A stretch of 64,000 nt of DNA, from NCBI GenBank assembly GCA_943736015.1, contig OX031064.1, positions 32,487,361 through 32,551,360 of the forward strand, written 5' to 3'. Of this stretch, positions 1-64,000 are shown piece after piece; the first letter of the stretch is position 1, and every line of letters starts with the position of its first letter. Position numbers and translations under genes: made by a program. Under the pieces are notes generated by a model. The model was not told the origin of the DNA, made no database searches, and saw only the letters and a list, made by a program, of their open reading frames with translations. Source of the DNA: Tridacna crocea (taxonomy: Eukaryota > Mollusca > Bivalvia > Cardiida > Cardiidae).

Positions 1-160
1 CCAAGGAACATCCCTGCCAAGTTTCATCAAGATTGGCCCAGTGGTTTAGGAGGAGAAGATGTTTAAAGAAATTGTGGACGGCGGACGATGGACGACGCAC
101 GACGGACATTGGGCGATCACAAAAGCTCACCATGAGCACTTCGTGCTCAGGTGAGCTAAA
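1..160. mobile_element. End of hairpin-tipped interspersed repeat (copy 1)
   Basis: Matches 31740-31895 closely: catccctgccaagtttcatc, a ggtttaggaggag block, GGACGA-type short repeats, then a terminal hairpin GAGCACTTCGTGCTC flanked by gctcacc/ggtgagc. Short GACG repeats followed by a terminal hairpin resemble Helitron/Helentron-like or similar elements seen widely in bivalves. That class is my inference; the repeat and hairpin are visible. The left part is off the window. Confidence 0.65.
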
Positions 161-276
161 AATTTTGATGTTTAGCAAAGAGCTTAGACAACACGGCTCA
201 AAAGAAAGACCAATGAACACACTAGGTAACAGAAAGTGCTTGAAACTCATTATTTAAGCCATATCTAATTTCATAT

Positions 277-498
277 TTAACCCATTACCACACAATCTTT
301 ACTTTTGATGATCCTAAGAAAGAAGCCTTTAGTAAACATTGTGGGAAAAGGAGAAAATGCTGGTCACCAGCATTTTCTCCTTTTCCCACTATGTTTTCTA
401 CCCTTTCCAAATCAATTTTTGATGCACATTTATTTTGTTGTGTGCAAATGTTTTAAATTTTGAAAAGCCTAAAATTTTGTCGTATAGTAAAGAGTTAA
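277..498 (+). mobile_element. MITE A, full copy
   Basis: Starts TTAACCCATTACCACACAAT and ends TAGTAAAGAGTTAA. The central hairpin spans about 335-395 with the loop-proximal palindrome TGCTGGTCACCAGCA. This is the forward orientation, in which the half reading GACCCTGAGAAAGAAGCC comes first. Confidence 0.85.
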
Positions 499-536
499 AA
501 TGACCTGAATGTGAACAGGGGCAAAATTTTGCCAAA

Positions 537-652
537 TCTAGGTAAAATTTATGGCCTTTTTACTGTTTTACTTCTGGCTTTTTTACCTATGGCCTTTTTA
601 TCTATGGCCTCTTTACCTATGGCTTTTTTACCTCTGGCTTTTTTTACCACAC
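537..652. repeat. Minisatellite, TTTACCTATGGCC units
   Basis: Five to six imperfect direct copies of a roughly 16-bp unit (TTTACCTATGGCCTTT; variants with TCTGGC). It lies just downstream of the FANK1 exon 2 donor on the minus strand, so it is intronic. Confidence 0.75.
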
Positions 653-701
653 AACAATTTTGCCATTTGCAAAAAATTATAGATTGAATAAGCGTACTTA
701 C

Positions 702-873
702 GAATATAGATTTCCCCATTCTCCTGCCCTATCTTGCTCCTGTAGACACACCCTGACACGACCATCAGCTTTAATATTGTTTGCCATGGCTGATTCCAGG
801 GCATTGTCCCAGTACAGCTCTATGCTGTGATGCGTTACCTTGCCAACAACAGGTGGGTCAGGACGTGGAAGGT
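702..873 (-). CDS. FANK1: FANK1-like protein, exon 2 (start of fibronectin type III domain)
   Basis: Internal exon on the minus strand, bounded by a TTTCATTTCAG acceptor and a GTAAGTAC donor at 701. The 172 nt translate to a peptide containing PPVVGKVTHHSIELYWD, which I recognise as nearly identical to the N-terminal FN3 start of animal FANK1 (fibronectin type III and ankyrin repeat protein 1). Family knowledge: FANK1 is a testis- and cilia-associated protein with one FN3 domain followed by ankyrin repeats. Joined to the exon at 12112-12238 the frame is exact (1 nt carried over plus 2 nt here), and FN3 begins near residue 46. The exon ends after two bases of a codon. The remaining FN3 and the ankyrin exons must lie left of the window. 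Residues after ELYWD diverge from vertebrates, as expected for a loop. Confidence 0.9.
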
Positions 874-1010
874 CTGAAATGAAAGGAAATTAATCTTAAA
901 ACAAATACAGCATGTTGATATTTTGTATGGAAGAATCTGAAGGACAAAGCTCTTTACTCTTACATCAAGTCTCTTCTGTGGTATGATCCATGACAGAAAA
1001 TTTGTATGCT

Positions 1011-1226
1011 TTAATAATCCCTGGTTTTTACGAGTCAGGAATAGAAGCCTTTTGAAAACATTGTGGGAAAAGGAGAAAATGCTGGTAACCAGCATTTTCT
1101 CCTTTTCCCACAATGTTTTTTACCGTGTCATATAGAAAAATTATCTTTTTAGCAAATGTTAATTTGTCACCTACAAAATGCTTTCAATTTGATCTGGTCC
1201 AAAATTTGCCGTTTGGGAAAGGGTTA
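1011..1226 (+). mobile_element. MITE A, left terminus eroded
   Basis: Hairpin core at about 1062-1116; the right end GTTTGGGAAAGGGTTAA is intact. The left TIR is shortened to ttaataatccctgg, so about 12 bp of the terminus are missing. Confidence 0.75.
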
Positions 1227-1324
1227 ATACCTGATACTGTGGAAAAGTGTGATGGAAGTAAAGAGTTTAAATAAGGTAGATAACTCTAAAAGAATACTTG
1301 CAGGGGATCAAATTGGTTATCTTC

Positions 1325-1535
1325 CTTGTTTACAATCCCAGGTTCTGAGAAACAAGCCTTTTGAAAACTTGCAGGAAAAGGAGAAAATGCTGGTAACTAC
1401 CATTTTCTCCTTTTCCCACAATGATTTTCTACCCTTCCCAAAACAAATTTTAATTTTTGAGTCACTTCAATTTTGTTGTCTGCTGATGCTTTCATTTTGA
1501 ACAAGTCCAAAATTTTGTCCTTTGGTGAGGAGTCA
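1325..1535 (+). mobile_element. MITE A, degraded copy
   Basis: Core with aaaatgctggtaactaccat (one arm mutated), then the cttcaattttgttgtctgc and tttggtgaggagtcaa ends. Neither TTAA is intact. Confidence 0.65.
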
Positions 1536-1729
1536 AAACAAAAATTTAGATTTTTCCAAAATTTTAGTCTTTTACAGGCAACAAATTAGATGTGACCCAT
1601 CATAAAATCTAGATTTGTTTTTTATTAGAAAACAATAGCTGGTTACCAGCATTACCTCCTTTTCTCACAAAGTTTTCAATAGTCTTTTCTTCAATTGTTC
1701 AGTGTTATTATGTATAAGTCTCGATTGTG

Positions 1730-1945
1730 TGGTTACAACCTTTTACCAAACCAGAAATTTTTAGATTTGTCCAAATTCAAAGCATTTGCAGGCCATAAAT
1801 CAAATGTAGTTCAGAGAAAAATTATCTGAGATAGGGTACAAAACATTGTGGAGAAAGTTCTAGTTAACAGCATTTCCTCCTTTTTTCACATTTTTTTTCA
1901 AAAGCCTTATCTTCCAGGGTCGTGTCATTAAAAGTGTGTGATTAA
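1730..1945 (-). mobile_element. MITE A, old reverse-orientation copy
   Basis: Begins ccttttaccaaaccagaaat and keeps gtccaaattcaaagcatttg. The core arms have diverged (agttctagttaacagcatttcc). The flanks up to 2252 show no other recognisable feature. Confidence 0.5.
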
Positions 1946-2252
1946 AAGTGAAGTAACCTTTCATTTCTCCAACATGGAAGTGCGGTCACAAAATATGGTT
2001 AACTTTTTTGTATACAAAATCTGAATAAACCTTTTTTAAACCCTTTCAGGGGAACTTGAAGTAAATTGCTGAAAGAATAGATCAAGATCAGAACATCTAG
2101 TAGTGGTCTTGGATCTATAGCATTCATTCATTAAATCAAGCCTAAAATGAATAAAAATAATGTAAAAATGAGTTTCACTGTGGACTGAACTTCAGCCATA
2201 AAAAAATAGTTCGAAAATTAAAAATGGTTCAAGTGTTATATATTAACCCTTA

Positions 2253-2470
2253 CAACACAATAGAATTCTAGACTTGTCCAAATCGAATGCATTTGCAGAC
2301 AACAAATAGCATGTCGACAAAATGACAATACCCGCATTTGATAGGCTAGAAAACATTGTTTGAAAAGGAGAAAATGCTGGTTACCAGCATTTTCTCCTTT
2401 TCCAACATTGTTTTCAAAAGCCTTCTCTTAATGGGTTGTTAAAAGTTGGTATTGTGTGGTCAAGAGTTAA
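2253..2470 (-). mobile_element. MITE A, reverse orientation
   Basis: TTAACCCTTACAACACAATA start, core at about 2350-2410, end GTGTGGTCAAGAGTTAA. The internal arms are slightly shortened. Confidence 0.75.
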
Positions 2471-2626
2471 AAGACAAAATTACAATACCTGTAACTGATA
2501 GGATTGAAAATATCATTGGAAAAGGAGAAAATGCTGGTTACCAGCATTTTCTCCTATTCCAACAATGTTTTCAAAGGGCTTCTCTTGAAGGGTCGTTAAA
2601 AGTCTGTATTGCATGGTAAAGAGTTA
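2471..2626 (-). mobile_element. MITE A, partial (left third missing)
   Basis: Begins abruptly at acaaaattacaatacctg beside the preceding copy, repeating part of that copy, then core and end GGTAAAGAGTTAA. It looks like a tandem partial duplication of the 2253-2470 element. Confidence 0.65.
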
Positions 2627-2878
2627 ATATGAGATGAAAGAGGTAACCAACACAAAAGCAAAATTCACCGGATGAAATACCTTTTAAATGCCTCCCATAT
2701 AAAAAGGTTGGATACTTAGCAAATAATAGAAAATAAACATCCACCTTTTTATATACTTGAAGATCAAATGATCCGCTTTTTTCATAACCCTTCAGAATAT
2801 AAATTAACTCTTACTGCACAACAGAATTTTGTACTTTCAAATTTTCCTTTGGGTTATGACAGACCCTTCCCATATTCA

Positions 2879-2901
2879 CACCCCCCCCCCCCCCCCCCCC
2901 C
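2879..2901. repeat. Poly-C tract
   Basis: Uninterrupted run of about 22 cytosines. Nothing else is recognised between 2630 and 2980. Confidence 0.9.
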
Positions 2902-2984
2902 TTTTACTCTGACTGCTTTTCAAGGCTGGCACCAAAGTATAGAGTTTTCTCCACCCAGCTAATACAGCCTATAGTCATCTTTGT

Positions 2985-3435
2985 CCTACGCATATCATAT
3001 TCTTCGAAGATTCAACCTGTCTCAGCGGCTATGACTTATCACCCATCTCCTGCATACCTGGGAAAAGCAGGGGTTATAATGAAGTTATAAGCCTATTACC
3101 CAAGCATGTAGGGGCTGTTTTAATAAACGGTCAATGCGTAGGTTACATGCTTTTGTTTGAATGGTGTTTTACGCCGCTTTCAACAGTATTTCAGTCATAT
3201 CATGGCAGGGTTACATGCTAGCCAATCAAATCTGAATGAATCGCACCATGTAGGGTTTTATCAAATAAATGTTAATTTCATTCTGGAATTCAAAGTACAC
3301 GTATTAGGTCGTTTTGAAAAGTAAGTCTGCTTCTCAGTACCCAGGATTCCCAAATTAGATAGATGTGCATTTGCCGAATGCCGTCTAGCAGGAGATACCG
3401 GTAATGTCTCAGTGATCATTGCTGTTTATTCACTG
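2985..3435. repeat. Interspersed repeat L, copy 1
   Basis: Diverged second copy at 12650-13025. Shared blocks include catattcttcgaagattc, gggttttat, gtacccaggat and gccgtctagcaggagata-type strings in the same order. The class is unknown and no ORF is present. Confidence 0.6.
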
Positions 3436-3645
3436 TTAGCCAATTTAGACAGACAATAAGTGCTTGTTTTGATAAATATACTCTCTGAGCAAGATATTAC
3501 ATTTATTTCACATTTTTCAATCGTTTTTCAAGAAATAACAGTGGAATATTGTTCAGTATTCCATGCTTGCAACCAGTGAAAAATACTGATTTTATTTTCT
3601 ACTTCTTCAATTGAAGGCAGAAACAGTACTCCCGACCCTTTTAAG

Positions 3646-3870
3646 TTAACTCTTTACCAAACTACATAATTTTAGACTGGTCCAAATTCAAAGCACTTGC
3701 AGACAAGAAAATAAACATATTTAAAAAATTGAAATTTGATTCCAGCAGTATAGAAAACATTGTGGGAAAAGGAGAAAATGCTGGTTACCAGCATTTTCTC
3801 CCTTTCCCACAATGTTTTCAAAAGGCTTCTGTCTCAGGTAAAAACCAGGGATTGTTTGGTAAAGGGTTAA
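3646..3870 (-). mobile_element. MITE A, full copy, reverse orientation
   Basis: TTAACTCTTTACCAAACTAC start and GTTTGGTAAAGGGTTAA end; near-perfect core hairpin at 3753-3815. One of the best preserved copies. Nothing further is seen in 3871-4190. Confidence 0.88.
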
Positions 3871-4189
3871 TACCTATGCCCTTCAACTAGACAGAAATAT
3901 GACATAGTGTATCTTATAATTCTAGTGCTTAACATAAATTATTGTAATGCAATGTTATGCAGACAGGGTATGCCACAGTGTATTTACCGAAAAGAACTAC
4001 TCAATTTGATGCAATTCCCCCCAAAAAAGGGATTAGAAGTTATAATGAAACAAATAGGATATATTCCAGTAAAAATTTGAAATCTCTCACGGAAAAAAAA
4101 TCCCCAATGTATTTTAATTAAAGTGAGAAAAATCCATTATGTAATTCTGACATTCACAATGTGGTGTCAGATAAAAACAAACAAACATC

Positions 4190-4395
4190 AGCGCTTCAGA
4201 TAGAGGAAGTGATTTTGATTTCAAAAATGAAAATATCATTAATTCTCCACTTAACTCTATGTTGTGGGTACTCATTAGAATTGTATCTATGATCAAGATG
4301 ATTCTAATGAGTACCCACAACATACTGGGTTCCAAAGAGAAATAATGGTTTTAGAAAACCAATTCACCTCCTCTTATCTGGAGCTCTGAAACACA
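4190..4395. mobile_element. Fold-back element H, copy 1
   Basis: Inverted repeat whose inner arms are gttgtgggtactcattagaat and its complement (4258-4281 and 4299-4323). The outer arms are cttcagatagaggaag and ctcttatctggagctctg. Related copy at 19690-19915. Confidence 0.75.
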
Positions 4396-4411
4396 ATTCA
4401 TTTATCTCTTC

Positions 4412-4636
4412 CCCACACAATGACGACTTTAAACGACCCTTGGAAAGTAGCCTTCTGAAAACAATTTGTGGGAAATTTAAAGGAGAAAATGCTGGTAACC
4501 AGCATTTTCTCCTTTTCCCACAAAGTTTTCTACCCTATCAAAGAAACATTGCACTCTTTGAGCCACATTGAAATTGTTGTCTGCAAATGCTTTCAATTTG
4601 GACAAGGCTATTTTTTCTTGTCTGATAAAGGGTTAT
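4412..4636 (+). mobile_element. MITE A, termini eroded
   Basis: Begins at ccacacaatgacgac and ends ctgataaagggtta. Four extra bases (attt) interrupt the left hairpin arm near 4470-4480. Confidence 0.7.
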
Positions 4637-4652
4637 ATATATTTTTCGTTTC

Positions 4653-4889
4653 TTAACCACTTTCCACACAGCCCTAACTTTTAACGACTCTGAGGAAGAA
4701 GGAAGAAGCCTTTGAAAATCACTGTGAGAAAAGGGAGAAAATGCTGGTAACCAGCATTTTCTCCTTTTCCCACAATGTTTTCTACTCTTTCAAAACATCA
4801 AATGATCATTTGGGCCACAATGAATCTGTTGGCTGCAACTGCCTTCAATTTGGACAAGTGTAAAATTTTGTCATTTGGTAAAGATTTAA
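4653..4889 (+). mobile_element. MITE A, full copy
   Basis: TTAACCACTTTCCACACAGC to TTTGGTAAAGATTTAA; core at about 4725-4785; 'gaagaaggaagaag' is a small internal duplication. Confidence 0.8.
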
Positions 4890-5082
4890 TATATTGCCCC
4901 TATATGAGGGAAATGATTAATCCAGGGGAATTTTTGTGCCATTCAAATCTAATTTTCTATTAAATATGATAAATCTGATTTAAATCCCTTTGAATCACAT
5001 CTTTATTCATCAACCGGTATATTGAAAACATGCAGGGATCTTCAGTACTGTCAGTATCTCATGCATTTAATACTACAGATCA

Positions 5083-5245
5083 ACACTTGGACCTCTATAG
5101 CAGATAATAAAATTTTAGACTTCTCCAAATTCAAAGCAGCTGCAGACAACACATTAAATGTGAATCAAGCTTTGTCTTTGAAAAGGCTGGAAACACTGGG
5201 GGAACTCCAGGAAAAAGGAGAAGATGCTGTTAACAAGCACTTGGG
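5083..5245 (-). mobile_element. MITE A, fragment
   Basis: Left half (gataataaaattttagac, tccaaattcaaagcagctgc) followed by a degenerate core (aaaggagaagatgctgttaac). The right half is missing. Confidence 0.55.
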
Positions 5246-5346
5246 TCTTGAATTTTTCATTAAAAACAATTCCCCTAATAAAAGGGTATAGATATGCGCA
5301 TTTAAATTAAGCTGGCTTGCATAATTTCATGCTTATGTTTGCAGTC

Positions 5347-5576
5347 TTAACTCATTAGGAAACGACAAAATTTTCGACTTGTCCAAATTGAAAGCATTTG
5401 CAAACGACAAAATAAAAGTGACTGAAAATTTGAAATTTGTTTGGTGAAGAGTAGAAAATATTGTGGGAAAAGGATAAAATGCTGGTTACCAGCATTTTCT
5501 CCTTTTCCCCACAATGTTTTCTTAAGGTTTCTTTCTCAGGGTCGTCAAAATTAGGTAATGTGTGGTAATGGGTTAA
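5347..5576 (-). mobile_element. MITE A, full copy, reverse orientation
   Basis: TTAACTCATTAGGAAACGAC to TGTGTGGTAATGGGTTAA, core at 5453-5520. The stretch 5577-6060 holds no recognised feature beyond low-complexity sequence. Confidence 0.85.
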
Positions 5577-6027
5577 CGAGACGGCATTTATACATGGAGG
5601 ATCCTACATGAGTGTTTATGAGTTTTGACTAAAATCGTATGACGCAAGCCTTAGTCAACAAGTTTGATAAAAATGACAATACATAAACACAAACGTGAGA
5701 TTCCATTTATCACATAAAATTAACCACAGACAGAAAACTATCCAGCATGATCACCAAAAGAAGAGTGAACGGTTTAAAGAGGGTTAAGTCCACCTATTTA
5801 ATTCCACAATGATATCGATTTTTTGAGACTTTCCCTGCATTTCCTGCTTTTTCTTAACCCTGAACCCTTATACGCCTTGGCAACAGAGACATGATTTCTC
5901 CTGAAAACGACGTAACAGTACAAATTCCCAAACAAACTGTTGTAATGGTTGATTTATGTGACAAAAATTAATTTCAAATGGCCCCTACCCCCTAACTATT
6001 TCCCCCTCAAATTTAAATCAAAATGGG

Positions 6028-6345
6028 AGGGGGGGGGGGCGTCTTCAGATAGATCATAGACATGGGCGGATCAAGAAGGGGGGACCGGACCCCCCCTGGT
6101 ATTTTGGCAAAAATGTGGTTATCAGATTTGTGAAATGGTACTCGTTTGATATTGCACAACATTTATGTAAAATAAAGTCATAAATTAAAAAAAAGGGTCT
6201 AAATAACTGGAAACGTTGACTTTTCTTGTAAACGGCTTACACCCACTGAAATCCGGAAATCAAAGTATCATATAATAAGACGAGTGTGTTTTTGGTGGGA
6301 CACCCCCTGAGAAAGATATCTGGATCCACGCATGATAGACATATT
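6028..6345. repeat. G/C-tract interspersed repeat
   Basis: Starts with a gggaggggggggggc run, then gcggatcaagaaggggggac and a ccccccctgg tract before AT-rich sequence ending acaccccctgagaaaga. The arrangement is reminiscent of hAT/other DNA-element termini in invertebrates; the class is uncertain. 6346-6620 is featureless. Confidence 0.4.
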
Positions 6346-6623
6346 AAGTTAACAAACTGTAACTAGGGTGCGTAATAAATAAGAAAAATGTAACACCAAC
6401 TGAACTTACTGAATAAACAGACAAATATTTGCATAATTATGTAAGAGATCAATCGCAATGAAAATTACACAGAAAGGTTCCGAACTGATTATTTTTTTTG
6501 TTATGTAAGCTACACAATTTTAAAGCTTTAAAATCAATCCTTGAACAAGCCAAGCTTGTGCTGTTTATTCTGGCAGTGCAAATGAAAAGCAAATCACAAT
6601 TACAACATACATTTTCTAGAAGC

Positions 6624-6852
6624 TTAACCCTTTAACAAACATTATCCCTGGTTTTTACAACAACGAGATTGAGGCCTGAAAAAACATTGTGGGAAAAGAA
6701 GAAAATGCTGGTAACCAGCATTTTCTCCTTTGACCACAATGTTTTCTACCCTTCCTTATCCAAATTTCATTTTTTCAGTCACAATTATTTTGTCGTCTGC
6801 AAATGCTTTCAGTTTGGACCAGTATATAATTTAGTCACCTTGTAAAGACTTA
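6624..6852 (+). mobile_element. MITE A, full copy
   Basis: TTAACCCTTTAACAAACATT start; right end ccttgtaaagacttag is mutated away from TTAA. Core at about 6683-6745. Confidence 0.78.
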
Positions 6853-6920
6853 GGAATGGACCCTGATATTACACTTTGTTCAAGACTGTATGCAACTGGC
6901 AGCCAGGCTGACAAAATATT

Positions 6921-6998
6921 GTTGGCTTTGAAAAAAAAAGGCTTCCTTTGGTATTGGCTTGAAAAAAAAATGGCTTCCTTTGGCACTGGCTTGAAAAA
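6921..6998. repeat. Short tandem duplication
   Basis: Two 36-38 bp copies of tttgaaaaaaaaaggcttcc...ttggcttg side by side. Otherwise 6855-7280 shows no feature. Confidence 0.7.
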
Positions 6999-7284
6999 GG
7001 AAAACATGCATTATATAAAATGTTGGCAAAAACAATCTGAGAGTGTGGTAGCTTGGCTCTCTTTACCTAACATCTTTTCTTCAAGAAAAGGTTTCCCTTC
7101 TTTTTATTTCTCAGTCATTAAGTACACTTTATTTATTTAGAATTCCGTCTCAGACAAATGAATGAAGAGTCTTTTGATCAATGAAAGAAAGTAAACAGAA
7201 ATATCGACAGTGCACAATGGCTGACACAAGAGGTCATACTAACAGTCCATGTAAATAATTGTCTATTGAAAATGTCACAATAGG

Positions 7285-7455
7285 GCTCATTCTTATGAAC
7301 AAAGTCTGTAACAAACAAATAAATGAACAAATGAACAGCAGAAAATTAATACAGGGACCAGGCAGGATTCGAACCTAGAATGCCTGGACGAAAGGCCAAC
7401 ACCATAACCACTGAGCTAAAGAGATAATCTCCCTAATGCAGTTATAATAGGTATA
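7285..7455 (-). mobile_element. SINE-1 (tRNA-derived), copy
   Basis: On the minus strand an A box (TAGCTCAGTGGT, complement at 7407-7418) precedes a B box (GGTTCGAATCC, complement at 7365-7375), followed by a body with repeated tttgttcatttgtttg. Same family as the copies at 38080, 39440-40330 and 59440. Confidence 0.8.
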
Positions 7456-7483
7456 ATTTAACCGGGGTGCAGCCATGCATGCC

Positions 7484-7705
7484 TTAATTCTTTACCACAC
7501 ATTCCCGACTTTTAACGACCCTGAGAAAGAAGCCTTTTGAAAACATTGTAGGAAAAGGAGAAAATGTTGGTAACCAGCATTTTCTCCTTTTCCTACAATA
7601 TTTTCTACGCTTCCCAAGACAAATTTCAATTTTTGATCCATACTTAGGATGTTGTCTGCAAATTCTTTCAATTTGGACTGGTATACAATTTTGTCGTTTG
7701 GTTAA
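7484..7705 (+). mobile_element. MITE A, forward, shares its right TTAA with the next copy
   Basis: TTAATTCTTTACCACACATT to TTGTCGTTTGGTTAA. The terminal TTAA at 7702-7705 is also the start of the following element. Confidence 0.85.
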
Positions 7706-7879
7706 CTCATTACCAAACGTCAAAATTTAAGGTTTGTCCAAATCCAAAGCATTTTCAGCCGACAACATAAAAGTGACTGAAAATTTGAAATTTGTGTTGT
7801 GAAGGGTAGAAAACATTGTGGGAAAAAGAGGAAATGCTGGGTCGTCATCATAAGTCGGGATCGTGTGGTGATGGGTTAG
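7702..7879 (-). mobile_element. MITE A, reverse, internally deleted
   Basis: TTAACTCATTACCAAACGTC, then gaaaacattgtgggaaaaag, then a jump from aaatgctgg straight to gtcgtcatcataagtcggga. Half of the core hairpin and the adjoining arm are deleted. Confidence 0.8.
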
Positions 7880-7904
7880 CAAACCCGGACTTAAAGTCTT
7901 CATT

Positions 7905-7965
7905 TATTAATACGGAAGTCTGTTTTTGGACAAAAAATTGCATTAATATTTACAAAAGCTATCTT
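7905..7965 (-). mobile_element. SINE-1 tail fragment
   Basis: ggaagtctgtttttggacaa and attaat match the 3' body of the SINE-1 units at 39700 and 40050. 7966-8300 contains only a weak MITE A remnant near 7965-8020. Confidence 0.45.
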
Positions 7966-8299
7966 TCTCAGAGTCGTTAAAACCCAAGAATGTGCGCCGA
8001 GTACAGTGAGGGTTAAGATCTACATTATATCACTGATATCCCGTGTGAAGTAACCTGATTAAACCCGAGGCTCTGAAATTGCCTTCCAAATAAGGTGCTG
8101 AAAGTGTTATCTAAACCAAGACCTACATGGTACCATAAAAAAATTATCCTGCAAGGTGATCTAATCAATTGAAAAAAAGATATAGGTATGTGAGACAGTC
8201 AGTGAGGGTGCTGCCTGATCTCCAATCTAAAATGAAAGGTTAAACTTTTAACTCCAGCACTGTAATGACTGTTACGAGTTATAACTTATGCCACATGCA

Positions 8300-8478
8300 G
8301 TTGGGCGTGTCTGATTCATGACCTGGTGGTTATGAGTTCGACACCCGGTTGAGGCAAACTTTCTTTCCAGCATATTTTAGCCTCCCACCTCTGCTGAAGC
8401 ATGTGAGAAAAGCACTTGGTGGCTTTGAAACAAAAGTTGTGTTAGTACCGGTGTGAGAAACACTTGAGCGTCATCATT
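8300..8478 (+). mobile_element. SINE-2 (tRNA-derived), 5' eroded
   Basis: B box region ggttatgagttcgacacccg at about 8328-8347, followed by body words caaactttctttcc, ctctgctgaagcatgtgaga and ggtgtgagaaacact. The same body occurs on the minus strand at 17035-17228. The A box is degraded. Confidence 0.7.
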
Positions 8479-8484
8479 TTATTT

Positions 8485-8548
8485 TGTCGTCTGCAGATGC
8501 TTTCAATTTGGACCAGTCAATAAATTTATCTTCTGGTAAAGAGTTAAG
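8485..8548 (+). mobile_element. MITE A, right-end fragment
   Basis: attttgtcgtctgcagatgc through ctggtaaagagttaa, without the core. Confidence 0.7.
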
Positions 8549-8594
8549 AATATGTCATATGTAGATAACAGTCTCTAATAGAAAATCAAGGTCT

Positions 8595-8822
8595 TTAACC
8601 CATTACCACTCAATCCCTACTTTTGACGCCCCTGAGAAAGAAGCCTCTAGAAAACATTGTGGGAAAAGGAGAAAATGCTGGTAACCAGCATTTTCTCCTT
8701 TTCCCACAATGTTTTCTACCCTTCACAAAACAAATTTCAAATTTTTAGTCACTTTTATTTTGTCGTCTGCAAATGCTTTCAATTTTGACAGTCAAAAATT
8801 TTGTCGTTTGGTAATGGGTTAA
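8595..8822 (+). mobile_element. MITE A, full copy, array member 1
   Basis: TTAACCCATTACCACTCAAT to TTTGGTAATGGGTTAA; near-perfect core at 8652-8713. Confidence 0.9.
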
Positions 8823-9042
8823 CTCTACCAAATGACAAAATATTAGACTAGTCCAAATTGAAAGCACTTGCAGACGACAAAAAGAAAAATCAAAAATTGA
8901 AATTTGTTCCAGCAGGGTAGAAAACATTGTGGGAAAAGGAGAAAATGCTGGTTACTAGCATTTTCTCCTTTTCCCGCAATGTTTTCAAATATCTTCTGCA
9001 TTTAGGGTCTTTAAAAGACCGGATTGTGTGTTAATGGGTTAA
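8819..9042 (-). mobile_element. MITE A, full copy, array member 2
   Basis: Starts on the same TTAA (8819-8822) that ends its neighbour, runs in the opposite orientation and ends GTGTGTTAATGGGTTAA. No feature is seen in 9043-9430. Confidence 0.9.
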
Positions 9043-9433
9043 GGCACTTCAACCAATATGTTTCACTGTTTGATTTGCAATGAGCAATGAACACATTTTT
9101 TAGATGCAGTATTCATAATTACATGAACTCATGAGTCTTCCATCTTAAGAAAGAGTCAGCAAAGGTTTACTTTAGAGTGGGCAAAAGGAGAATGCTATTA
9201 ACTTCAGACTTTACTTTTTTCTCACTTATATATGTTGTTTTCAAAATGTATCCCATTCTTTTAACCGACAGATATAATATGTAGTCTAAATTTTCTGAAC
9301 ACTGACGAGTCCAAAGTGTTGACACTTTTAATTTTCCGCAATTTTCTTTTGGGCACAAAAAAAGAACCTACAGGGTGAAGGCTACCAATTATAGGCATAT
9401 GACAATTCAGGTATCAAGGTCAATTTTGCATAT

Positions 9434-9644
9434 TCAACCCTTTACTGACTTCTATAAACAGGGGAAAGAAATCTCTTGAAAATATCAAAGGAAAAGGAGA
9501 AAATGCTGGTAACCAGCATTCCCTCCTTTTCCCACAATGTTTACCACTGTATCAAAGAAAATAGCACTATTTGAGCCACTTCGAAATTGTCAACTGCAAA
9601 TGCTTGCAATACTAATACTTTGTTCTCTGGTAAAAGGTTAAAGT
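9434..9644 (+). mobile_element. MITE A, diverged copy
   Basis: caaccctttactgacttc start; core aaatgctggtaaccagcatt with mutated outer arm (ccctcc); ends ctggtaaaaggttaa. Confidence 0.7.
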
Positions 9645-9696
9645 ATTCCAACCATTTTTATGACAATTATTTATCAAATGGCACATAGGGCACCCT

Positions 9697-9925
9697 TTAA
9701 CCCTGTCCCAAACAATCCCTGGTTTTTACAACTCTGAAACAGAAGCCTTTTGAAAACAATGTGAGAAAAGGAGAAAATGCTGGTAACCAGCATTTTCTCC
9801 TTTTTCCACAATGTTTTCTACCCTGCTGGAAACAAATTTCAATTTTTGAGTTACATTTATTTTGTCATCTGCAAGTGTTTTTAATTTGGACCAGTCTAAA
9901 ATTTTGTCGTTTACTAAAGAGTTAA
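9697..9925 (+). mobile_element. MITE A, full copy
   Basis: TTAACCCTGTCCCAAACAAT to TTTACTAAAGAGTTAA; abuts a truncated third element at the shared TTAA 9922-9925. Confidence 0.87.
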
Positions 9926-9982
9926 CCCATTACCACACAATCCCTACTTTTGACGACCCTGAGAAAGAAGCCTTTAGAAAAT
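9922..9982 (+). mobile_element. MITE A, truncated at 60 bp
   Basis: Perfect start TTAACCCATTACCACACAAT running to gaagcctttagaaaa, then unrelated sequence. The break falls at the beginning of the hairpin arm. Confidence 0.8.
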
Positions 9983-10169
9983 GTCCTTGTAACATGTCTG
10001 CGTATCTGTCACTGTTGACACAAGGTTACATATATCTCCGACTCTCATAGAAACTTTTTCATGTCTTACAACTTGGAAGTTGTTGAAACCATTTCTGTAA
10101 ATCGATAAATTGCTTAAAGTCTGCAATTCTTTTCCTTTCAACATTTTTTAAAAAAAATGTTTATAATAT

Positions 10170-10352
10170 TTCCCCTTTGCCACATAATCTTGACTTGTGA
10201 CAACCTTGATGACAAAGGTTTTCTAAAATTAAGCCATGGTGCTCTAGATGTGTTTCATGTCTACTACCTTGAAGTCACAATTAGTTTGTTGTCTACAAAA
10301 TCTTTAATGCTTTCAGTTTAGCCAGGTCTTCAATTTTGTCTTCTTGTAAATG
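10170..10352 (+). mobile_element. MITE A, ancient remnant
   Basis: tcccctttgccacataatct start and tcttcttgtaaatg end; the hairpin core has been lost. Confidence 0.45.
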
Positions 10353-10383
10353 TTTAGAACTCAGTTCACATTTTCCTTATGGT

Positions 10384-10613
10384 TTAACCCTTTCCCAAAC
10401 AAGTCCTTGTTTTTATGTGTCTGCAGTACAAGTCCTTTGAAACCACTGTGTGGGAAAAGGAGAAATTGCTCATTCTTAGCAATTTCTCCTTTTCCCACAG
10501 TGTTTTCTACGCATTTGGAGAACTTTCTGCCGTTTTTATCAAATTTTAAATTGTCGTCTGCAAACTCTTTAAGTTTGGAAGAGTCCAGAATTTGTTCTTT
10601 GGGAAAGGGTTAA
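10384..10613 (+). mobile_element. MITE A variant with aaattgct core
   Basis: TTAACCCTTTCCCAAACAAG to TTTGGGAAAGGGTTAA. The inner palindrome is aaattgct..agcaattt rather than aaatgctgg..ccagcattt, as in subfamily A2, on otherwise A-like arms. Confidence 0.8.
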
Positions 10614-10789
10614 AAACCCCATAAAAAAGCTATTTTGTTCAGAATGTCCTGGAAAAGTAGACAATGTAGACCAAAGATGAAACTGCTTGTTTACTGCTGA
10701 CTGATCTTAATTTACACTGGCTACAAAGGCAACAAACATGTGGAATGATTTTTGAGGGAAAACCATTTACCAAACAATCTCATGTTTAA

Positions 10790-11026
10790 TTAACCCTTTA
10801 CCACATAATGCAGACCTTCAACACCCCTAAGAAAATTAGACCTTTTGAAAACATTTTAGGAATTTTTAAGGAGAAAATGCTTGTAACCAGCATTTTCTCC
10901 TTTTTCCAAAATGTTTTCTACCATGTCAAGGAATAATTTGCACCATTTGAGCCACAACTAAATTGTCGTCTGCAAACGCTTTCAATTTGGACAAGGCTAA
11001 AATTTTGTTATCTGGTAAAGAGTTAA
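10790..11026 (+). mobile_element. MITE A, full copy
   Basis: TTAACCCTTTACCACATAAT to ATCTGGTAAAGAGTTAA. The left hairpin arm contains aatttttaa, as in the 4412 copy. Confidence 0.83.
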
Positions 11027-11215
11027 ACAACAGAGGACACAGTCTTTTAAAAACATTTCAGGATAAGGAGAAAATAGTGGCAAACAGCATTATCTCCTTT
11101 TTTCTACAATATTTTGGTCTCTTTCAAAGTTATGAATAAACATAATGGCATTACATTTAATTTGTAATCTACAAACACTTCCAGTTTGGATGAGTCTAGT
11201 ATGGTACAGGGATAA
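11027..11215 (+). mobile_element. MITE A, degenerate neighbour
   Basis: aaaacatttcaggataagga and tagtggcaaacagcattatc show a decayed core; the right end reads ccagtttggatgagtcta. Confidence 0.5.
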
Positions 11216-11321
11216 ACCATACTGAAAGATTAGAATTTTATCTTCTAACATGACACATAATTTGGCACTTTCAACACAGTGCAACGAAAGCATAGTAAAT
11301 TCTACGTTATTCTGTATAGAG

Positions 11322-11349
11322 TGACGTCATTCTATATAGAATGACGTCA
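11322..11349. promoter_or_regulatory. Pair of CRE-like TGACGTCA palindromes
   Basis: Two perfect TGACGTCA octamers (11322-11329 and 11342-11349), 20 bp apart, inside an imperfect palindrome with tctata/tataga between them. TGACGTCA is the CREB/ATF consensus. They lie in FANK1 intron 1, about 760-790 bp from the exon 1 donor. Function is not shown; they may be part of a decayed fold-back element. Confidence 0.4.
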
Positions 11350-11457
11350 TTATATGTAAAGAAAGTAAATTATTCAATGGAACAGAATCTGCATCCACGT
11401 CTATACCCCAAGGTTGAATCCGTTTTCCTGTCATTAAGAATTGGTCATGTTAGAATG

Positions 11458-11625
11458 GAAATAATCTTTCTATTGTGGTTTATCGTTCAAAAGACCATGT
11501 TGTGAGTTATGGGACACAATGAATAAACCACTCAAGCAATTGCCCTGGTGGATTATTTATTGTGCCTCATAACTAACAACTGTGGTTTATTGAACAATAA
11601 ACCACAATAGAAAGAAGATTATTTC
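11458..11625. mobile_element. Fold-back element I
   Basis: Near-perfect inverted repeat. The outer arms, 11458-11490 and 11591-11625, carry ctttctattgtggttta and its complement. Nested inner arms are gttgtgagttatgggacaca and its partner. The central loop is around 11535. The element folds on itself along nearly its whole length. 11640-11860 is otherwise unassigned, apart from two ggccaaatagccttt copies. Confidence 0.75.
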
Positions 11626-11859
11626 TTAATTTTCAAAGTCTCCAGCTGGATTGTATTAATTGCGTATTACAGTCTACACTTCCTTAGATGTAAGCTGCCG
11701 AGTTTGGCCAAATAGCCTTTATGATAAACATCAGTGTAACATGATATTTATCGATGAGTTAGAGAGTCTATGCTCATATTTAAAGATGGAAGCTGCTCAC
11801 ATGGGCCAAATAGCCTTTAAAAAACATTGATGTTTACCACTGAGTTACACGGCCCAGAC

Positions 11860-12088
11860 TTAAGTCTCTGCCAAACAACAAAATTTTAGTCTTGTCCACA
11901 TTGAAAGCATTTACAGACAACAAGGTCAACATGACTAGAAAATTGAAATTTGTATTGGGAAGGATAGAAAATATTGTGGGAAAAGAAGAAAATGCTGGTT
12001 ACCAGCATTTTCTCCTTTTCCAACAATGTTTTCAAAAGGCCTCTTTCTCAGGGTTGTCAAAAATCGGGATTGTGTGATAAAGAGTTAA
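11860..12088 (-). mobile_element. MITE A, full copy next to FANK1 exon 1
   Basis: TTAAGTCTCTGCCAAACAAC to GTGTGATAAAGAGTTAA, core at about 11970-12030. Its right end is about 23 bp from the exon 1 splice donor, on the intron side, so the copy is transcribed within FANK1 intron 1. Confidence 0.87.
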
Positions 12089-12111
12089 ATGAGTTGAAAA
12101 GTACCACTTAC

Positions 12112-12238
12112 TCTTATTTGTCGCTGGATCATCTTCATGCACTGTCTTAGATTCAGGGATTTCCGAATTTCCTCCTTTCACACCATTGATTTGGTGCCCG
12201 TTTGTATGTTTCCCTTTTGAATTTACAGTGTCACCCAT
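12112..12238 (-). CDS. FANK1: FANK1-like protein, exon 1 (start codon)
   Basis: Minus-strand first coding exon: ATG at 12238-12236, 42 codons plus one base, then a GTAAGTGG donor (GT at 12111-12110). The peptide begins MGDTVNSKGKHTNG and is hydrophilic and probably disordered, which is usual for the variable FANK1 N-terminus before FN3. It was assigned to FANK1 because its phase fits the exon at 702-873 exactly and no other candidate exon lies between, leaving an 11.2 kb intron. The N-terminus itself is not diagnostic. An untranslated upstream exon cannot be excluded. Confidence 0.8.
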
Positions 12239-12500
12239 CTTCTCTCTAGTTCACTTGTAAATGTCGACCAACAGACAACTCTACCAAAATAATAGTTCCT
12301 GTGATATTTTCAATCAAGTGTTAACTTTTTCTATCATTAATTAGAAAATCATCTGCTAGTTTCACAAACTTTGCACTTACGTTATATAATCCTTAAGACC
12401 TTTCAATGAATCAATTTGTATCAGCTTGATAACATTAGGTAAAACATGTAATACTGTTTAATCCTATAAATTCTCCGTTTTATATCAACCTCAAAAGACT
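12239..12500 (-). promoter_or_regulatory. Presumed FANK1 5' flank
   Basis: Upstream side of the FANK1 start codon. It is low in repeats compared with the flanks. There is no clear TATA box or CpG island, so the transcription start cannot be placed. Confidence 0.3.
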
Positions 12501-12504
12501 GTTA

Positions 12505-12580
12505 CCCCTTTACCACACAATCCTGACTTTTGACGACCCTGAGGAAATTTTTAAAGCCTTTGAAAACATTTTGAAAAATG
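12505..12580 (+). mobile_element. MITE A, left-end fragment
   Basis: ccctttaccacacaatcctg...gacgaccctgagg to aaaacattttg, then truncated at the hairpin arm, much like 9922-9982. Confidence 0.7.
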
Positions 12581-12649
12581 CTATTGGATGAAGATTACCA
12601 CAGCTAATTGCATTTACTGAAAATAAGTGGTGAAGAAAAATGTTTCAGT

Positions 12650-13025
12650 CGTTGTCTGCACATGTCATATTCTTCGAAGATTCGACTGTCTTATATGACG
12701 CATCACTACTAGCCCCGAAAGTGGGCTGACCGTAATATTACGCTCTATAAAGTAGCAATGTTGAAAATAGCTTTTACGTATCAGTACGTTTGAGGAGAAA
12801 TGAGACCTGCTTTAGCAACAGATTTCTCTAAACTGGTGATCATAGTTGAGTGAATTGCACGAGGTAGCGTTTTATTGGGTAAACCTTTTTTTTTTGTTTG
12901 AAATTCAAAGTAACGGTTGTCGCGTAGGAAAGTGGTTTGGTTCTGTACCCAGGATGCCCATATCAGATAGATGAGTATTTATAGAACGCCATTTAGCGGG
13001 AGATAATGATGTTTCAGTCAGCCAT
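12650..13025. repeat. Interspersed repeat L, copy 2
   Basis: Same ordered blocks as 2985-3435: catattcttcgaagattcg, ttttattgggtaaa, gtacccaggatgcccat, gccatttagcgggagataa. Confidence 0.6.
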
Positions 13026-13053
13026 AACTGTAGGTCATGATGAAAAGCGTAAC

Positions 13054-13239
13054 AGACCAACCATTCTTAAGAACGTTCTTTGTGTTATTCTCCAGTATCT
13101 TCTACATTTGTAAGTAACACAATTTGGTGGTAACCATTTGGTTTAGCCAATCAGAACTTGTGTTACTTACAAATTTAGAAAACCTTGAAAAACAAGACCA
13201 AGAAACTTCTCAAGAATGGTTGGTGAATACAAGCCCAGG
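13054..13239. mobile_element. Fold-back element B
   Basis: Ends accaaccattcttaag and aagaatggttggtgaatac, with the centre aaccatttggtttagccaat. The two halves are complementary over almost the full length. Confidence 0.85.
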
Positions 13240-13714
13240 GCTCTGGTTTACAAAGGTAGTTACAAACAAAATTCATGCAAGTTTTAAGTTACAATAATAT
13301 AGTGGAATATTTCTGCCACAGGATTCAAAATAGCTATTGTGATTAATTTAGAAAACTATTCCAATAAATCAAAGTTTCCTGGAAATTTTATCTTTTTATT
13401 TTATCTTGATGGAATTTCCACCAAACTTTTACTTATTGCAATAGATTTCTATGATAATCATGATATCTCTCTCTTACCTCGTGACAGAAATATGCCATTA
13501 TTCCATAGTTATATAAAGCTTTTTGTTCATAGCTACCTTAATAAAACGGGGCCCAGCACTCTTAGATAGCGAAAACGCGTAGTCATGCAAAATCTGCAAT
13601 CTTCTCTATTTGTTTTTTTTCTGTTTCCAAACATAATTAATGTTCAAGCATGAGAAAAGCTACATACAGTGTATTAGGGAACTGAGAGCACTTAATGGTT
13701 GATAATATTCATTT
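13240..13714. other. No recognised feature
   Basis: AT-rich intergenic sequence, no splice-bounded ORF, no repeat that I can match elsewhere in the window. Confidence 0.5.
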
Positions 13715-13930
13715 TACTCTTTACCAATGGACAAAATTTTAGGCTAAACCAAATTGAAAGCATTTACACAAAACAGATTGCATGCGGCTAACAGTCACTT
13801 CAGTTTTTGATAGGGTATAAAGCATTGTGGGAAAAGAAGAAAATGATGGTTACCAGTATTTTCTTCTTTTCCCACTTTGCTTTCAGAAGGCTTTTTCGTT
13901 GTCAAAACTTGGCACTGTGTGTTAAGGAAT
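13715..13930 (-). mobile_element. MITE A, reverse, with substituted core
   Basis: attttactctttaccaatgg start. The core is aaatgatggttaccagtatt with paired changes that keep part of the stem. Right end cactgtgtgttaagg. Confidence 0.7.
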
Positions 13931-14517
13931 TCCCTCTACCTTTGCTAAACACTTCTAAGTATCTGATTTGCATGGGGGGAGGGGGGAGGGGCATTTATTT
14001 TTCAGCTGTCACTATGTTTTCAAAAGACATCTGTTGTCACCTCTTTAAGTGTTTCACTGACCAAACACCTTACTGGGTAAAACATTTTTGGACCGGTTTA
14101 CCAATCACTTTTATAAAATATCTATACCATTGGCAAATATTGAATCCTATTACAGTTCTGGAAAAATCTGATTTTGTATACAGACTTAAAAACACTATAG
14201 AAATAGGAACAACTGCTTGCTCAAGCAATCGCTCCCTTTCCCTCAATGTTTTCAAAGCAGCAGGTAGAAGCAGGAACATTAAAATGTCCCATTTATGCTA
14301 TGAAAGGGATAAAAGAGGGACCGTATTAGCATAGAAAATGGACAGATCCGAAAATTCAATATTTATCTAAAATCTTTCACACTTTTGAAAAGGCAACTTA
14401 AAGTCTCCAAACACTTATTCCTGGACAAGCTGAGGACAAATGCACTGATTTACAAATAGTATAGGTCAAGGGTCAGGCTGAACAGGCTGTGTTTGAAATA
14501 ATTTTAAACTTATCCTG
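13931..14517. other. No recognised feature
   Basis: Includes a ggggggaggggggagggg purine run at about 13975. The open frame here overlaps the preceding MITE and is not considered coding. Confidence 0.5.
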
Positions 14518-15143
14518 TTAAGGTAAGACCCATCCTCGGATACCCCGGGGTCTCCCTATTTGCTACGCTACATCGACCCCTGGGACAATTAATTGAATTT
14601 CCCTCACTTTACCGCTGGCCGAATGCTGGCTTTTCATTGGTTCCATAATCATTTTGTGATGGGCAAATCGATGTACGCTATGACGTTTCGTATCGATTTT
14701 CGGCGGCTGATTCAAAGTTTTATTAGTCATTTGTCCCAGGGGTCGATGTAGCGTAGCAAATAGGGGGACCCCGTGGTATCCGAGGATGGGTAAGACCTGT
14801 GTAATGGAAAACAGCTATTTCCACTAAAATATCATCCTGCAAAATTAGCTATAATTAAAAATGAATATTATTGAACTACTTTCACCAATTCATTTTTTCC
14901 ATTTTTTCCTTCTTTGAATTATCATTTATAAATCTAAAACCACTATATTCTCAATTCAGAAAAAGGTAAGAATTACCTCCCTTTTCAGAAAACTAAGAAA
15001 AGTATCAAAAACAATTTCAAGATAGACATAAATGGGTTTTCTGATCCGTTAGAAATATGCAAAAATATTATTTTTGCATAAATCCTTATTTATCAACCAA
15101 TTAGAATTTTCACCAGAAGTGCATTTCACAGGTCTTACCTTAA
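14518..15143 (-). mobile_element. TTAA element D, interrupted by element M
   Basis: After removing 14530-14789 and one copy of the duplication, it matches 58163-58523 in inverse orientation throughout. The TIRs are TTAAGGTAAGACCTGTGTAA at both ends. It is bounded by TTAA, the same target as MITE A, and has no coding capacity. Confidence 0.85.
14530..14789. mobile_element. Palindromic MITE M nested in element D
   Basis: Inverted repeat with roughly 60-bp arms (ccatcctcggatacc / ggtatccgaggatgg; cgacccctgggacaa on the inner side). It is flanked by direct duplicates GTAAGAC at 14523-14529 and 14790-14796. Removing it restores the D terminus exactly. Confidence 0.88.
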
Positions 15144-15341
15144 ATAACTAACATGAAATTTTCAATTTGATAGTAAAAACTAAAAGATTGCCATTTCAAA
15201 TCTGTGTTTTCAGCAATGATATCTCCTGTCCAGACAGTGTAGATCCAAGACCAGACTGCACATTCTGTGCAGTCTGATTTTGATCTACAATGTCCGCAAA
15301 ATTAATGGTCAGTAAGTCGCGCTTAGCAGCCTAAGGGTTAA
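15140..15341 (-). mobile_element. TTAA element G, copy
   Basis: Reverse orientation; central hairpin cagactgcacattctgtgca within tgtagatc..gatctaca (15232-15295). Right end gcctaagggttaa. The left terminus is shortened where it meets element D at TTAA 15140. Confidence 0.75.
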
Positions 15342-15573
15342 TGGGTTGTTGGGGGCAATTAACTCATTACCACATGAGTATTAGTACTATTTTCAGTATG
15401 TTCAAAAATAATGTGTATGTACATGATTTAATATGCATGCAAACTTTACAGTTTGATCATTTAATAAGAAGGAATATGTGTGAACAACAAGTTCAAAATA
15501 GTTCTTCTTGGTGAAAGCGAGAAACTGTAAATTGCATGTAGGGATCTATATGGAGCAGATTGATTTTTTTATG

Positions 15574-15801
15574 TTCAACTCTTTACAAGACGACAAACTT
15601 TTTCACTGGTCCAAACTGGAAGCATTTGCAGACGACAAAATTGAAGTGAATCAAACAATGAAATTTGTTTCAGGTAGGGTAGAAAACATTGTGGGAAAAG
15701 GAGAAAATGCTGGTTACCAGCATTTTCTCCTTTTCTAACAATGTTTTCAGAAGCCTTCTTTCTCAGAGTTGTGAAAACCTGGGACAGTTTGGAAAAGAGT
15801 C
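15574..15801 (-). mobile_element. MITE A, full copy, reverse
   Basis: caactctttacaagacgaca start (TTAA mutated), core at about 15688-15745, end cagtttggaaaagagtcaa. Confidence 0.8.
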
Positions 15802-16050
15802 AAGTCTTTATTAAAAGTTTAAGATTTGACCAAATAGAAAGCATTGCTAGCTGACAAAATAAATGTGGCCAACATAATGTAAGGATTTGTCTTGGAAAAG
15901 ACAGAAAACCGGTGGAATAAGACAACGACGCTGTAATACACTTCCCTTTCTGACACTATTTTCTACGATTTTAATGCCAATTCACTTGAGACATCATCTA
16001 GTCCAAACATATGCTTCAAATTTTGACAAGTGTCAAATGTTGTCCTTTTG
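15802..16050 (-). mobile_element. MITE A-like remnant
   Basis: gatttgaccaaatagaaagc and ctgacaaaataaatgtggcc recall the reverse arm; the core has decayed to gtaatacacttccctttctg. Confidence 0.35.
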
Positions 16051-16063
16051 CATTGAAGCCTAG

Positions 16064-16290
16064 TTAACTCTTTACCACACAATTCCGAATTTCAACAACC
16101 CTGAGAAAGAAGCCGTTTTAAACTGTTGTGGGAAAACGAGAAAATGCTGTTAACTACCATTTTTTTCTTTTACCACAATGTTTTAACTCTTCCCAAACCA
16201 AATTTGTATTTTTAGTCACAATTGTTTTATCTTCTGCAACTGCTTTGAATTTGGACCAGTCTATAATTTTGTCGTTTGGTAAAGAGTCAA
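16064..16290 (+). mobile_element. MITE A, array member 1 of 3
   Basis: TTAACTCTTTACCACACAAT to GTTTGGTAAAGAGTCAA. The closing TTAA is mutated to TCAA and is where the next element (G) begins. Confidence 0.83.
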
Positions 16291-16503
16291 CCCTTTGGCT
16301 GCTAAGCGCAACTCATTGACCTCTTTGCAGACTGTGTAGATCAAGATCAGACTGCATATAATATGCAGTCTAATCTTGCATCTATACTTTCAAATTAGGT
16401 GACACATTTTCTTCCCCCAAAATAAATTCAGAATAGTAAAATTTAGATTTGTATCCTCTGTTTGAAAATTTCATGTTAGTTATTTTATATGAATAAGGGT
16501 TAA
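16287..16503 (+). mobile_element. TTAA element G, array member 2 of 3
   Basis: TCAACCCTTTGGCTGCTAAG to GAATAAGGGTTAA, with hairpin agatcaagatcagactgcat at 16335-16390. It sits exactly between two MITE A copies, sharing its terminal tetranucleotide with each. Confidence 0.82.
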
Positions 16504-16727
16504 CCCATTACCACACAACCCCTACTTTTGACGCCTCTGAGAAAGAAGCCTTTAGAAAACCTTGTGGGAATAGGAGAAAATGCTGGTAACCAGCATTTTC
16601 TCCTTTTTCCACAATGTTTTCTACCCTTCACAAAACAAATTTAAAATTTTCAGTCACTTTTATTTTGTCGTCTGCAAACGCTTTCTATTTGGACCAATCT
16701 AAAATATTGTCGTTTGGTAATGAGTTG
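16500..16727 (+). mobile_element. MITE A, array member 3 of 3
   Basis: TTAACCCATTACCACACAAC to GTTTGGTAATGAGTTGA; core at 16560-16620. Confidence 0.87.
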
Positions 16728-16761
16728 ATGTAATTCTACAGGCATGACTATCTTTTTTATT

Positions 16762-16846
16762 ATATCGTCGGTGTGCTTCCAAAACCTCGTAACTACAATT
16801 TGTTATAAGCTGTAGTTATGAGGTTTTGGAAGCACACCGACGATAT
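16762..16846. repeat. 36-bp perfect stem hairpin with 13-nt loop
   Basis: Arms 16762-16797 and 16811-16846 pair at every position, with one G/A difference that would be a G-U pair in the plus-strand RNA. The stem starts atatcgtcggtgtgcttcc. The size resembles a pre-miRNA stem-loop, but it may equally be a young fold-back element. No second copy is seen in this window. Confidence 0.6.
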
Positions 16847-17034
16847 GCAGTTTTCTACTGTTTTTCACCTGATTTTATCATAAGAAATTGTTTATCACAA
16901 TCCTAACTTCATCATTTTTGAGTTGATAGAGATTGCCCTGTTACTCAATAATGTTTTTCATAATGGCTTGTAACAAGAGGTTGGTTGTATTGGGGTTTAA
17001 CACCACTTTAACAGCTAAGGCCATATCATGGTGG

Positions 17035-17228
17035 TCGGTGACGTAGATGTGTTTCCTGGCTTTCTCACATCGGCACCTACACAACTTTCTTTCCAAAGCC
17101 ACCGACAACTTTTCTCACATGTTTCAGCAGAGGTGTGAGGCGAAAAGAAAGTTCGCCTCAACTGGGTATCGAACTCACAACCACCAGGTTATGAGTCCGA
17201 CACGCTCATCACTGAGCCACCCTGGCAG
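17035..17228 (-). mobile_element. SINE-2 (tRNA-derived), full head
   Basis: Minus strand: GGGTGGCTCAGTGATGAGCG as A box region, GTGAGTTCGATACCC as B box region, then body aactttcttttcgcctcac and ctgctgaaacatgtgaga. Same body as 8300-8478. Confidence 0.82.
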
Positions 17229-17420
17229 ACTGTAACATGTGAAAAGGGGCATTCGCATTCGGACATTTGCATAGAGTTTCCTCTCTGATCAGCCTGCGCA
17301 ATATGCACAGGCTAATCCAACACAGCACTTTACCATTATATTCACTTTAGTCCTTGCGCATAACAGAATAACACAAGAATGGAAAGTGTCATCTTGGATA
17401 GGCTAGTAGCTCAGACTGAT
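17228..17420. repeat. Palindromic repeat with gatcagcctgcgcaatatgc
   Basis: gcattcgcattcggacat, then gatcagcctgcgcaatatgcacaggctaatc folding as a small palindrome. A related fragment is tgtcagcctgcacagtcctg at 37981-38000. I associate this motif with bivalve interspersed repeats. Confidence 0.45.
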
Positions 17421-17654
17421 ATCCCGGACAACGCTAATATCACAAATGTCTGATATCACAAATTGCCCCTTTCTGCGTATTACAGGCCATATATCAAGAT
17501 CACACATAATCCATTATTATTTTATAGGTTATTATATTTATTATGTTTTTTATGTTATTACTTTGTTAAAATCTTTCTGAGTTAAAAAAATCTGCTTCTA
17601 TCATTTACTTCAGATATGCACACTATAAATATGACCAAAGCTGTTGATGGGCCA

Positions 17655-18135
17655 TAAAATGTTCATTCATTCACTCCTCCACCCACTCACCCACCCACCA
17701 CTCACTCATATCTTCGCGAGCCAAGGTTACGATCTGTACTTGGATCTTACCTTGGCTGATTGTGCCAGATTTCGAGAATCCTGCGATGCACCCTTTATTG
17801 GATGCTGGGTATTACCCCCCTTTATATCATATTTCTGAAAGCCAATGAAATATCGTTTTACAAACCAGTTATAAATACAATAATTCAACAAGAAGGGATT
17901 CGCACACATCCACGTGGGTTTCCATGTTTACTTTCTATTCGAAAGGTCACTACCTTATTCTATTTTTATCAACGATGAAATGCTATGAGCGATTTCATTC
18001 ATTGCAGTTACAGCTGGCTACATCCAATGAAAAAGGATATCGGGTGAATGTAAAAATCAAGCTCGATCCGCCAAGGGTAGAGTAGTGCAGTGAATCGTCA
18101 GCCTTGGCTTGCAAAGATGACTCACTCAATGAATA
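17655..18135. mobile_element. Inverted-terminal-repeat element N
   Basis: Left end cactcactcatatcttcgcg then agccaaggttacgat; right end cgtcagccttggcttgcaa then gatgactcactcaatgaat, complementary to the left. About 480 bp without an ORF. Probably a MITE. Confidence 0.6.
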
Positions 18136-18242
18136 ATAAGGAATTATCAAAACCAGTACCTATGAAGTAAAACCCAATCAGAGGAAAAGTAAAAGGTGGG
18201 TCGTTAATTAGAATTATTTCTTCACTGATATGCAAATTTCAT

Positions 18243-18410
18243 TAAACCTTTAGTACATAATGCCATGTTTCAGAAAAAAGGAAACAGAAAAAATATTGTG
18301 GAAAAAGGAGAAAATCTGGTTAAACCTATCTTTTGAGCCCTATTCAACTTGTTATCTGCAAATGTCAATTTGAACAAGGAATCAAATGTTGTCTTCTGGT
18401 TAAGAGTTAA
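18243..18410 (+). mobile_element. MITE A, internally deleted
   Basis: aaacctttagtacataatgc start, half core, end tctggttaagagttaa. Shares TTAA 18407-18410 with the next copy. Confidence 0.65.
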
Positions 18411-18632
18411 CCCTTTGCCTAACAATCCCTGGTTTTTTACGACCATGAGATAGAAGCCTTCTGAGTGCATTGTGGGAAAAGGAGAAAATGCCAGCATTTT
18501 CTCCTTTTTTCTCACAATGTTTTTGACCCTGCTGGAAATAAATTTTAATTTTTTATTTACGTTTATTTTGTCATCTCCCACAGTGCTTTCAATTTGGACC
18601 AGTCCAAAATTTTATCGCTTGGTAAAGGGTTC
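18407..18632 (+). mobile_element. MITE A, near-full copy
   Basis: TTAACCCTTTGCCTAACAAT to GCTTGGTAAAGGGTTC. The core lacks tggtaa at its tip (aaaatgccagcatttt), giving a tighter palindrome. Confidence 0.82.
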
Positions 18633-18873
18633 CAAAGGAAAAGGATTTTAATTACTTCATGCTGTAGAGTCCAAATCAAACATAAAAAGGTAATAAAATT
18701 GTCTCTCAATTTCCCAACAAGTAATTGGGTTTCAGAGTTTTCAATGAAAAGAAAAGAAAACACTCTTTTATTTCAATTCATTTCAGTTTGGACTTGTTTT
18801 TACCCTTTATTATATACATAACCAATTTAACAAACAATCTCGACTTTTAATTAGTATTTGAATTATTGTAAAA

Positions 18874-19040
18874 TGTTTCACACCATTTTCAACATTATTT
18901 CACCAGTGCTGTGACCTATCCATGCTTCCCTATGGTTTCTTTCTCCAGTACTCCGCACAATATTCTTTTCTACACACTGGCTGCTTTCCCTGGTGACTAT
19001 CATTACCATCATCGAAACAATGGTCAGCAGTGAGAAAGGA
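18874..19040 (-). mobile_element. SINE-3 body, copy
   Basis: Shares ordered words with 33190-33415 and 43748-43985: gtgctgtgacctatccatgc, ccgcacaatattcttttc, ctgctttccctggtgacta. Related to the plus-strand SINE-3 at 63699. The tRNA head is absent. Confidence 0.7.
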
Positions 19041-19248
19041 ATGACTGGTTCAAACTGAAAAGGTCTTGCAGACAATAGAAAAATTGTGACTCAAAAGATG
19101 AAATTTCTATTTGAAAGAGTTTTTAGAAAACATTTTGGGCAAGGGAGAAAATGCTGGTTTACCAGCATTTTCTCCTTTTCCCACAATGTTTTCAAGGGCC
19201 TCTTTTCTCCAGGTCATCAAAACTCGCGATTGTTTGGTAAAGGGTTAA
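19041..19248 (-). mobile_element. MITE A, reverse, left end replaced
   Basis: Starts within the arm (ctggttcaaactgaaaagg), core at 19125-19190, end TGTTTGGTAAAGGGTTAA. The SINE-3 copy directly to its left probably disrupted it; 18830-18845 (aacaaacaatctcgactttt) may be a remnant of another terminus. Confidence 0.72.
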
Positions 19249-19321
19249 TGGCCAAATTTGCCATTTACCAGACAACAAAATTTTAGACTCTTCCATAAAG
19301 AAATCATTTGCTGGGGATATT

Positions 19322-19553
19322 TTAACCCGTCACCACAAAATCCTGACTTTTAACGACCCTGAGAAATGAGCCTTTTGAAAACATTGTGGGAAAAGAAGAA
19401 AATGCTGGTAACCAGCATTTTCTCCGTTTCCCACAATGTTTTCAACCTATTCAGGAAAAACTGCTATCATCTGAAAAACATTTGAATTGTTTTCTGTAAA
19501 TTCCTCCCATACACACGAGTTCAAACAAAATTATGCTGTGTGATAAGGGTTAA
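19322..19553 (+). mobile_element. MITE A, full copy
   Basis: TTAACCCGTCACCACAAAAT to TGTGTGATAAGGGTTAA. The right arm has diverged more than the left. 19554-19689 holds a decayed reverse core (aaatactagtcaccagtatt). Confidence 0.8.
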
Positions 19554-19689
19554 ACCCAGCTGAAAAAAGAAAATCTCTCTTGGACAGGGTGGAATTTGAA
19601 ATACTAGTCACCAGTATTTTCTCCTTTTCGGACAGTGCTTTCGAAAGCCGTCTTCCTCACGAATGTTAAAATTCAGGATTGTTCGATCA

Positions 19690-19915
19690 GAGCTCCAGAT
19701 AAGAGGGAGTGATCAGATTTTCTAAATCTGTTATTTCTCTTCCAAACCCTATGTTATGGGTACTCATTTCTCTTCCAAACCCTATGTTATGGGTACTCAT
19801 TAGAATCATCTCAATGAGACGATTCTAATGAGTACCCATAACCTAAGGTTTAGTGGAGAATGATTCATATTTTCAATTATGAAATCAAATTTACTCCCTC
19901 TATCTGAAGCTCTGT
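19690..19915. mobile_element. Fold-back element H, copy 2, with internal duplication
   Basis: Ends agctccagataagaggga and tccctctatctgaagctct. The inner arm cctatgttatgggtactcat occurs twice in tandem (about 19744-19804), once more than needed to pair with gagtacccataac at 19831-19843. Confidence 0.78.
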
Positions 19916-20115
19916 CGATATACAGTAACTTGAACCTCATAGATCAAAACATAGAAGTTTTCAGACTAGCAATAAAACCCAAATTTTAGTAGAGTTTTAA
20001 GGTTGCTTTAGTCTGGATTGTCTTATCAAAGCAGACAGTATATATAGATCATAGATCACACAACACATTTTTCTTAATCTGCTTGCATGAAGTAATCAAA
20101 GTTGTTAAAGGCCCT

Positions 20116-20348
20116 TTAACTCTTTCCCACACAACAAAATTCTAGATTGGTCCAAATTGAAAGCATTTGCTGCGAGACAACAAAAATAAAGGTGACTGAA
20201 AAATTGAAATTTGTTCTGGGAAGGGTAGAAAACACTGTGGGAAAAGGAGAAAATGCTGGTTACCAGCATTTTCTCCTTTCCTACAGTGTTTTCAAAAGGC
20301 TTCTTTCTCAGGGACGTCAAAAGTAGGGATTGTGTGGTAATGGGTTAA
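20116..20348 (-). mobile_element. MITE A, full copy, reverse
   Basis: TTAACTCTTTCCCACACAAC to GTGTGGTAATGGGTTAA; core at 20232-20292. Shares TTAA 20345-20348 with the fragment that follows. Confidence 0.88.
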
Positions 20349-20400
20349 CTCTTTACCACACAATCCTGACTTTTGATGATCCTGAGAAAGAAGCCTTTCA
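20345..20400 (+). mobile_element. MITE A, left-end fragment
   Basis: TTAACTCTTTACCACACAAT to gaagccttt, ending where repeat E begins. Confidence 0.78.
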
Positions 20401-20528
20401 GCCCCTCAAAATAATTTTGAAAATCATGGTAACTGAAATATGAGGTTGTAGCGCAATGCAACAACCACGCAAAAAATCTCAGTATTTCGAAGTTAGCCCC
20501 TCCCAATCTTGAAATGCTTCCTATGTGG
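20400..20528. repeat. Repeat E, copy 1
   Basis: Matches 59685-59822: agcccc..taattttga, catggtaa, agttagcccc, caatcttgaa, tgcttcctat. The class is unknown. Confidence 0.6.
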
Positions 20529-20545
20529 CTGTGCTGCACAACTTA

Positions 20546-20691
20546 GGAAACTTTTCTTTGGATGGGTAAAAAACATTGTGGGAAAAGGAGAAAATGCTGG
20601 TTACCAGCATTTTCTCCTTTTACCACAATGTTTTCAAGACTCCTTTTCCCTGGCAGAGGTTCAAATTCGGGATTGTGTGGTACAGGGTTAA
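20546..20691 (-). mobile_element. MITE A, right two-thirds
   Basis: Begins at ctttggatgggtaaaaaac and ends GTGTGGTACAGGGTTAA. Opposite orientation to the fragment at 20345, so these are two different copies flanking repeat E. Confidence 0.75.
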
Positions 20692-21449
20692 TGCTTATGG
20701 AAAAAGAAAACGTTTTTCAAGAAAAATCCTTGTAGCTGAGATTTTTGATAACATACTTCTAGAATATGAAAATGACGAAAATGAAAATGTGAAAGTATAA
20801 TATGAGCATTCTCTTTCACTTCTTCAATGCTTACAAAGTGTGTCCACAGCAAGAAAAACAAATCACAACAGATCTCTCAAATTCTTATAAATATTATACC
20901 TATACTCAAATTAGCCCAGAAATCACTACTTTTCACAAAACACAAACACCCGGTTAGCTAACTTATCCAAATAAAGAGTTAACTGTACAAAAACTGAAAT
21001 GCAACATGCATTTTCTTAGAGAAGACTGTCTGAAATTTCCAGAAATAACACAATAAATGATTCTGTTTTAAGTCACTTTTCTATTAACACTTCAAAGAAA
21101 ACAGTTGTCCAAAAAACTCACTAAACTACTTTCAATTAAACAGCCTATGATTAATGATTGATTTTCACACAACCACCTCAAAAGGAACACACAGTTTCTT
21201 ACTTGTTCTGATCTGGAACTCTCTCATTTTAATCCTTATATATACATATCAAGTTTACTTTTCACTCGCTCTTATTTGCATAATTACAACGCATAGCTGT
21301 ATACAAGTATCTCTCCACTTTTTATCAGGCCATCTATCGGAAAACATCTAGTAAATACTGAAGTAATTTAAAAAGTCAATAATTTCATTTCTGCATACAA
21401 ACTGTCCAACCCTTTCACTCCTTAGACCAATATCATATTACTTTAAAGT
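20692..21449. other. No recognised feature
   Basis: AT-rich, no splice-bounded ORF, no match to the other families in the window. Confidence 0.5.
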
Positions 21450-21675
21450 TTAACTCTCTACCAAAAGACAGAATTTTAGACTGGTCCAAATTGAAAGCAT
21501 ATGCAGACGACAAAATTAAGATGACTGAAAAGTTGAAATTTGTCTGAAAAGTTGAAAGGAAGAAAATACTGTGGGAAAAGGAGAAAATGCTGGATACCAG
21601 CATTTTCTCCTTTTCCCTCAATGTTTTCAAAGGGCTTCTTTCTCAGAGTCGTCCAAAGTAGGGATTGTGTGGTAA
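21450..21675 (-). mobile_element. MITE A, reverse, short arm duplication
   Basis: TTAACTCTCTACCAAAAGAC start; tctgaaaagttgaaa occurs twice around 21525-21555; core at 21570-21625; ends gggattgtgtggtaatg. Confidence 0.8.
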
Positions 21676-21905
21676 TGCCAACAGTCCAATTTTCAAAAAC
21701 ATTGTGTGAAAAGTAGAATATGATGATAACAAGCATTTTCAAATTGGACAGGTCTGAAACTGGTAACCAGCATTTCCTCATTTTCCCACAATCTTTTCTG
21801 CCCTACCATAGAGATAATCTACCATTTGAGCCAGATTTGATTCACTGTTGATAAACCCTTTGAAATTGGAAAGTGGTCTTCAAAAAGCATTGTAAATTCA
21901 TTATC
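21676..21905 (+). mobile_element. MITE A, rearranged remnants
   Basis: cattgtgtgaaaagtagaat, cattttcaaattggacaggt and ggtaaccagcatttcctcat appear in a scrambled order, suggesting two decayed overlapping copies. 21906-22490 shows no further feature. Confidence 0.45.
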
Positions 21906-22492
21906 ATCAGAAATACATATTTTTTGTTACAATACTGGCACTCCACTTTTGAAATAAATAAAATTTGTCAGAAGACAGAACAAGTGGCCTGTAAAAGTTA
22001 AACTTTTTCCAGGGGACTGTCTTTTTTACTTGTCCAATTTTAAAACACACAAGCCATCACTAAACATGATCATCCCCCCCTCCCGCAGCCACCAGCTCCA
22101 TGTCACATAACAGGTCTTTGTCACAGAATGCAGAATGGTTAAGAACAAAAGTGAGAGTTGAAAAAGATTCAAGGGGAGATAATTCTACCATAAATCGCAG
22201 CAGGGTCATGGAAATTGCACATTCAAAACTTCATATCAGGAACACAGTGTGTGTAAATTTGAGTACCTGAAAAACTGTTTAAGTATTTTGCCGGACAAGG
22301 AATGTCCGTCTTGTTCGGAGGAAATATTTGAACATGCTGAAAACTTTTTATGAGACATAACTGACATCACTAGATGTCGCCAGACAAGTAGCCGGATAAG
22401 AAGCGGACATAAAGCAGATACAAATGGACAGGAATGGATAAATTAATGATTTTTTATCTGTAACTAGTCCGCTACCTTGCTGTGAGCAAACC

Positions 22493-22710
22493 TTAACTCA
22501 TTATCAAACGACAAAATTTTAGGTTTGTTCAAATAGAAAGCATTTGCAGATGACAAGATAAATGTGAAAGAAAATTTGAAATTTGTTTTGTGAAGGGTAG
22601 AAAACATTGTGGGAAAAGGAGAAAATGCTGGTTAACAGCATTTTCTCCTTTTCCCACAATGTTTTCCAAAGGGTTCTTCAAAAATAGGGGTTGTGTGGTA
22701 AAGGGTTAAA
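22493..22710 (-). mobile_element. MITE A, full copy, reverse
   Basis: TTAACTCATTATCAAACGAC to TGTGTGGTAAAGGGTTAA, followed directly by a solo right-end fragment (attttgtcatttggtaaaaa) to 22732. 22740-23100 is unassigned. Confidence 0.85.
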
Positions 22711-23103
22711 ATTTTGTCATTTGGTAAAAACTTAATATTATTGACATGGGCATACCTAGGGTACTGCTCAAAGAAAGTTTGGACTTATATTGGTCATTAA
22801 GCCATAATTTGAGCCAAATCTGTCATTTAGTTTGCAAAACATGAGTTCTTAAACATTTATATTTTAAAACTTTGATATACAGTATCCAAGTCCATCATGC
22901 AAAATAGGGTCAAAATTGTTTTATGCTCCACCAAGAGTAAACTACTTAATTTAGTATCTTATCAATACACTGTAGAAAGCATCCTTCTATGAAGCCAATT
23001 AATTGCTTCGGAATTGCACTGTAGAGCTTGGCCAAATAAAGTATTCCAGGCTACCCGTTGAGAAAGTAATCAAGTGTCATTAACATGGAAATAGCAATCT
23101 GCA

Positions 23104-23331
23104 TTAACCCATTACCACACAATTCCAACTTTTAACGACCCTGAGAAAGAAGCCTTTAGAAAACATTGGGGAAAAGGAGAAAATGCTGGAAACCAGCATT
23201 TTCTCCTTTTCCTACAATGTTTTCTACTCTTTTAAAGTCAGGTTTCAATTTTTGATTCACATTTATTTTGTTGTCTGGAAATGCTTTCAATCTGGACAAG
23301 TCTGAAACTTTGTCATTTGGTAAAGAGTTAA
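23104..23331 (+). mobile_element. MITE A, array member
   Basis: TTAACCCATTACCACACAAT to TTTGGTAAAGAGTTAA; shares TTAA 23328-23331 with the next copy. Confidence 0.87.
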
Positions 23332-23530
23332 TTGTTTACCACCTAATCCCGAGTTTTAACGACCCAAGAGGAGTCTAAGACTCTAAATGAATCATTGTGA
23401 GAAAAAGAGAAAACGCCTGTCACCGGTAATTCAGTGTTCCTTTTCCACACAATGTGTTCCAACCTTTCAAAAGGCATAAAATTGTCTCTATTTTTCAAGT
23501 CCAGAATTTTATCAATTGGTAAAGGGTTAA
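23328..23530 (+). mobile_element. MITE A, diverged array member
   Basis: TTAATTGTTTACCACCTAAT to CAATTGGTAAAGGGTTAA; the core is interrupted (cgcctgtcaccggtaattca). Confidence 0.75.
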
Positions 23531-23571
23531 TGTATAATGGTTTCTCTTTTTCCTACAAAGTTTCTACCTAG

Positions 23572-23784
23572 TTAACCCATTACCAAATAATCCCAACTTT
23601 TAACGATGCTGCGAAAGAAGGCTTTTGAAAACATTGTGGCCGGTCACCAGAATTTTCTCCTTTTCCTACAACGTTTTCTACCCTATAAAAGGCCTAAAGC
23701 TAATTATGTACCACTATAGAATCTGCCGTCTGAAGATGCCCTCAGTTTGGAAGTGTATAAATTTGTAGTTTGGGACCGGGTTAT
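23572..23784 (+). mobile_element. MITE A, half-core copy
   Basis: TTAACCCATTACCAAATAAT start. The left arm jumps from cattgtggc to ggtcaccagaattttctcc, losing one side of the hairpin; end gggttatt. Confidence 0.72.
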
Positions 23785-24016
23785 TAGTTACAATCATTTT
23801 GATATTTTCAAAAATTTTCAAATTTGTCAAGTTTTGAAACTTTCTCATTTGCTAAAAGGGTACTGTATAATTGTAAACAGCATTCTCTCTTTTTCAAACG
23901 AAGTTTTCTACATTTCCAAATGTGTATTTCTATTTTTGAATCACAATTATTTTGTCATGTGCAAAAGCTCTAAATCTGGTCATGTCTAAAACTTTACTGA
24001 TTGGTAAAGGGTTGAT
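23785..24016 (+). mobile_element. MITE A, decayed
   Basis: cattctctctttttcaaacg, ttattttgtcatgtgcaaaa and attggtaaagggttga keep the order of the right half. Confidence 0.5.
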
Positions 24017-24104
24017 GTATGACACTCCATTATTTTCAAAGCATTTATGAATTGTTTATGACAATAATTAACGCTGAACACCTTCAAAAATCTCAGTTTC
24101 TTGT

Positions 24105-24290
24105 TGCAGTTATTGTAGATCAAGATCAGACAAACAAAACATGCAGTCTGGTCTATGGTCAGTGCATCATCCAATCTGCCTTAACATTTTGAATAAAAAA
24201 AAAAAAGCTTTGATATTGAATATGGTTTGATTTATTTCTAGTCAATAAATGTCTGTTGGGATAATTCTTTGGCAATTTAAGGGTTAGCCA
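24105..24290 (+). mobile_element. TTAA element G, decayed copy
   Basis: attgtagatcaagatcagac then catgcagtctggtct (hairpin arms), with aatttaagggtta near the right end. Confidence 0.5.
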
Positions 24291-24469
24291 GCACTGTATA
24301 GCATTTCTCTTATTTCATTCTACCATAATGTCATTTTGTCTTTATTTTATCAAAATATAGTCATTCTTATATCTTCAGGCCAAATATTGCGCCTGATGGT
24401 TGCAAGATTGCAAGGCCGTCGGAAGCAAATTTTTGGCCGAAAATGAAAAATGGCCAGACCAATTTTCGA

Positions 24470-24790
24470 AAAAAGTGTGTAATATAAACCTCAAAAAATA
24501 CGCCAGAATGCACCAGAGAGCGGCTTCATAATTTTTCCGGGGAGCATGCATGGCTTAAATGCGTAATATAAACCTCCAAAAATGCGCCAGAATGCACCAG
24601 GAAGCGTCTTATTTTTCAAAGATTTTCCAGGGGAGCATGCCCCCGGACCCCCCTCGCATGTCTTAAATGCGTAATATAGACCTCAAAAAAATGGGCCAGA
24701 ATGCACCAGAGTGCGTCTTTTTTTCAATTTTTTTTCTGGGAGAGCATGCCCCCGGACCCCCCCCCTCCCCCCCAGCATGGCTTCGCGACT
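24470..24790. repeat. Tandem repeat, about 80-110 bp unit, three copies
   Basis: Each unit contains gcgtaatataaacctc, gcgccagaatgcaccag and ggggagcatgc, the last two with a cccccggaccccc tract. The preceding segment (gccgtcggaagcaaattttt, gccgaaaatgaa) may belong to the same element. Class unknown. Confidence 0.7.
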
Positions 24791-24799
24791 TCGTCGCTC

Positions 24800-25585
24800 G
24801 CCATACTGGCCGGACCAAATGAAATTTCCTTCCGACGGGCCTGGATTGCTTAGATTACGGCCGATAGAAAATGCATTTCACCAAGTCGTGGCCTTCAATG
24901 TGAACAGACTAGTCATTTCTGGTTTTTGAATCGAAGGTTTTCGATAACCTTTATACACACAGGTAGATTCATATGATGATCATGCATTCTGTCACGTGAC
25001 TATATTTAAACTTCGCCCTACGTCTAATGAAGGAAAATGGGTGCTTCTCTGCTGCAGCCTTGATTTTCACACGGAGGTCTTGGCCTATATGCAAATATAT
25101 TTCCTATCCGACTCCCTGCGTAAACCAACGATAAATTTCCATGACGCACCACTATTGTTTACAGTTTCGATCGCCAGCCAGTTTTCTCCTTATCAATGTT
25201 GGATTTCTAATACAAATCTATGTGCTTCTTTCATTCAATTACACCACATATGTCAGTAATTTATCCATGTTTACACAAATGATTGATTTCTGTATCATTC
25301 TAAATTGTCTGAAATTTAACAGCGTTTTTGCTCACGTGCTGTAGACGGGCATCTTTAAACAAAATTTGTGACACAGTTGGGACCAATTCATGACTCCTGG
25401 GCTATAATGTAAACAATCTTGCCAGAGGATTCTGAGATCATCATGAAACAAAACAAACCTAGGCCTAACAGTTTTGAACACAAAGATTTTCAATTGCGTT
25501 AAAAAACATATATGAAAAGTGTGATATCCAAGACAGAGTCCTTTCTTACCAAACAGCTATCATATATCAAATCCTGAGCATCACG
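24800..25585. other. Unassigned, slightly higher GC at left
   Basis: No matching repeat and no splice-bounded exon. Short open frames occur on the plus strand around 24996-25259 without codon-use or motif support. Confidence 0.4.
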
Positions 25586-25589
25586 AGCA

Positions 25590-25725
25590 ATTTCACCTTT
25601 TGCCACAATGTTTTCCAAAGGCTCCTACAAGCAATACGTGGAAATGAGTATCTATGGAGTAAAGATTAAAAGCCATCTTCCTAGAGGCTGTCAAACTCAA
25701 AACTCATTGGTGAAAGGTTAACCTA
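25590..25725 (-). mobile_element. MITE A2, partial
   Basis: gagcaatttcaccttttgcc, acaatgttttccaaaggctc and gtatctatggagtaaag match the right half of the A2 copy at 42975-43203. Confidence 0.65.
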
Positions 25726-25792
25726 AAACATGTAAGTAAATCAATATGAGAGATCACTGTATACTTTTTATCTTGAAAATTTGAAAGTGTAA

Positions 25793-26030
25793 AAAAATTT
25801 GACCCTTTACCTGATATGCCAATTTGAGGCTCTTCCATTTCAGTAGCAAATAAAGATATGATGTCAAAAATATAGACAAATGAGGATACAAATATCTTAT
25901 TGAGTGGAAAACATAGTGGGAAAAGGAGAAATTGCTCATTATGAGCAATTTCTCCTTTAACCACAATGTTTTCAAAAGCTGTCTGTTGTTGATACGTCAA
26001 ACTGAGTATCTATAGAGTAAACGGTTAAAA
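25793..26030 (+). mobile_element. MITE A2, copy
   Basis: gaccctttacctgatatgcc start, inner palindrome gaaattgctcattatgagca, right end gtatctatagagtaaacggt. About 90% like 57721-57942 by eye. Confidence 0.82.
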
Positions 26031-26039
26031 GTGTATAGT

Positions 26040-27470
26040 AAGGAGTAAATATAATTAATCAAGGGAGATAAATGATTGTCATATAGCACAGAATACGTTA
26101 TTTCCCTTTGACCATCACAATATTTTTGAGACGCACGCAAACAGGCTCTCATTGTTATCGTCCTGATCTATGGGGTGACATAAGCATACCTCCGGCCTTG
26201 TACTGCTTCCTGTCCCAAGTTCTGGTTTATGAGATATAACATAGTTTTCTTATTATTCAATGAACAACCCAATTTTTTTCTGTTGTAAATAATTTACAAT
26301 TGTGCCTTTGTGATAATGAATATGTCTATAAAGACTGAGATGTTTAACGGTTCAAACCTTTGAAACACTCATTTCGTCCGCAAGGGTATACATTAGCCTG
26401 ATGTCTGTGTAAGACATCATCTCTAAAAATAGCGCATTACGTATATATGTAAAAATAGCTGCCGTGAACTAAACAAGTCTGCGGACATGCTGAGAAACTT
26501 TCAACTACAAGCATCTTTTCTGCTTCTATTTGTGGACAATTCTCAGTGAAAATTGTTTGATAATTACCTATTAGAAGTACACTCTAATTCTTACAATCTA
26601 ACAATCCTAACTGCAAGCCTTATTTCAACTCAACACTCAACCTATGATTGGACAGAGAAAGGCGATGCTGAGTTACGTGGAAGCTTTCAATTGCTTATTT
26701 TCTCAACAGTAGGCTAGTTTTTTAAACGAATTTATAACGACTTGGAATGGTTGCATTGCCTTCTTAGACATTCTCACATGTTGCTTCTTCCCAGCTTTTT
26801 AATCTAGACTTTAGATATTTTGCACACCCATATTCTTGGTTCACCAGAGGTCGTACATACCGTATGCAAAGCACATGGTTCTAAACTATACCAAGTCATC
26901 GCTTTGCAGGTGTTTTCTGGAATGTAGCTTTGCGACAAATATAGATCTTGTAATCATGTGACGTATAAACGTCATTTGCACCACGGAAATCTATGAATTT
27001 ACATATTTATGAATCAGTCGCTGAATAGGCCTATATAGAGAGAGTGCTTTGAAGATTACTATATTTAATTGGTTTTCGTTCATAAAGACCGCCAAATTTG
27101 TTAAAGCCTGCTGTTTTTTTTCAATGAGCGATTAACCTAGATCTAGTATTTATTAAACAACAATTTATTAGTGCGGGTGTTAGAACGCAAGGTGCTTTTG
27201 TAACTGCCAAAATCTGCATTTACACTACGCAGTTCTAACAACGTTACCAGCAATCTGAGAAATTGACTTTTTACTCCGCTATAATTCAATATATAATAGA
27301 ACAGATCAGTGTTTACCCGCTTGGACAACAAGTTCTTTATTGGAGTGTTTGTAATCTTGTGAAGTGTTTTTGTACAGGGTAATAAAGCGAATCGCAAAGA
27401 TTTAATTTACACCAAAGCAATATACATGTAGACAATCGATTGGTGTGGAAGCACTATAATCCCTGAGACG
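26040..27470. other. Repeat-poor stretch
   Basis: About 1.4 kb in which none of the window's repeat families is seen, which is rare here. It is flanked on the right by a weak candidate first exon. It could be regulatory or single-copy intergenic sequence. Confidence 0.4.
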
Positions 27471-27500
27471 TTATAAAACGCAGACAAATATTAAAGGCTG

Positions 27501-27618
27501 ATGATCATGCTGTTGGGTTATAGATTTTATTTAGTTGTAGCAGCCACATTCATAGAGTCCATTGCTGGTCAAAACCTCAACCTGGACAACAACAAAAACA
27601 AATTATTTTCAAAGGACA
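27501..27618 (+). CDS. Candidate first exon with signal-peptide-like N-terminus
   Basis: ATG at 27501 opens a peptide starting MIMLLGYRFYLVVAATFIES and then IAGQ, with a short hydrophobic core and a small-residue site (S-I-A-G) like a secretion signal, followed by an N/K/D-rich stretch. A possible donor (GACAG|GTATAG) lies after 27618; read through, the frame runs to 27764 (87 codons). A TATAAAA at 27472-27478 is upstream, but close to the ATG. The product is unrecognised and no downstream exon was found, so this may be a chance ORF. Confidence 0.22.
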
Positions 27619-27938
27619 GGTATAGATCACTGAGTCAAATATCTGTTTGTGCTCCAAAGGCTACAGTTCAGTCCAATGATCACGAAATTGCCCGGCTGTT
27701 TGTCTCAATAGTATTTTTGACAAAACTGAATATAGGTCACCTGGGGTTAAAAGAAAAAGCCTAAAGGTTGTCATTAGGTCAAATCAGGCAAAACCGTAAT
27801 AGAGCTGTAGAATCCATTTATGTTCAATCTAATACTTATGAAACTTTGTCAGACTGCTAAGATTAGATATGAGCAAGTTGCAAAAGGGCATTTTTGGTCT
27901 AAAAGTATGTCACTAGATCCTATACCAGAAGATGATCA

Positions 27939-28136
27939 GGGCCTGTATTCACCAACCATTCTTGAGAAAAGTCTTAGTCTTATTCTCCAAGGTTTTCTAC
28001 ATTCATAAGTAACACAACCTCTGATTGGCTAAACCATTCGGTTTAGCCAATCTGATGTTGTGTTACTTACAAATGAGGAAAATTCTGGAGAACAAGACAA
28101 AGAATGTTCTTAAGAATGGTTGGTGAATACAGGCCC
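27939..28136. mobile_element. Fold-back element B, well preserved
   Basis: GGGCCTGTATTCACCAACCA at the left and its complement at the right. The centre is gattggctaaaccattcggt folding onto ttagccaatc. A long, nearly full-length hairpin. Confidence 0.9.
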
Positions 28137-28377
28137 TGGTCTTTATTTGTAAAGGGTTGTTGTCTGTGAGTAAAAAACGTTGAACTTATTAAAGCTGGTC
28201 CTGGTGCCTAAATTTTAATTTCCGCTACATTTTTTTAGATGTAAATTTTAATACAGACATTTTGGATTTTAGGATGACAACTCAGAAATATGCTTGCATA
28301 TAATACTGTCTTGTGGTTAAGTTATTTTGTATCTTGAATGCTTTTAATAGATTTGAACAAAAAAGGGTGAAAACTTC

Positions 28378-28528
28378 TAACCCATTACCCTACAGGCGAC
28401 TCTCAGGACTATCAGTCCTTTGATGTAACTTTCATAACTTGGGTTGATTGAATCCTTTTCCAACAATGTTTTCTATGGGCTTCTTTCTCAGGGTCATCAA
28501 AAGTAGAATTGTGTGGTAATGGGTTAAC
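28378..28528 (-). mobile_element. MITE A, core-deleted copy
   Basis: ctaacccattaccctacagg start, then ttttccaacaatgttttcta and end TGTGTGGTAATGGGTTAA; right-end-like sequence continues to 28611 (tcatttggtgaagagtta). Confidence 0.6.
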
Positions 28529-28801
28529 TATGTCATCTGTAAAATGCTTTAATCTGCAAATGCTTTCAATTTTGATATGTCTAAAATATTTTCATTTGGT
28601 GAAGAGTTAGGAGCATTGTCACTTGAACATTATGGTCTATAAAAATCAATCAGTAAATCAAACATTAAGTGACTGTGAACTTTCAATGGTTATTTCCTGT
28701 CGTCAGTGCTGTTGTTTGAGCAAGGTAATTGATATGCAATCAATAAAGGTGAAATTGTGTGGAAAATGGAAATATATGAGCCATGCTCTGGCTGAAGGGG
28801 G

Positions 28802-29080
28802 CTTAACTCTTTACCAAACAATTGCAACTTTTAATGATTCTGAAGACAGGCCTTTGAAAACGTTGTAGGAGAAGAAAATGCTGGTAATTTTGGACCTGTC
28901 AAAAAATGATGTCATGTAGTAACGAGTTAACAATTATACCCAAACGACAAAACCTTTTCCCACATTGTTTCTCCAGGTTTATGACCCAGAGGAAGAAACC
29001 TTCGAAAACGTTGTGGGAAAAGGAGAAAATGCTTTCAATTTGGACAAGTCTGAAATTTTGTCTTTTGGAAAAGAGTTAAA
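28802..29080 (+). mobile_element. MITE A remnants, two overlapping
   Basis: TTAACTCTTTACCAAACAAT at 28803; a second unit contains aaaggagaaaatgctttcaa, where the left hairpin arm runs directly into the distal arm (deletion between two AAATGCT words). Confidence 0.65.
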
Positions 29081-29197
29081 TTAAAGTCAAATATTGAGTT
29101 TGTCTTTGAAACATTGTAGCAAAAGGACAAGTGTATTTTTCCTTTACCTGGTGAGTTTTCAAGGGTCTCTGATAACAATGGACTGTTTTGCAAAGGT

Positions 29198-29515
29198 TTA
29201 ACCCTTTACCAAACAGTTAGAGGTTTTCACGGCCCATATACGCTTTTGAAAACACACTTTACCACACGATGCCAACTTTCAACGACCCTGAGAAAGAAGC
29301 CTTCTGAAAACATAGTGGGAAAAGGAGAAAATGGTGGTAACCAGCATCTTCTCTTTTTCCCACAATGTTTTCTATCATAGAAAAGAGAGTTTAAGTTCAT
29401 TTGTGACAATGTTGAATTTATTGTCTGCAGATCTTCTGAAAAGAGTCTAAAAAGGAGAAAATGCTTTCAATTTGGACAAGTCTAAAATTTTGTCCTTTGG
29501 TAAAGCCTTAAATTA
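29198..29515 (+). mobile_element. MITE A cluster, full-core copy plus deletion derivative
   Basis: TTTAACCCTTTACCAAACAG at 29198 and accacacgatgcc at 29260. Core at about 29310-29370. A second aaggagaaaatgctttcaat junction lies at 29453-29472, identical in form to that at 29023. Confidence 0.7.
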
Positions 29516-29862
29516 AACTCAAATTAAGCTCCTTTTCCTACATTGTTTTCTACCATACCAAAAAAGCTTAAGTTCATTTGTAAAAATGTTGAATTTATTG
29601 TCTGCAGATCTTTTCAGTTTGGGAAAAGTTTAACCCATTAACACACAATGCCAACTTTTAACCACCCTGAGAAAGAAGGCTTTTGAAAACATTGTGGGAA
29701 AAGGAGAAAATGCTGGTAACCAGCATTTTCTCCTTTTCCCACAATGTTTTCTACCATACCAAAAGAGCTTAAGTTCATTTGTAACAATGTTGAAAAATAT
29801 TGTCTGCAGATCTTCTGAATTTGAAAGAATCTAAAAATTTGTCATTTAGGAAAGGTTTACAG
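29516..29862 (+). mobile_element. MITE A, subfamily with agcttaagttcatttgtaa arm
   Basis: Full unit TTTAACCCATTAACACACAA at 29631 through tttaggaaaggttta. The arm aaaagagcttaagttcattt also occurs at 29380 and 29560, so the cluster at 28800-29870 is built from closely related copies. Confidence 0.75.
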
Positions 29863-30474
29863 TGCTATACATTAGAAAAAATTAAACAAATTCTCCTGAA
29901 AGAGTAAATTAAAGTTCTCATATATAATTCAAAACTGCTTTTTACAAGTAACCCCTAGAGTGCTAAACTCTTTATCACAGGGTTCCCACAACTTTCTGCT
30001 TGCAAAATTCCAGACTTTTTCCAGGATTTTTTTCAAAATTCAAGGTTTTTCGCAATAGAAAAACTAGAAATGCAAAACCTTTTGAAAGCTACTTTCTTAC
30101 ATACATTCCTTGTTTTAATGAAAAATTAAGATTTAAAGAACATTCTAACAGCATGATAGTTATTTCATTTCTTTACTTGGCCAGTTACAAAACTACAAAT
30201 GACCGAATATAGATTCAGATCAGCCTATCCATACAGGCAGTTTAATAAGGATCCATGCTGTTCTCTTACAGTTCCTACAAGTAATGAAGAATTTGAAGGC
30301 AAATAGTATAGATCCTTGTAAGACTACATAACCAGGCAAATTGGAAACAATAGAACCATGATGGTCCTATATCACTCACCTGAGTACTAAGCAGTAAAGG
30401 TATACAGTGAAGATAAATGCCAAATATCGAAGTTCAAGGCCAAATGATTCTGACAGGGTATGTAACTGTGCAAA

Positions 30475-30560
30475 AAGTGTTTTCTTCTTTTCCCAAAATG
30501 CTTCCACAACCCTTCTTCTTCAGGGTCATTGAAAGTCAGGATTGTATAGTTAGGGATTGA
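30475..30560 (-). mobile_element. MITE A, right-end fragment
   Basis: gttttcttcttttcccaaaa through tcattgaaagtcaggattgt. 30561-31140 holds nothing else recognisable. Confidence 0.5.
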
Positions 30561-31140
30561 ATTAACTTTAAGAAGCAAAGCGTTCATTTCCGGGTCAAAA
30601 TGGTGGTCGAATGACAGATTAAAAAACATCATTCTCTCATTGTTAAGACACAAATGAGACTTGTCTCAATAACTTTTTTATCAAATTTCGAGGGATGTTG
30701 ACTGAGACAGTAATCAAGCCAGCACAAACTGGGAACCCTAGACTAAAAGCTCACATTACTGATTAATTTATTGGACCTCGATAAGTCCAGTATGTGAAAG
30801 GTAACCCCTTTTTCCATGACACATCATACAGAAGAAAAGTGTATCACAAGACTATCCTAAGAAAGACATGTATGAAGTTTCATAAATGCCAAGGACTATA
30901 GAAGATAACCGTCAATATGGATGGATGGATGGGCCAACTGACTATGAATGGTCCGTAATGAAATTATACGTTTAGTCCCCATTTTTGATAACATGTCGTT
31001 TCATGAAATAAAATCAAATAACTATTGACTGTGGCTTAACAAGATATACTTTAATTACATTTTTTCCTGTAATGAAAGAATGTAAAATATTGTTATTGGC
31101 AAACTATCATAAGGAACACATGTACATAAATTCCATCTTG

Positions 31141-31895
31141 TTTCAGAGCAGAAGAATTTTAAAGTTTTCCTTCTTTGTTCCCATGTTCAAACTTGTGACC
31201 ACCAGGGCGGGGCCAGTTTGAACCCCAGGGGCATCATATGAACAAACTTGGTAGAGGTCCTCTAGAAGATAGTACATACAAAACATCAAAGCACTAGGAC
31301 TTCCAGTTTCAGAGAAAAAAAAATAAAGTTTTCCATCTTTGTTTCTATGTTTCAAATTTGTGACCCCTGGAGCGGGCCAGTTTGAACCCCGGGGCATCAT
31401 ATGAGCAATCTTGCTTGAGGTCCAATAGCAGATGCAACAGACCAAATATCAAAGCTCTACCCCTTCTTGTTTCAGAGAAAATGATATTTCAAAGTTTTCT
31501 TTTATTATTCCCATGTTCAAACTTGTGACCCCCGGGGTGGGGCCAGTTTTGACCCCATGGGCAATATATGAACAATCTTTGAAGAAGTCCACTAGGAGAT
31601 GCTACATACCAATTGTCAAAGCTCTATGCCTTCTAGTTTCAGAGAAGAAGATTTTCAAAGATTTTGATCTATTTCATTCTTTGGTTGCCATGGCAACCAG
31701 AGTTATGGGTGGAATTTAATCTCTTGAACAACTTTGGTAGAGATTCAAATAAGGCACATCCCTGCAAAGTTTTATCAAGATTTGCCTAGTGGTTTAGGAG
31801 GAGGAGATGTTAAGAAATTGTGGACGATGCACGACAGATATAGGTCGATCACAAAAGCTCACCTTGAGCACTTTGTGCTCTGGCGAGCTAAAAAT
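31141..31895 (+). mobile_element. Hairpin-tipped element with 165-bp tandem units (copy 2)
   Basis: Four units starting tttcagag at about 31141, 31307, 31471 and 31637. The complete units contain catgttcaaacttgtgaccc, gccagtttgaacccc and a gcatcatatgaac block. The last runs into gttgccatggcaacc and then the 3' module seen at 1-160, which ends in the palindrome ttgagcactttgtgctctgg. Related tail words (tctggttgccatgacaac) also occur at 62240. Confidence 0.72.
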
Positions 31896-32244
31896 GTGTT
31901 GTTCTTTCTAATGTTGGTAATTGTTTTCTTTATGATCAAGTCCTTGCATATCATTTAGTATTTTACTATCTATCATAGTGCACAACAGTTTTGATGTAAG
32001 CCTTCAAATAGAGGTTCTTTTCCCTCTTCAGTCATTGAAACTAAAACCTAATTCAAAAGTAGCATGTTTTATTTTCACTTTAATTGTTCAGTGTTCATAA
32101 TCTGAAATACATGAATAAATAAATTGGTCTTTTTAAAGGGCAATATCCCTGCATTTAAAGTTTCTGAAAATACGAATAATCGTAACTTTGTTAGATTTAA
32201 TACTTGAAGTGTTTTGATCCACGATTGCAGACAAACAATCTTAC

Positions 32245-32302
32245 TTTCAGTTTCCTCTGACTCGTCAACCTCATCCCGACTAGAATCATAACGTGGCTTC
32301 AT
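32245..32302 (-). CDS. Candidate first exon, acidic N-terminus
   Basis: Minus-strand ATG at 32302, peptide MKPRYDSSRDEVDESEETE, then donor GTAAGATT at 32244. The upstream 32400-32560 is richer in CpG than its surroundings (ttcccggaa, ccgggaccagcg), as expected for a promoter. The product is not recognised and no following exon is identified to the left. It falls inside the interval bounded by the CAGGGTTCCCAC termini. Confidence 0.28.
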
Positions 32303-32804
32303 AAAGATAAAGTCTGTTAACCTTTCAGATCGCTATGGGTTTAAATTTTCAGTAATATTTACTGTTGTAGATCATTTTCACGTCAATTCACTTCAGCTCG
32401 TTTCCCGGAAAATACAAAGCACAGCTGCACTGTATTTCAGGATAAGTGCCGAGTTCTCCGAAATCAATACACTGGATCCCGATTTGTTTGAATATTAGAA
32501 TAACTATTCCGGGACCAGCGAACCTAAAAAAGGACCGTAATGTATTTGGGAAATTTACCTTCTTCGACCAATGACGGTCAATATTGTAGAAATATTGGAC
32601 CTTTATCTGAAAAATGGAGGACGCAGACCGGAGATTATTATCGTCCTAAATTCTTGTTTCATACCCAAAACGTTTCGTACTTTTCCCGGGTTTTTCCCGA
32701 TTTTTCATAGATATAACAAAAATCAAGACTTTTTCAAGACCGGGAGCGGGTTTTACAAAATTCCCGACTTTTTCCCGTTTTCCCGACTGCGTGGGAACCC
32801 TGTT

Positions 32805-32998
32805 ATCAACTTTTTATCAAATGACAAGATTTTAGACTGGTCCAAATTGAAGGAATATGTAGATAACAAAATAAAAGAGACTGAAAGAGAATAAAAGTGA
32901 CTGAAAGAGACTGAAAATCTGACATTTCTTTTGGGAAGGGACGGGAGGAAAACATTGTGGGAAAAGGAGAAAAAGCTGCTTGTGTGGTAAAGGGTTTA
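32805..32998 (-). mobile_element. MITE A, reverse, right core arm lost
   Basis: aactttttatcaaatgacaa start; agagactgaaagagaataaaagtga is locally duplicated; jumps from gagaaaaagctg to cttgtgtggtaaagggttta. Confidence 0.72.
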
Positions 32999-33189
32999 GT
33001 TTAGTATAAACTTATTTATTCTACATTAATTTTATTGAGAAACAAGTCCTAACAAATTGTATAAATCACTCTCGATTTTGCTTCCGGGGAACTACAGCAG
33101 TACCAGCGCCGACCAAGGCAGGGGTCATGGCCAGGGATCAAAGTTTTCTATGTTAAGGAATAGGACTATTTAATGCCTAAACTGCATAG

Positions 33190-33415
33190 GAGTTAACAGC
33201 ATTTTCAACGTTATTTCAGTTACATCACTGTTGCCAGTGCAACTATCTATCCATGCTTTCCCTGAACTTTCTTTCACCAATACCACGCACAATATTTTTT
33301 TCAAGCCACTGACAGTCACTGCTTTCCTACATAACCACCGCTGAAAATAATGATAGATGAATAAATCCAGTTGCAAACTATCATCAAGCCTCGGAGAGTT
33401 ATGGGACAAGCAGGA
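33190..33415 (-). mobile_element. SINE-3 body, copy
   Basis: gttgccagtgcaactatcta, ccatgctttccctgaacttt, accacgcacaatattttttt and ctttcctacataaccac match the other SINE-3 copies in order. Confidence 0.72.
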
Positions 33416-33729
33416 CACCAAACCAGTGACCCATGTTCTTGAATCCTGTGTATTACTGAATATGCTACCTGAGGCTATTTAAAGCTTCTTGGGAAAAGAC
33501 ATTAACCTGGTTATAGGCATTTTTTGTATTTTTCCTGCAATATTCCTAGCGATTCAGAAACAAATCCAAATATCATCTTAGTCAGGTCGAATCTTCAAAG
33601 AATATGACATGCTCAGACAATGATGACCAGACTACAAACTACAGAATTTGGAATACATTTAACTTACATGTAGCCACACCAGTGAATTAACCTACTTATA
33701 TTATCTTAATTTTAATGAAACTGGAGCTT

Positions 33730-34138
33730 CCTTCACACCTTGTGGAAAAAAGAAGAACATCCTAGTAACCAGCATTATCTCCTTTTTCCACAATATTTTT
33801 TACACTTCCACAGACAATTACTATCATTTAAGCTACATTTATTTTTTCATCTGCAAACATTGTAGCATCCGTGTTTGTGAGGTAGAGCGCTGGCCTAATA
33901 AACCTAAAGGTCCTGTGTTTGATACCCCAGAGCGGGTGTCAACTTTAGGATTTTTCATTGGCCCACACATTCGGTGTGAGTACTGGTGTAGTTCCCAGGA
34001 AGCAGAATCGAGAGAGATTAGTATAAGTTGTAAGAACTTGTTTCTCAATCGATGTAAAATAAATATGTTTAAACTAATCATCTGCAAATGCTTCAACTCA
34101 AATAAATCTAAAATTTTACAGTTACATAAAGAGTAAAG
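33730..34138 (+). mobile_element. MITE A, split by a SINE insertion
   Basis: Left part 33730-33857 carries the core (aacatcctagtaaccagcat). The right part 34078-34138 resumes at tcatctgcaaatgcttcaac and ends cataaagagtaaa. The left terminus is eroded. Confidence 0.8.
33858..34077 (+). mobile_element. SINE-4 (tRNA-derived), complete with target duplication
   Basis: A box region gtgaggtagagcgctggcc, B box region gtgtttgataccccagagc, then a non-tRNA body and an AT-rich tail (gtaaaataaatatgtttaaa). It is flanked by perfect 11-bp direct repeats TCATCTGCAAA at 33847-33857 and 34078-34088, derived from the host MITE arm. Confidence 0.88.
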
Positions 34139-34161
34139 GTATTTCTGATCAATATGCCTAT

Positions 34162-34380
34162 TAACTCATTACCATGCAACAAATTTCCAAATAGAAAGCA
34201 TTTGCAGACGGCAAAATAAAAGGGACTGAAAGTTTGAAATTTGTTCTGTGAAGGGTAGAAAATGTTGTTGGAAAAGGAGAAAATGCTAATTACCGGCATT
34301 TTTTCCTTTTCCTAAAATGTTTTCTAAAGGCTTCTTTCTCAGGGTTGACAAAAGTAGGGATTGTGTGGTAATGGGTTAGA
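34162..34380 (-). mobile_element. MITE A, reverse
   Basis: TTAACTCATTACCATGCAAC start, missing the aaattttagactgg stretch; core aaaatgctaattaccggcat; ends GTGTGGTAATGGGTTA. Confidence 0.8.
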
Positions 34381-34399
34381 CATTTAAAAAATTAATTAC

Positions 34400-34638
34400 T
34401 GGTAACCCTTACCACTTTACCAAACGACAAAATTTTAGACTTTTCCAAATTGAAAGTATTTGCAGACAAAAGAATAAACGTGACTCAAAAATTGAAACTT
34501 GATGTTAGAAAAGTACAAAACATTGTCGGAAATGGAGAAAATGCTGGTTACCAGCATTTTCTCCTTTTCCAGCAATATTTTCAGATGGCTTCTTCCTCTG
34601 GGTTGTAAAAACCAAGGCTTGTTTGGTAAAGGGTTAAA
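34400..34638 (-). mobile_element. MITE A, reverse, full
   Basis: aacccttaccactttaccaa start, core at 34535-34580, end GTTTGGTAAAGGGTTAA. Confidence 0.83.
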
Positions 34639-34750
34639 GTGTCCTTCAAAATGTTCCAGCACCTTCTACAAACACACAGAATCAGTCATCTAGTCCTGAA
34701 TCTACACTGTATGCTTTTTTTTCCTGAGATACTTCGATAAAAAAAAAATT

Positions 34751-35715
34751 GTCGCATAGAGCCGTTCGAAAAGATGCAGGCAAAATCATATTAATTCGAT
34801 ACTTTAAATGAATGTTGCCCTGAAGGTCTCGCCAAGACCAGAGACAAAAATAGCATCAGAGCAGACCTTCAGACTGAAGGTGGTAGACTGTCTCGTCATA
34901 TGCTCGCGGTACTTACGCTTACGCGACCAATGTAAACTACAAAAAAACAGAAGGCACTTATTATCATCATGAATTAACTTATCATTTCAAACAGTTTGGT
35001 CAAATAAGTCGTCATACAGCCGTTTTGAAAAGGAATTCCAGTCTCTTTCGGCATCTGGACGTGTGTACCCAAACAACAGTCATCTTTGATGATGACATCA
35101 TGTATTCACGGTAAATGAGAAAACTTGTGTATGGTGGCCTGAATTAAAGTATCAGATATTTACTTCAAGGCAGTTCATGTAACTTATTTATTTACAGTTT
35201 TGAGCAGCCGAACCGTATATTTCGGCCGGAATTCGATGGGATTTGTATTTTTTCAGAGGGAAAATGGGGTTCCTATGCAGTCTTCATGTAGGTGATAAAA
35301 GTACTGAGGTAGTATATCTACAATGATTAATTGTTTAGTTACTGATGAAGGAAACATTGTTTTTTTTTTTGTTTTTTTTTGATTGATAGATCTGCGCAGT
35401 CTCCCGTGACAGTTTTGCATCCATAAACAACCGATAGGTGCCGCTAGTGTTTGTTTTTATATTTGAAAATATCATTAATGAGAGGATATGACGCCCGCGA
35501 TCATATGACATTAAAGTATACTTACCTTCAGTCTGAAGGTGTCTGCTCCGATGCTATTTTTGTTACTGTTCTTCGCAGGCCAACCTTCATTAAACACGTC
35601 TGGAAAAATACGATTTTACCCGCATCTTTTCAAACGGCTCTATGCGACATAATTTCCAATGACAGCTTACAAAATGGCCATGGATCGTTAGATAAATGAT
35701 TAATCTTTACCATCA
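34751..35715. mobile_element. Inverted-repeat element J
   Basis: Outer arms gtcgcatagagccgttcgaa (34751) and its complement ending 35648. Arms extend about 160 bp through aaaaatagcatc.gagcaga and cttcagactgaaggt. Internal 34920-35480 is unique, with a poly-T tract at 35360-35380. Right flank 35649-35715 pairs with 36100-36162. Confidence 0.75.
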
Positions 35716-36099
35716 CACAAACTGTGCTACAAAATACCAATTGAATCAATAGAAATTTACCTTTTTTCCCAATGTAAATAAATCCAGTGTAATTTCTAAA
35801 CAACTAACACAGCGACTTCCGTTGAACAGGCATGCGCACTCAACGGAATTTGAATTTTGAACAGTCTGGTTCCCTAACCCAAACAAACATTTTCGCTCAC
35901 AGTTCCTCTGTCATAAGCTAAATTCGCAACTTAACCGTCCTGTAGCCTGTCAGAGATACTGCGATTTTCGCCGAGACATGCGCATTGATGATATCACCAT
36001 GTTTTGATTTCTGTTGATGTAGGTCAGCAGTTATTTACATTGAAAAGTACAGATTTGCACAAAGGTAAGATTTGGATATTAACAAACATCAGCCTTTTT

Positions 36100-36305
36100 G
36101 TAAAGATAAATCATTTATCTATCGATCCATGCCCATTTTATTAGTTGTCATTGGAAATTCTGTCGCATAGAGCCGTTTGAAGATGCGGGCAAAATCCTAT
36201 TTTTTCCTGATACTTTTAATGAATGTTGGTCTGAAGGTGAATGCGAAGACCAGTCACAAAAATAGCATCGGAGCAGACATCTTCAGACTGAATGTACAGT
36301 ATACT
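36100..36305 (+). mobile_element. Element J, additional arm
   Basis: Third copy of the J arm (ctgtcgcatagagccgtttg at 36163) with its outer flank (aaagataaatcatttatcta), in inverted relation to 35480-35715. Confidence 0.72.
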
Positions 36306-36393
36306 GTACCCAGATTGACCCAAAGTAGTGAGAGGCAGAGGAATGAATCCTGTTGCATTGACTATCATCATTCATAGGAAAAGTTAAAAATAT

Positions 36394-36436
36394 GTCAAAC
36401 AATTCAGAATGCAACATGTATTCTGAATTGTTTGAC
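36394..36436. repeat. 17-bp perfect hairpin
   Basis: GTCAAACAATTCAGAAT and its exact complement separated by 9 nt. Confidence 0.7.
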
Positions 36437-36439
36437 TGA

Positions 36440-38080
36440 TTCTTTACCTTTTACATGTAGGAAGTTCATAAGCTATCCGAGTACAAAAATAAAATTAACT
36501 TCACTAATCTTGCCTGGGAAGGACTCCCTTTCCATAAGTTGGAGAACAAACGAGCCACAAACCTGATTCCTCGTAGTAGTATCTCTGCGTGCGGGCATTT
36601 TGTGAAATATCGTATGCAATGGCCATTCTGTGCGTTAATTATTCTTTTTTCAGCTTCTGATATGGTTTCATTGAGATATATTTTCTGAATCAGACAGACG
36701 CTTTTTTGTGCATAGAAATACCGGAAAGGATGGAAATAAACCCGAACGGAATGGAATAGTCTTAACTAATGACAATCTTGAAATATTACTAGCTTGAGAG
36801 CACATAGAATAGACTTATGTTAGCATTTGGCATCAAAATATATCGAATTCTTGATATTTTAAGGACTGCAATGGACCTTAATTGTTGGAAAAAGGTTTAA
36901 TCATCAAACAGGATAAACCCTATTTTGCTTGGTGGAGCCGAAGAATACACCTAGCCAGATTGGTATCACTGGGCAACTAATAAACAACATGGCCGACAGA
37001 CTGATATGCCAAGAAAAAGTATCCTCTTGGTATAGTTGTATGCTTTATTTACATTATGCAAAAGTGATATCTGGTACAGAAAAACGCTGCGGTTAAAATG
37101 CACTTAAGCTGACACAATTGGGTCAATTTGTTATCTTGTCAACAAGGGGGATTCGGACCCTTGAGGTTTCGGCCAAAATGTTGAGGAGATTCGGACCCAA
37201 GAAGATTCGGTCCATATAAGAAGAAGATCTGGCCCAATCTGAGATTGAAATGTTGTGTCGATATTGTTGTTTCCATGTTGCATATCGCTGACAGATTCAC
37301 CTTCAAATATCTTATGGTGTCCATATTCTGTGAAGGTCCTTGAAGTTTGAACCAGTGAAATTTTGTTTGAGACATTTAAAGCACATAGTTTGATGATGTT
37401 ACACAGTGTTCCAGCTCATAACTCTTACCAAAATTTCAACTTTCTATTGCCCGTAAAATTTCAGCCAAAAAGGAGACAAAACATGTAAATAAAAAGTAAT
37501 TTTCTTTGCTCAAAGGACTTGATATCACTTACTCCAAATCAAATTTGAATTCCTTCTCAAAAAATGAAAGGACCTAAGACTTATTGCTGAAACTTATACT
37601 TAGCTACTGGAATTAGGTTATGCCATGTTTTCTCAAGATGGCTGATGGTATGGTGCTTTGAAAAATAATCCTATTCTTTAGATATTTCTCTGAAGATACT
37701 ATGAAACATTGTGGGCTGAATCTTCTCAACCTCAAGGCTAAATCTTCTCAACTTTCTTACACTTGTGTGACAAATGTGTATGGGCTGATTTTGTCATTAC
37801 ATTATATCAAATTTCAAGTTTAAAAAGCTTTCTAATAAAACTAAGGGTGCTAAAATGATATTTTATATTTATTATTTATAAAGATATCAAAGTTAGCAAT
37901 AACCATTTTTGCATATTACCACATTTGAGTCATGCTCTCTGAAAATGGGGCATAATGCATTCATAAAAAGTATTCGCCTTTGTCAGCCTGCACAGTCCTG
38001 GCATAATGGTTTACATCATAATTGAATCCTTTTTTAGAAAAAATGGATTTTATGGACTCATATTTATGCGATGACTCTTA
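36440..38080. other. Repeat-poor HEATR4 upstream region
   Basis: Mostly unmatched sequence. A cluster of gattcggaccc words at 37149-37220 forms a short cryptic repeat. The promoter or a 5' untranslated exon of the downstream gene may lie here; no specific element is recognised. Confidence 0.4.
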
Positions 38081-38290
38081 TGAACAAATTCCCTAACAAA
38101 GAAACAAATGAACAAATGCATAGATGAAATACAAACCACCTGTAGCGGTATTCAAAGGCATGAAGGACAATTATCCTTGTTTTTCGAGGTGTACAAGACT
38201 AATACCATAACTACTGAGCCAGGGAGATGTCTCTCTGATGCAGAAGTCATTTATTATATATTTAAATCGGGAAGAAGCTATGCATGAAGG
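38080..38290 (-). mobile_element. SINE-1, decayed copy
   Basis: ccataactactgagccaggg (A box complement), ggtattcaaaggc (B box complement, mutated) and the repeated aaagaaacaaatgaacaaat body words. Confidence 0.65.
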
Positions 38291-38400
38291 AGTGGTCTCC
38301 TGTAACAGTGATTCACTTGGTTCCATGCATTATGGAAGTGCATACATCACTCTTTTTCCAGAGCTAATCTTCTTTATAATTCTTTTATTTTTGGCCCCAC

Positions 38401-38500
38401 AGGTTGGTGACCCTACTTCTACTTTAGCAAGTTTGTAAATGGACCTAGGATAGGTTGAAATTTTGATTGGGTATCAATAGAAGATAAGTCCACATTCAAG
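38401..38500 (+). other. Possible 5' untranslated exon segment of HEATR4
   Basis: A pyrimidine tract ending ttggccccacag (AG at 38401-38402) is a plausible splice acceptor before the coding start. An in-frame TGA at 38456-38458 upstream of the ATG confirms that translation does not start earlier on this exon. Confidence 0.4.
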
Positions 38501-39420
38501 ATGTCAGCCAAAACAGAAAGGTTAAAGACGCCATTACTTTTTCCCTGTGCGGCAAGAGTAACCATGCCACAGCTGGGATCTGAGGACTCTGGCATGAAGG
38601 ATGGTCTGAAGTCAGGAAGGTTTGCTCCAGACACCATTGTTCTCAAATCATCAGGTCAGCTGGAGGGACCCGTGGGTAAGGAATACTTGAGGAAGGTAGC
38701 AACAGGGCTCAGCTTTGAAGAAGATGTTGTTAGAGAAAGGTGCTTTCATGCATTGCCCTATGATGAAAAGTACATGTTTGAAGCATTTGATATTGGAGAT
38801 CTAGTGCCTGTTCCTCCAAAGACAAAAATTCCAGTTGGAAGACACAATGCCAGGGTGGATGTCAGGCATATGCCATGTAATTTGACCAAGTCATCCAAGT
38901 CTCATCTTAAACCACTAAAACGACAGATAACAATACGTGCACAGCAAATGCACATGGAAGCTGTGAAGCGAGAAGAAATGAGAGAGAGTTTAAAGAAGAA
39001 AGCGATGGAAGGCACTGAGGAGAGAGAAGTAGGTGAACAAACAGTGTCATCTGAAACAAGTTTGGCGCAGACAGAAAGTTTTTTCATGACTGAAACAAAG
39101 GTAGAGTCTGAGCCTAAATCTGAAGTACAAGAGGAAACAAAGGATGTAAAACAAATGGAGGTACCAATGTCAAAACATGGCAATGACTGGGATGCTTACC
39201 TCATGTCCATTATTAGTTCAAATACAGCAAACTGGATCGTGTATGAAAGGACACCAGCCGGTTCTCAGGATAGAGAGAAGCTGGAAACTCTGCTGAAAAA
39301 GTGGTATGGGGTACCAGAGCATACTGATTTAGTTAGAGAAGATACAAGTGACAATGAACTTGATGTTGATGAACAGGAAGAGAAGAAGCCAAAAAAGAAA
39401 TGGAAAAAGAAAGAAGCAAA
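38501..39420 (+). CDS. HEATR4: HEAT repeat-containing protein 4-like, exon 1 (start)
   Basis: Longest ORF in the window. ATG at 38501 (A at -3, in-frame stop 45 nt upstream) through 306 codons plus two bases to a GTAAGTAC donor at 39421. The N-terminal region carries AFDIGDLVPVPP and KVATGLSFEEDVVRERCFHA. A Glu/Lys-rich helix (about residues 150-225) follows, then HGNDWDAYLMSIISSNTANW (from residue 226) and a Lys-rich end. No HEAT repeat is in this exon; repeats begin in exons 7-8, consistent with HEATR4, which has a long non-repeat N-terminus. Family knowledge: HEATR4 is poorly characterised and mainly testis/ciliated-cell expressed. The gene call is strong from ORF length and eight phase-matched exons; the name rests on remembered family resemblance. 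Confidence 0.82.
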
Positions 39421-39439
39421 GTAAGTACATGTACATGTA

Positions 39440-40335
39440 TATGTTTTTACATAATAAATGTATAGCTTAAATATAAATCGCATCTGATGGGATTCGAACC
39501 CTTAAAGGGACAAATAACCTTCAAGGATTAAAAGACTAATTACCATAACCACTGAGCCAAAGAGAATTCTCTCTGACACAGTTGTCAGGTATTGATTTCA
39601 TAAGGGAAAGCTATGCAGTAAGGGAGGAGTGATCTCCTGTAACACACCCCTTCTTAAAGTCATTATTAATTGATGACCCAAAGCCTTATTAAGCAGAAAG
39701 TTCATTTTTGGACAACAATTGGGATTAATGGCTCTATGGCCAATCCTGGATGAGCCCCCATCTTATGAACAAAGTCCATAACAAAGAAACAAATAAATGC
39801 ATAGCTCAAATACAGACCACATCTGGCAGTATTCGAAGCCTTGAAAAGAATGTATAACCTTTTTTTAGAGGATTGAAAGACCAATACCATAACCACTGAG
39901 CCAAAGAGAATTCTCTCTGACGCAGTTGTCAGGTATTGATTTTATACAGAAAAGCTATGCAGTAAGGGAGGAGTGATCTCCTGTAACACATCCCCTCCTA
40001 AAGTCATTATTAATTGATGACTCAAAAGCCTTATTAGGCAGAAAGTCTGTTTTTGGACAACAAATGAGATTAATGGCTCAATGGCCAATCCTGGATGAGC
40101 CCCCATCTTATGAACAAAGTCCTTAACAAAGAAACAAATAAATGCATAGCTCAACTACAGACCGCATCTGGCGGTATTAGAAGCCTTGAAAAGACAAATA
40201 ACCTCATTTATAGAGGACTGAAAGACCAATAACATAACCACCACGCCAAAGAGAATTATCTCTGACGCAGTTGTCAGGTAGTGATTTTATATGGGAAAGC
40301 TGTGCAGTAAGGAAGGAGTGTTCTCCCATGACAAT
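39440..40335 (-). mobile_element. SINE-1 tandem array (2.5-3 units, period about 344 bp)
   Basis: B box complement gggattcgaaccc at about 39489 and A box complement ccactgagccaa at 39549 define the first unit. The motif gttgtcaggta recurs at about 39581, 39924 and 40269, giving periods of 343-345 bp. Units two and three have mutated B boxes (gtattcgaagcc, gtattagaagcc). The array lies at the start of HEATR4 intron 1, antisense to the gene. Confidence 0.85.
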
Positions 40336-40613
40336 TTGCATGATCATTTGGCTCAAAGGTAACATGTTTATAGTGCACACTATGCAATTATTGCACAATG
40401 TATATAGAATAACTCTGCCACATTTTCAGCCTGGCCTAAACTGGAAGCATTTGAGATAACCTATTTTGTGTTGCTCAGTGCATAAAATTTGTCTTTCAAT
40501 TGATAGAAAACATTGTGGGAAAAGAAGAAAATACTGGTAACCAGCATTTTCTCCTATTCCCACAATGTTTTCAAAAACCTTTTCTTTCAGGGATATTAAA
40601 AGTCATCATTGTG

Positions 40614-42441
40614 CAGTGATCGGGAAAGAATTTATTTCAATGAGACAATGCTCCTGTTTTTGAAAACCAATGAGACATTTTCAAAAGTAATGAGACATTT
40701 TTATTTTCAGATGAGACATTTAAAAGATTTCAAGTAAAACACTTTATTCTGTTTTATTGTTTTAACACATGAATAATCAATACTGTTCATTTCTTCCATA
40801 TACATGTATTTTAATTTCCAAACAAGTTAAAAAAAAACAATCAGACATATTTCAAGCATTTGCAGGCGACGACTTCAAATCCCCCATCCCAAAGTCTGCT
40901 ATAGATCTAATTTTTATTTCATAAAACAGCATTTTTTCACTCATGAACCCAGAAATTTAGCTTGCAATTACTGTTTTATACAGAGATTTGTGTAAATTCA
41001 TTGTTTAAATTCATTATTAAAGATGAGAAGATAGTTTGAAGTCCCCCTGATCGGATAATGCCACGCTGCTCATTGTAGTGTCATGGGTTTTCACGCTTTT
41101 TTGGCAATATATTTTTTCGTCTCAATTACTTTTTGGAGAAGTATTGCTACATGATTTGACATCAATTAGTCAGTTTAAATAGCAAGTAACTTAGAAATCT
41201 GTCACTTTACTCCAGATAAGAGGAAAAACACCTTTGTTACTTAGTAAAAAATGACTCGCCAGCTTCATCATCATCCTTCTGCTATAAATCTATATTTACA
41301 TTTCATAAAACATTTTTTTTTTCACTCATGAATGGAAATTTAGCTTTCAGTTATTGCTTTATTCAGAGGTTTGTGTAAATTCACTGTATAAATTCATTAT
41401 TATTGATGAGAAGATAGTTTGAAGTCCCCCTGTTCGGACGATGCCAGGCTGCTCATTGTAGTGTCATGGGTTTTCACGCTTTTTTGGCGATCTATTTTTT
41501 CGTGACAATTGATTTTTAGAGAAGTATTGCTACATGATTTGACATCATTTGGTCAGTTTAAACAGCAAATAAGTTAAAATGTCACTTTACAATAGATAAG
41601 AGGAATAACACCTTTGTTACCCTGTCATAAATGACTCGACAGCCTCATTATCATCCGCATGTCCTACGCATTTTATACTGATCCTGTTTAGCCCAATATT
41701 CTGCCGGATGCACGCAAGCTAGGTTATATGAAGCTCTAGACGATAATTTCATGTGTCATATTGACATTTTGGCAGATATTTTCCATTGTTAAAGACGGGT
41801 CATTTCGAATTTCCAAGTCTCAAAACCCGGGCTCAGGGATCAAATGAGAAGCGTGCCGAGTTGTAAAGTTTTATCAAATAATCCATGGACAAAACTGTCT
41901 CTCTCATTTTTGCGGCCAGTTTTGATGTTTATTATCAAAGATTGTGATTAATAATAGTCACAAAGCCAAGAATTCAAGTTTAGGCATCAAGCGAGTTCAA
42001 GGTCCGATTTCTCAATCGATTATCGGAATCGGAAGCCAAAACCAAATGACTTTTGACTATAGTCGGTCATCGGCCCACCACTAAGTGATAGATACAAGGA
42101 CTTCCTGCAATGAGCAGTTTAATTTATGGCTCAGTCCCGATGATTCAATCACAATATCTCGGATAAAAAGTCGCACTTTATCAATGTTGTATCGAGTAAC
42201 ATTCCCGAATACCGATGTTAAAATTAGATTCTAATGCATACAATCAATAATGATATTCACAAAATACGAGAATACTGAACTTCACTTTTCTTTTGTTTTA
42301 ATTTTAGAAGATTTCAAAAAAAATATTGGAGCAACTTCCATATTTCTATGAGACAGTTGGGCGCATTTCTAGGATTTTGAATGAGACATTTTTGGTTTTT
42401 ATGTGCCAATGGCGCATGGCGCAGGGGTTTCCCGATCACTG
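40614..42441. mobile_element. hAT-like non-autonomous element, 1.8 kb
   Basis: Perfect 14-bp TIRs CAGTGATCGGGAAA and TTTCCCGATCACTG. Flanked by ATTGTG on both sides (40608-40613; 42442-42447), which matches the host MITE's own terminus. The CAGTG start is typical of hAT elements; their usual 8-bp duplication is reduced to 6 matching bases. Subterminal gagacattt words occur at both ends. No transposase ORF. Confidence 0.75.
40920..41665. repeat. Direct tandem duplication, about 383 bp, inside the hAT-like element
   Basis: gaagtccccctg, cattgtagtgtcatgggttt, tcacgcttttttggc and gctacatgatttgacatca occur twice in the same order, offset about 383 bp (for example gtccccctg at 41041 and 41424). 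Confidence 0.85.
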
Positions 42442-42482
42442 ATTGTGTAGTAAAGGGTTAAGTTTTGGCTCCACCACTTTTC

Positions 42483-42710
42483 TTAACCCATTACCACACA
42501 GTCACTACTTGTGACGACCCTCAAGAAAGAAGCCTTTGAAAAACATTGTGGAAAAAGAAGAAAACACAGATAACCAGCATTTTCACCTTTTCCCACATGT
42601 TTTCTACCCTTGACAGAACAAATTTCAACTTTTCAATCACTTTTATTTTGTCATCTGCAAATGCTTTCGATTTGAACAAACATAAAATTTTTGTCGTTTG
42701 GTAATGACTT
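42483..42710 (+). mobile_element. MITE A, forward, altered core
   Basis: TTAACCCATTACCACACAGT start; core aaacacagataaccagcatt no longer pairs fully; end GTTTGGTAATGACTTG. Confidence 0.78.
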
Positions 42711-42974
42711 GAAAAAAGCTTTTTGAAGTTTGCATTAATTTTGAGTCATGTACAGGGCCCCCAAAAATTTCAGAATTCTTACTTGTCCTCCTGCCATTTT
42801 GGATTCATCCTACAGTTAGACAAAGAAGGATAATCCACTTACCCTCACCAAAATTTTTCCCAGTAAGAACGAGTGGACCCTCATGCTGTGGCAAAAGAGG
42901 GTTTATTGCATCTCAGTTATACATGATTCCAGCCCAATTCATCACATAATTATCGAATCATAAGAGATACTTTC

Positions 42975-43203
42975 TTAACCTTTTACCCCATAAGGCATTT
43001 CTATGGTATCTCTAATTGACCTTAAATAACAGCAAGGATGAAGCCGTTTCTTATGTGTATATGACGCTTTTTGATAGCATAGAAAACATTGTGGCAGAAG
43101 GTGAAATTGCTCTTCACGAGCAATTTCACCTTTTGCCTCAATGTTTTCCAAAGGCTGCTACAAGCAATGCGAAGAAGTGAGTATCTATGGAGTAAAGGGT
43201 TAA
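42975..43203 (-). mobile_element. MITE A2, full copy
   Basis: TTAACCTTTTACCCCATAAG to CTATGGAGTAAAGGGTTAA; inner palindrome gaaattgctcttcacgagca within gtggcagaaggtg / caccttttgcctc. Its outer stem differs from MITE A (GGCAGAAGGTG instead of GGGAAAAGGAG). Confidence 0.85.
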
Positions 43204-43224
43204 GAAATAGACTTAATCTTGAGA

Positions 43225-43325
43225 TGGAATGGTCCCTGGACATACAGAAAATTAACCAGTAGTGAAAAGTTTCGGCCCAGGTCACCCTGCGCAGGGTGAT
43301 TTTGGCCAATACTTTTCGCAGATGC
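43225..43325. repeat. Palindromic repeat K, copy 1
   Basis: gtccctggacatacagaaaa, gtgaaaagtttcggcccagg, tcaccctgcgcagggtga and ttggccaatacttttcgc. Inverted partner at 44735-44850. A short version lies at 48775-48815 (gcgaaaagtgtcaatactgg). Confidence 0.65.
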
Positions 43326-43543
43326 AAGAACTCTTTACCACACAATTCCGACTTTAAACGACCTTGAGAAAGAAAGCCTTCGAAAACATTGTGGGAAAAG
43401 GAGAAAATGCTGGTAACCAGCATTTTCTCCTTTTCCCACAATGTTTTTTTCCCTTCTCGAATCAGGTTTCAAATCTATTATGTCGTCTGCAAATGCTTTC
43501 AATTTGGACCAGTCCAACATTTTGTTGTTTGGTAAAGAATTAA
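43325..43543 (+). mobile_element. MITE A, forward, ends 39 bp before HEATR4 exon 2
   Basis: aactctttaccacacaattc to TTTGGTAAAGAATTAA; near-perfect core at 43388-43445. Confidence 0.85.
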
Positions 43544-43581
43544 GCCCCCTTTTCACAGAGCTTGGTTGATTTGTTTTTCAG

Positions 43582-43724
43582 TCTTCTGGAAAAGGTATAC
43601 GACCTAGAAGAAGAAATAGAGCCAGAAGCTGTAGACCCGTATTCAGATGACAACAAGGCGCCATTTTACAGACAACCAGCTGGTTTAAGACGGGCTAAAA
43701 AGCATGAGGAAAAGGAAGAACTAG
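43582..43724 (+). CDS. HEATR4: HEATR4-like, exon 2
   Basis: Acceptor ttgtttttcag, donor GTAAAACT. The first base completes the codon left by exon 1. The peptide is acidic then basic (LLEKVYDLEEEIEPEAVDPY ... QPAGLRRAKKHEEKEEL), probably a charged linker or coil. Ends after one base of a codon. Confidence 0.85.
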
Positions 43725-43747
43725 GTAAAACTTGTTTGTTTGTTTGT

Positions 43748-43985
43748 ATGGTGTTTAATGCTGTTTTCAACATCATTTCATTTATATCACAGTTGCCAGT
43801 AAATCTATGCTTTCCTGAAGTTTCTTTTCCTGTGCTTTGCTCAATATGCTCCCCAATCTATCAGCTGCTTTCAAAGATAACCATATCAAAACAATAATCA
43901 GCAGGGATAGAGGAATAAAATGCTGTCGCAGTGACAATCATCAGTCCTTGGAGAGAAAGTTGTTGATATTTAGATTCAAACCAGG
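43748..43985 (-). mobile_element. SINE-3 body, copy, just after the HEATR4 exon 2 donor
   Basis: ttcaacatcatttcatttat, gttgccagtaaatctatgct and ctgctttcaaagataacc follow the SINE-3 order. About 24 bp downstream of the donor. Confidence 0.7.
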
Positions 43986-43989
43986 GGTC

Positions 43990-44734
43990 CCCTGGTAAAA
44001 GACTTGGCTCAGTCTGATCAATTTTGGCACTTGGTTTCAAATTATTTTGAGTAACTGTATGCTATCTTGTGAGGAAAGTAAGCTATTAAAGAAGCATGGC
44101 ATATATGGCCTTTTCTCATTTCTCCGTTCATTCTCGCTTTTCCATTCATGTACTAAAGCGGAATGAATATGACTTTTTGTTCCACCGGGGTTCTATTCTA
44201 CTCTGTCAGATGTTATGCAAAACATCCTACCATATATCGATAGTATTTTCCTATTGAATAAGACAACAAAATGCAACAAATGAGTGTAATTTTCACAGTT
44301 TAAAAGAAAATATTGCATTAGATACATTAAAATGCAAATTTTCAATGTTTTTTAACATTAAATCCACTTAAATGGGTGGTATTTACACTTTAGTATGAAT
44401 TGGCTAGGTAGAATAGTAATCAGTTCTTAGCGACCGGCCTTGGCAATCAATCAAATGAATGAAAAAATGAGAAAGCAGCCATACTACACAGATTGGCGAG
44501 GTAGGTTTGAAAACTTCCTCGGATCGATCCTATTTATGCAAGTTGTAGTGACTTTTTTCATTCAACAGTTTGATTCAGACTTTATATTTGATCATTACAT
44601 GAAAATTTTGATTCCTTGACCAAAAATATGCATTTTGTGAGCTTATCTATGCTAAAATGAACGGAGAAAGGAGAACGCAATATACTATACTACTACTAAT
44701 GTATGTTCCATGCTCTGTGAAAAGGGGGCTTAAT
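43990..44734. other. Intronic, no recognised feature
   Basis: Contains two related strings around 44105-44150 and 44640-44690 (tctccgttcattctcgcttt versus aacggagaaaggagaacg) that pair as a loose inverted repeat, possibly a further fold-back element. Confidence 0.35.
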
Positions 44735-44852
44735 CCATTCTGCAAAAAGTAACAACCCAGGTCAGCCAATGCAGTCCACAAAGGCTGACCTTGGCCAAAA
44801 CTTTTTCACTATGAGTCGATTTTCTGTATGTCCAAGGACTGGTTTGCCTTAT
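44735..44852. repeat. Palindromic repeat K, copy 2
   Basis: gcaaaaagtaacaacccagg, aaggctgaccttggccaaaa and ctgtatgtccaaggactgg, inverted relative to 43225-43325. Confidence 0.65.
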
Positions 44853-44854
44853 GA

Positions 44855-45083
44855 TTAACTCTTTACCAAACAATCCCTGGTTTTTATGGATCAGGAAAAG
44901 AAGCCTTTTGAAAACATTGTGGGAAAAGGAGAAAATGGTGGTAACCAGCATTTTCTCCTTTTCCCACAATGTTTTCTACCCTATCATATCGAAAAATCAT
45001 CTTTTTAGCAACTGTTAGTTTGTCATCTGCAAAATCCTTTGAATTTGGTCTGGTCTAAAATGTGCCATTTGGGAAAGGGTTCG
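44855..45083 (+). mobile_element. MITE A, forward, full
   Basis: TTAACTCTTTACCAAACAAT to TTTGGGAAAGGGTTC. The right arm matches the 1011-1226 copy (atcatatcgaaaaatcatct), so these two form a subgroup. Confidence 0.85.
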
Positions 45084-45200
45084 ATTGTTTTTTCAAAAAG
45101 GTGGATGTCATGGATCCATTAGTATTGCTTGCATGGTATGATGGATTACAGAGATGCACTAAGCCCCTTTTTGCCAGATTGGCTCATTTCTATTTTTGCA

Positions 45201-45430
45201 TTAATCCATTACCAAACGACAATAATTTTAGACCTGTCAAAATCGAAAGCATTTGCAGACGACAAAATAAAAGTAAATGAAAATTTGAAATTTGTTTTGT
45301 GGAGGGTAGAAAACATTGTGGGAAAAGGAGAAAATGCTGGTTACCAGCATTTTCTCCTTTTCCCATAATGTTTTCTAAAAACTTCTTTCTCAGGGTCGTC
45401 AAAAGTAGGGATTGTGTGGTAATGGGTTAA
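45201..45430 (-). mobile_element. MITE A, reverse, full
   Basis: TTAATCCATTACCAAACGAC to GTGTGGTAATGGGTTAA; core 45316-45375. A left-arm fragment (caaattttacacatgtccaa) follows to 45490. Confidence 0.87.
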
Positions 45431-45494
45431 ACTAAACATCCTTATCTCGACCAAATTTTACACATGTCCAAAGTGAAAGCATGTGCAGGAGGCA

Positions 45495-46390
45495 AATTCT
45501 TTGGATTTTAAATTCATTCAAACACCCACGCTGTTTACTTAAAATTGCTGCTATTGGGTCTTTAAGAGTGCCCTGTGTTTTTTATACAATAAAATGTACT
45601 TTCCTTTCCAGTTCGCAGTATGAAAGGTTTGTAAATGTAAAAAAAATTGTGTTAACAAACTATCATTGGCTTCTTGCCTTACAGCAGATAATATTTGTTA
45701 AAATTGTTGCAAAAGAAACAGTTGCTCGTAACAAGCCGTGCCTGCCATTGCCACAGTTTTGTTACTTAGAAGTATCCACAGGCCTTTGAAACTCATTGGT
45801 CTATCATGAACGACTAAAATTTTCATTGGTCAGTTATCAAACATTGTTACTAAATATAGCACATTGAAAAATCCCCTCTTTATTGTATATAATAATTATT
45901 ATAATCAATATAGAGAGACATTGTGTCAGTGTATTAATTTTAGTTACAGTGATTAAGAAGATTTAAGATGATTGAACAATGCAAATTTCAGCATTCTGTT
46001 ATGTTATAGACCGTAGACTAATTGAGTTTTGGTGGCTCTATGAATTATCTAATGAACCATAATTTATATTGATTATCAATATTTTAGAAATGTTTTTTAA
46101 AGTTGTCACCTGGTTACACATACTTGTTTCTTGGGGTAGTGAGTGAAAACTACATGATGACCAATTAAATGTACCTATAAATTTGCATGATAAGTAAAAT
46201 AAGAAATATTAATAATTAATAAACCAAATAAATGTTAACTTTTAATGTATATGTATTTAATAAGGTTTTACAACAACTACTGTTACCCAACTAATGACCT
46301 ACAAAAGTAGCTGAACTGTTCCAAGAATAATCAAGGAAAGACTATTTTGAAAGGCATATTGTTTTGTGCTTTCTGTGATTCAAATGTAAT
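45495..46390. other. Intronic, no recognised feature
   Basis: AT-rich (many ttaata/aattat runs), no family matches. Confidence 0.45.
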
Positions 46391-46394
46391 AACC

Positions 46395-46622
46395 ATTACC
46401 ACAGGACGAATTGTAAATTTAACTTCTCCATATTGAAAGTATTTGCAAATGAAAATAAAAAATGTCACTAAAATGATAAAAATTGCAATTGAATATATAG
46501 AAAAATATTGTTGGAAAAGAAGAAAATGCTTTTTACTAGCGTTTTACTATTTTCACCAATGTTTTCAAAAGGCCTCATTCTCAAGGTCGTTAAAATTTGG
46601 GATTGTTTGGAAAAGACCTAAT
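46395..46622 (-). mobile_element. MITE A, reverse, decayed core
   Basis: aaccattaccacaggacgaa start; core aaaatgctttttactagcgt; ends gggattgtttggaaaagacc. Confidence 0.65.
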
Positions 46623-46673
46623 CAGCTTCTGTAAAAAAAACCTTCCATGGTGTGACCACCCCAAAAAGCTCAA

Positions 46674-46835
46674 GTGGTAGGCCATGTGACTTGTTAGTCA
46701 CAAATTTAGGGATGCTTCAGGCAGTGAGCTTGAGCTCCATGACTGGCCAACAAGAAAAGTTACTAATTGTTGGTTGGATGGGACAAAACATGGTCACATG
46801 TCATGGTGCTATACACAGAGAAGGTTAAAGAACCA
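46674..46835 (+). mobile_element. Possible tRNA-derived SINE, degenerate
   Basis: aagctcaagtggtaggccat resembles an A box region and gagcttgagctccatgactg an eroded B box; the spacing is close to that in tRNA heads. The body has tgggacaaaacatggtcaca. Weak. Confidence 0.35.
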
Positions 46836-47194
46836 GACATTACTTTTGACAAGTTCCATTCTGTATCTTATACTATCCCCATAACATAACTAACAGTATT
46901 CTAGAGGTGTTGCCCATATGGGCAACAGGTTGCAAAACGTGAAATTAACAGAAAAACTGATCAGTGTTCCATGGCAAAATTTCTTGCATCCTTAGTTGCA
47001 AAATTGGTCATCTTGTAGAATTATTGTCAAATATTTTGAAAGGCTTATTGTTATGTGCATTAATGTAAATGTAATAAACTATGTGGATTTGTGATGTAAA
47101 TATAATAAACATGTAAACGCTTTAACTGAAAAGTAGTTGGGATCTTAGATAAAAAATAACTTATGAATGATCTATAAATTGTCTACTGCAGTCA

Positions 47195-47385
47195 ATTAAC
47201 TCTCAACAAAATTAAAAATTTTGGACTCATCCGAATTGAAAGTATTTCTATATAACAGAATAATTTACTTCTAATGATGATTTCTGTATTTGAAAAGATA
47301 GAAAACATTGTGGCAAAAAGAATACTGGTTACCAGCTTCTCCTTTTCCCACAATGTTTTCAAAAGCTTCCTCTTCAGTGCCTACC
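47195..47385 (-). mobile_element. MITE A, reverse, short core
   Basis: TTAACTCTCAACAAAATTAA start; core reduced to atactggttaccagcttctc; right arm cut off at about 47380. Confidence 0.62.
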
Positions 47386-47516
47386 TGCTTTGGTATGAAA
47401 AATTTAGATTTTGAAAGTACATGTAAATGTGCTAAATAAAGTTTTCTTTTTATGTTGAATATTGCAGCTGGCCCTTCAAAAAGGATGGCACAATAGCAAA
47501 CTAACTCTTCTCAACT

Positions 47517-47665
47517 TTACTCATAAAATTGATTTATCAATTTTTTTTCTAGCAAAGATGGTCTCAAAATTATATAGGATTTGGTTCTAAAATGTTCATT
47601 GTATATGTTACTCATAAAATTGATTTATCAGGTTTTTCTAGCAGATTGTCTCCAAATTATACTCA
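47517..47665. repeat. Two-copy tandem repeat, about 90 bp
   Basis: actcataaaattgatttatc and ttctagca..gat, then aaattata, occur at 47519 and 47609. 47670-48240 has no other feature. Confidence 0.6.
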
Positions 47666-48243
47666 GTGTCAATGAAAAGTCACCAGGTAAGAGATGAAAA
47701 GAAAGAGAAAGCTGGATAGTTTGCCATCAGAAAATTGATTAAATTTGCATTTGCAAATAAAGATGGACTACTCAGATGTGCACGCACATGAAATTTGTCA
47801 GATACGCGTCAGAAAATGAGTTTGATAATGTTTACATAATTGAAAATTTCTCTCATGTGGCAAGGTGAAAATTATTCAACTTTAGTACCTAGTCACCTTT
47901 CATTGATGCTGAGTACATATAAGAATTGCTTCTAAAATTTTCAATTTATACTGAACAACTCATGATTTCCTCCCTTCTCATGCTCTTATCCTGCCCTTGT
48001 CTATAGCACTCAGGATTCTGTGCGAATCTGTGGCCATATCAATTTTCAAAAGCAAGGCCTTGTTTTAAACTTTTACAAAACCTTTTTCCTAAATGCAACA
48101 AAAAGTAAATAACAGGAGCACTCTTTAAGAGATTTCTTACTCAAAGCTGATCACTACCTGCATCAAAGATCAGGGTCATTTCCCATGTTTTCTCGTTATT
48201 GTCAGACTTTATTCAAACACAAACTATCATATTCAAATCTCAT

Positions 48244-48472
48244 TTAACTCTAACAAGCAACAAAATTTTACATTGGTCCAAATTGAAAGCACTTGCAGAC
48301 AAAAAAAATAAACATAACTCAAAAAATGAAATTTGTTCCCAGCAAGATAGAAAAACTTGTGGGAAAAGGAGAAAATGCTGGTTAAGCAGCATTTTCTCCT
48401 TTTCCCACAATGTTTTGAAAAAGCTTTTATCTCAGGGTTGTAAAAACCAGGGATTGTTTGGGAAACGGTTTA
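48244..48472 (-). mobile_element. MITE A, reverse, full
   Basis: TTAACTCTAACAAGCAACAA start; core tip ctggttaagcagcatt has one extra base; ends GTTTGGGAAACGGTTTA. Confidence 0.82.
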
Positions 48473-49267
48473 TCACAGAAAATAACTTTTGATTCCTTCA
48501 GGAAAATATTCATGAAGATTCCAAGATCATCCCTAAGCTTAGATAGTAAGATTATAAAACAGATATAGTTTACTGTATAGTTTTAAAAAAAGCCATGCAA
48601 GCTTTGTAGGCCATTGCAGGGATAAGGGTTTAATTTTTAGCCTAGCTCTTATTAAAAAAACAGTCGAAGTATTGTCAGAACCTTGTCACAGTCTGTGTCG
48701 TCATGGTCACTCAGGAGAAACTATAACATTTAATTATACATGACCCGCCACATGAAATGGGACCTTCTGAGAACTGCGAAAAGTGTCAATACTGGCCAGG
48801 GTTGACACTTTTCGCTTCTATGATATTTACTGTACAAAAAAGGGTCATTCTACCTTATTATGTTATTATACAATCATTTTTGAATCATCAACTTTATTGA
48901 CCAGCACTATGTTAAATCTGTTTTCATTTAATTGATAAATGAAATTCCCAGATTGTCCCTTTTGCCATGATAGGTCACAAGACTTAGTATGTATTATTAG
49001 CAAAGATATTTCTTTAAATTCTGACTAGTTGTTACGTATCAAAACCCATAACACAATTATGACACAATCATGCCCCTTTTTCGACTTACTAATTTTCACT
49101 GAAAGTCGCAACTGCAGCAGATGCTCTTTTGTACCGTATAAGTGGATTTTTTTTTGAAGTGAAATTTTTGCAATTTCGTGAATTTAGAATATTGTGTTAG
49201 CATATTCTATCACAGGTATACCAACAAATAACAAATCCCTTGAATTCGCAAACATTTCGCTCATTGC

Positions 49268-49742
49268 TGATGTTAGTTGGTGCCTGTTGACAATGATTGG
49301 GTATTTATCTATATCCTATTTAACTACTGTCCTTTATCACTTGATTGCAAACTTAATAGCTTATTTATTGTTCATTGGCTTCTAAATGATATTGTTCTTA
49401 TATTGTATGATGCTTCACAACGTAATACCATTCAACGCTGATGTTAGTTGGTGCATGTTGACAGTGATTAGGTATTTAGCTATGTCCTATTTAAGGACTG
49501 TCCTTTATCATTTGACTGCAAATTAAATAGCTTATTTATTGTTCATTGGCTCTTAAATGTATAAAGATATTGTTCTTGTATTGTATGATGCTTCACAACG
49601 TAATACCATTCAATGCTAATGTTACTTAGTGCCTGTTGACAATTTTGGGGTATTTTTCTATGTCCTATTTAACCACGGTCCTTTATCATTTGATTTCAAA
49701 TCAAATAGTTTATTTATTGTTCATTGGCTTTTAAATGTATCA
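49268..49742. repeat. Tandem repeat, about 171-178 bp unit, three copies
   Basis: Units start at about 49268, 49439 and 49617 with gctgatgttagttggtgc (third: gctaatgttacttagtgc) and share ggtatttatctat, cctatttaac, gtcctttatca and atttattgttcattggc. No coding potential. Confidence 0.82.
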
Positions 49743-49744
49743 AG

Positions 49745-50335
49745 GTATGAGAAATTCCCAACAAAGCTGTCAAATTGTTTTAATTCAGCACATGGGGATA
49801 ATTGTTAACTGTTATTTAACTTAAATACGTGGTAGCTTCATGTTTAATTTTGTGTTTTATGTACAAAGTAAAAAATTGACATGTTATTTGTGTATCGACT
49901 GTAAATTTTTTTTGTAACTCTTAGAAGACAAACTAACTGCAGAAGATTAAAAAAAAAGAATGAATCTGTGTGATATTTTGATGTTTTTTGGGTCAGTTAA
50001 CCAAACAGAACCCTGAATGGTGTCATTCCAAAATCAGACCTTGTATGATCTAATACTCAGATTTCGATGTACACAAAGCTTAAGTAGTTCTTGGTATTCT
50101 AAAATCTACACACAAACTAGTATTTTAAGCCTAATTTCCCGATACATGATAGGGCCTTGGTATAAATTTTCTCATTTCAGAAGTACTTTTATCTATATAA
50201 TAATGTTCCTTGATGCTAAGGTAACCCATGTCTGTCTTTCAAATTCAAAGAAGCGATACACTGATGTGTGTTCAAAGGCAGTTTTTACATTATTCTATTT
50301 GTATAGCTGCAGTTTATAATGCACCTTGTCTCCTT
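49745..50335. other. Intronic, no recognised feature
   Basis: AT-rich; one open frame to 50319 without splice or motif support. Confidence 0.45.
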
Positions 50336-50336
50336 G

Positions 50337-50561
50337 ACTATTTGCCAAACGACAAAACTTTAGAACGGTCCAAGTTGAAAGCACTTGCAGACGACAAAAT
50401 AAAAGTGACTGAAAATTTGAAATTTGTTTTGTGAACGGTAGAAAACAACTTTGGAAAAGGAGAAAATGCTGGTTACCAGCATTTCTTCTTTTCCCACAGT
50501 ATTTTCAAAAGGCTTCTTTGTCAGGGTCTTTCAAAGTCGAGATTGTGCGGTGAAGGGTTAA
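50337..50561 (-). mobile_element. MITE A, reverse
   Basis: gactatttgccaaacgacaa start, core with shortened right arm (cagcatttcttcttttccc), end TGCGGTGAAGGGTTAA. 50562-51105 is poly-T-rich intron with no feature. Confidence 0.8.
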
Positions 50562-51105
50562 ATGCGAAACTATGAACATGAATTTCAAGCAGATTTCCGT
50601 AGTGAGCAAAGGAACTGCTGAATTGAAAGCCTTTTCAACTGAATACAATCATGTAGCTTGAAAATAAGAATGGTAAACCATTGGTCTACGTGGCAAGAGT
50701 TACCAAACTTGCATGTGAAGACTTTCAACCTGGTATTTTAAAACTCACATCAATTATTGCTTGTGGTAATTTTTTTCTAATGTCTGAGACCATTTGCATA
50801 CAATTTCTGCTTCTTTTTGTGTAAAAGAAAATGCATGTTTTTTTTTATCTCATCATCTTGTTGCAAAGGTACAATTTTCTATCTCTTTTTTTTTTTAATT
50901 TGAAAAGAACAACCAAATTTTCCTGACAAGCAAAAGTATTTTTTTTTTCCTTACAAAGTTTCATTTTCTTTAGATAAAGAACTTTTTTTCTCCTGCCTTA
51001 AAATGTTGCAAAATTGTACCATCTATACTAGTTGGCTGTGTGTCTGTCTGGCATGTGTGCTATGGGTTATACCAAAACCTTAAAAGATTTGCTTCCTTTT
51101 TTCAG

Positions 51106-51249
51106 GTGCTATCAACACAACCGCCGCCAGTATCAATGTACAAACCTTCAAACCTCCACCCCCACCCACCCTGAGAGATTTTATCAACCCTGATGTGGGG
51201 AAGTACATCTATGAGACACAGGATATGTTTCAACAAGAGCAGCTGACAG
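51106..51249 (+). CDS. HEATR4: HEATR4-like, exon 3
   Basis: Acceptor ccttttttcag, donor GTGAGTTT; 144 nt in phase with exons 2 and 4. The peptide has a proline run (FKPPPPPTL) followed by RDFINPDVGKYIYETQDMFQ, which looks like a conserved structured stretch. About residues 355-402 of the model. Confidence 0.85.
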
Positions 51250-51489
51250 GTGAGTTTGTGAATAGAATGGTTGTGAATAGGCCTTCAGAGCTTATGACTG
51301 TTCTATGATTTCTATATGGCATTTAATATACAAATCAAAGCACTGAAAGTACTGGCAGACTAGCTAATGTTGGAATAAGCAACATTGGTAAAAACAACAC
51401 TTGGTTGTTCCATACAAGATTGAAGAAAAATGATCCCATCTAGTAATTTACTCATATCTGGTTTTGTTTGGTGCAATGCAGAACTTTAT

Positions 51490-51707
51490 AAACCCTTATC
51501 CTGCTAAAGAAGTCAAAAAAAAAAAAAAAAAAATTAAGAAGCTGGTATAAACCCAAATATTGCTATTTAAATGGAATTTTTTGGGAACGATATCTCCTTA
51601 TTGGACACTGTAGATCCAAGATCAGACTGCACATTTTGTGCAGTCTGATCTTGATCTATGCTGTCTGCTAAAGGTCTGTGAGTCACACTTCTCAGCCTAA
51701 GGGTTAA
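51490..51707 (-). mobile_element. TTAA element G, with poly-A insertion
   Basis: aaacccttatcctgctaaag at the left, a 19-A run at about 51517, central hairpin gatcagactgcacattttgt (51619-51655), right end gcctaagggttaa. Confidence 0.75.
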
Positions 51708-52023
51708 GTCCTACCTGGTTTCATCCAGTGACTTCATCATTCATAGCCATTTACTTGTAGGATTGGAGAAATACCATGGAAAAATTTGTTTATTGTTCTA
51801 TAGTTGAAAATTAAAGAACATGTCAGGTTTGATGATTTGGCATTTGAATTCTCTCTATAGCTCACTTTTTGATGAACTTTCCATGCTTTTATTCACTCAC
51901 TAATTAGTTTGACAAACTCTTAAATAGATAAGACCTACATGTACATCTACATGTACAACACCAACATAAAAACATGATCTTATTACTAGCCTGAAATGTT
52001 GAAGAAGTCACAGTGAGAGTGTT

Positions 52024-52249
52024 TTAACCCTTTACCAAACAATTCCTGATTTTTACAACCCTGAGAAAGAAGCCTTTTGAAAACATTGTGAAAAAAGGAG
52101 AAAATGCTGGTAACCAGCATTTTCCTCTTTTCCCACATTTTCAACCCTGCTGGAAACAAATTTCAGTTTTTGAGTTATGTTTATTTTGTCATCTGCAAGT
52201 GCTCTCAACTTGGGCCAGTCTAGAATTTTGTTGTTCGGTAAAGAGTTAA
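52024..52249 (+). mobile_element. MITE A, forward, ends 43 bp before HEATR4 exon 4
   Basis: TTAACCCTTTACCAAACAAT to TGTTCGGTAAAGAGTTAA. The right arm (tgctggaaacaaatttcagt) matches the 9697 and 18407 copies. Confidence 0.86.
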
Positions 52250-52292
52250 GGTTACAAGGTGTTATACATACACATTTACCGTATTTTTTTAG

Positions 52293-52513
52293 GGACAAAG
52301 CAATTATATGATCCTTTTGGTGACCAGTCCAAGATAGTTCTAGAATCCAACAACAAGTACAAACGACACCTGCAGAGTGGTTTCCCCAAATCTCCAGAGC
52401 ACTGGTTCCCGGAGACTGATGCTGAAAAAGACATTCAGCAGCGAAACAAAAAGAAGCAGAAAAAGTTTGAAAGAGGTCTCAGACGTTGGAAGAAATTACC
52501 AGAGGCTATTGAT
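52293..52513 (+). CDS. HEATR4: HEATR4-like, exon 4
   Basis: Acceptor ccgtatttttttag, donor GTGAGTTT. 221 nt end on a codon boundary. The peptide includes LQSGFPKSPEHWFPETDAEK and a very basic helix (QQRNKKKQKKFERGLRRWKK). About residues 403-476. An aromatic/proline-rich piece followed by a basic helix suggests a docking or nucleic-acid/tubulin contact region, but no named domain is recognised. Confidence 0.87.
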
Positions 52514-52596
52514 GTGAGTTTTGTATTGTAATACTGGTACCATATTTCACGGAAAGCAAGAGAATATCTTTTGAAACTGTTGTTAATAGACATCAT

Positions 52597-52793
52597 GGCC
52601 CGTATTCACTAACCATTCTTAAGAACAGTCTTAGTCTTATTCTTCAGAATTTTGTCAATGTGAAAGTAACAGAACTTCTGATTGGCTAAACCATATGGTT
52701 TAGCCAAGCAGAAGTTCTGTTACTTTCAATGTCAGAAAATCTTGAAGAATAAGACAAAAAACTTTCTTAAGAATGGTTGGTGAATACAGGCCC
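52597..52793. mobile_element. Fold-back element B, full
   Basis: GGCCCGTATTCACTAACCAT to its complement; inner arms aacagaacttctgattggct and agccaagcagaagttctgtt. Confidence 0.88.
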
Positions 52794-52796
52794 AGG

Positions 52797-53012
52797 GCCC
52801 ATAACACAATCTCTGATTGGATAAACAAAGTGGTTTAGCCAATCAGAAATTATGTTACTTCTTAAGAAATACACAAGGAGTGGTTAGTGAATACTCCAGG
52901 CTTATATTGACAAACCATTCTTCACATTGTTCTTCACCTGATTCTCAAGAATTGTATGAATTACCCAATGACACAGTTTCTTGTTGGCTAATCGAAATTT
53001 GATTGGCTAAAG
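52797..53012. mobile_element. Fold-back element B, two further decayed copies
   Basis: First gggcccataacac...gtggttagtgaatactcc (52797-52905), then gacaaaccattcttcacatt...ttgttggctaatcg (to 53012). They directly follow the full copy. Confidence 0.65.
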
Positions 53013-53261
53013 ATTATGTCCCGTGTATAACTTCACTGTTAGTGTTAAAATGGTTTATTTTAGAATGGGCAGCTTATAATGATATTCGCTCTGACTTTAT
53101 AACAAGATTTTCTTGGACAAATTCCAAATGAAGAAAAACCTATCAAATTATATATTTTATGCATTTGAAAAGAGAAAAATTAGAGTGTAAAGAAAAAGTT
53201 TGTATCAAGCAGTGTGTCAATTTTGTCATTTTCCATCTATGCTTATGTAAAAAAGAAAGAA

Positions 53262-53336
53262 AGTTTACTTCATCAAACCTGTAACCTCCAGGTCACAAGT
53301 CTGATCTGCTAACCACTGAGCCTCCCAGCCAAGCAA
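53262..53336 (-). mobile_element. tRNA-like SINE head
   Basis: Minus strand GGGAGGCTCAGTGGTTAGC as A box region and GGTTACAGGTTTGATGAAG as a mutated B box region. Closest to SINE-2. Confidence 0.6.
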
Positions 53337-53439
53337 TGAATTACAAAACAGAACAGAAGCTGTCTCTTCAATACATCAAGAACATGATCTACAAAATGAA
53401 ATTTACAGTCTTAAACCTTAACTGCATAAAACAGATTGG

Positions 53440-53644
53440 TGGTATAGAACTTAGAGAACACTCTACATTGGAAAAAAGATGTTTGACAACATTGTGGGAA
53501 AATGGGAAAATGCATTTTCTCCTTGTCCCACTATGTTTTTTTCACTTTCAAAGAGAAGTATTAATCATTTGAGCCATGTCAATTTGTGGGCTTCAATTGC
53601 TGTCATTTTGGTAGAGTCTAAAATGTTGTGTGATAAAGAGTTAA
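53440..53644 (+). mobile_element. MITE A, forward, core tip deleted
   Basis: gacaacattgtgggaaaatg directly followed by ggaaaatgcattttctcctt, so the ctggtaaccag tip is missing; ends GTGTGATAAAGAGTTAA. Shares TTAA 53641-53644 with its neighbour. Confidence 0.72.
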
Positions 53645-53869
53645 CCCTTTACCAGACGACAAAATAATAGACTGGTCCAAATTGAAAGCGTTTGCAGACA
53701 ACAAAATAAATGTGAAAGAAAAATTGAAATTTGGTTTGGGAAGGGAAGAAAACATTGTGGGAATAGGGGAAAATGCTGGTAACCAGCATTTTCTCCTTTT
53801 AGCACCATGTTTTCAAAAGGCTTCTCTCTGAGGGTCATGAAAACCCGGGATTGTTTGGGAAACGGTTAA
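53641..53869 (-). mobile_element. MITE A, reverse, full
   Basis: TTAACCCTTTACCAGACGAC to GTTTGGGAAACGGTTAA. Confidence 0.86.
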
Positions 53870-54157
53870 TAAGAGTTAAAGAGTTAGTAAAAGTTGATAG
53901 AATGGTATAAATTCTTCAGGACGAAACAGACGCTGTGCCTTATGGTTATGACAAAGAATTTCATAGGGAACCCAGTCCAAATACCATGAAATTGGGGAAG
54001 AAGAACTATACAATTATGAAAGCCAGTTAGTTGCTTTGAAAAGTTGCCCCGACCCCCATTCCCTTTCCAATATAATTTCTTAATTATGATTAATTCTGTT
54101 GTTTCAAATGAATTTCATCTATCATTGTGTGCACCTGGTGACTTTGATATAACTGCT

Positions 54158-54382
54158 TAATCCTGTACAACATAATTCTGTATTTTAGTATCCACTTGGC
54201 AAGAAAGCTTTTGAAAATATTAAAGGAAAAGGAAAAAATGCTGGTAACTAGCATTTTCTCCGTTTCCATCAATGTTTTCAATTTCTACAAATTGCAAATG
54301 CCATCATTTTTGCCATTTGTGTTATCTGAACATTTTTTGAATTGGACAAAGCTAAAACTCTTTTATGTTGTACAGAATTGAT
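54158..54382 (+). mobile_element. MITE A, forward, decayed
   Basis: TTAATCCTGTACAACATAAT start; core aaaatgctggtaactagcat; end tgttgtacagaattga. Confidence 0.7.
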
Positions 54383-54607
54383 ACACATGTGATAATAATT
54401 TAACAGACCAATGTTTTTAATCTTTGTTGTCTTAATTCTCATAAAAGTTTTATATTTTAATTCCATCACCGACATTTTATGACCATATATATAAGATTTT
54501 GTTTTACTTGAGAAATGGTTTCAGAGTTACTACTTTTAAGTGTCTGCATTTAAAATGGGTTGACTTTATTTGAGGATGTATTAGCTTGTGAGATTAATTT
54601 GTTTAAA

Positions 54608-54906
54608 ACTAACTCTTTACCAAACAACAAAACTTTAGTCTTGTCTAGATTGAAAGCATTTGCAGACGACAATCTCATTGTGGCTCAAATTGTTCAAATT
54701 TTCTGTGAAAGTGTCCAAACAAAAAGCACATGCAGATGACAAAATAATCGTAACTAAAAAATTGATTTTGTTTCCAGCAGGGTAGAAAACATTTTGGGAT
54801 AAGGAGAAAATGCTGGTTACCAGCATTTTCTCCTTTTTCCACAATGTTTGTAAAAGGCCTCTTTCTCAGGGTCGGTAAAAGTCGGAATCGTGTGGTAAAG
54901 AGTTAA
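54608..54906 (-). mobile_element. MITE A, reverse, enlarged by an arm duplication
   Basis: TTAACTCTTTACCAAACAAC to GTGTGGTAAAGAGTTAA, about 70 bp longer than usual because the arm gcatttgcagacgacaa recurs as gcacatgcagatgacaa 80 bp later. Confidence 0.8.
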
Positions 54907-55447
54907 AATCTTTGTTCGGAACAGTAGTTTTAAGTATCAGAAAAAGTTTGGTGTTTCAGCAACTTGCGAAATCCAATCAAATCAACCCAATCCCCAGTGT
55001 GGTATACTAATAAGTTTAGCCAAGATTATCTAACAAATTTTGACCTGGTTTGACCTTAACTCTCGATTGACCTTTCTGTAAACGTGAGTTTGGCACAACC
55101 CCCATAGTATCGCAGTATATCGGTTGTCAAACCTGACAAGCTAATCAAAATATGGTGTCGAATACAAAGAGAAAGAGCATTTATTTCAGTTTTATTCCTA
55201 GCTGATATTTCGCTCTGGGTTAATTACAACAATTTTTTTAAAATTTTAATTGATTGATAACACAATAGCTGTTTTGATACTTAAATAGACATGATAAAGT
55301 CATCGCATGTCTATAACAAATTGTGTCAGACTAATGCTGCTTTTTCATTGGCCAATTGGAAGACCTGTCAATCAAAATCAGCAGAAAGGTCAATTTCCTC
55401 ATGTATGATATGCAAAGTGTTCTCCCAACCCACATTTCATTCGACAG
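54907..55447. other. Intronic, no recognised feature
   Basis: No repeat matches. 55270-55447 leads into the exon 5 acceptor. Confidence 0.45.
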
Positions 55448-55523
55448 GATACAGGTGAATTGTTGAAGGTGCTGCCACCTGGGGAAGACGTTGACTTCCA
55501 GAAGTCTGCTGACCATCGTACAC
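55448..55523 (+). CDS. HEATR4: HEATR4-like, exon 5
   Basis: Acceptor catttcattcgacag, donor GTAAGACG. Starts on a codon boundary, matching exon 4, and ends after one base. The 25-residue peptide begins DTGELLKVLPPGEDVDFQKS. Short, but the splice sites and phase fit on both sides. Confidence 0.8.
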
Positions 55524-55675
55524 GTAAGACGGCAAAGAGCAATGCCTCTCTCATGCAAATCAGTCAGTATTTACTTTTTTGTTCATTTTCTTTTCTCATC
55601 ATAACTCAAACATAACCCATTGCTGTTCTTTTTTCTTTCAGGCACTTATACTTACTGTACGCATTGAACAACCTG

Positions 55676-56262
55676 GGACCGTACTCACCAACCATTCTGA
55701 TGAACATCTTTAGTCATTTCATAGATTTAGAAAGTAACACAGCATCTGATAGGCTAAACCACTTGGTTTAGGCAATCAGAATCTGTGTTACTTTCAAATT
55801 CATAAAATTCTTTGGAAGAAGATGAAGAATGGTGTTAAGAATGGTAAGTGAATACAGACCCAAATAACACATAAGAAATAAATATAATTTTGAGGAACTT
55901 TCTTTGTCATATTATAGATTTAGAAAGTAAAACAATATCTGATTGGCTAAACCGCTTGGTTTAGGCAATCAGAAGCTGTGTTACTTTATAATTCATAACA
56001 TTCCTTAGAAGATGAATGTTGTTAAGAATGGTAAGTGAATACAGACCCAAATTACACATAAGAATTAAGAATAATTTTGATGTACTTTCTTAGTCATATT
56101 ATAAATTTAGAAAGTAACACAACATCTGATTGGCTAAACCACTTGGTTTAGCCAGTTAGATATTGTGTTACTTTCAAATATAGAAAATTCTTCAGAGGAA
56201 GACGAAATACATGTACATGTACCCTATGTTGTTAAGAAAAGTTAGCAAATATAGACCCTATT
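55676..56262. mobile_element. Fold-back element B, three copies in tandem
   Basis: Copies at about 55676-55862, 55900-56046 and 56080-56262, each with the centre ttggctaaaccgcttggttt or a variant and an end gaatggtaagtgaatacaga. The second and third lack the left accaaccattct terminus, so this is a local tandem amplification rather than three insertions. Confidence 0.8.
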
Positions 56263-56458
56263 CAAAATAAACATAAAAGACCAATGAGACTAGTAGAGAG
56301 AACAAAATAATACTAACCAAACTTTGATTCTATGTTTCAGGAAAATCTCCATTAAAAATAACTTCAGAGCCCACTATTGGAATTTTGCATCAGCAATTTA
56401 CTGATTTCTCAACTTTATTTCATGCTTTTACTATGCTGTTTTGTTTTTCCAGAATTCT

Positions 56459-56694
56459 GAACTCTTTACCAAACGACAAAAATTGTCCAAATTGAAAGCA
56501 CTTGCAGCCGACAAAATAAATGTGACTGAAAAATTGAAATTTGATTTTGATTTTGGAAGGGTAGAAAACATTTTGGGCAAAGGAGAAAATGCTGGTAACC
56601 AGCATTTTCTCCTTTTCCTACAATGTTTTCAAAGCTTTCTTTCACAGGGTCGGTAAAGGTCGGTAAAGGTCGAGATGGTGCAGTAAAGAGTGAA
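56459..56694 (-). mobile_element. MITE A, reverse
   Basis: gaactctttaccaaacgaca start; ttgattttga repeated; core at 56570-56622; ggtcggtaaa duplicated at the right; end gtgcagtaaagagtga. Confidence 0.8.
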
Positions 56695-56714
56695 AGTCCT
56701 GAAACCAAACAAGG

Positions 56715-56921
56715 TTAAATGTTTTTACAGACAGTGTAGATTTAGATCAAACTGCATAAAATGAGCAGTCTGATCTTAGATCTTCATTGTCTGCTACTAT
56801 GTTATATATTACTATCATTATATATTATTATTATATGTTATTGAAAATAGAAATATCATGGGCTGTTTTTCCTAACTAATTAAAGATGTCCAAATTCTTA
56901 ATTCAGCACAGTATGGGTTAA
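56715..56921 (+). mobile_element. TTAA element G
   Basis: TTAAATGTTTTTACAGACAG start, hairpin agatttagatcaaactgcat / gcagtctgatcttagatc (56729-56783), end agtatgggttaa. Confidence 0.72.
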
Positions 56922-57542
56922 TATCATTCATATTTTCTTATATCAGCCAAATGGTTGACATAGAGGGTATTTGAGTTTTTTTTGGTTAAAGATCAAAATT
57001 TATTTCATTTAGTGGACATCATCATTAATATTTTCATTAGTGGTACAGTTTATGAGTGACAATATGACCAATGGTGTTCATGAGATTAAATAAATTTCAA
57101 TCTTTAACGGGCAAAATCAAAATATTCTATTTATTTCATGCTTTTAACCCTTTCTGGGAGGATCTCTTTCAAAATCCAGCACAGTTCTTTTCAGTTTTTC
57201 CATGCCGTGTACCCCCTCCGCATAGCAACACATTACAATATCACATCAAGGGTGAGAAAATGATGCCATATTTCCATCTGGTTGTGAGTCACACACATTT
57301 TACCTATGTAACTAGAATATCAAAATCAGTATTTTCTCTGGTTGTAAGCATGAAATATCGAAAATATATTTCACCAATATTTCTAGATAACCAACCAGAA
57401 AGCATGAAATAAGGAAAAATATTATCTGTGCTCAAATCTTTATTTTTTTTTCTCTATGATGAAAGTTATTTACCATGCCATTTGTACCAAAGCAAACCTC
57501 GGTTTTTCTTTCCATTTAACCATATTTGGTGTTGTTGTATAG

Positions 57543-57671
57543 CTGATGAGACAGAAAAACTTGATATTGCAAAAAAAGGACGTGACATGAAAAAGTACCA
57601 TCCAGATGAATTGTTACGAAAGCTGCAGGAAAAGAAACAAATGGAAAATATTGCTAGCCCTTTGAACATAA
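57543..57671 (+). CDS. HEATR4: HEATR4-like, exon 6
   Basis: Acceptor gttgttgtatag, two bases completing the codon from exon 5. The peptide is basic and helical (KLDIAKKGRDMKKYHPDELL ... KLQEKKQMENIASPLNI). I chose the donor at 57672 (a|GTTTGT) because it is the only nearby GT that gives the phase exon 7 requires; it is a non-optimal donor, but exon 7 uses the same GTTTGT form. Confidence 0.78.
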
Positions 57672-57720
57672 GTTTGTGAATGAGTTGCGTTTTGTATTCA
57701 GTTACAATTTGATTCATTTA

Positions 57721-57942
57721 TTAACCCTTTACCTGATATGCCAATTTGAGGCTCTTCCATTTTAGCAGCAAATAAAGATATGTCAAAAGTATGGACAAAT
57801 GAGGACACTCTGATTGAGCGGAAAACATTGTGGGAAAAGGAGAAATTGCTCATTAAGAGCAATTTCTCCTTTTCCCACAATGTTTTTAAAAGCTGTTTGT
57901 TGTTGATACGTCAAAATGAATATCTATGGAGTAAAGGGTTAA
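57721..57942 (+). mobile_element. MITE A2, array member 1 of 3
   Basis: TTAACCCTTTACCTGATATG to GGAGTAAAGGGTTAA; inner palindrome gaaattgctcattaagagca. Begins 50 bp after the HEATR4 exon 6 donor. Confidence 0.9.
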
Positions 57943-58166
57943 CTCTTTACCACACACAAAAATTAAAGACTTGTCAAAATCGAAAGAATTTGCAGACGAC
58001 AAAATGAAGGTGGCTGAAAAATTGAAATTCCTTTTTGGAAGGGTAGAAAACATTGTGGGAAAAGGAAAAAATGCTGGTTGCCAGCATTTTCTCCTTTTCC
58101 GACAATGTTTCAAAAGGCTTCTTTCTCAGGGTCATTAAAAGTTGGGATTTTGTGGTAAAGAGTTAA
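57939..58166 (-). mobile_element. MITE A, reverse, array member 2 of 3
   Basis: TTAACTCTTTACCACACACA to TTGTGGTAAAGAGTTAA; shares its TTAA with the elements on both sides. Confidence 0.9.
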
Positions 58167-58523
58167 GGTAAGACCTGTGTAATGCACTTCTGGTGAAAAT
58201 TCTAATTGGTTGATAAAAAAGGATAAATAAGGATTTATGTAGAAATAATATTTTTGCACATTTCTCATTGATCAGAAATTCCATTTATGTCTGTCTTGAA
58301 ATTATTTTTTGATACTTTTGTTAGTTTTCTGAAAAGGGAGGTAATTATTATCTCTTTTTGAATTGAGAATATAGTGGTTTTACATTTATAAATGATAATT
58401 CAAAGAAGGAAAAAATGAATTGGTGAAAGTAGTTCAATAATATACATTTTTAATTATAGCTAATTTTGCAGGATGATATTTTAGTGGAAATAGCTGTTTT
58501 CCATTACACAGGTTTCACCTTAA
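58163..58523 (+). mobile_element. TTAA element D, intact, array member 3 of 3
   Basis: TTAAGGTAAGACCTGTGTAA to CACAGGTTTCACCTTAA, about 360 bp, AT-rich and non-coding. This is the uninterrupted counterpart of 14518-15143. Confidence 0.87.
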
Positions 58524-58774
58524 ACAGAGATATCTTGTACTAGTTTGATTTTCTTTTTTCTTGTACTGAGTACATTTAAAAAAAAACAAAATAGACATGC
58601 ACAATGTGTACAAACCAGTAAAACTGTCTTGTTTTAGGATCCACTTTTTTTTTTTTAAATTATTTAAGCTTTGCGCTTTCTTTCACATAAGTTGTACAGA
58701 TCAATCTATCTGATAACTCTGCAAATTCCTTTCCTAGAATTGATGAAAGATCTAGTCATTGCAACAGAATTCAT

Positions 58775-58960
58775 TTCTGTCTCTGCATTGACCACTGTTT
58801 CAATGATGGATGTGTAGGAAAGCAGATGGGATGAAAAAGGAAAGCTACATATAATCTACCGTAATTTTAGTGATCTGCACTCTCTGATTTTAAAGAAACT
58901 CCAGGTAAAGCATGGCTAGACATGTGCACTAATGAAGAACGAAAGAAAGATTCTGTTTCT
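58775..58960 (+). mobile_element. SINE-3 body, copy
   Basis: tctctgcattgaccactgtt, tgatgg, gtaggaaagcagatgggatg, then aactccaggtaaagcatggc and acatgtgcac follow the order of 63810-63950. Confidence 0.65.
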
Positions 58961-59435
58961 GTATGTTTTTTTTTCTTCAGTCTTGTGTATATATTCCTTG
59001 CACTGGCAAGTGCACCTACCATGCACACCTGAAGTTCCTTTTACCAGTACTCTGCTTAACATTTGTCCCAACATACTGACCAATTCCTAGTAAAAATCAA
59101 AGTCTCTCTTATATAAATCTAGATCTACATGCAATGAGGAATGTTCTCTAGTAAATGTTCTTTACAAGTATGTGAATCAGTAATTATTCCAAGTTATTTT
59201 TCTGGTCATAAATTAATGAAATTGCAAAGGAACTGTCTTATTTTGTTAAGGAAATCAGGGACAGTTTGCCCTATTTCACATGTATAAATCTACGAAAGAA
59301 AAATGCTTTCTACTTTTGACAATGCTCAAAATTAGTTTTGATAAAGCCAGAATTCGACCTTAGAACCGTTTGGTTTCAAGATCTAAAATCTAGCTCGTCA
59401 TCGTATTTAATAGATATATTATATGTTCTACAAAT
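58961..59435. other. Intronic, no recognised feature
   Basis: No family match seen. Confidence 0.4.
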
Positions 59436-59439
59436 CATT

Positions 59440-59650
59440 CATGTCGCTCGTATTGAGGCTTTGTTCAAATCCCACCACATGCGGTTTATATTTCTGCTAT
59501 GCATTTGTTCATTTGTTTCTTTGTTAAAGATTTCTGTTTGTAAGGTGGGGGCTTGTCCAGCATTGGGCATTTAGCCATCAGCCCCATTTATTGTCTAAAA
59601 CTAGACTTTCTGCCTAATAAGGAATTGAGTACCAATCAATAAGTGATTAC
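59440..59650 (+). mobile_element. SINE-1, 5'-truncated plus-strand copy
   Basis: B box remnant tttgttcaaatcccaccaca, then gcatttgttcatttgtttct, tgtccagcattgggcattta and gactttctgcctaataagg, the reverse complement of the bodies at 39700-40110. Confidence 0.75.
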
Positions 59651-59654
59651 TTTA

Positions 59655-59825
59655 CAGGCCCGTAGGAACAGGGGGGGCTAGGGGGGGGCTAAGCCCCCCC
59701 CAGTAATTTTGACAGTCATGGTAATCGAAATTACCCTTTGTCGCGGAGAGTTTCAAACGACGCAAAATTTTCCAAAAAATACAAGTTAGCCCCCCCAATC
59801 TTGAATTGCTTCCTACGTGCTTGCT
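59655..59825. repeat. Repeat E, copy 2, with G and C tracts
   Basis: gcccgtaggaacaggggggg, a ggggggg/ccccccc fold-back, then the portion shared with 20400-20528 ending ttgaattgcttcctacgtgc. Confidence 0.6.
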
Positions 59826-59880
59826 TTAAGAAAGGGTATGTTATGGGAGGCCACTCTGTGGATCCATAGAAATCATTTCG

Positions 59881-60136
59881 TTAACTCTTTACCACACAAT
59901 CCCAACTTTTAACGACCCTGAGATAAAAGCCTTTTGAAAACATTGTAGGAAAAGGAGAAAATGCTGGTAACCAGCATTTTCTCCTTTTCCCACAATGTTT
60001 TCTAACCTGCCGGAACAAATTTCGATTTTTAAGCTTCCTTTAATTTGTCGTCGGCATTTTCTCCTTTTCCTACAATGTTTTCAGTAGGCTTCTTCCTCTG
60101 GGTTGTAAAAACAAGGGATTGTTTGGTAAAAGGTTA
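59881..60136. mobile_element. MITE A, mirror-image recombinant
   Basis: Starts as a forward copy (TTAACTCTTTACCACACAAT, full core at 59940-60000, then tttaatttgtcgtcgg) and switches directly into gcattttctccttttcctac, which is the right half of a reverse copy ending GTTTGGTAAAAGGTTAA. Both ends therefore carry the same arm type. Confidence 0.75.
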
Positions 60137-60189
60137 AGGCTTCTTTCCCAGGGTCATAAAAAAACAGGGATTGTTTGGCAAGGGGTTAA
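60137..60189 (-). mobile_element. MITE A, solo right end
   Basis: gcttctttcccagggtcata to GTTTGGCAAGGGGTTAA, repeating the terminus of its neighbour. Confidence 0.72.
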
Positions 60190-60199
60190 AAATCTTTCC

Positions 60200-60450
60200 G
60201 TATTAAATTTATTTAGAGATTATTGTGTTCATCTTTGTGATATTAACATCTTATCGTATGTGTCAGGATACACTTCTACAGAGCTATTGTAGATGAAAAT
60301 TTGAGTTTGGCTCAAATGGTTACAATGTCTTTGAAAGGATAGACATTGTAGAAAAAGGAAAAAAATATGACTGCTTGCATTTTCTCCTAATCCTACAGTG
60401 ATGTCAAATACGATCTTCTTCATGGCTGATAAAACATGATCTGCTTGGTA
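60200..60450. mobile_element. MITE A, decayed
   Basis: ggatagacattgtagaaaaa, ctgcttgcattttctcctaa and gatctgcttggtaaga remain. Confidence 0.45.
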
Positions 60451-60489
60451 AGAGGAAAAGATGTGTGGCTTAAATGATGAAATTTAGCA

Positions 60490-60720
60490 GTAAAATGGCA
60501 CAAAACATTGTGGGTAAAGAAAGAAATTTGAATGTTACCAGCACTTTGTTCTTTTCCCACAATGTTTTCAAAAACTTTTTTTTTTCCTACAATTGTTTGG
60601 GTAAAAGTTAGGTAGCATAAATGTGAGGGCTTTTGAAAATATTGTGGTAAAAAAATTAGGAATTGTTTGCAGCATTTTCTGTTTTTGTCTCTCAAAGAGA
60701 AATGTCATGATTGTAAATTC
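60490..60720. mobile_element. MITE A, one or two decayed copies
   Basis: caaaacattgtgggtaaaga, gttaccagcactttgttctt and gaaaatattgtggtaaaa; termini lost. 60721-61359 shows nothing else. Confidence 0.45.
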
Positions 60721-61359
60721 TTTACATGTATAGGAGCTGGTGCCAATTTTCAATGTACAAGTATGCTTTTAGTCATTTCAGCATGATCATTTTTCAAAGA
60801 AAATGTTGGGGTATTGTCAAAGCGCTTTTTGTAGTGAAAGCATTGACTTTTTTTGTGGTATTTGTTGAAGACAATACCAATATGAATTCAATATTGAATT
60901 TTGAAGACCATGTATCTATTTTGTGCAAAGCCAAAGGAAGTAAACCCAATTAAACTCAATTTTTCTGAGACAAATGAATTTTTCGGTAGCACTCATGTAT
61001 ATAATTGGAAGTGGCACTTATTCACAAATAACCCTGACTTTGTCATGAGTACTCTCCCCTTCTACCAAAAAGCAATTCATTTGCTTAGTAGGTTGACTTT
61101 CTAGCCAATATTTGAATAATATTTCTCTTTCAAATTATCAGTTCTACACAATAGCTTCAATGGCAAATACCACTTCAACAGGGTCTGATGAAGGTCTTCA
61201 AGGTCTGATGAAGATAAAAAAAAAAATATTGTTTTGACTATTTTGTAATCTTATAACCCTCCTCAAGCATGGACATGAACACATACTTACACACCATGAT
61301 AACCATTTAATACTTTTGTCAGCAAATACATGTATAATGTTTTTATCATTCTGTCACAG

Positions 61360-61512
61360 TTGATGAATGGAGGACAAAATGGCACCTGGCAGGTCAGTAC
61401 TCAGACAGCACGCCTGATGATCTCATCAAGGATATGGCCGACATTCAACCTCATGTACGTCTGAAAGCAATTGCAACATGTGCTAAAGCTGCGGATTATA
61501 AGCCACCAGCAG
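61360..61512 (+). CDS. HEATR4: HEATR4-like, exon 7 (first HEAT-type repeat)
   Basis: Acceptor tcattctgtcacag, donor GTTTGTG at 61513. The peptide contains DEWRTKWHLAGQYSDSTPDD then LIKDMADIQPHVRLKAIATC. The second part has the helix-turn-helix spacing of a HEAT repeat (aliphatic positions, D-x-x-x-x-V-R-x-x-A). About residues 545-595. Ends after one base, completed by exon 8. Confidence 0.87.
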
Positions 61513-61747
61513 GTTTGTGTATTTACCTCGAAAATTGCTACTTAAATTGGAAATTGCATTCAATGAATAGTTGTTTATCCTATTGTAACTACGGGTATGC
61601 CCCTTTTATTGAACTTTTCACTAATAGAAAATAATAACTTTTACTTTTCTAATAGCAAGAAAACAGTTCTGCTGCAAGATTAAGTGACAATTCAGTTATG
61701 ATCCAGAACAAAAGGTTGGACAGTGGAGATCAGAAATCAGGGCCAGT

Positions 61748-61942
61748 GTCCGTATTCACCAACCATTCTTAAGAACATTCGTAGTCGTTTCTCTATGATT
61801 TTCCAAAGTTGAAAGTAACACAACTTATGATTGGCTAAACCATTTATTTTAAGCCAATCAGAAGTTTTGTTACTTTTCAGTTTGGAAAAACTTGGAGAAT
61901 AAGACTGAGAATATTCTTTAGAATGGCTGGTGAATACGGACC
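61748..61942. mobile_element. Fold-back element B, full
   Basis: GTCCGTATTCACCAACCATT to its complement; inner arms acacaacttatgattggcta and tagccaatcagaagttttgt (one base inserted: taagccaat). A G-element hairpin fragment (cagtctgatctttatctaca) follows to about 61990. Confidence 0.87.
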
Positions 61943-62047
61943 AAGAATGCACATTTTGTGCAGTCTGATCTTTATCTACACTGCCAACAAAAGATTCTGT
62001 GTTGTGAACAATTAGGAAAAAGTTGACAATTGTTCACATTCATTTTT

Positions 62048-62480
62048 AGCTCCACTGGCCGAAGGCCAGCGGGCTTTTGTCATGGCCCGGTGTCCGTTGT
62101 GCATCCGTGCGTGTGCTGACTTTTATTTCAAACATCTTCTTCTCAGAAACTACCCATCCAAATTTGATGAAACTTCACAGAAATGATTCTGCTATGGTCC
62201 TCTTCAAAATTTCTTGAAAGAATTTGATTCCTTACAAAACTCTGGTTGCCATGACAACAAAACTGAAAAAAAGAAACATTTTTAAAATTCTTCTTCTCTG
62301 GAACCACAAGGCCCAGGGTTACTGAATTTGGCATGTAGTTTTATCTAATGGAGCTTTAACAAGTTCCTTCATATTATAGGTCATGGGTCAAAATTGGCTC
62401 CATTCCAGGGATCACAAGTTTGACATGGGCCTCTATACATAATCACTTCAATTTAAGTATTAATCAAGGGAAATAAAAGA
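62048..62480 (-). mobile_element. Hairpin-tipped element, related to 31141-31895
   Basis: agctccactggccgaaggcc folds with agcgggct next to it, then tgtccgttgtgcatccgtgc (the GACG-type short repeats in reverse). The body includes cttcttctcagaaactaccc and gttgccatgacaac. Same architecture as 1-160 and 31740-31895, with a different hairpin sequence. Confidence 0.65.
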
Positions 62481-62744
62481 TAAAGTTTGTTACTATTTAC
62501 ACCCCTTGATTATCAAACTGTAGTGATACATGATTTGTGCTAAATATTAAGTTTTTTGATAGAAAAGAAAATATTCTGTTTTCAGGAAGAGTGATTCATT
62601 TTGATGCTAATAGTTATGCTCACATGAGTGGAGTATTGAATTCAGAATAAGGTTTCTATCATTCGGTTTTTTTTTTTCCAATAACTTTACCTTTCAAGCC
62701 AATAAATTAACCTGCTTGTATTGCCTGACAGAGTTCATCGTTTT

Positions 62745-63012
62745 CGAAGGCCCTCTTTTTCAGGGTCATGAACACTTCAATTTGTGTGGTAAAGGCTTGA
62801 AAAACCAGTGAAGCAATACAGGGCCATCATGGCCCTTATGTTAGCAATTTTGCAAGGAGGTAGTAACTTAGCCCTACCAAACAATAAAATTTTACAAAAG
62901 TCCATCTTGAATGATTTGCCAGACAGCAAATTAAGGGCATTTTCTCCTTTTCCCACAATATTTTCCACAAGCTTCTTTCTCAGGGTTGTTAAAGTCGTAA
63001 GGGCACTTAATG
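62745..63012 (-). mobile_element. MITE A fragments
   Basis: 62745-62800 keeps gccctctttttcagggtcat to tgtgtggtaaaggctt. 62870-63012 starts ccctaccaaacaataaaatt and jumps from the left arm to gcattttctccttttcccac, losing half of the core. 63013-63412 is otherwise unassigned. Confidence 0.6.
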
Positions 63013-63412
63013 GGCTGCCATTTGTGCCAAATAAATAATTGTCCTTGCCAGATAAAAACTGAAGGTAACCAAATAAGATGGTGGCCCTTTCATCCATATT
63101 CCTTTGTTTTTATCCTTGGTTCCCTTAGGGATGTTGCGATAAATATAACAGTGATTTATGATGCATGTTTAGGGTCAACATGTAATTCAAATCAAATTCT
63201 GTTCTTAATCATCAGGAACTCTGTATATATTGATTTGTAAAACAATCTAACTAGACTTACCTGAAATATTGTCTCAGGAAAAAAGCTGTTCAGTGCAAGA
63301 AAATCAAGGATAAAATCCAAGTAATACCTTTATCAAGGTCTAATGTAGTACTTTAGAAGAATCAAGGGAGATAACTGAAGAATGGTCCTCCTTACCTTTA
63401 CTATTTGAACAG

Positions 63413-63573
63413 ACTATGGTATCACCTTGGATTTCATGACCAAAGCGGTACAGGAGGAAGCCCTGCCTGAGAAACTGTTTGTTGCTCTGGAATGTTTACT
63501 GGATGATCCAGTAATCAAAGTACGGAAGGCAGCGGCTATCACTTTGTATTCCTTGAATAGACCATGTAAAAAG
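63413..63573 (+). CDS. HEATR4: HEATR4-like, exon 8 (HEAT repeat)
   Basis: Acceptor ctatttgaacag, donor GTAGGTTT. 161 nt, codon boundary at the end. The peptide EKLFVALECLLDDPVIKVRK followed by AAAITLYSL is a textbook HEAT repeat: helix A, D-P turn, V-R, helix B. It completes 649 codons over eight exons with no frame break. The rest of the HEAT array is off the right edge. Confidence 0.9.
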
Positions 63574-63698
63574 GTAGGTTTCTTGTTAGATTTCTCCTTT
63601 CATCAGAACATTTCTTTTTGCAGCCAGTGTACTGGAACTAGAATAACTTTAGTCTTAGCTTTCAGGCTGAAAAAGTATATGAGATTTATAGTTGGACT

Positions 63699-64000
63699 CT
63701 CCCAATTCCTGATAGCTCAATCGGAAGCGTGTAGGGCTTGAGAATGGGATTCCTGGTTCAATCGCGGGCTCGGCAGATTTCTTTGCCAAGATTAATGATA
63801 GTAATTGAGACAGGATTCATTCCTCCCTCATGACTGACCACTGTTTGGACAATCATGTGCATATGGGAAAGCAGCCAGTGGCTTGGAAAAAATATTGTGC
63901 TGAGTACTGTTAAAAAAAAGACTCCAGGAAAGAATGGATAGGTGCACTGGCCAACAAAGTATAAATGAAATAATGTTGAGAGTGGTTATAAACACCATAC
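63699..64000 (+). mobile_element. SINE-3, copy with intact tRNA head
   Basis: A box TAGCTCAATCGG at 63713-63724, B box GGTTCAATCGC at 63755-63765, then gaccactgtttggacaatca, gggaaagcagccagtggctt, gactccaggaaagaatggat and ggtgcactggcc. This copy shows that the headless copies at 18874, 33190, 43748 and 58775 belong to a tRNA-derived SINE. It runs to the window edge. Confidence 0.82.

Follow-up and report, generated by a model that had tools for sequence, protein, structure and literature searches.

A probable piggyBac-type MITE group of very high copy number in Tridacna crocea carries a 65-bp palindrome constrained in sequence and symmetry

Why MITEs outdo their autonomous partners so strongly is an open question. 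Yang et al. are said to have found in 2009 that internal sequences of Stowaway MITEs raise transposition, although these elements belong to another superfamily with a TA target and are not known to hold a conserved palindrome like the one described here. The nearest precedent for the element of the present study are the CMITEs of the coral Acropora (Wang et al. 2010, PMC2872659), for which TTAA duplications, mostly CCCTTT-type TIRs, a link to piggyBac-like elements and several families whose common internal region shows stronger conservation than their TIRs are described. The authors propose that the internal region aids transposition, and the available text of their study contains neither a separation of private and shared changes nor an analysis of arm covariation (PMC2872659). 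In piggyBac and piggyBat, as described in PMC11707139, the ends likewise lie at TTAA sites and transposase dimers bind palindromes via two CRDs; these palindromes (19 bp and asymmetrically placed from the tips in piggyBac, short and imperfect at the left end of piggyBat) are located near the ends, whereas here there is a single 65-bp palindrome at a distance of 108 bp from one end and 56 bp from the other, each counted with its TTAA. The Kolobok-type T2-MITEs of Xenopus also share the TTAA target, the prevalence and the long-lived subfamilies, but they end in AGGRR instead of CCC or CTC, and the main text of the report makes no mention of a palindrome (PMC6004289).

The window analysed here comprises 64,000 nucleotides of the T. 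crocea genome, for which an initial annotation had counted about 60-70 copies, roughly one per kilobase, between positions 277 and 63012. Both the extent and the density were borne out, the latter being even larger: 75 non-overlapping hairpin matches, partial ones counted, were found in the window, and in a separate window search the iterated whole-element profile yielded 99 non-overlapping matches including fragments, which extended from 278 to 62994 and covered 25.4% of the bases. The union coverage by three family profiles was 25.2%, a value that includes a family B profile which had drifted into family A and whose consensus, family split and base fractions were left unused. The motif TTAACYCTTTACC with up to two mismatches was matched 106 times in the window versus 4.8 expected from shuffles (largest 11), and a 20-base stem half-arm with up to three mismatches 110 times versus 0.02 expected. 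Both ends were recognised by the end-finder in 34 window copies. Due to the fact that the MITE density is genome-wide, a local cluster was ruled out as the explanation of the density in the window: twenty 10-kb samples taken elsewhere in the 1.05-Gb genome contained on average 18.6% MITE and 0.86 hairpins per kb, with a very high density in all samples except a few. So large a share of the sampled bases would seem unusual for a single MITE group, and the element appears to fill about one fifth of the one-billion-base genome. By extrapolation from the twenty samples, the genome-wide copy number is 0.6-1.2 million for an element of about 228 bp, compared to an estimate of about 1600 copies given for the CMITEs of about 100 bp (PMC2872659).

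The element consists of TTAA and CCCTTTACC-like TIRs at the ends and the palindrome inside, and its layout is kept at about 108/65/56 (long arm, palindrome and short arm, TTAA included). Of the 128 elements bounded by TIRs on both sides, 105 had a length of 220-239 bp. The short uniform length, TIRs, target duplication, high copy number and non-coding nature are those of a MITE; with 228 bp the element is too short to encode a transposase. No Pfam match was obtained for the three stop-to-stop frames of at least 150 aa in the window, two of which (13792-14334 and 33663-34136) partly overlap MITE copies, and no relative of the longest window frame was found in viral contigs. TTAA boundaries and common TIRs had been attributed to all copies in the initial annotation. 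When the ends of 202 full-length copies were taken from the profile, 284 of the 404 had an intact TTAA; with an end-finder which itself prefers TTAA, it was present at 280 of 346 ends. In an empty-site search with 173 joined sites, a spanning non-self match was obtained for 22 sites and a gapless one for 17. Clean empty sites with a single TTAA, few in number, were L037:6013-6241 versus L042 and L018 as well as L025:2625-2853 versus L020; the remaining gapless matches were mostly other MITE copies, and many lacked TTAA. The copies discussed below are listed in Table 1.

Table 1. Positions of selected MITE copies in the window.
Feature	Position	Strand	Details
Family A copy, first in window	277..498	+	hairpin 333-397
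Family A reference copy, 228 bp	8595..8822	+	TTAA/TIR at both ends; hairpin 8651-8715
Family A copy with compensated stem changes	10384..10613	+	63/115 CG, 81/97 TA, 87/91 AT
Family A copy	16500..16728	+	hairpin 16556-16620
Second family B copy	25799..26028	-	hairpin 25908-25972
Family C copy	42975..43203	-	stem GTGGCAGAAGGTGAAATTGCTC.../...GAGCAATTTCACCTTTTGCC
Family A copy	45201..45430	-	hairpin 45310-45374
Two family A copies	53411..53869	.	one common TTAA (53641-53644) at junction
Family B copy	57721..57942	-	A-type TIR; stem AAATTGCTC.../...GAGCAATTT
Family A copy	57939..58166	-	joined to family B copy 57721..57942 at common TTAA
All profile matches, span	278..62994	.	99 non-overlapping, about 25% of bases

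The element is probably a piggyBac-type MITE. The TTAA target duplication and the single TTAA at empty sites are those of piggyBac, and a 624-aa piggyBac transposase group of the same genome has the left end TTAA|CCCTTTATATACGAG, with eight of 11 other close copies (92-100%) beginning at most two bases from this boundary. Only CCCTTTA is common to this left end and the MITE; the right end of the group was absent within the 480 bases examined, the ends of a 492-aa transposase group were not found within 1 kb on each side, and a transposase with the TIR of the MITE was not seen in these two groups. At least 118 PF13843 (DDE_Tnp_1_7) matches are present in the genome, 116 of 196 candidates having been scored. 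The piggyBac-type mobilisation proposed at the outset is supported by the empty sites and the CCCTTTA left end, but the strict start CC[C/T]T occurs at only 101 of 404 MITE ends, CCCA, CTCT and CTCA together being commoner. In detail, the starts at the 5' ends (n=202) include CCCT or CCTT (66), CCCA (74) and CTCT (18), and those at the 3' ends (n=202) CCCT (35), CCCA (25), CTCT (57) and CTCA (25). The lack of the strict start at most ends would also fit mobilisation by a different system specific for TTAA, for instance Kolobok (T2-MITE type), whose target sites are likewise TTAA and whose MITEs are prevalent and long-lived (PMC6004289). Kolobok/T2 termini are given as RR/AGGRR inside TTAA (PMC6004289), whereas the termini here mostly start with CCC or CTC; moreover, the piggyBac group of the same genome starts with CCCTTTA and the coral piggyBac AmiPB4 with CCCATT (Table 2 of PMC2872659), which makes mobilisation by such a system very unlikely.

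The central stem noted in the initial annotation proved to be longer than described, being a palindrome of 65 bp with 32 pairs about one base, and its better conservation relative to the arms, which had been judged by eye, was computed as 0.925 versus 0.80; the per-position divergence is not flat. A stem match (E < 0.5) overlapped 128 of 128 elements selected on the TIR alone. Positions 8648-8718, folded as DNA, gave 34 pairs with -39.1 kcal/mol (z -15.2). Among the families A, A2, B and C the stem is 85-95% identical and 25 of the 32 stem pairs are unchanged across the four consensuses, which symmetry alone does not require, whereas the long arms are 32-46% identical in ungapped comparison between A or A2, B and C. 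A gapped alignment with z near 0 had indicated unrelated arms of B and C; this was contradicted by the weak ungapped similarity in most pairs (A-B 0.45, p 0.001; short arms p <=0.007; A2-C not significant, p 0.5), due to which the family arms look homologous but nearly saturated. Arm lengths are 107-109 and 56 across families, and families with almost saturated arms retain TIR, palindrome and layout. The 60-bp internal consensus of the CMITEs reached a best E of 1.9 in the 363 kb examined and 0.75 versus the MITE consensus, and its longest exact inverted match as printed is 5 bp; the CMITE internal region therefore differs in sequence from the palindrome described here and does not itself form one of similar extent.

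For the separation of private and inherited changes, 30 close copies were compared, with variants in at least 3 of the 30 copies counted as shared. Private singletons were flat (stem 16/1950 versus rest 38/4886, p 0.88), while shared variants were five-fold depleted in the stem (12/1950 versus 150/4886, p 2e-11). In a tree of 202 copies, the internal/terminal changes were 114/674 in the stem, 73/437 in the TIR and 812/2344 in the arms, so that the stem resembles the TIRs; the odds ratio of stem versus arms was 0.49 (0.29 for clades of at least four tips), and 0.42 and 0.35 with a tree built without the stem. Within the stem the apex is relaxed, with an internal/terminal ratio of 0.30 at positions 85-96 versus 0.10-0.17 at 61-84 and 97-120. 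Cluster consensuses differed at least 3.5 times less in the stem than they did in the arms. The raw terminal changes per site (stem 10.4, arms 17.0, TIR 16.8) are not flat and tell against a constraint purely at the level of propagation, and private rates in tight clusters were also lower in the stem (0.0085 versus 0.0172 at the tightest threshold; 0.0113 versus 0.0233, 0.0143 versus 0.0198 and 0.0134 versus 0.0188 at others). Since private changes were flat or higher in the stem in only two counts, namely near-copy singletons and the rare-state count, there is room for some post-insertion constraint or low mutability; it is likely, however, that the constraint acts mainly in the propagating lineage.

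Changes at partner positions of the two stem arms were compared with 24 shifted partner sets. On internal branches, 10 co-changes (8 complementary) were found versus a mean of 1.2 and a maximum of 4 in the shifted sets, and 9 (8 complementary) versus 1.3 and a maximum of 3 with the tree without the stem. On terminal branches, the 38 co-changes of the all-site tree were above all 24 shifted sets (mean 28.3, maximum 36), but the 35 of the tree without the stem were not in excess (32.2, maximum 40); the complementary share, 11/38 and 12/35, respectively, was about chance. Complementary double changes occurred at several pairs and included A-T to T-A and G-C to C-G. The number of pairs changed on both sides showed no excess over shuffles (10 versus 7.8; 78/500). 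One-sided shared variants also occur; pair 12/54, for example, has A opposite C in 8 of the 13 rows of family C. The one-sided changes showed a strand bias that was too weak to be called, both in the all-site tree (G>A+T>C 35 versus C>T+A>G 20) and in the tree without the stem (29 versus 20). Selection during transposition and a function of the stem, offered initially as alternatives, can now be told apart to some extent: changes inherited between copies show the strongest constraint, and complementary pairing is seen on internal branches, but not clearly on terminal ones. Private mutations are flat in near copies, but not in raw terminal or cluster counts.

The palindrome is constrained in sequence and symmetry in copy-to-copy changes. 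That it is kept matched mainly in still-jumping lineages suggests that it helps the element move, and it is inferred to be a cis-acting site needed for mobilisation. That the element is a piggyBac-type MITE which needs its palindrome in cis in order to propagate, putatively as a symmetric protein site, is considered marginally probable. In the likeliest form of this reading, the palindrome would be recognised with two-fold symmetry by a protein dimer, formed either by the C-terminal cysteine-rich domains of the transposase or by a host factor; the bound dimer could help to bring both element ends together, and in a MITE lineage adapting to another transposase both half-sites would change together. 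A CRD site of 65 bp would be long, which counts against this reading, the piggyBac palindrome having 19 bp (PMC11707139). That a central palindrome is required besides the ends, with arms that co-evolve on transposase switches, and helped the element to become as numerous as Alu, with about a million copies making up one fifth of a 1-Gb genome, is conceivable, though slightly short of probable. The very many copies make inherited and post-insertion changes separable per site and thereby map the sequences needed by the transposition machinery; in the sample examined the palindrome ranks with the TIRs, which points to a concrete candidate cis-element.

A two-fold symmetric protein site is favoured here over an extruded hairpin, and if only the constraint in the propagating lineage is taken as given, the choice of the former is evenly balanced. 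Pairing itself would be selected if, during excision, gap repair or replication, the palindrome extruded into a DNA hairpin or cruciform or gave rise to a hairpin RNA acting on its own copy. The complementary double changes, the relaxed apex and the perfect stem, for which folding one copy as DNA gave -39.1 kcal/mol, agree with such a role, but pairing alone leaves the 25 of 32 constant pairs unexplained next to arms near saturation, and the mismatch at pair 12/54 shows that mismatches last in spreading lineages, so that the role is rather unlikely. Symmetric changes would also arise without selection if the arms copied each other by template switching or gene conversion in the palindrome, as the both-sided stem changes common between families might indicate. 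Copying would keep the symmetry, yet it should not slow substitution as seen in the cluster consensuses and in the depletion of shared variants, and it was not seen in resident copies, because the terminal complementary share of 11/38 is about chance; while improbable as the whole explanation, it may have supplied double changes later kept by selection. Even less credible is an effect acting copy by copy, whether the inserted stem serves the host (for example through small RNA, chromatin or promoter activity) or has a low mutability: the fewer raw terminal and cluster-private changes in the stem are in its favour, but terminal complementarity is at chance, private mutations of near copies are flat and, judged by their density, the copies should be too many for all to be host-selected.

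Both-ended family B copies in the 363 kb examined were restricted to the two listed in Table 1. In the copy at 57721..57942 the stem is altered on both sides compared to family A and the long arm is almost unrecognisable. The closest relative of the family A reference copy is located on contig C2 and differs by one mismatch in 228.

The genome from which the window was taken comprises 1,048.8 Mb in 31 contigs. In the window the TIR pattern of the MITE has 106 matches where 4.8 would be expected by chance, and the half-arm of the central stem has 110 where 0.02 would be. A whole-element profile gave 99 non-overlapping matches, fragments counted, which together cover 25.4% of the window, and a separately run search with the hairpin alone gave 75 matches, fragments again counted. 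A complete copy is about 228 bp long and is composed, from the long-arm side, of TTAA, TIR, long arm, palindrome and short arm; the long arm has 108 bp (TTAA and TIR included), the short arm 56 bp (TIR and TTAA included) and the palindrome 65 bp, that is 32 pairs about one base. Among the both-ended window copies checked, adjoining copies have one TTAA in common at 53641-53644 and at 57939-57942, and further abutting TIRs of the same kind were found elsewhere in the window with the TIR pattern.

Genome-wide abundance was estimated from 20 stretches of 10 kb on 12 contigs, picked by hand at round coordinates. The MITE share of the sampled bases was 18.6% (95% interval 12.8-24.8%, bootstrap over loci) with 0 to 51% coverage per locus, and the hairpin density was 0.855 per kb (0.58-1.15); extrapolation from these 200 kb would give about 0.9 million (0.6-1.2 million) hairpins in the genome. 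Two sampled loci contain tandem arrays with a MITE copy in each unit, L048:424-9134 with a unit of about 1.69 kb and L032 with a unit of about 1.67 kb; their MITEs were caught in, and then multiplied by, the arrays, and without these loci the values are 19.3% and 0.88 hairpins per kb. Since the copy at 8595-8822 of the window has a counterpart on contig C2 with one mismatch in 228, and the best 40 genome places listed are 91-100% alike to it, the family is, as judged from such likeness, young in part.

For the analysis of conservation along the element, 203 full-length copies were chosen from 467 matches in the window and the fetched loci, and one at a locus end was removed. The resulting 202 copies originate from the window (43), from spaced loci (79) and from loci fetched for likeness to the 8595-8822 copy and others (80). 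Compared with the consensus, the palindrome had a mean identity of 0.925, each arm one of 0.80 and the TIRs 0.84-0.87, which agrees with the initial annotation, where the hairpin had been judged by eye to be better conserved than the arms. To learn at which stage the stem is protected, changes private to one copy, which arose after insertion, were counted apart from shared changes, which were inherited between copies. In 30 near copies including the window copy, 16 private changes in 1950 stem positions were found versus 38 in 4886 others (p 0.88), and variants common to three or more of the same copies numbered 12 in the stem versus 150 in the rest (p 2e-11). On a tree of the 202 copies, the ratio of internal to terminal changes was 114/674 for stem sites, 73/437 for TIR sites and 812/2344 for arm sites, and on a tree made without the stem these ratios were 108/717, 77/428 and 822/2309, respectively. 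Plotted along the element, inherited change is lowest at the ends and at both stem arms, with a relaxed apex. Weak secondary minima of inherited change lie in the 3′ arm at consensus positions 169-192 and 205-228, the latter taking in the TIR; a repeated TTTTGTCGT motif at these minima marks them as possible candidates for subterminal transposase sites.

Against a fully flat decay stand the raw terminal changes per site on the 202-copy tree (stem 10.4, TIR 16.8, arm 17.0) and the cluster-private rates, which at four thresholds were 0.0085-0.0143 in the stem versus 0.0172-0.0233 in the arms. When terminal changes were split by rarity of the resulting state (rare meaning present in 6 or fewer copies), the rare-state rates were similar or higher in the stem (0.0050 v 0.0054, 0.0120 v 0.0091 and 0.0198 v 0.0144, for tips 0.02-0.1 long), although this filter itself favours the stem because the arms are more polymorphic. 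The rare-state rates suggest that much of the arm excess in terminal changes may be misplaced shared variation.

Among 296 near-full hairpins in 363 kb of sequence, the flank was long enough for 280, and both ends were present for 173. When these 173 were clustered by long arm, they gave 155 copies of family A, 13 of C, 2 of B and 3 singles. Copies with arms of 95-115 and 48-62 bp were used for the consensus sequences (13/13 C, 2/2 B and 107/155 A, including the four copies of subgroup A2). Because this filter preceded consensus building, the kept layout is only a partly independent result; even without the filter, arm lengths fell in the 50s and 100s of bp for 130 of the 173 copies. When A or A2 was compared with B or C, and B with C, the long arms were 32-46% identical ungapped (p below 0.0005 to 0.5) and the short arms 49-58% (p 0.007 or less); between families the palindrome was 85-95% and the TIR 85-100% identical. 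Changed stem pairs were altered on both sides in 4/4 cases for A-A2, 3/3 for A-B and 4/5 for A-C, and one changed A-B pair leaves A opposite A, the B consensus being built from two copies. Only 7 of the 32 stem pairs differ in any of the four consensus sequences (A, A2, B and C) and 25 are unchanged; the palindrome keeps both sequence and symmetry. A further set of 128 elements was selected only by TIRs that had at most one mismatch and lay 40-700 bp from each other, and a stem match (E below 0.5) overlapped every one of the 128, which argues against ascertainment by the stem.

Both stem partners were changed in 130 of 6224 cells versus 44.7 expected, 89 of them complementary. Partner co-changes on internal branches of the 202-copy tree numbered 10 (8 complementary) versus a mean of 1.2 and a maximum of 4 for 24 shifted partner sets. 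On terminal branches they numbered 38 versus 28.3 (maximum 36), slightly above all shifted sets, with only 11 of the 38 complementary, about the chance third; the tree without the stem gave 35 versus 32.2 (maximum 40) on these branches, 12 complementary. In a set of 75 stems (60 of family A drawn at random, 2 B and 13 C; 66 distinct), paired cells (93.4% versus 89.0% in shuffles), double-change cells (70 versus 19.2) and the covariation score (0.144 versus 0.071) were reached by 0 of 500 shuffles, and the number of pairs with any double change in this set (10 versus 7.8) was not significant.

Since constraint is strongest in inherited changes, where it is as strong as in the TIRs, and since the palindrome is present in all 128 TIR-bounded elements and the layout is kept, the sequence data point to a cis-acting role of the palindrome in propagation. 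If it acted as a DNA hairpin, its symmetry would be accounted for, but the conservation of its sequence would be less well explained. Arm-to-arm copying within the palindrome would also produce symmetry but does not explain the slow change. A two-fold symmetric protein site would account for both sequence and symmetry, and in piggyBac and piggyBat the transposase dimer binds palindromes by paired cysteine-rich domains (PMC11707139).

The genome has at least 118 listed matches to PF13843 (DDE_Tnp_1_7, the piggyBac transposase), from a search that scored 116 of 196 candidates, and the open frames of many are long. In a group with a 624-aa protein the left end lies at TTAA|CCCTTTATATACGAG. Its other close copies, eleven in number and 92-100% alike, begin at most 2 bases from this point (8) or about 15 bases before it (3). 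This shared left boundary shows that the genome harbours piggyBac elements whose ends carry TTAA and CCCTTT; at the left end compared, the TIR of the group agrees with the MITE TIR only through CCCTTTA. A 492-aa group comprises five copies 98-100% alike over flanks of 1 kb each side, and its unit continues for more than 1.1 kb on the upstream side and more than 1.2 kb on the downstream side. MITE copies lie inside this very recent unit (L051:499-669 and L052:594-1000 in two fetched loci), so that MITEs can travel as passengers of another mobile element. MITEs are so frequent, at about one per kb, that the closeness of their TIR to a transposase is meaningless by itself. The partner transposase was not found in the two groups examined (624 aa at the left end, 492 aa by flanks).

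TTAA was present at 284 of 404 ends of the 202 copies when ends were set by the profile, and at 280 of 346 with an end-finder that itself prefers TTAA; a strict CC[C/T]T start was found at only 101 of 404 ends. For an empty-site test, the flanks of each of the 173 both-ended copies were joined and searched for in the 363 kb. Spanning non-self matches were obtained for 22 copies, gapless for 17, and the gapless ones were mostly other MITE copies. Over all gapless matches the tetramer opposite TTAA was CAAA (76) or CTAA (43) more often than TTAA (26); most of these rows trace to a single copy, L025:558-786 with 159 gapless matches, which sits in another MITE. This copy lies just beside the host hairpin, and CTAA stands at the TTAA place in the copies that match best. 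Clean empty sites with a single TTAA were found for L037:6013-6241 at L042:7168-7291 (90.3%) and L018:1188-1066 (88.7%), and for L025:2625-2853 at L020:1044-1168 (78.4%).

In coral CMITEs, which are TTAA MITEs as well, conservation between families is higher for the internal region than for the TIRs, and that region was suggested to help transposition (PMC2872659); the internal 60-mer printed there has neither the sequence of this MITE nor a comparable palindrome. The listings from literature searches contained no description of this MITE, and four 20-base stem pieces had no match in the literature searched, although papers seldom print such letters. Covariation of the two arms, a count of inherited change apart from private change, and the scale of this MITE appear to be unreported in the literature searched. 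Other features of the window are tabulated.

Tandem repeats and longest stop-to-stop frame of the window
Feature	Position	Strand	Remark
Tandem repeat, period 167 bp	31136-31665		
Longest stop-to-stop frame, 321 aa	38459-39424	+	without Pfam match
Tandem repeat, period 345 bp	39453-40326		
Tandem repeat, period 178 bp	49261-49748		
Tandem repeat, period 187 bp	55710-56190
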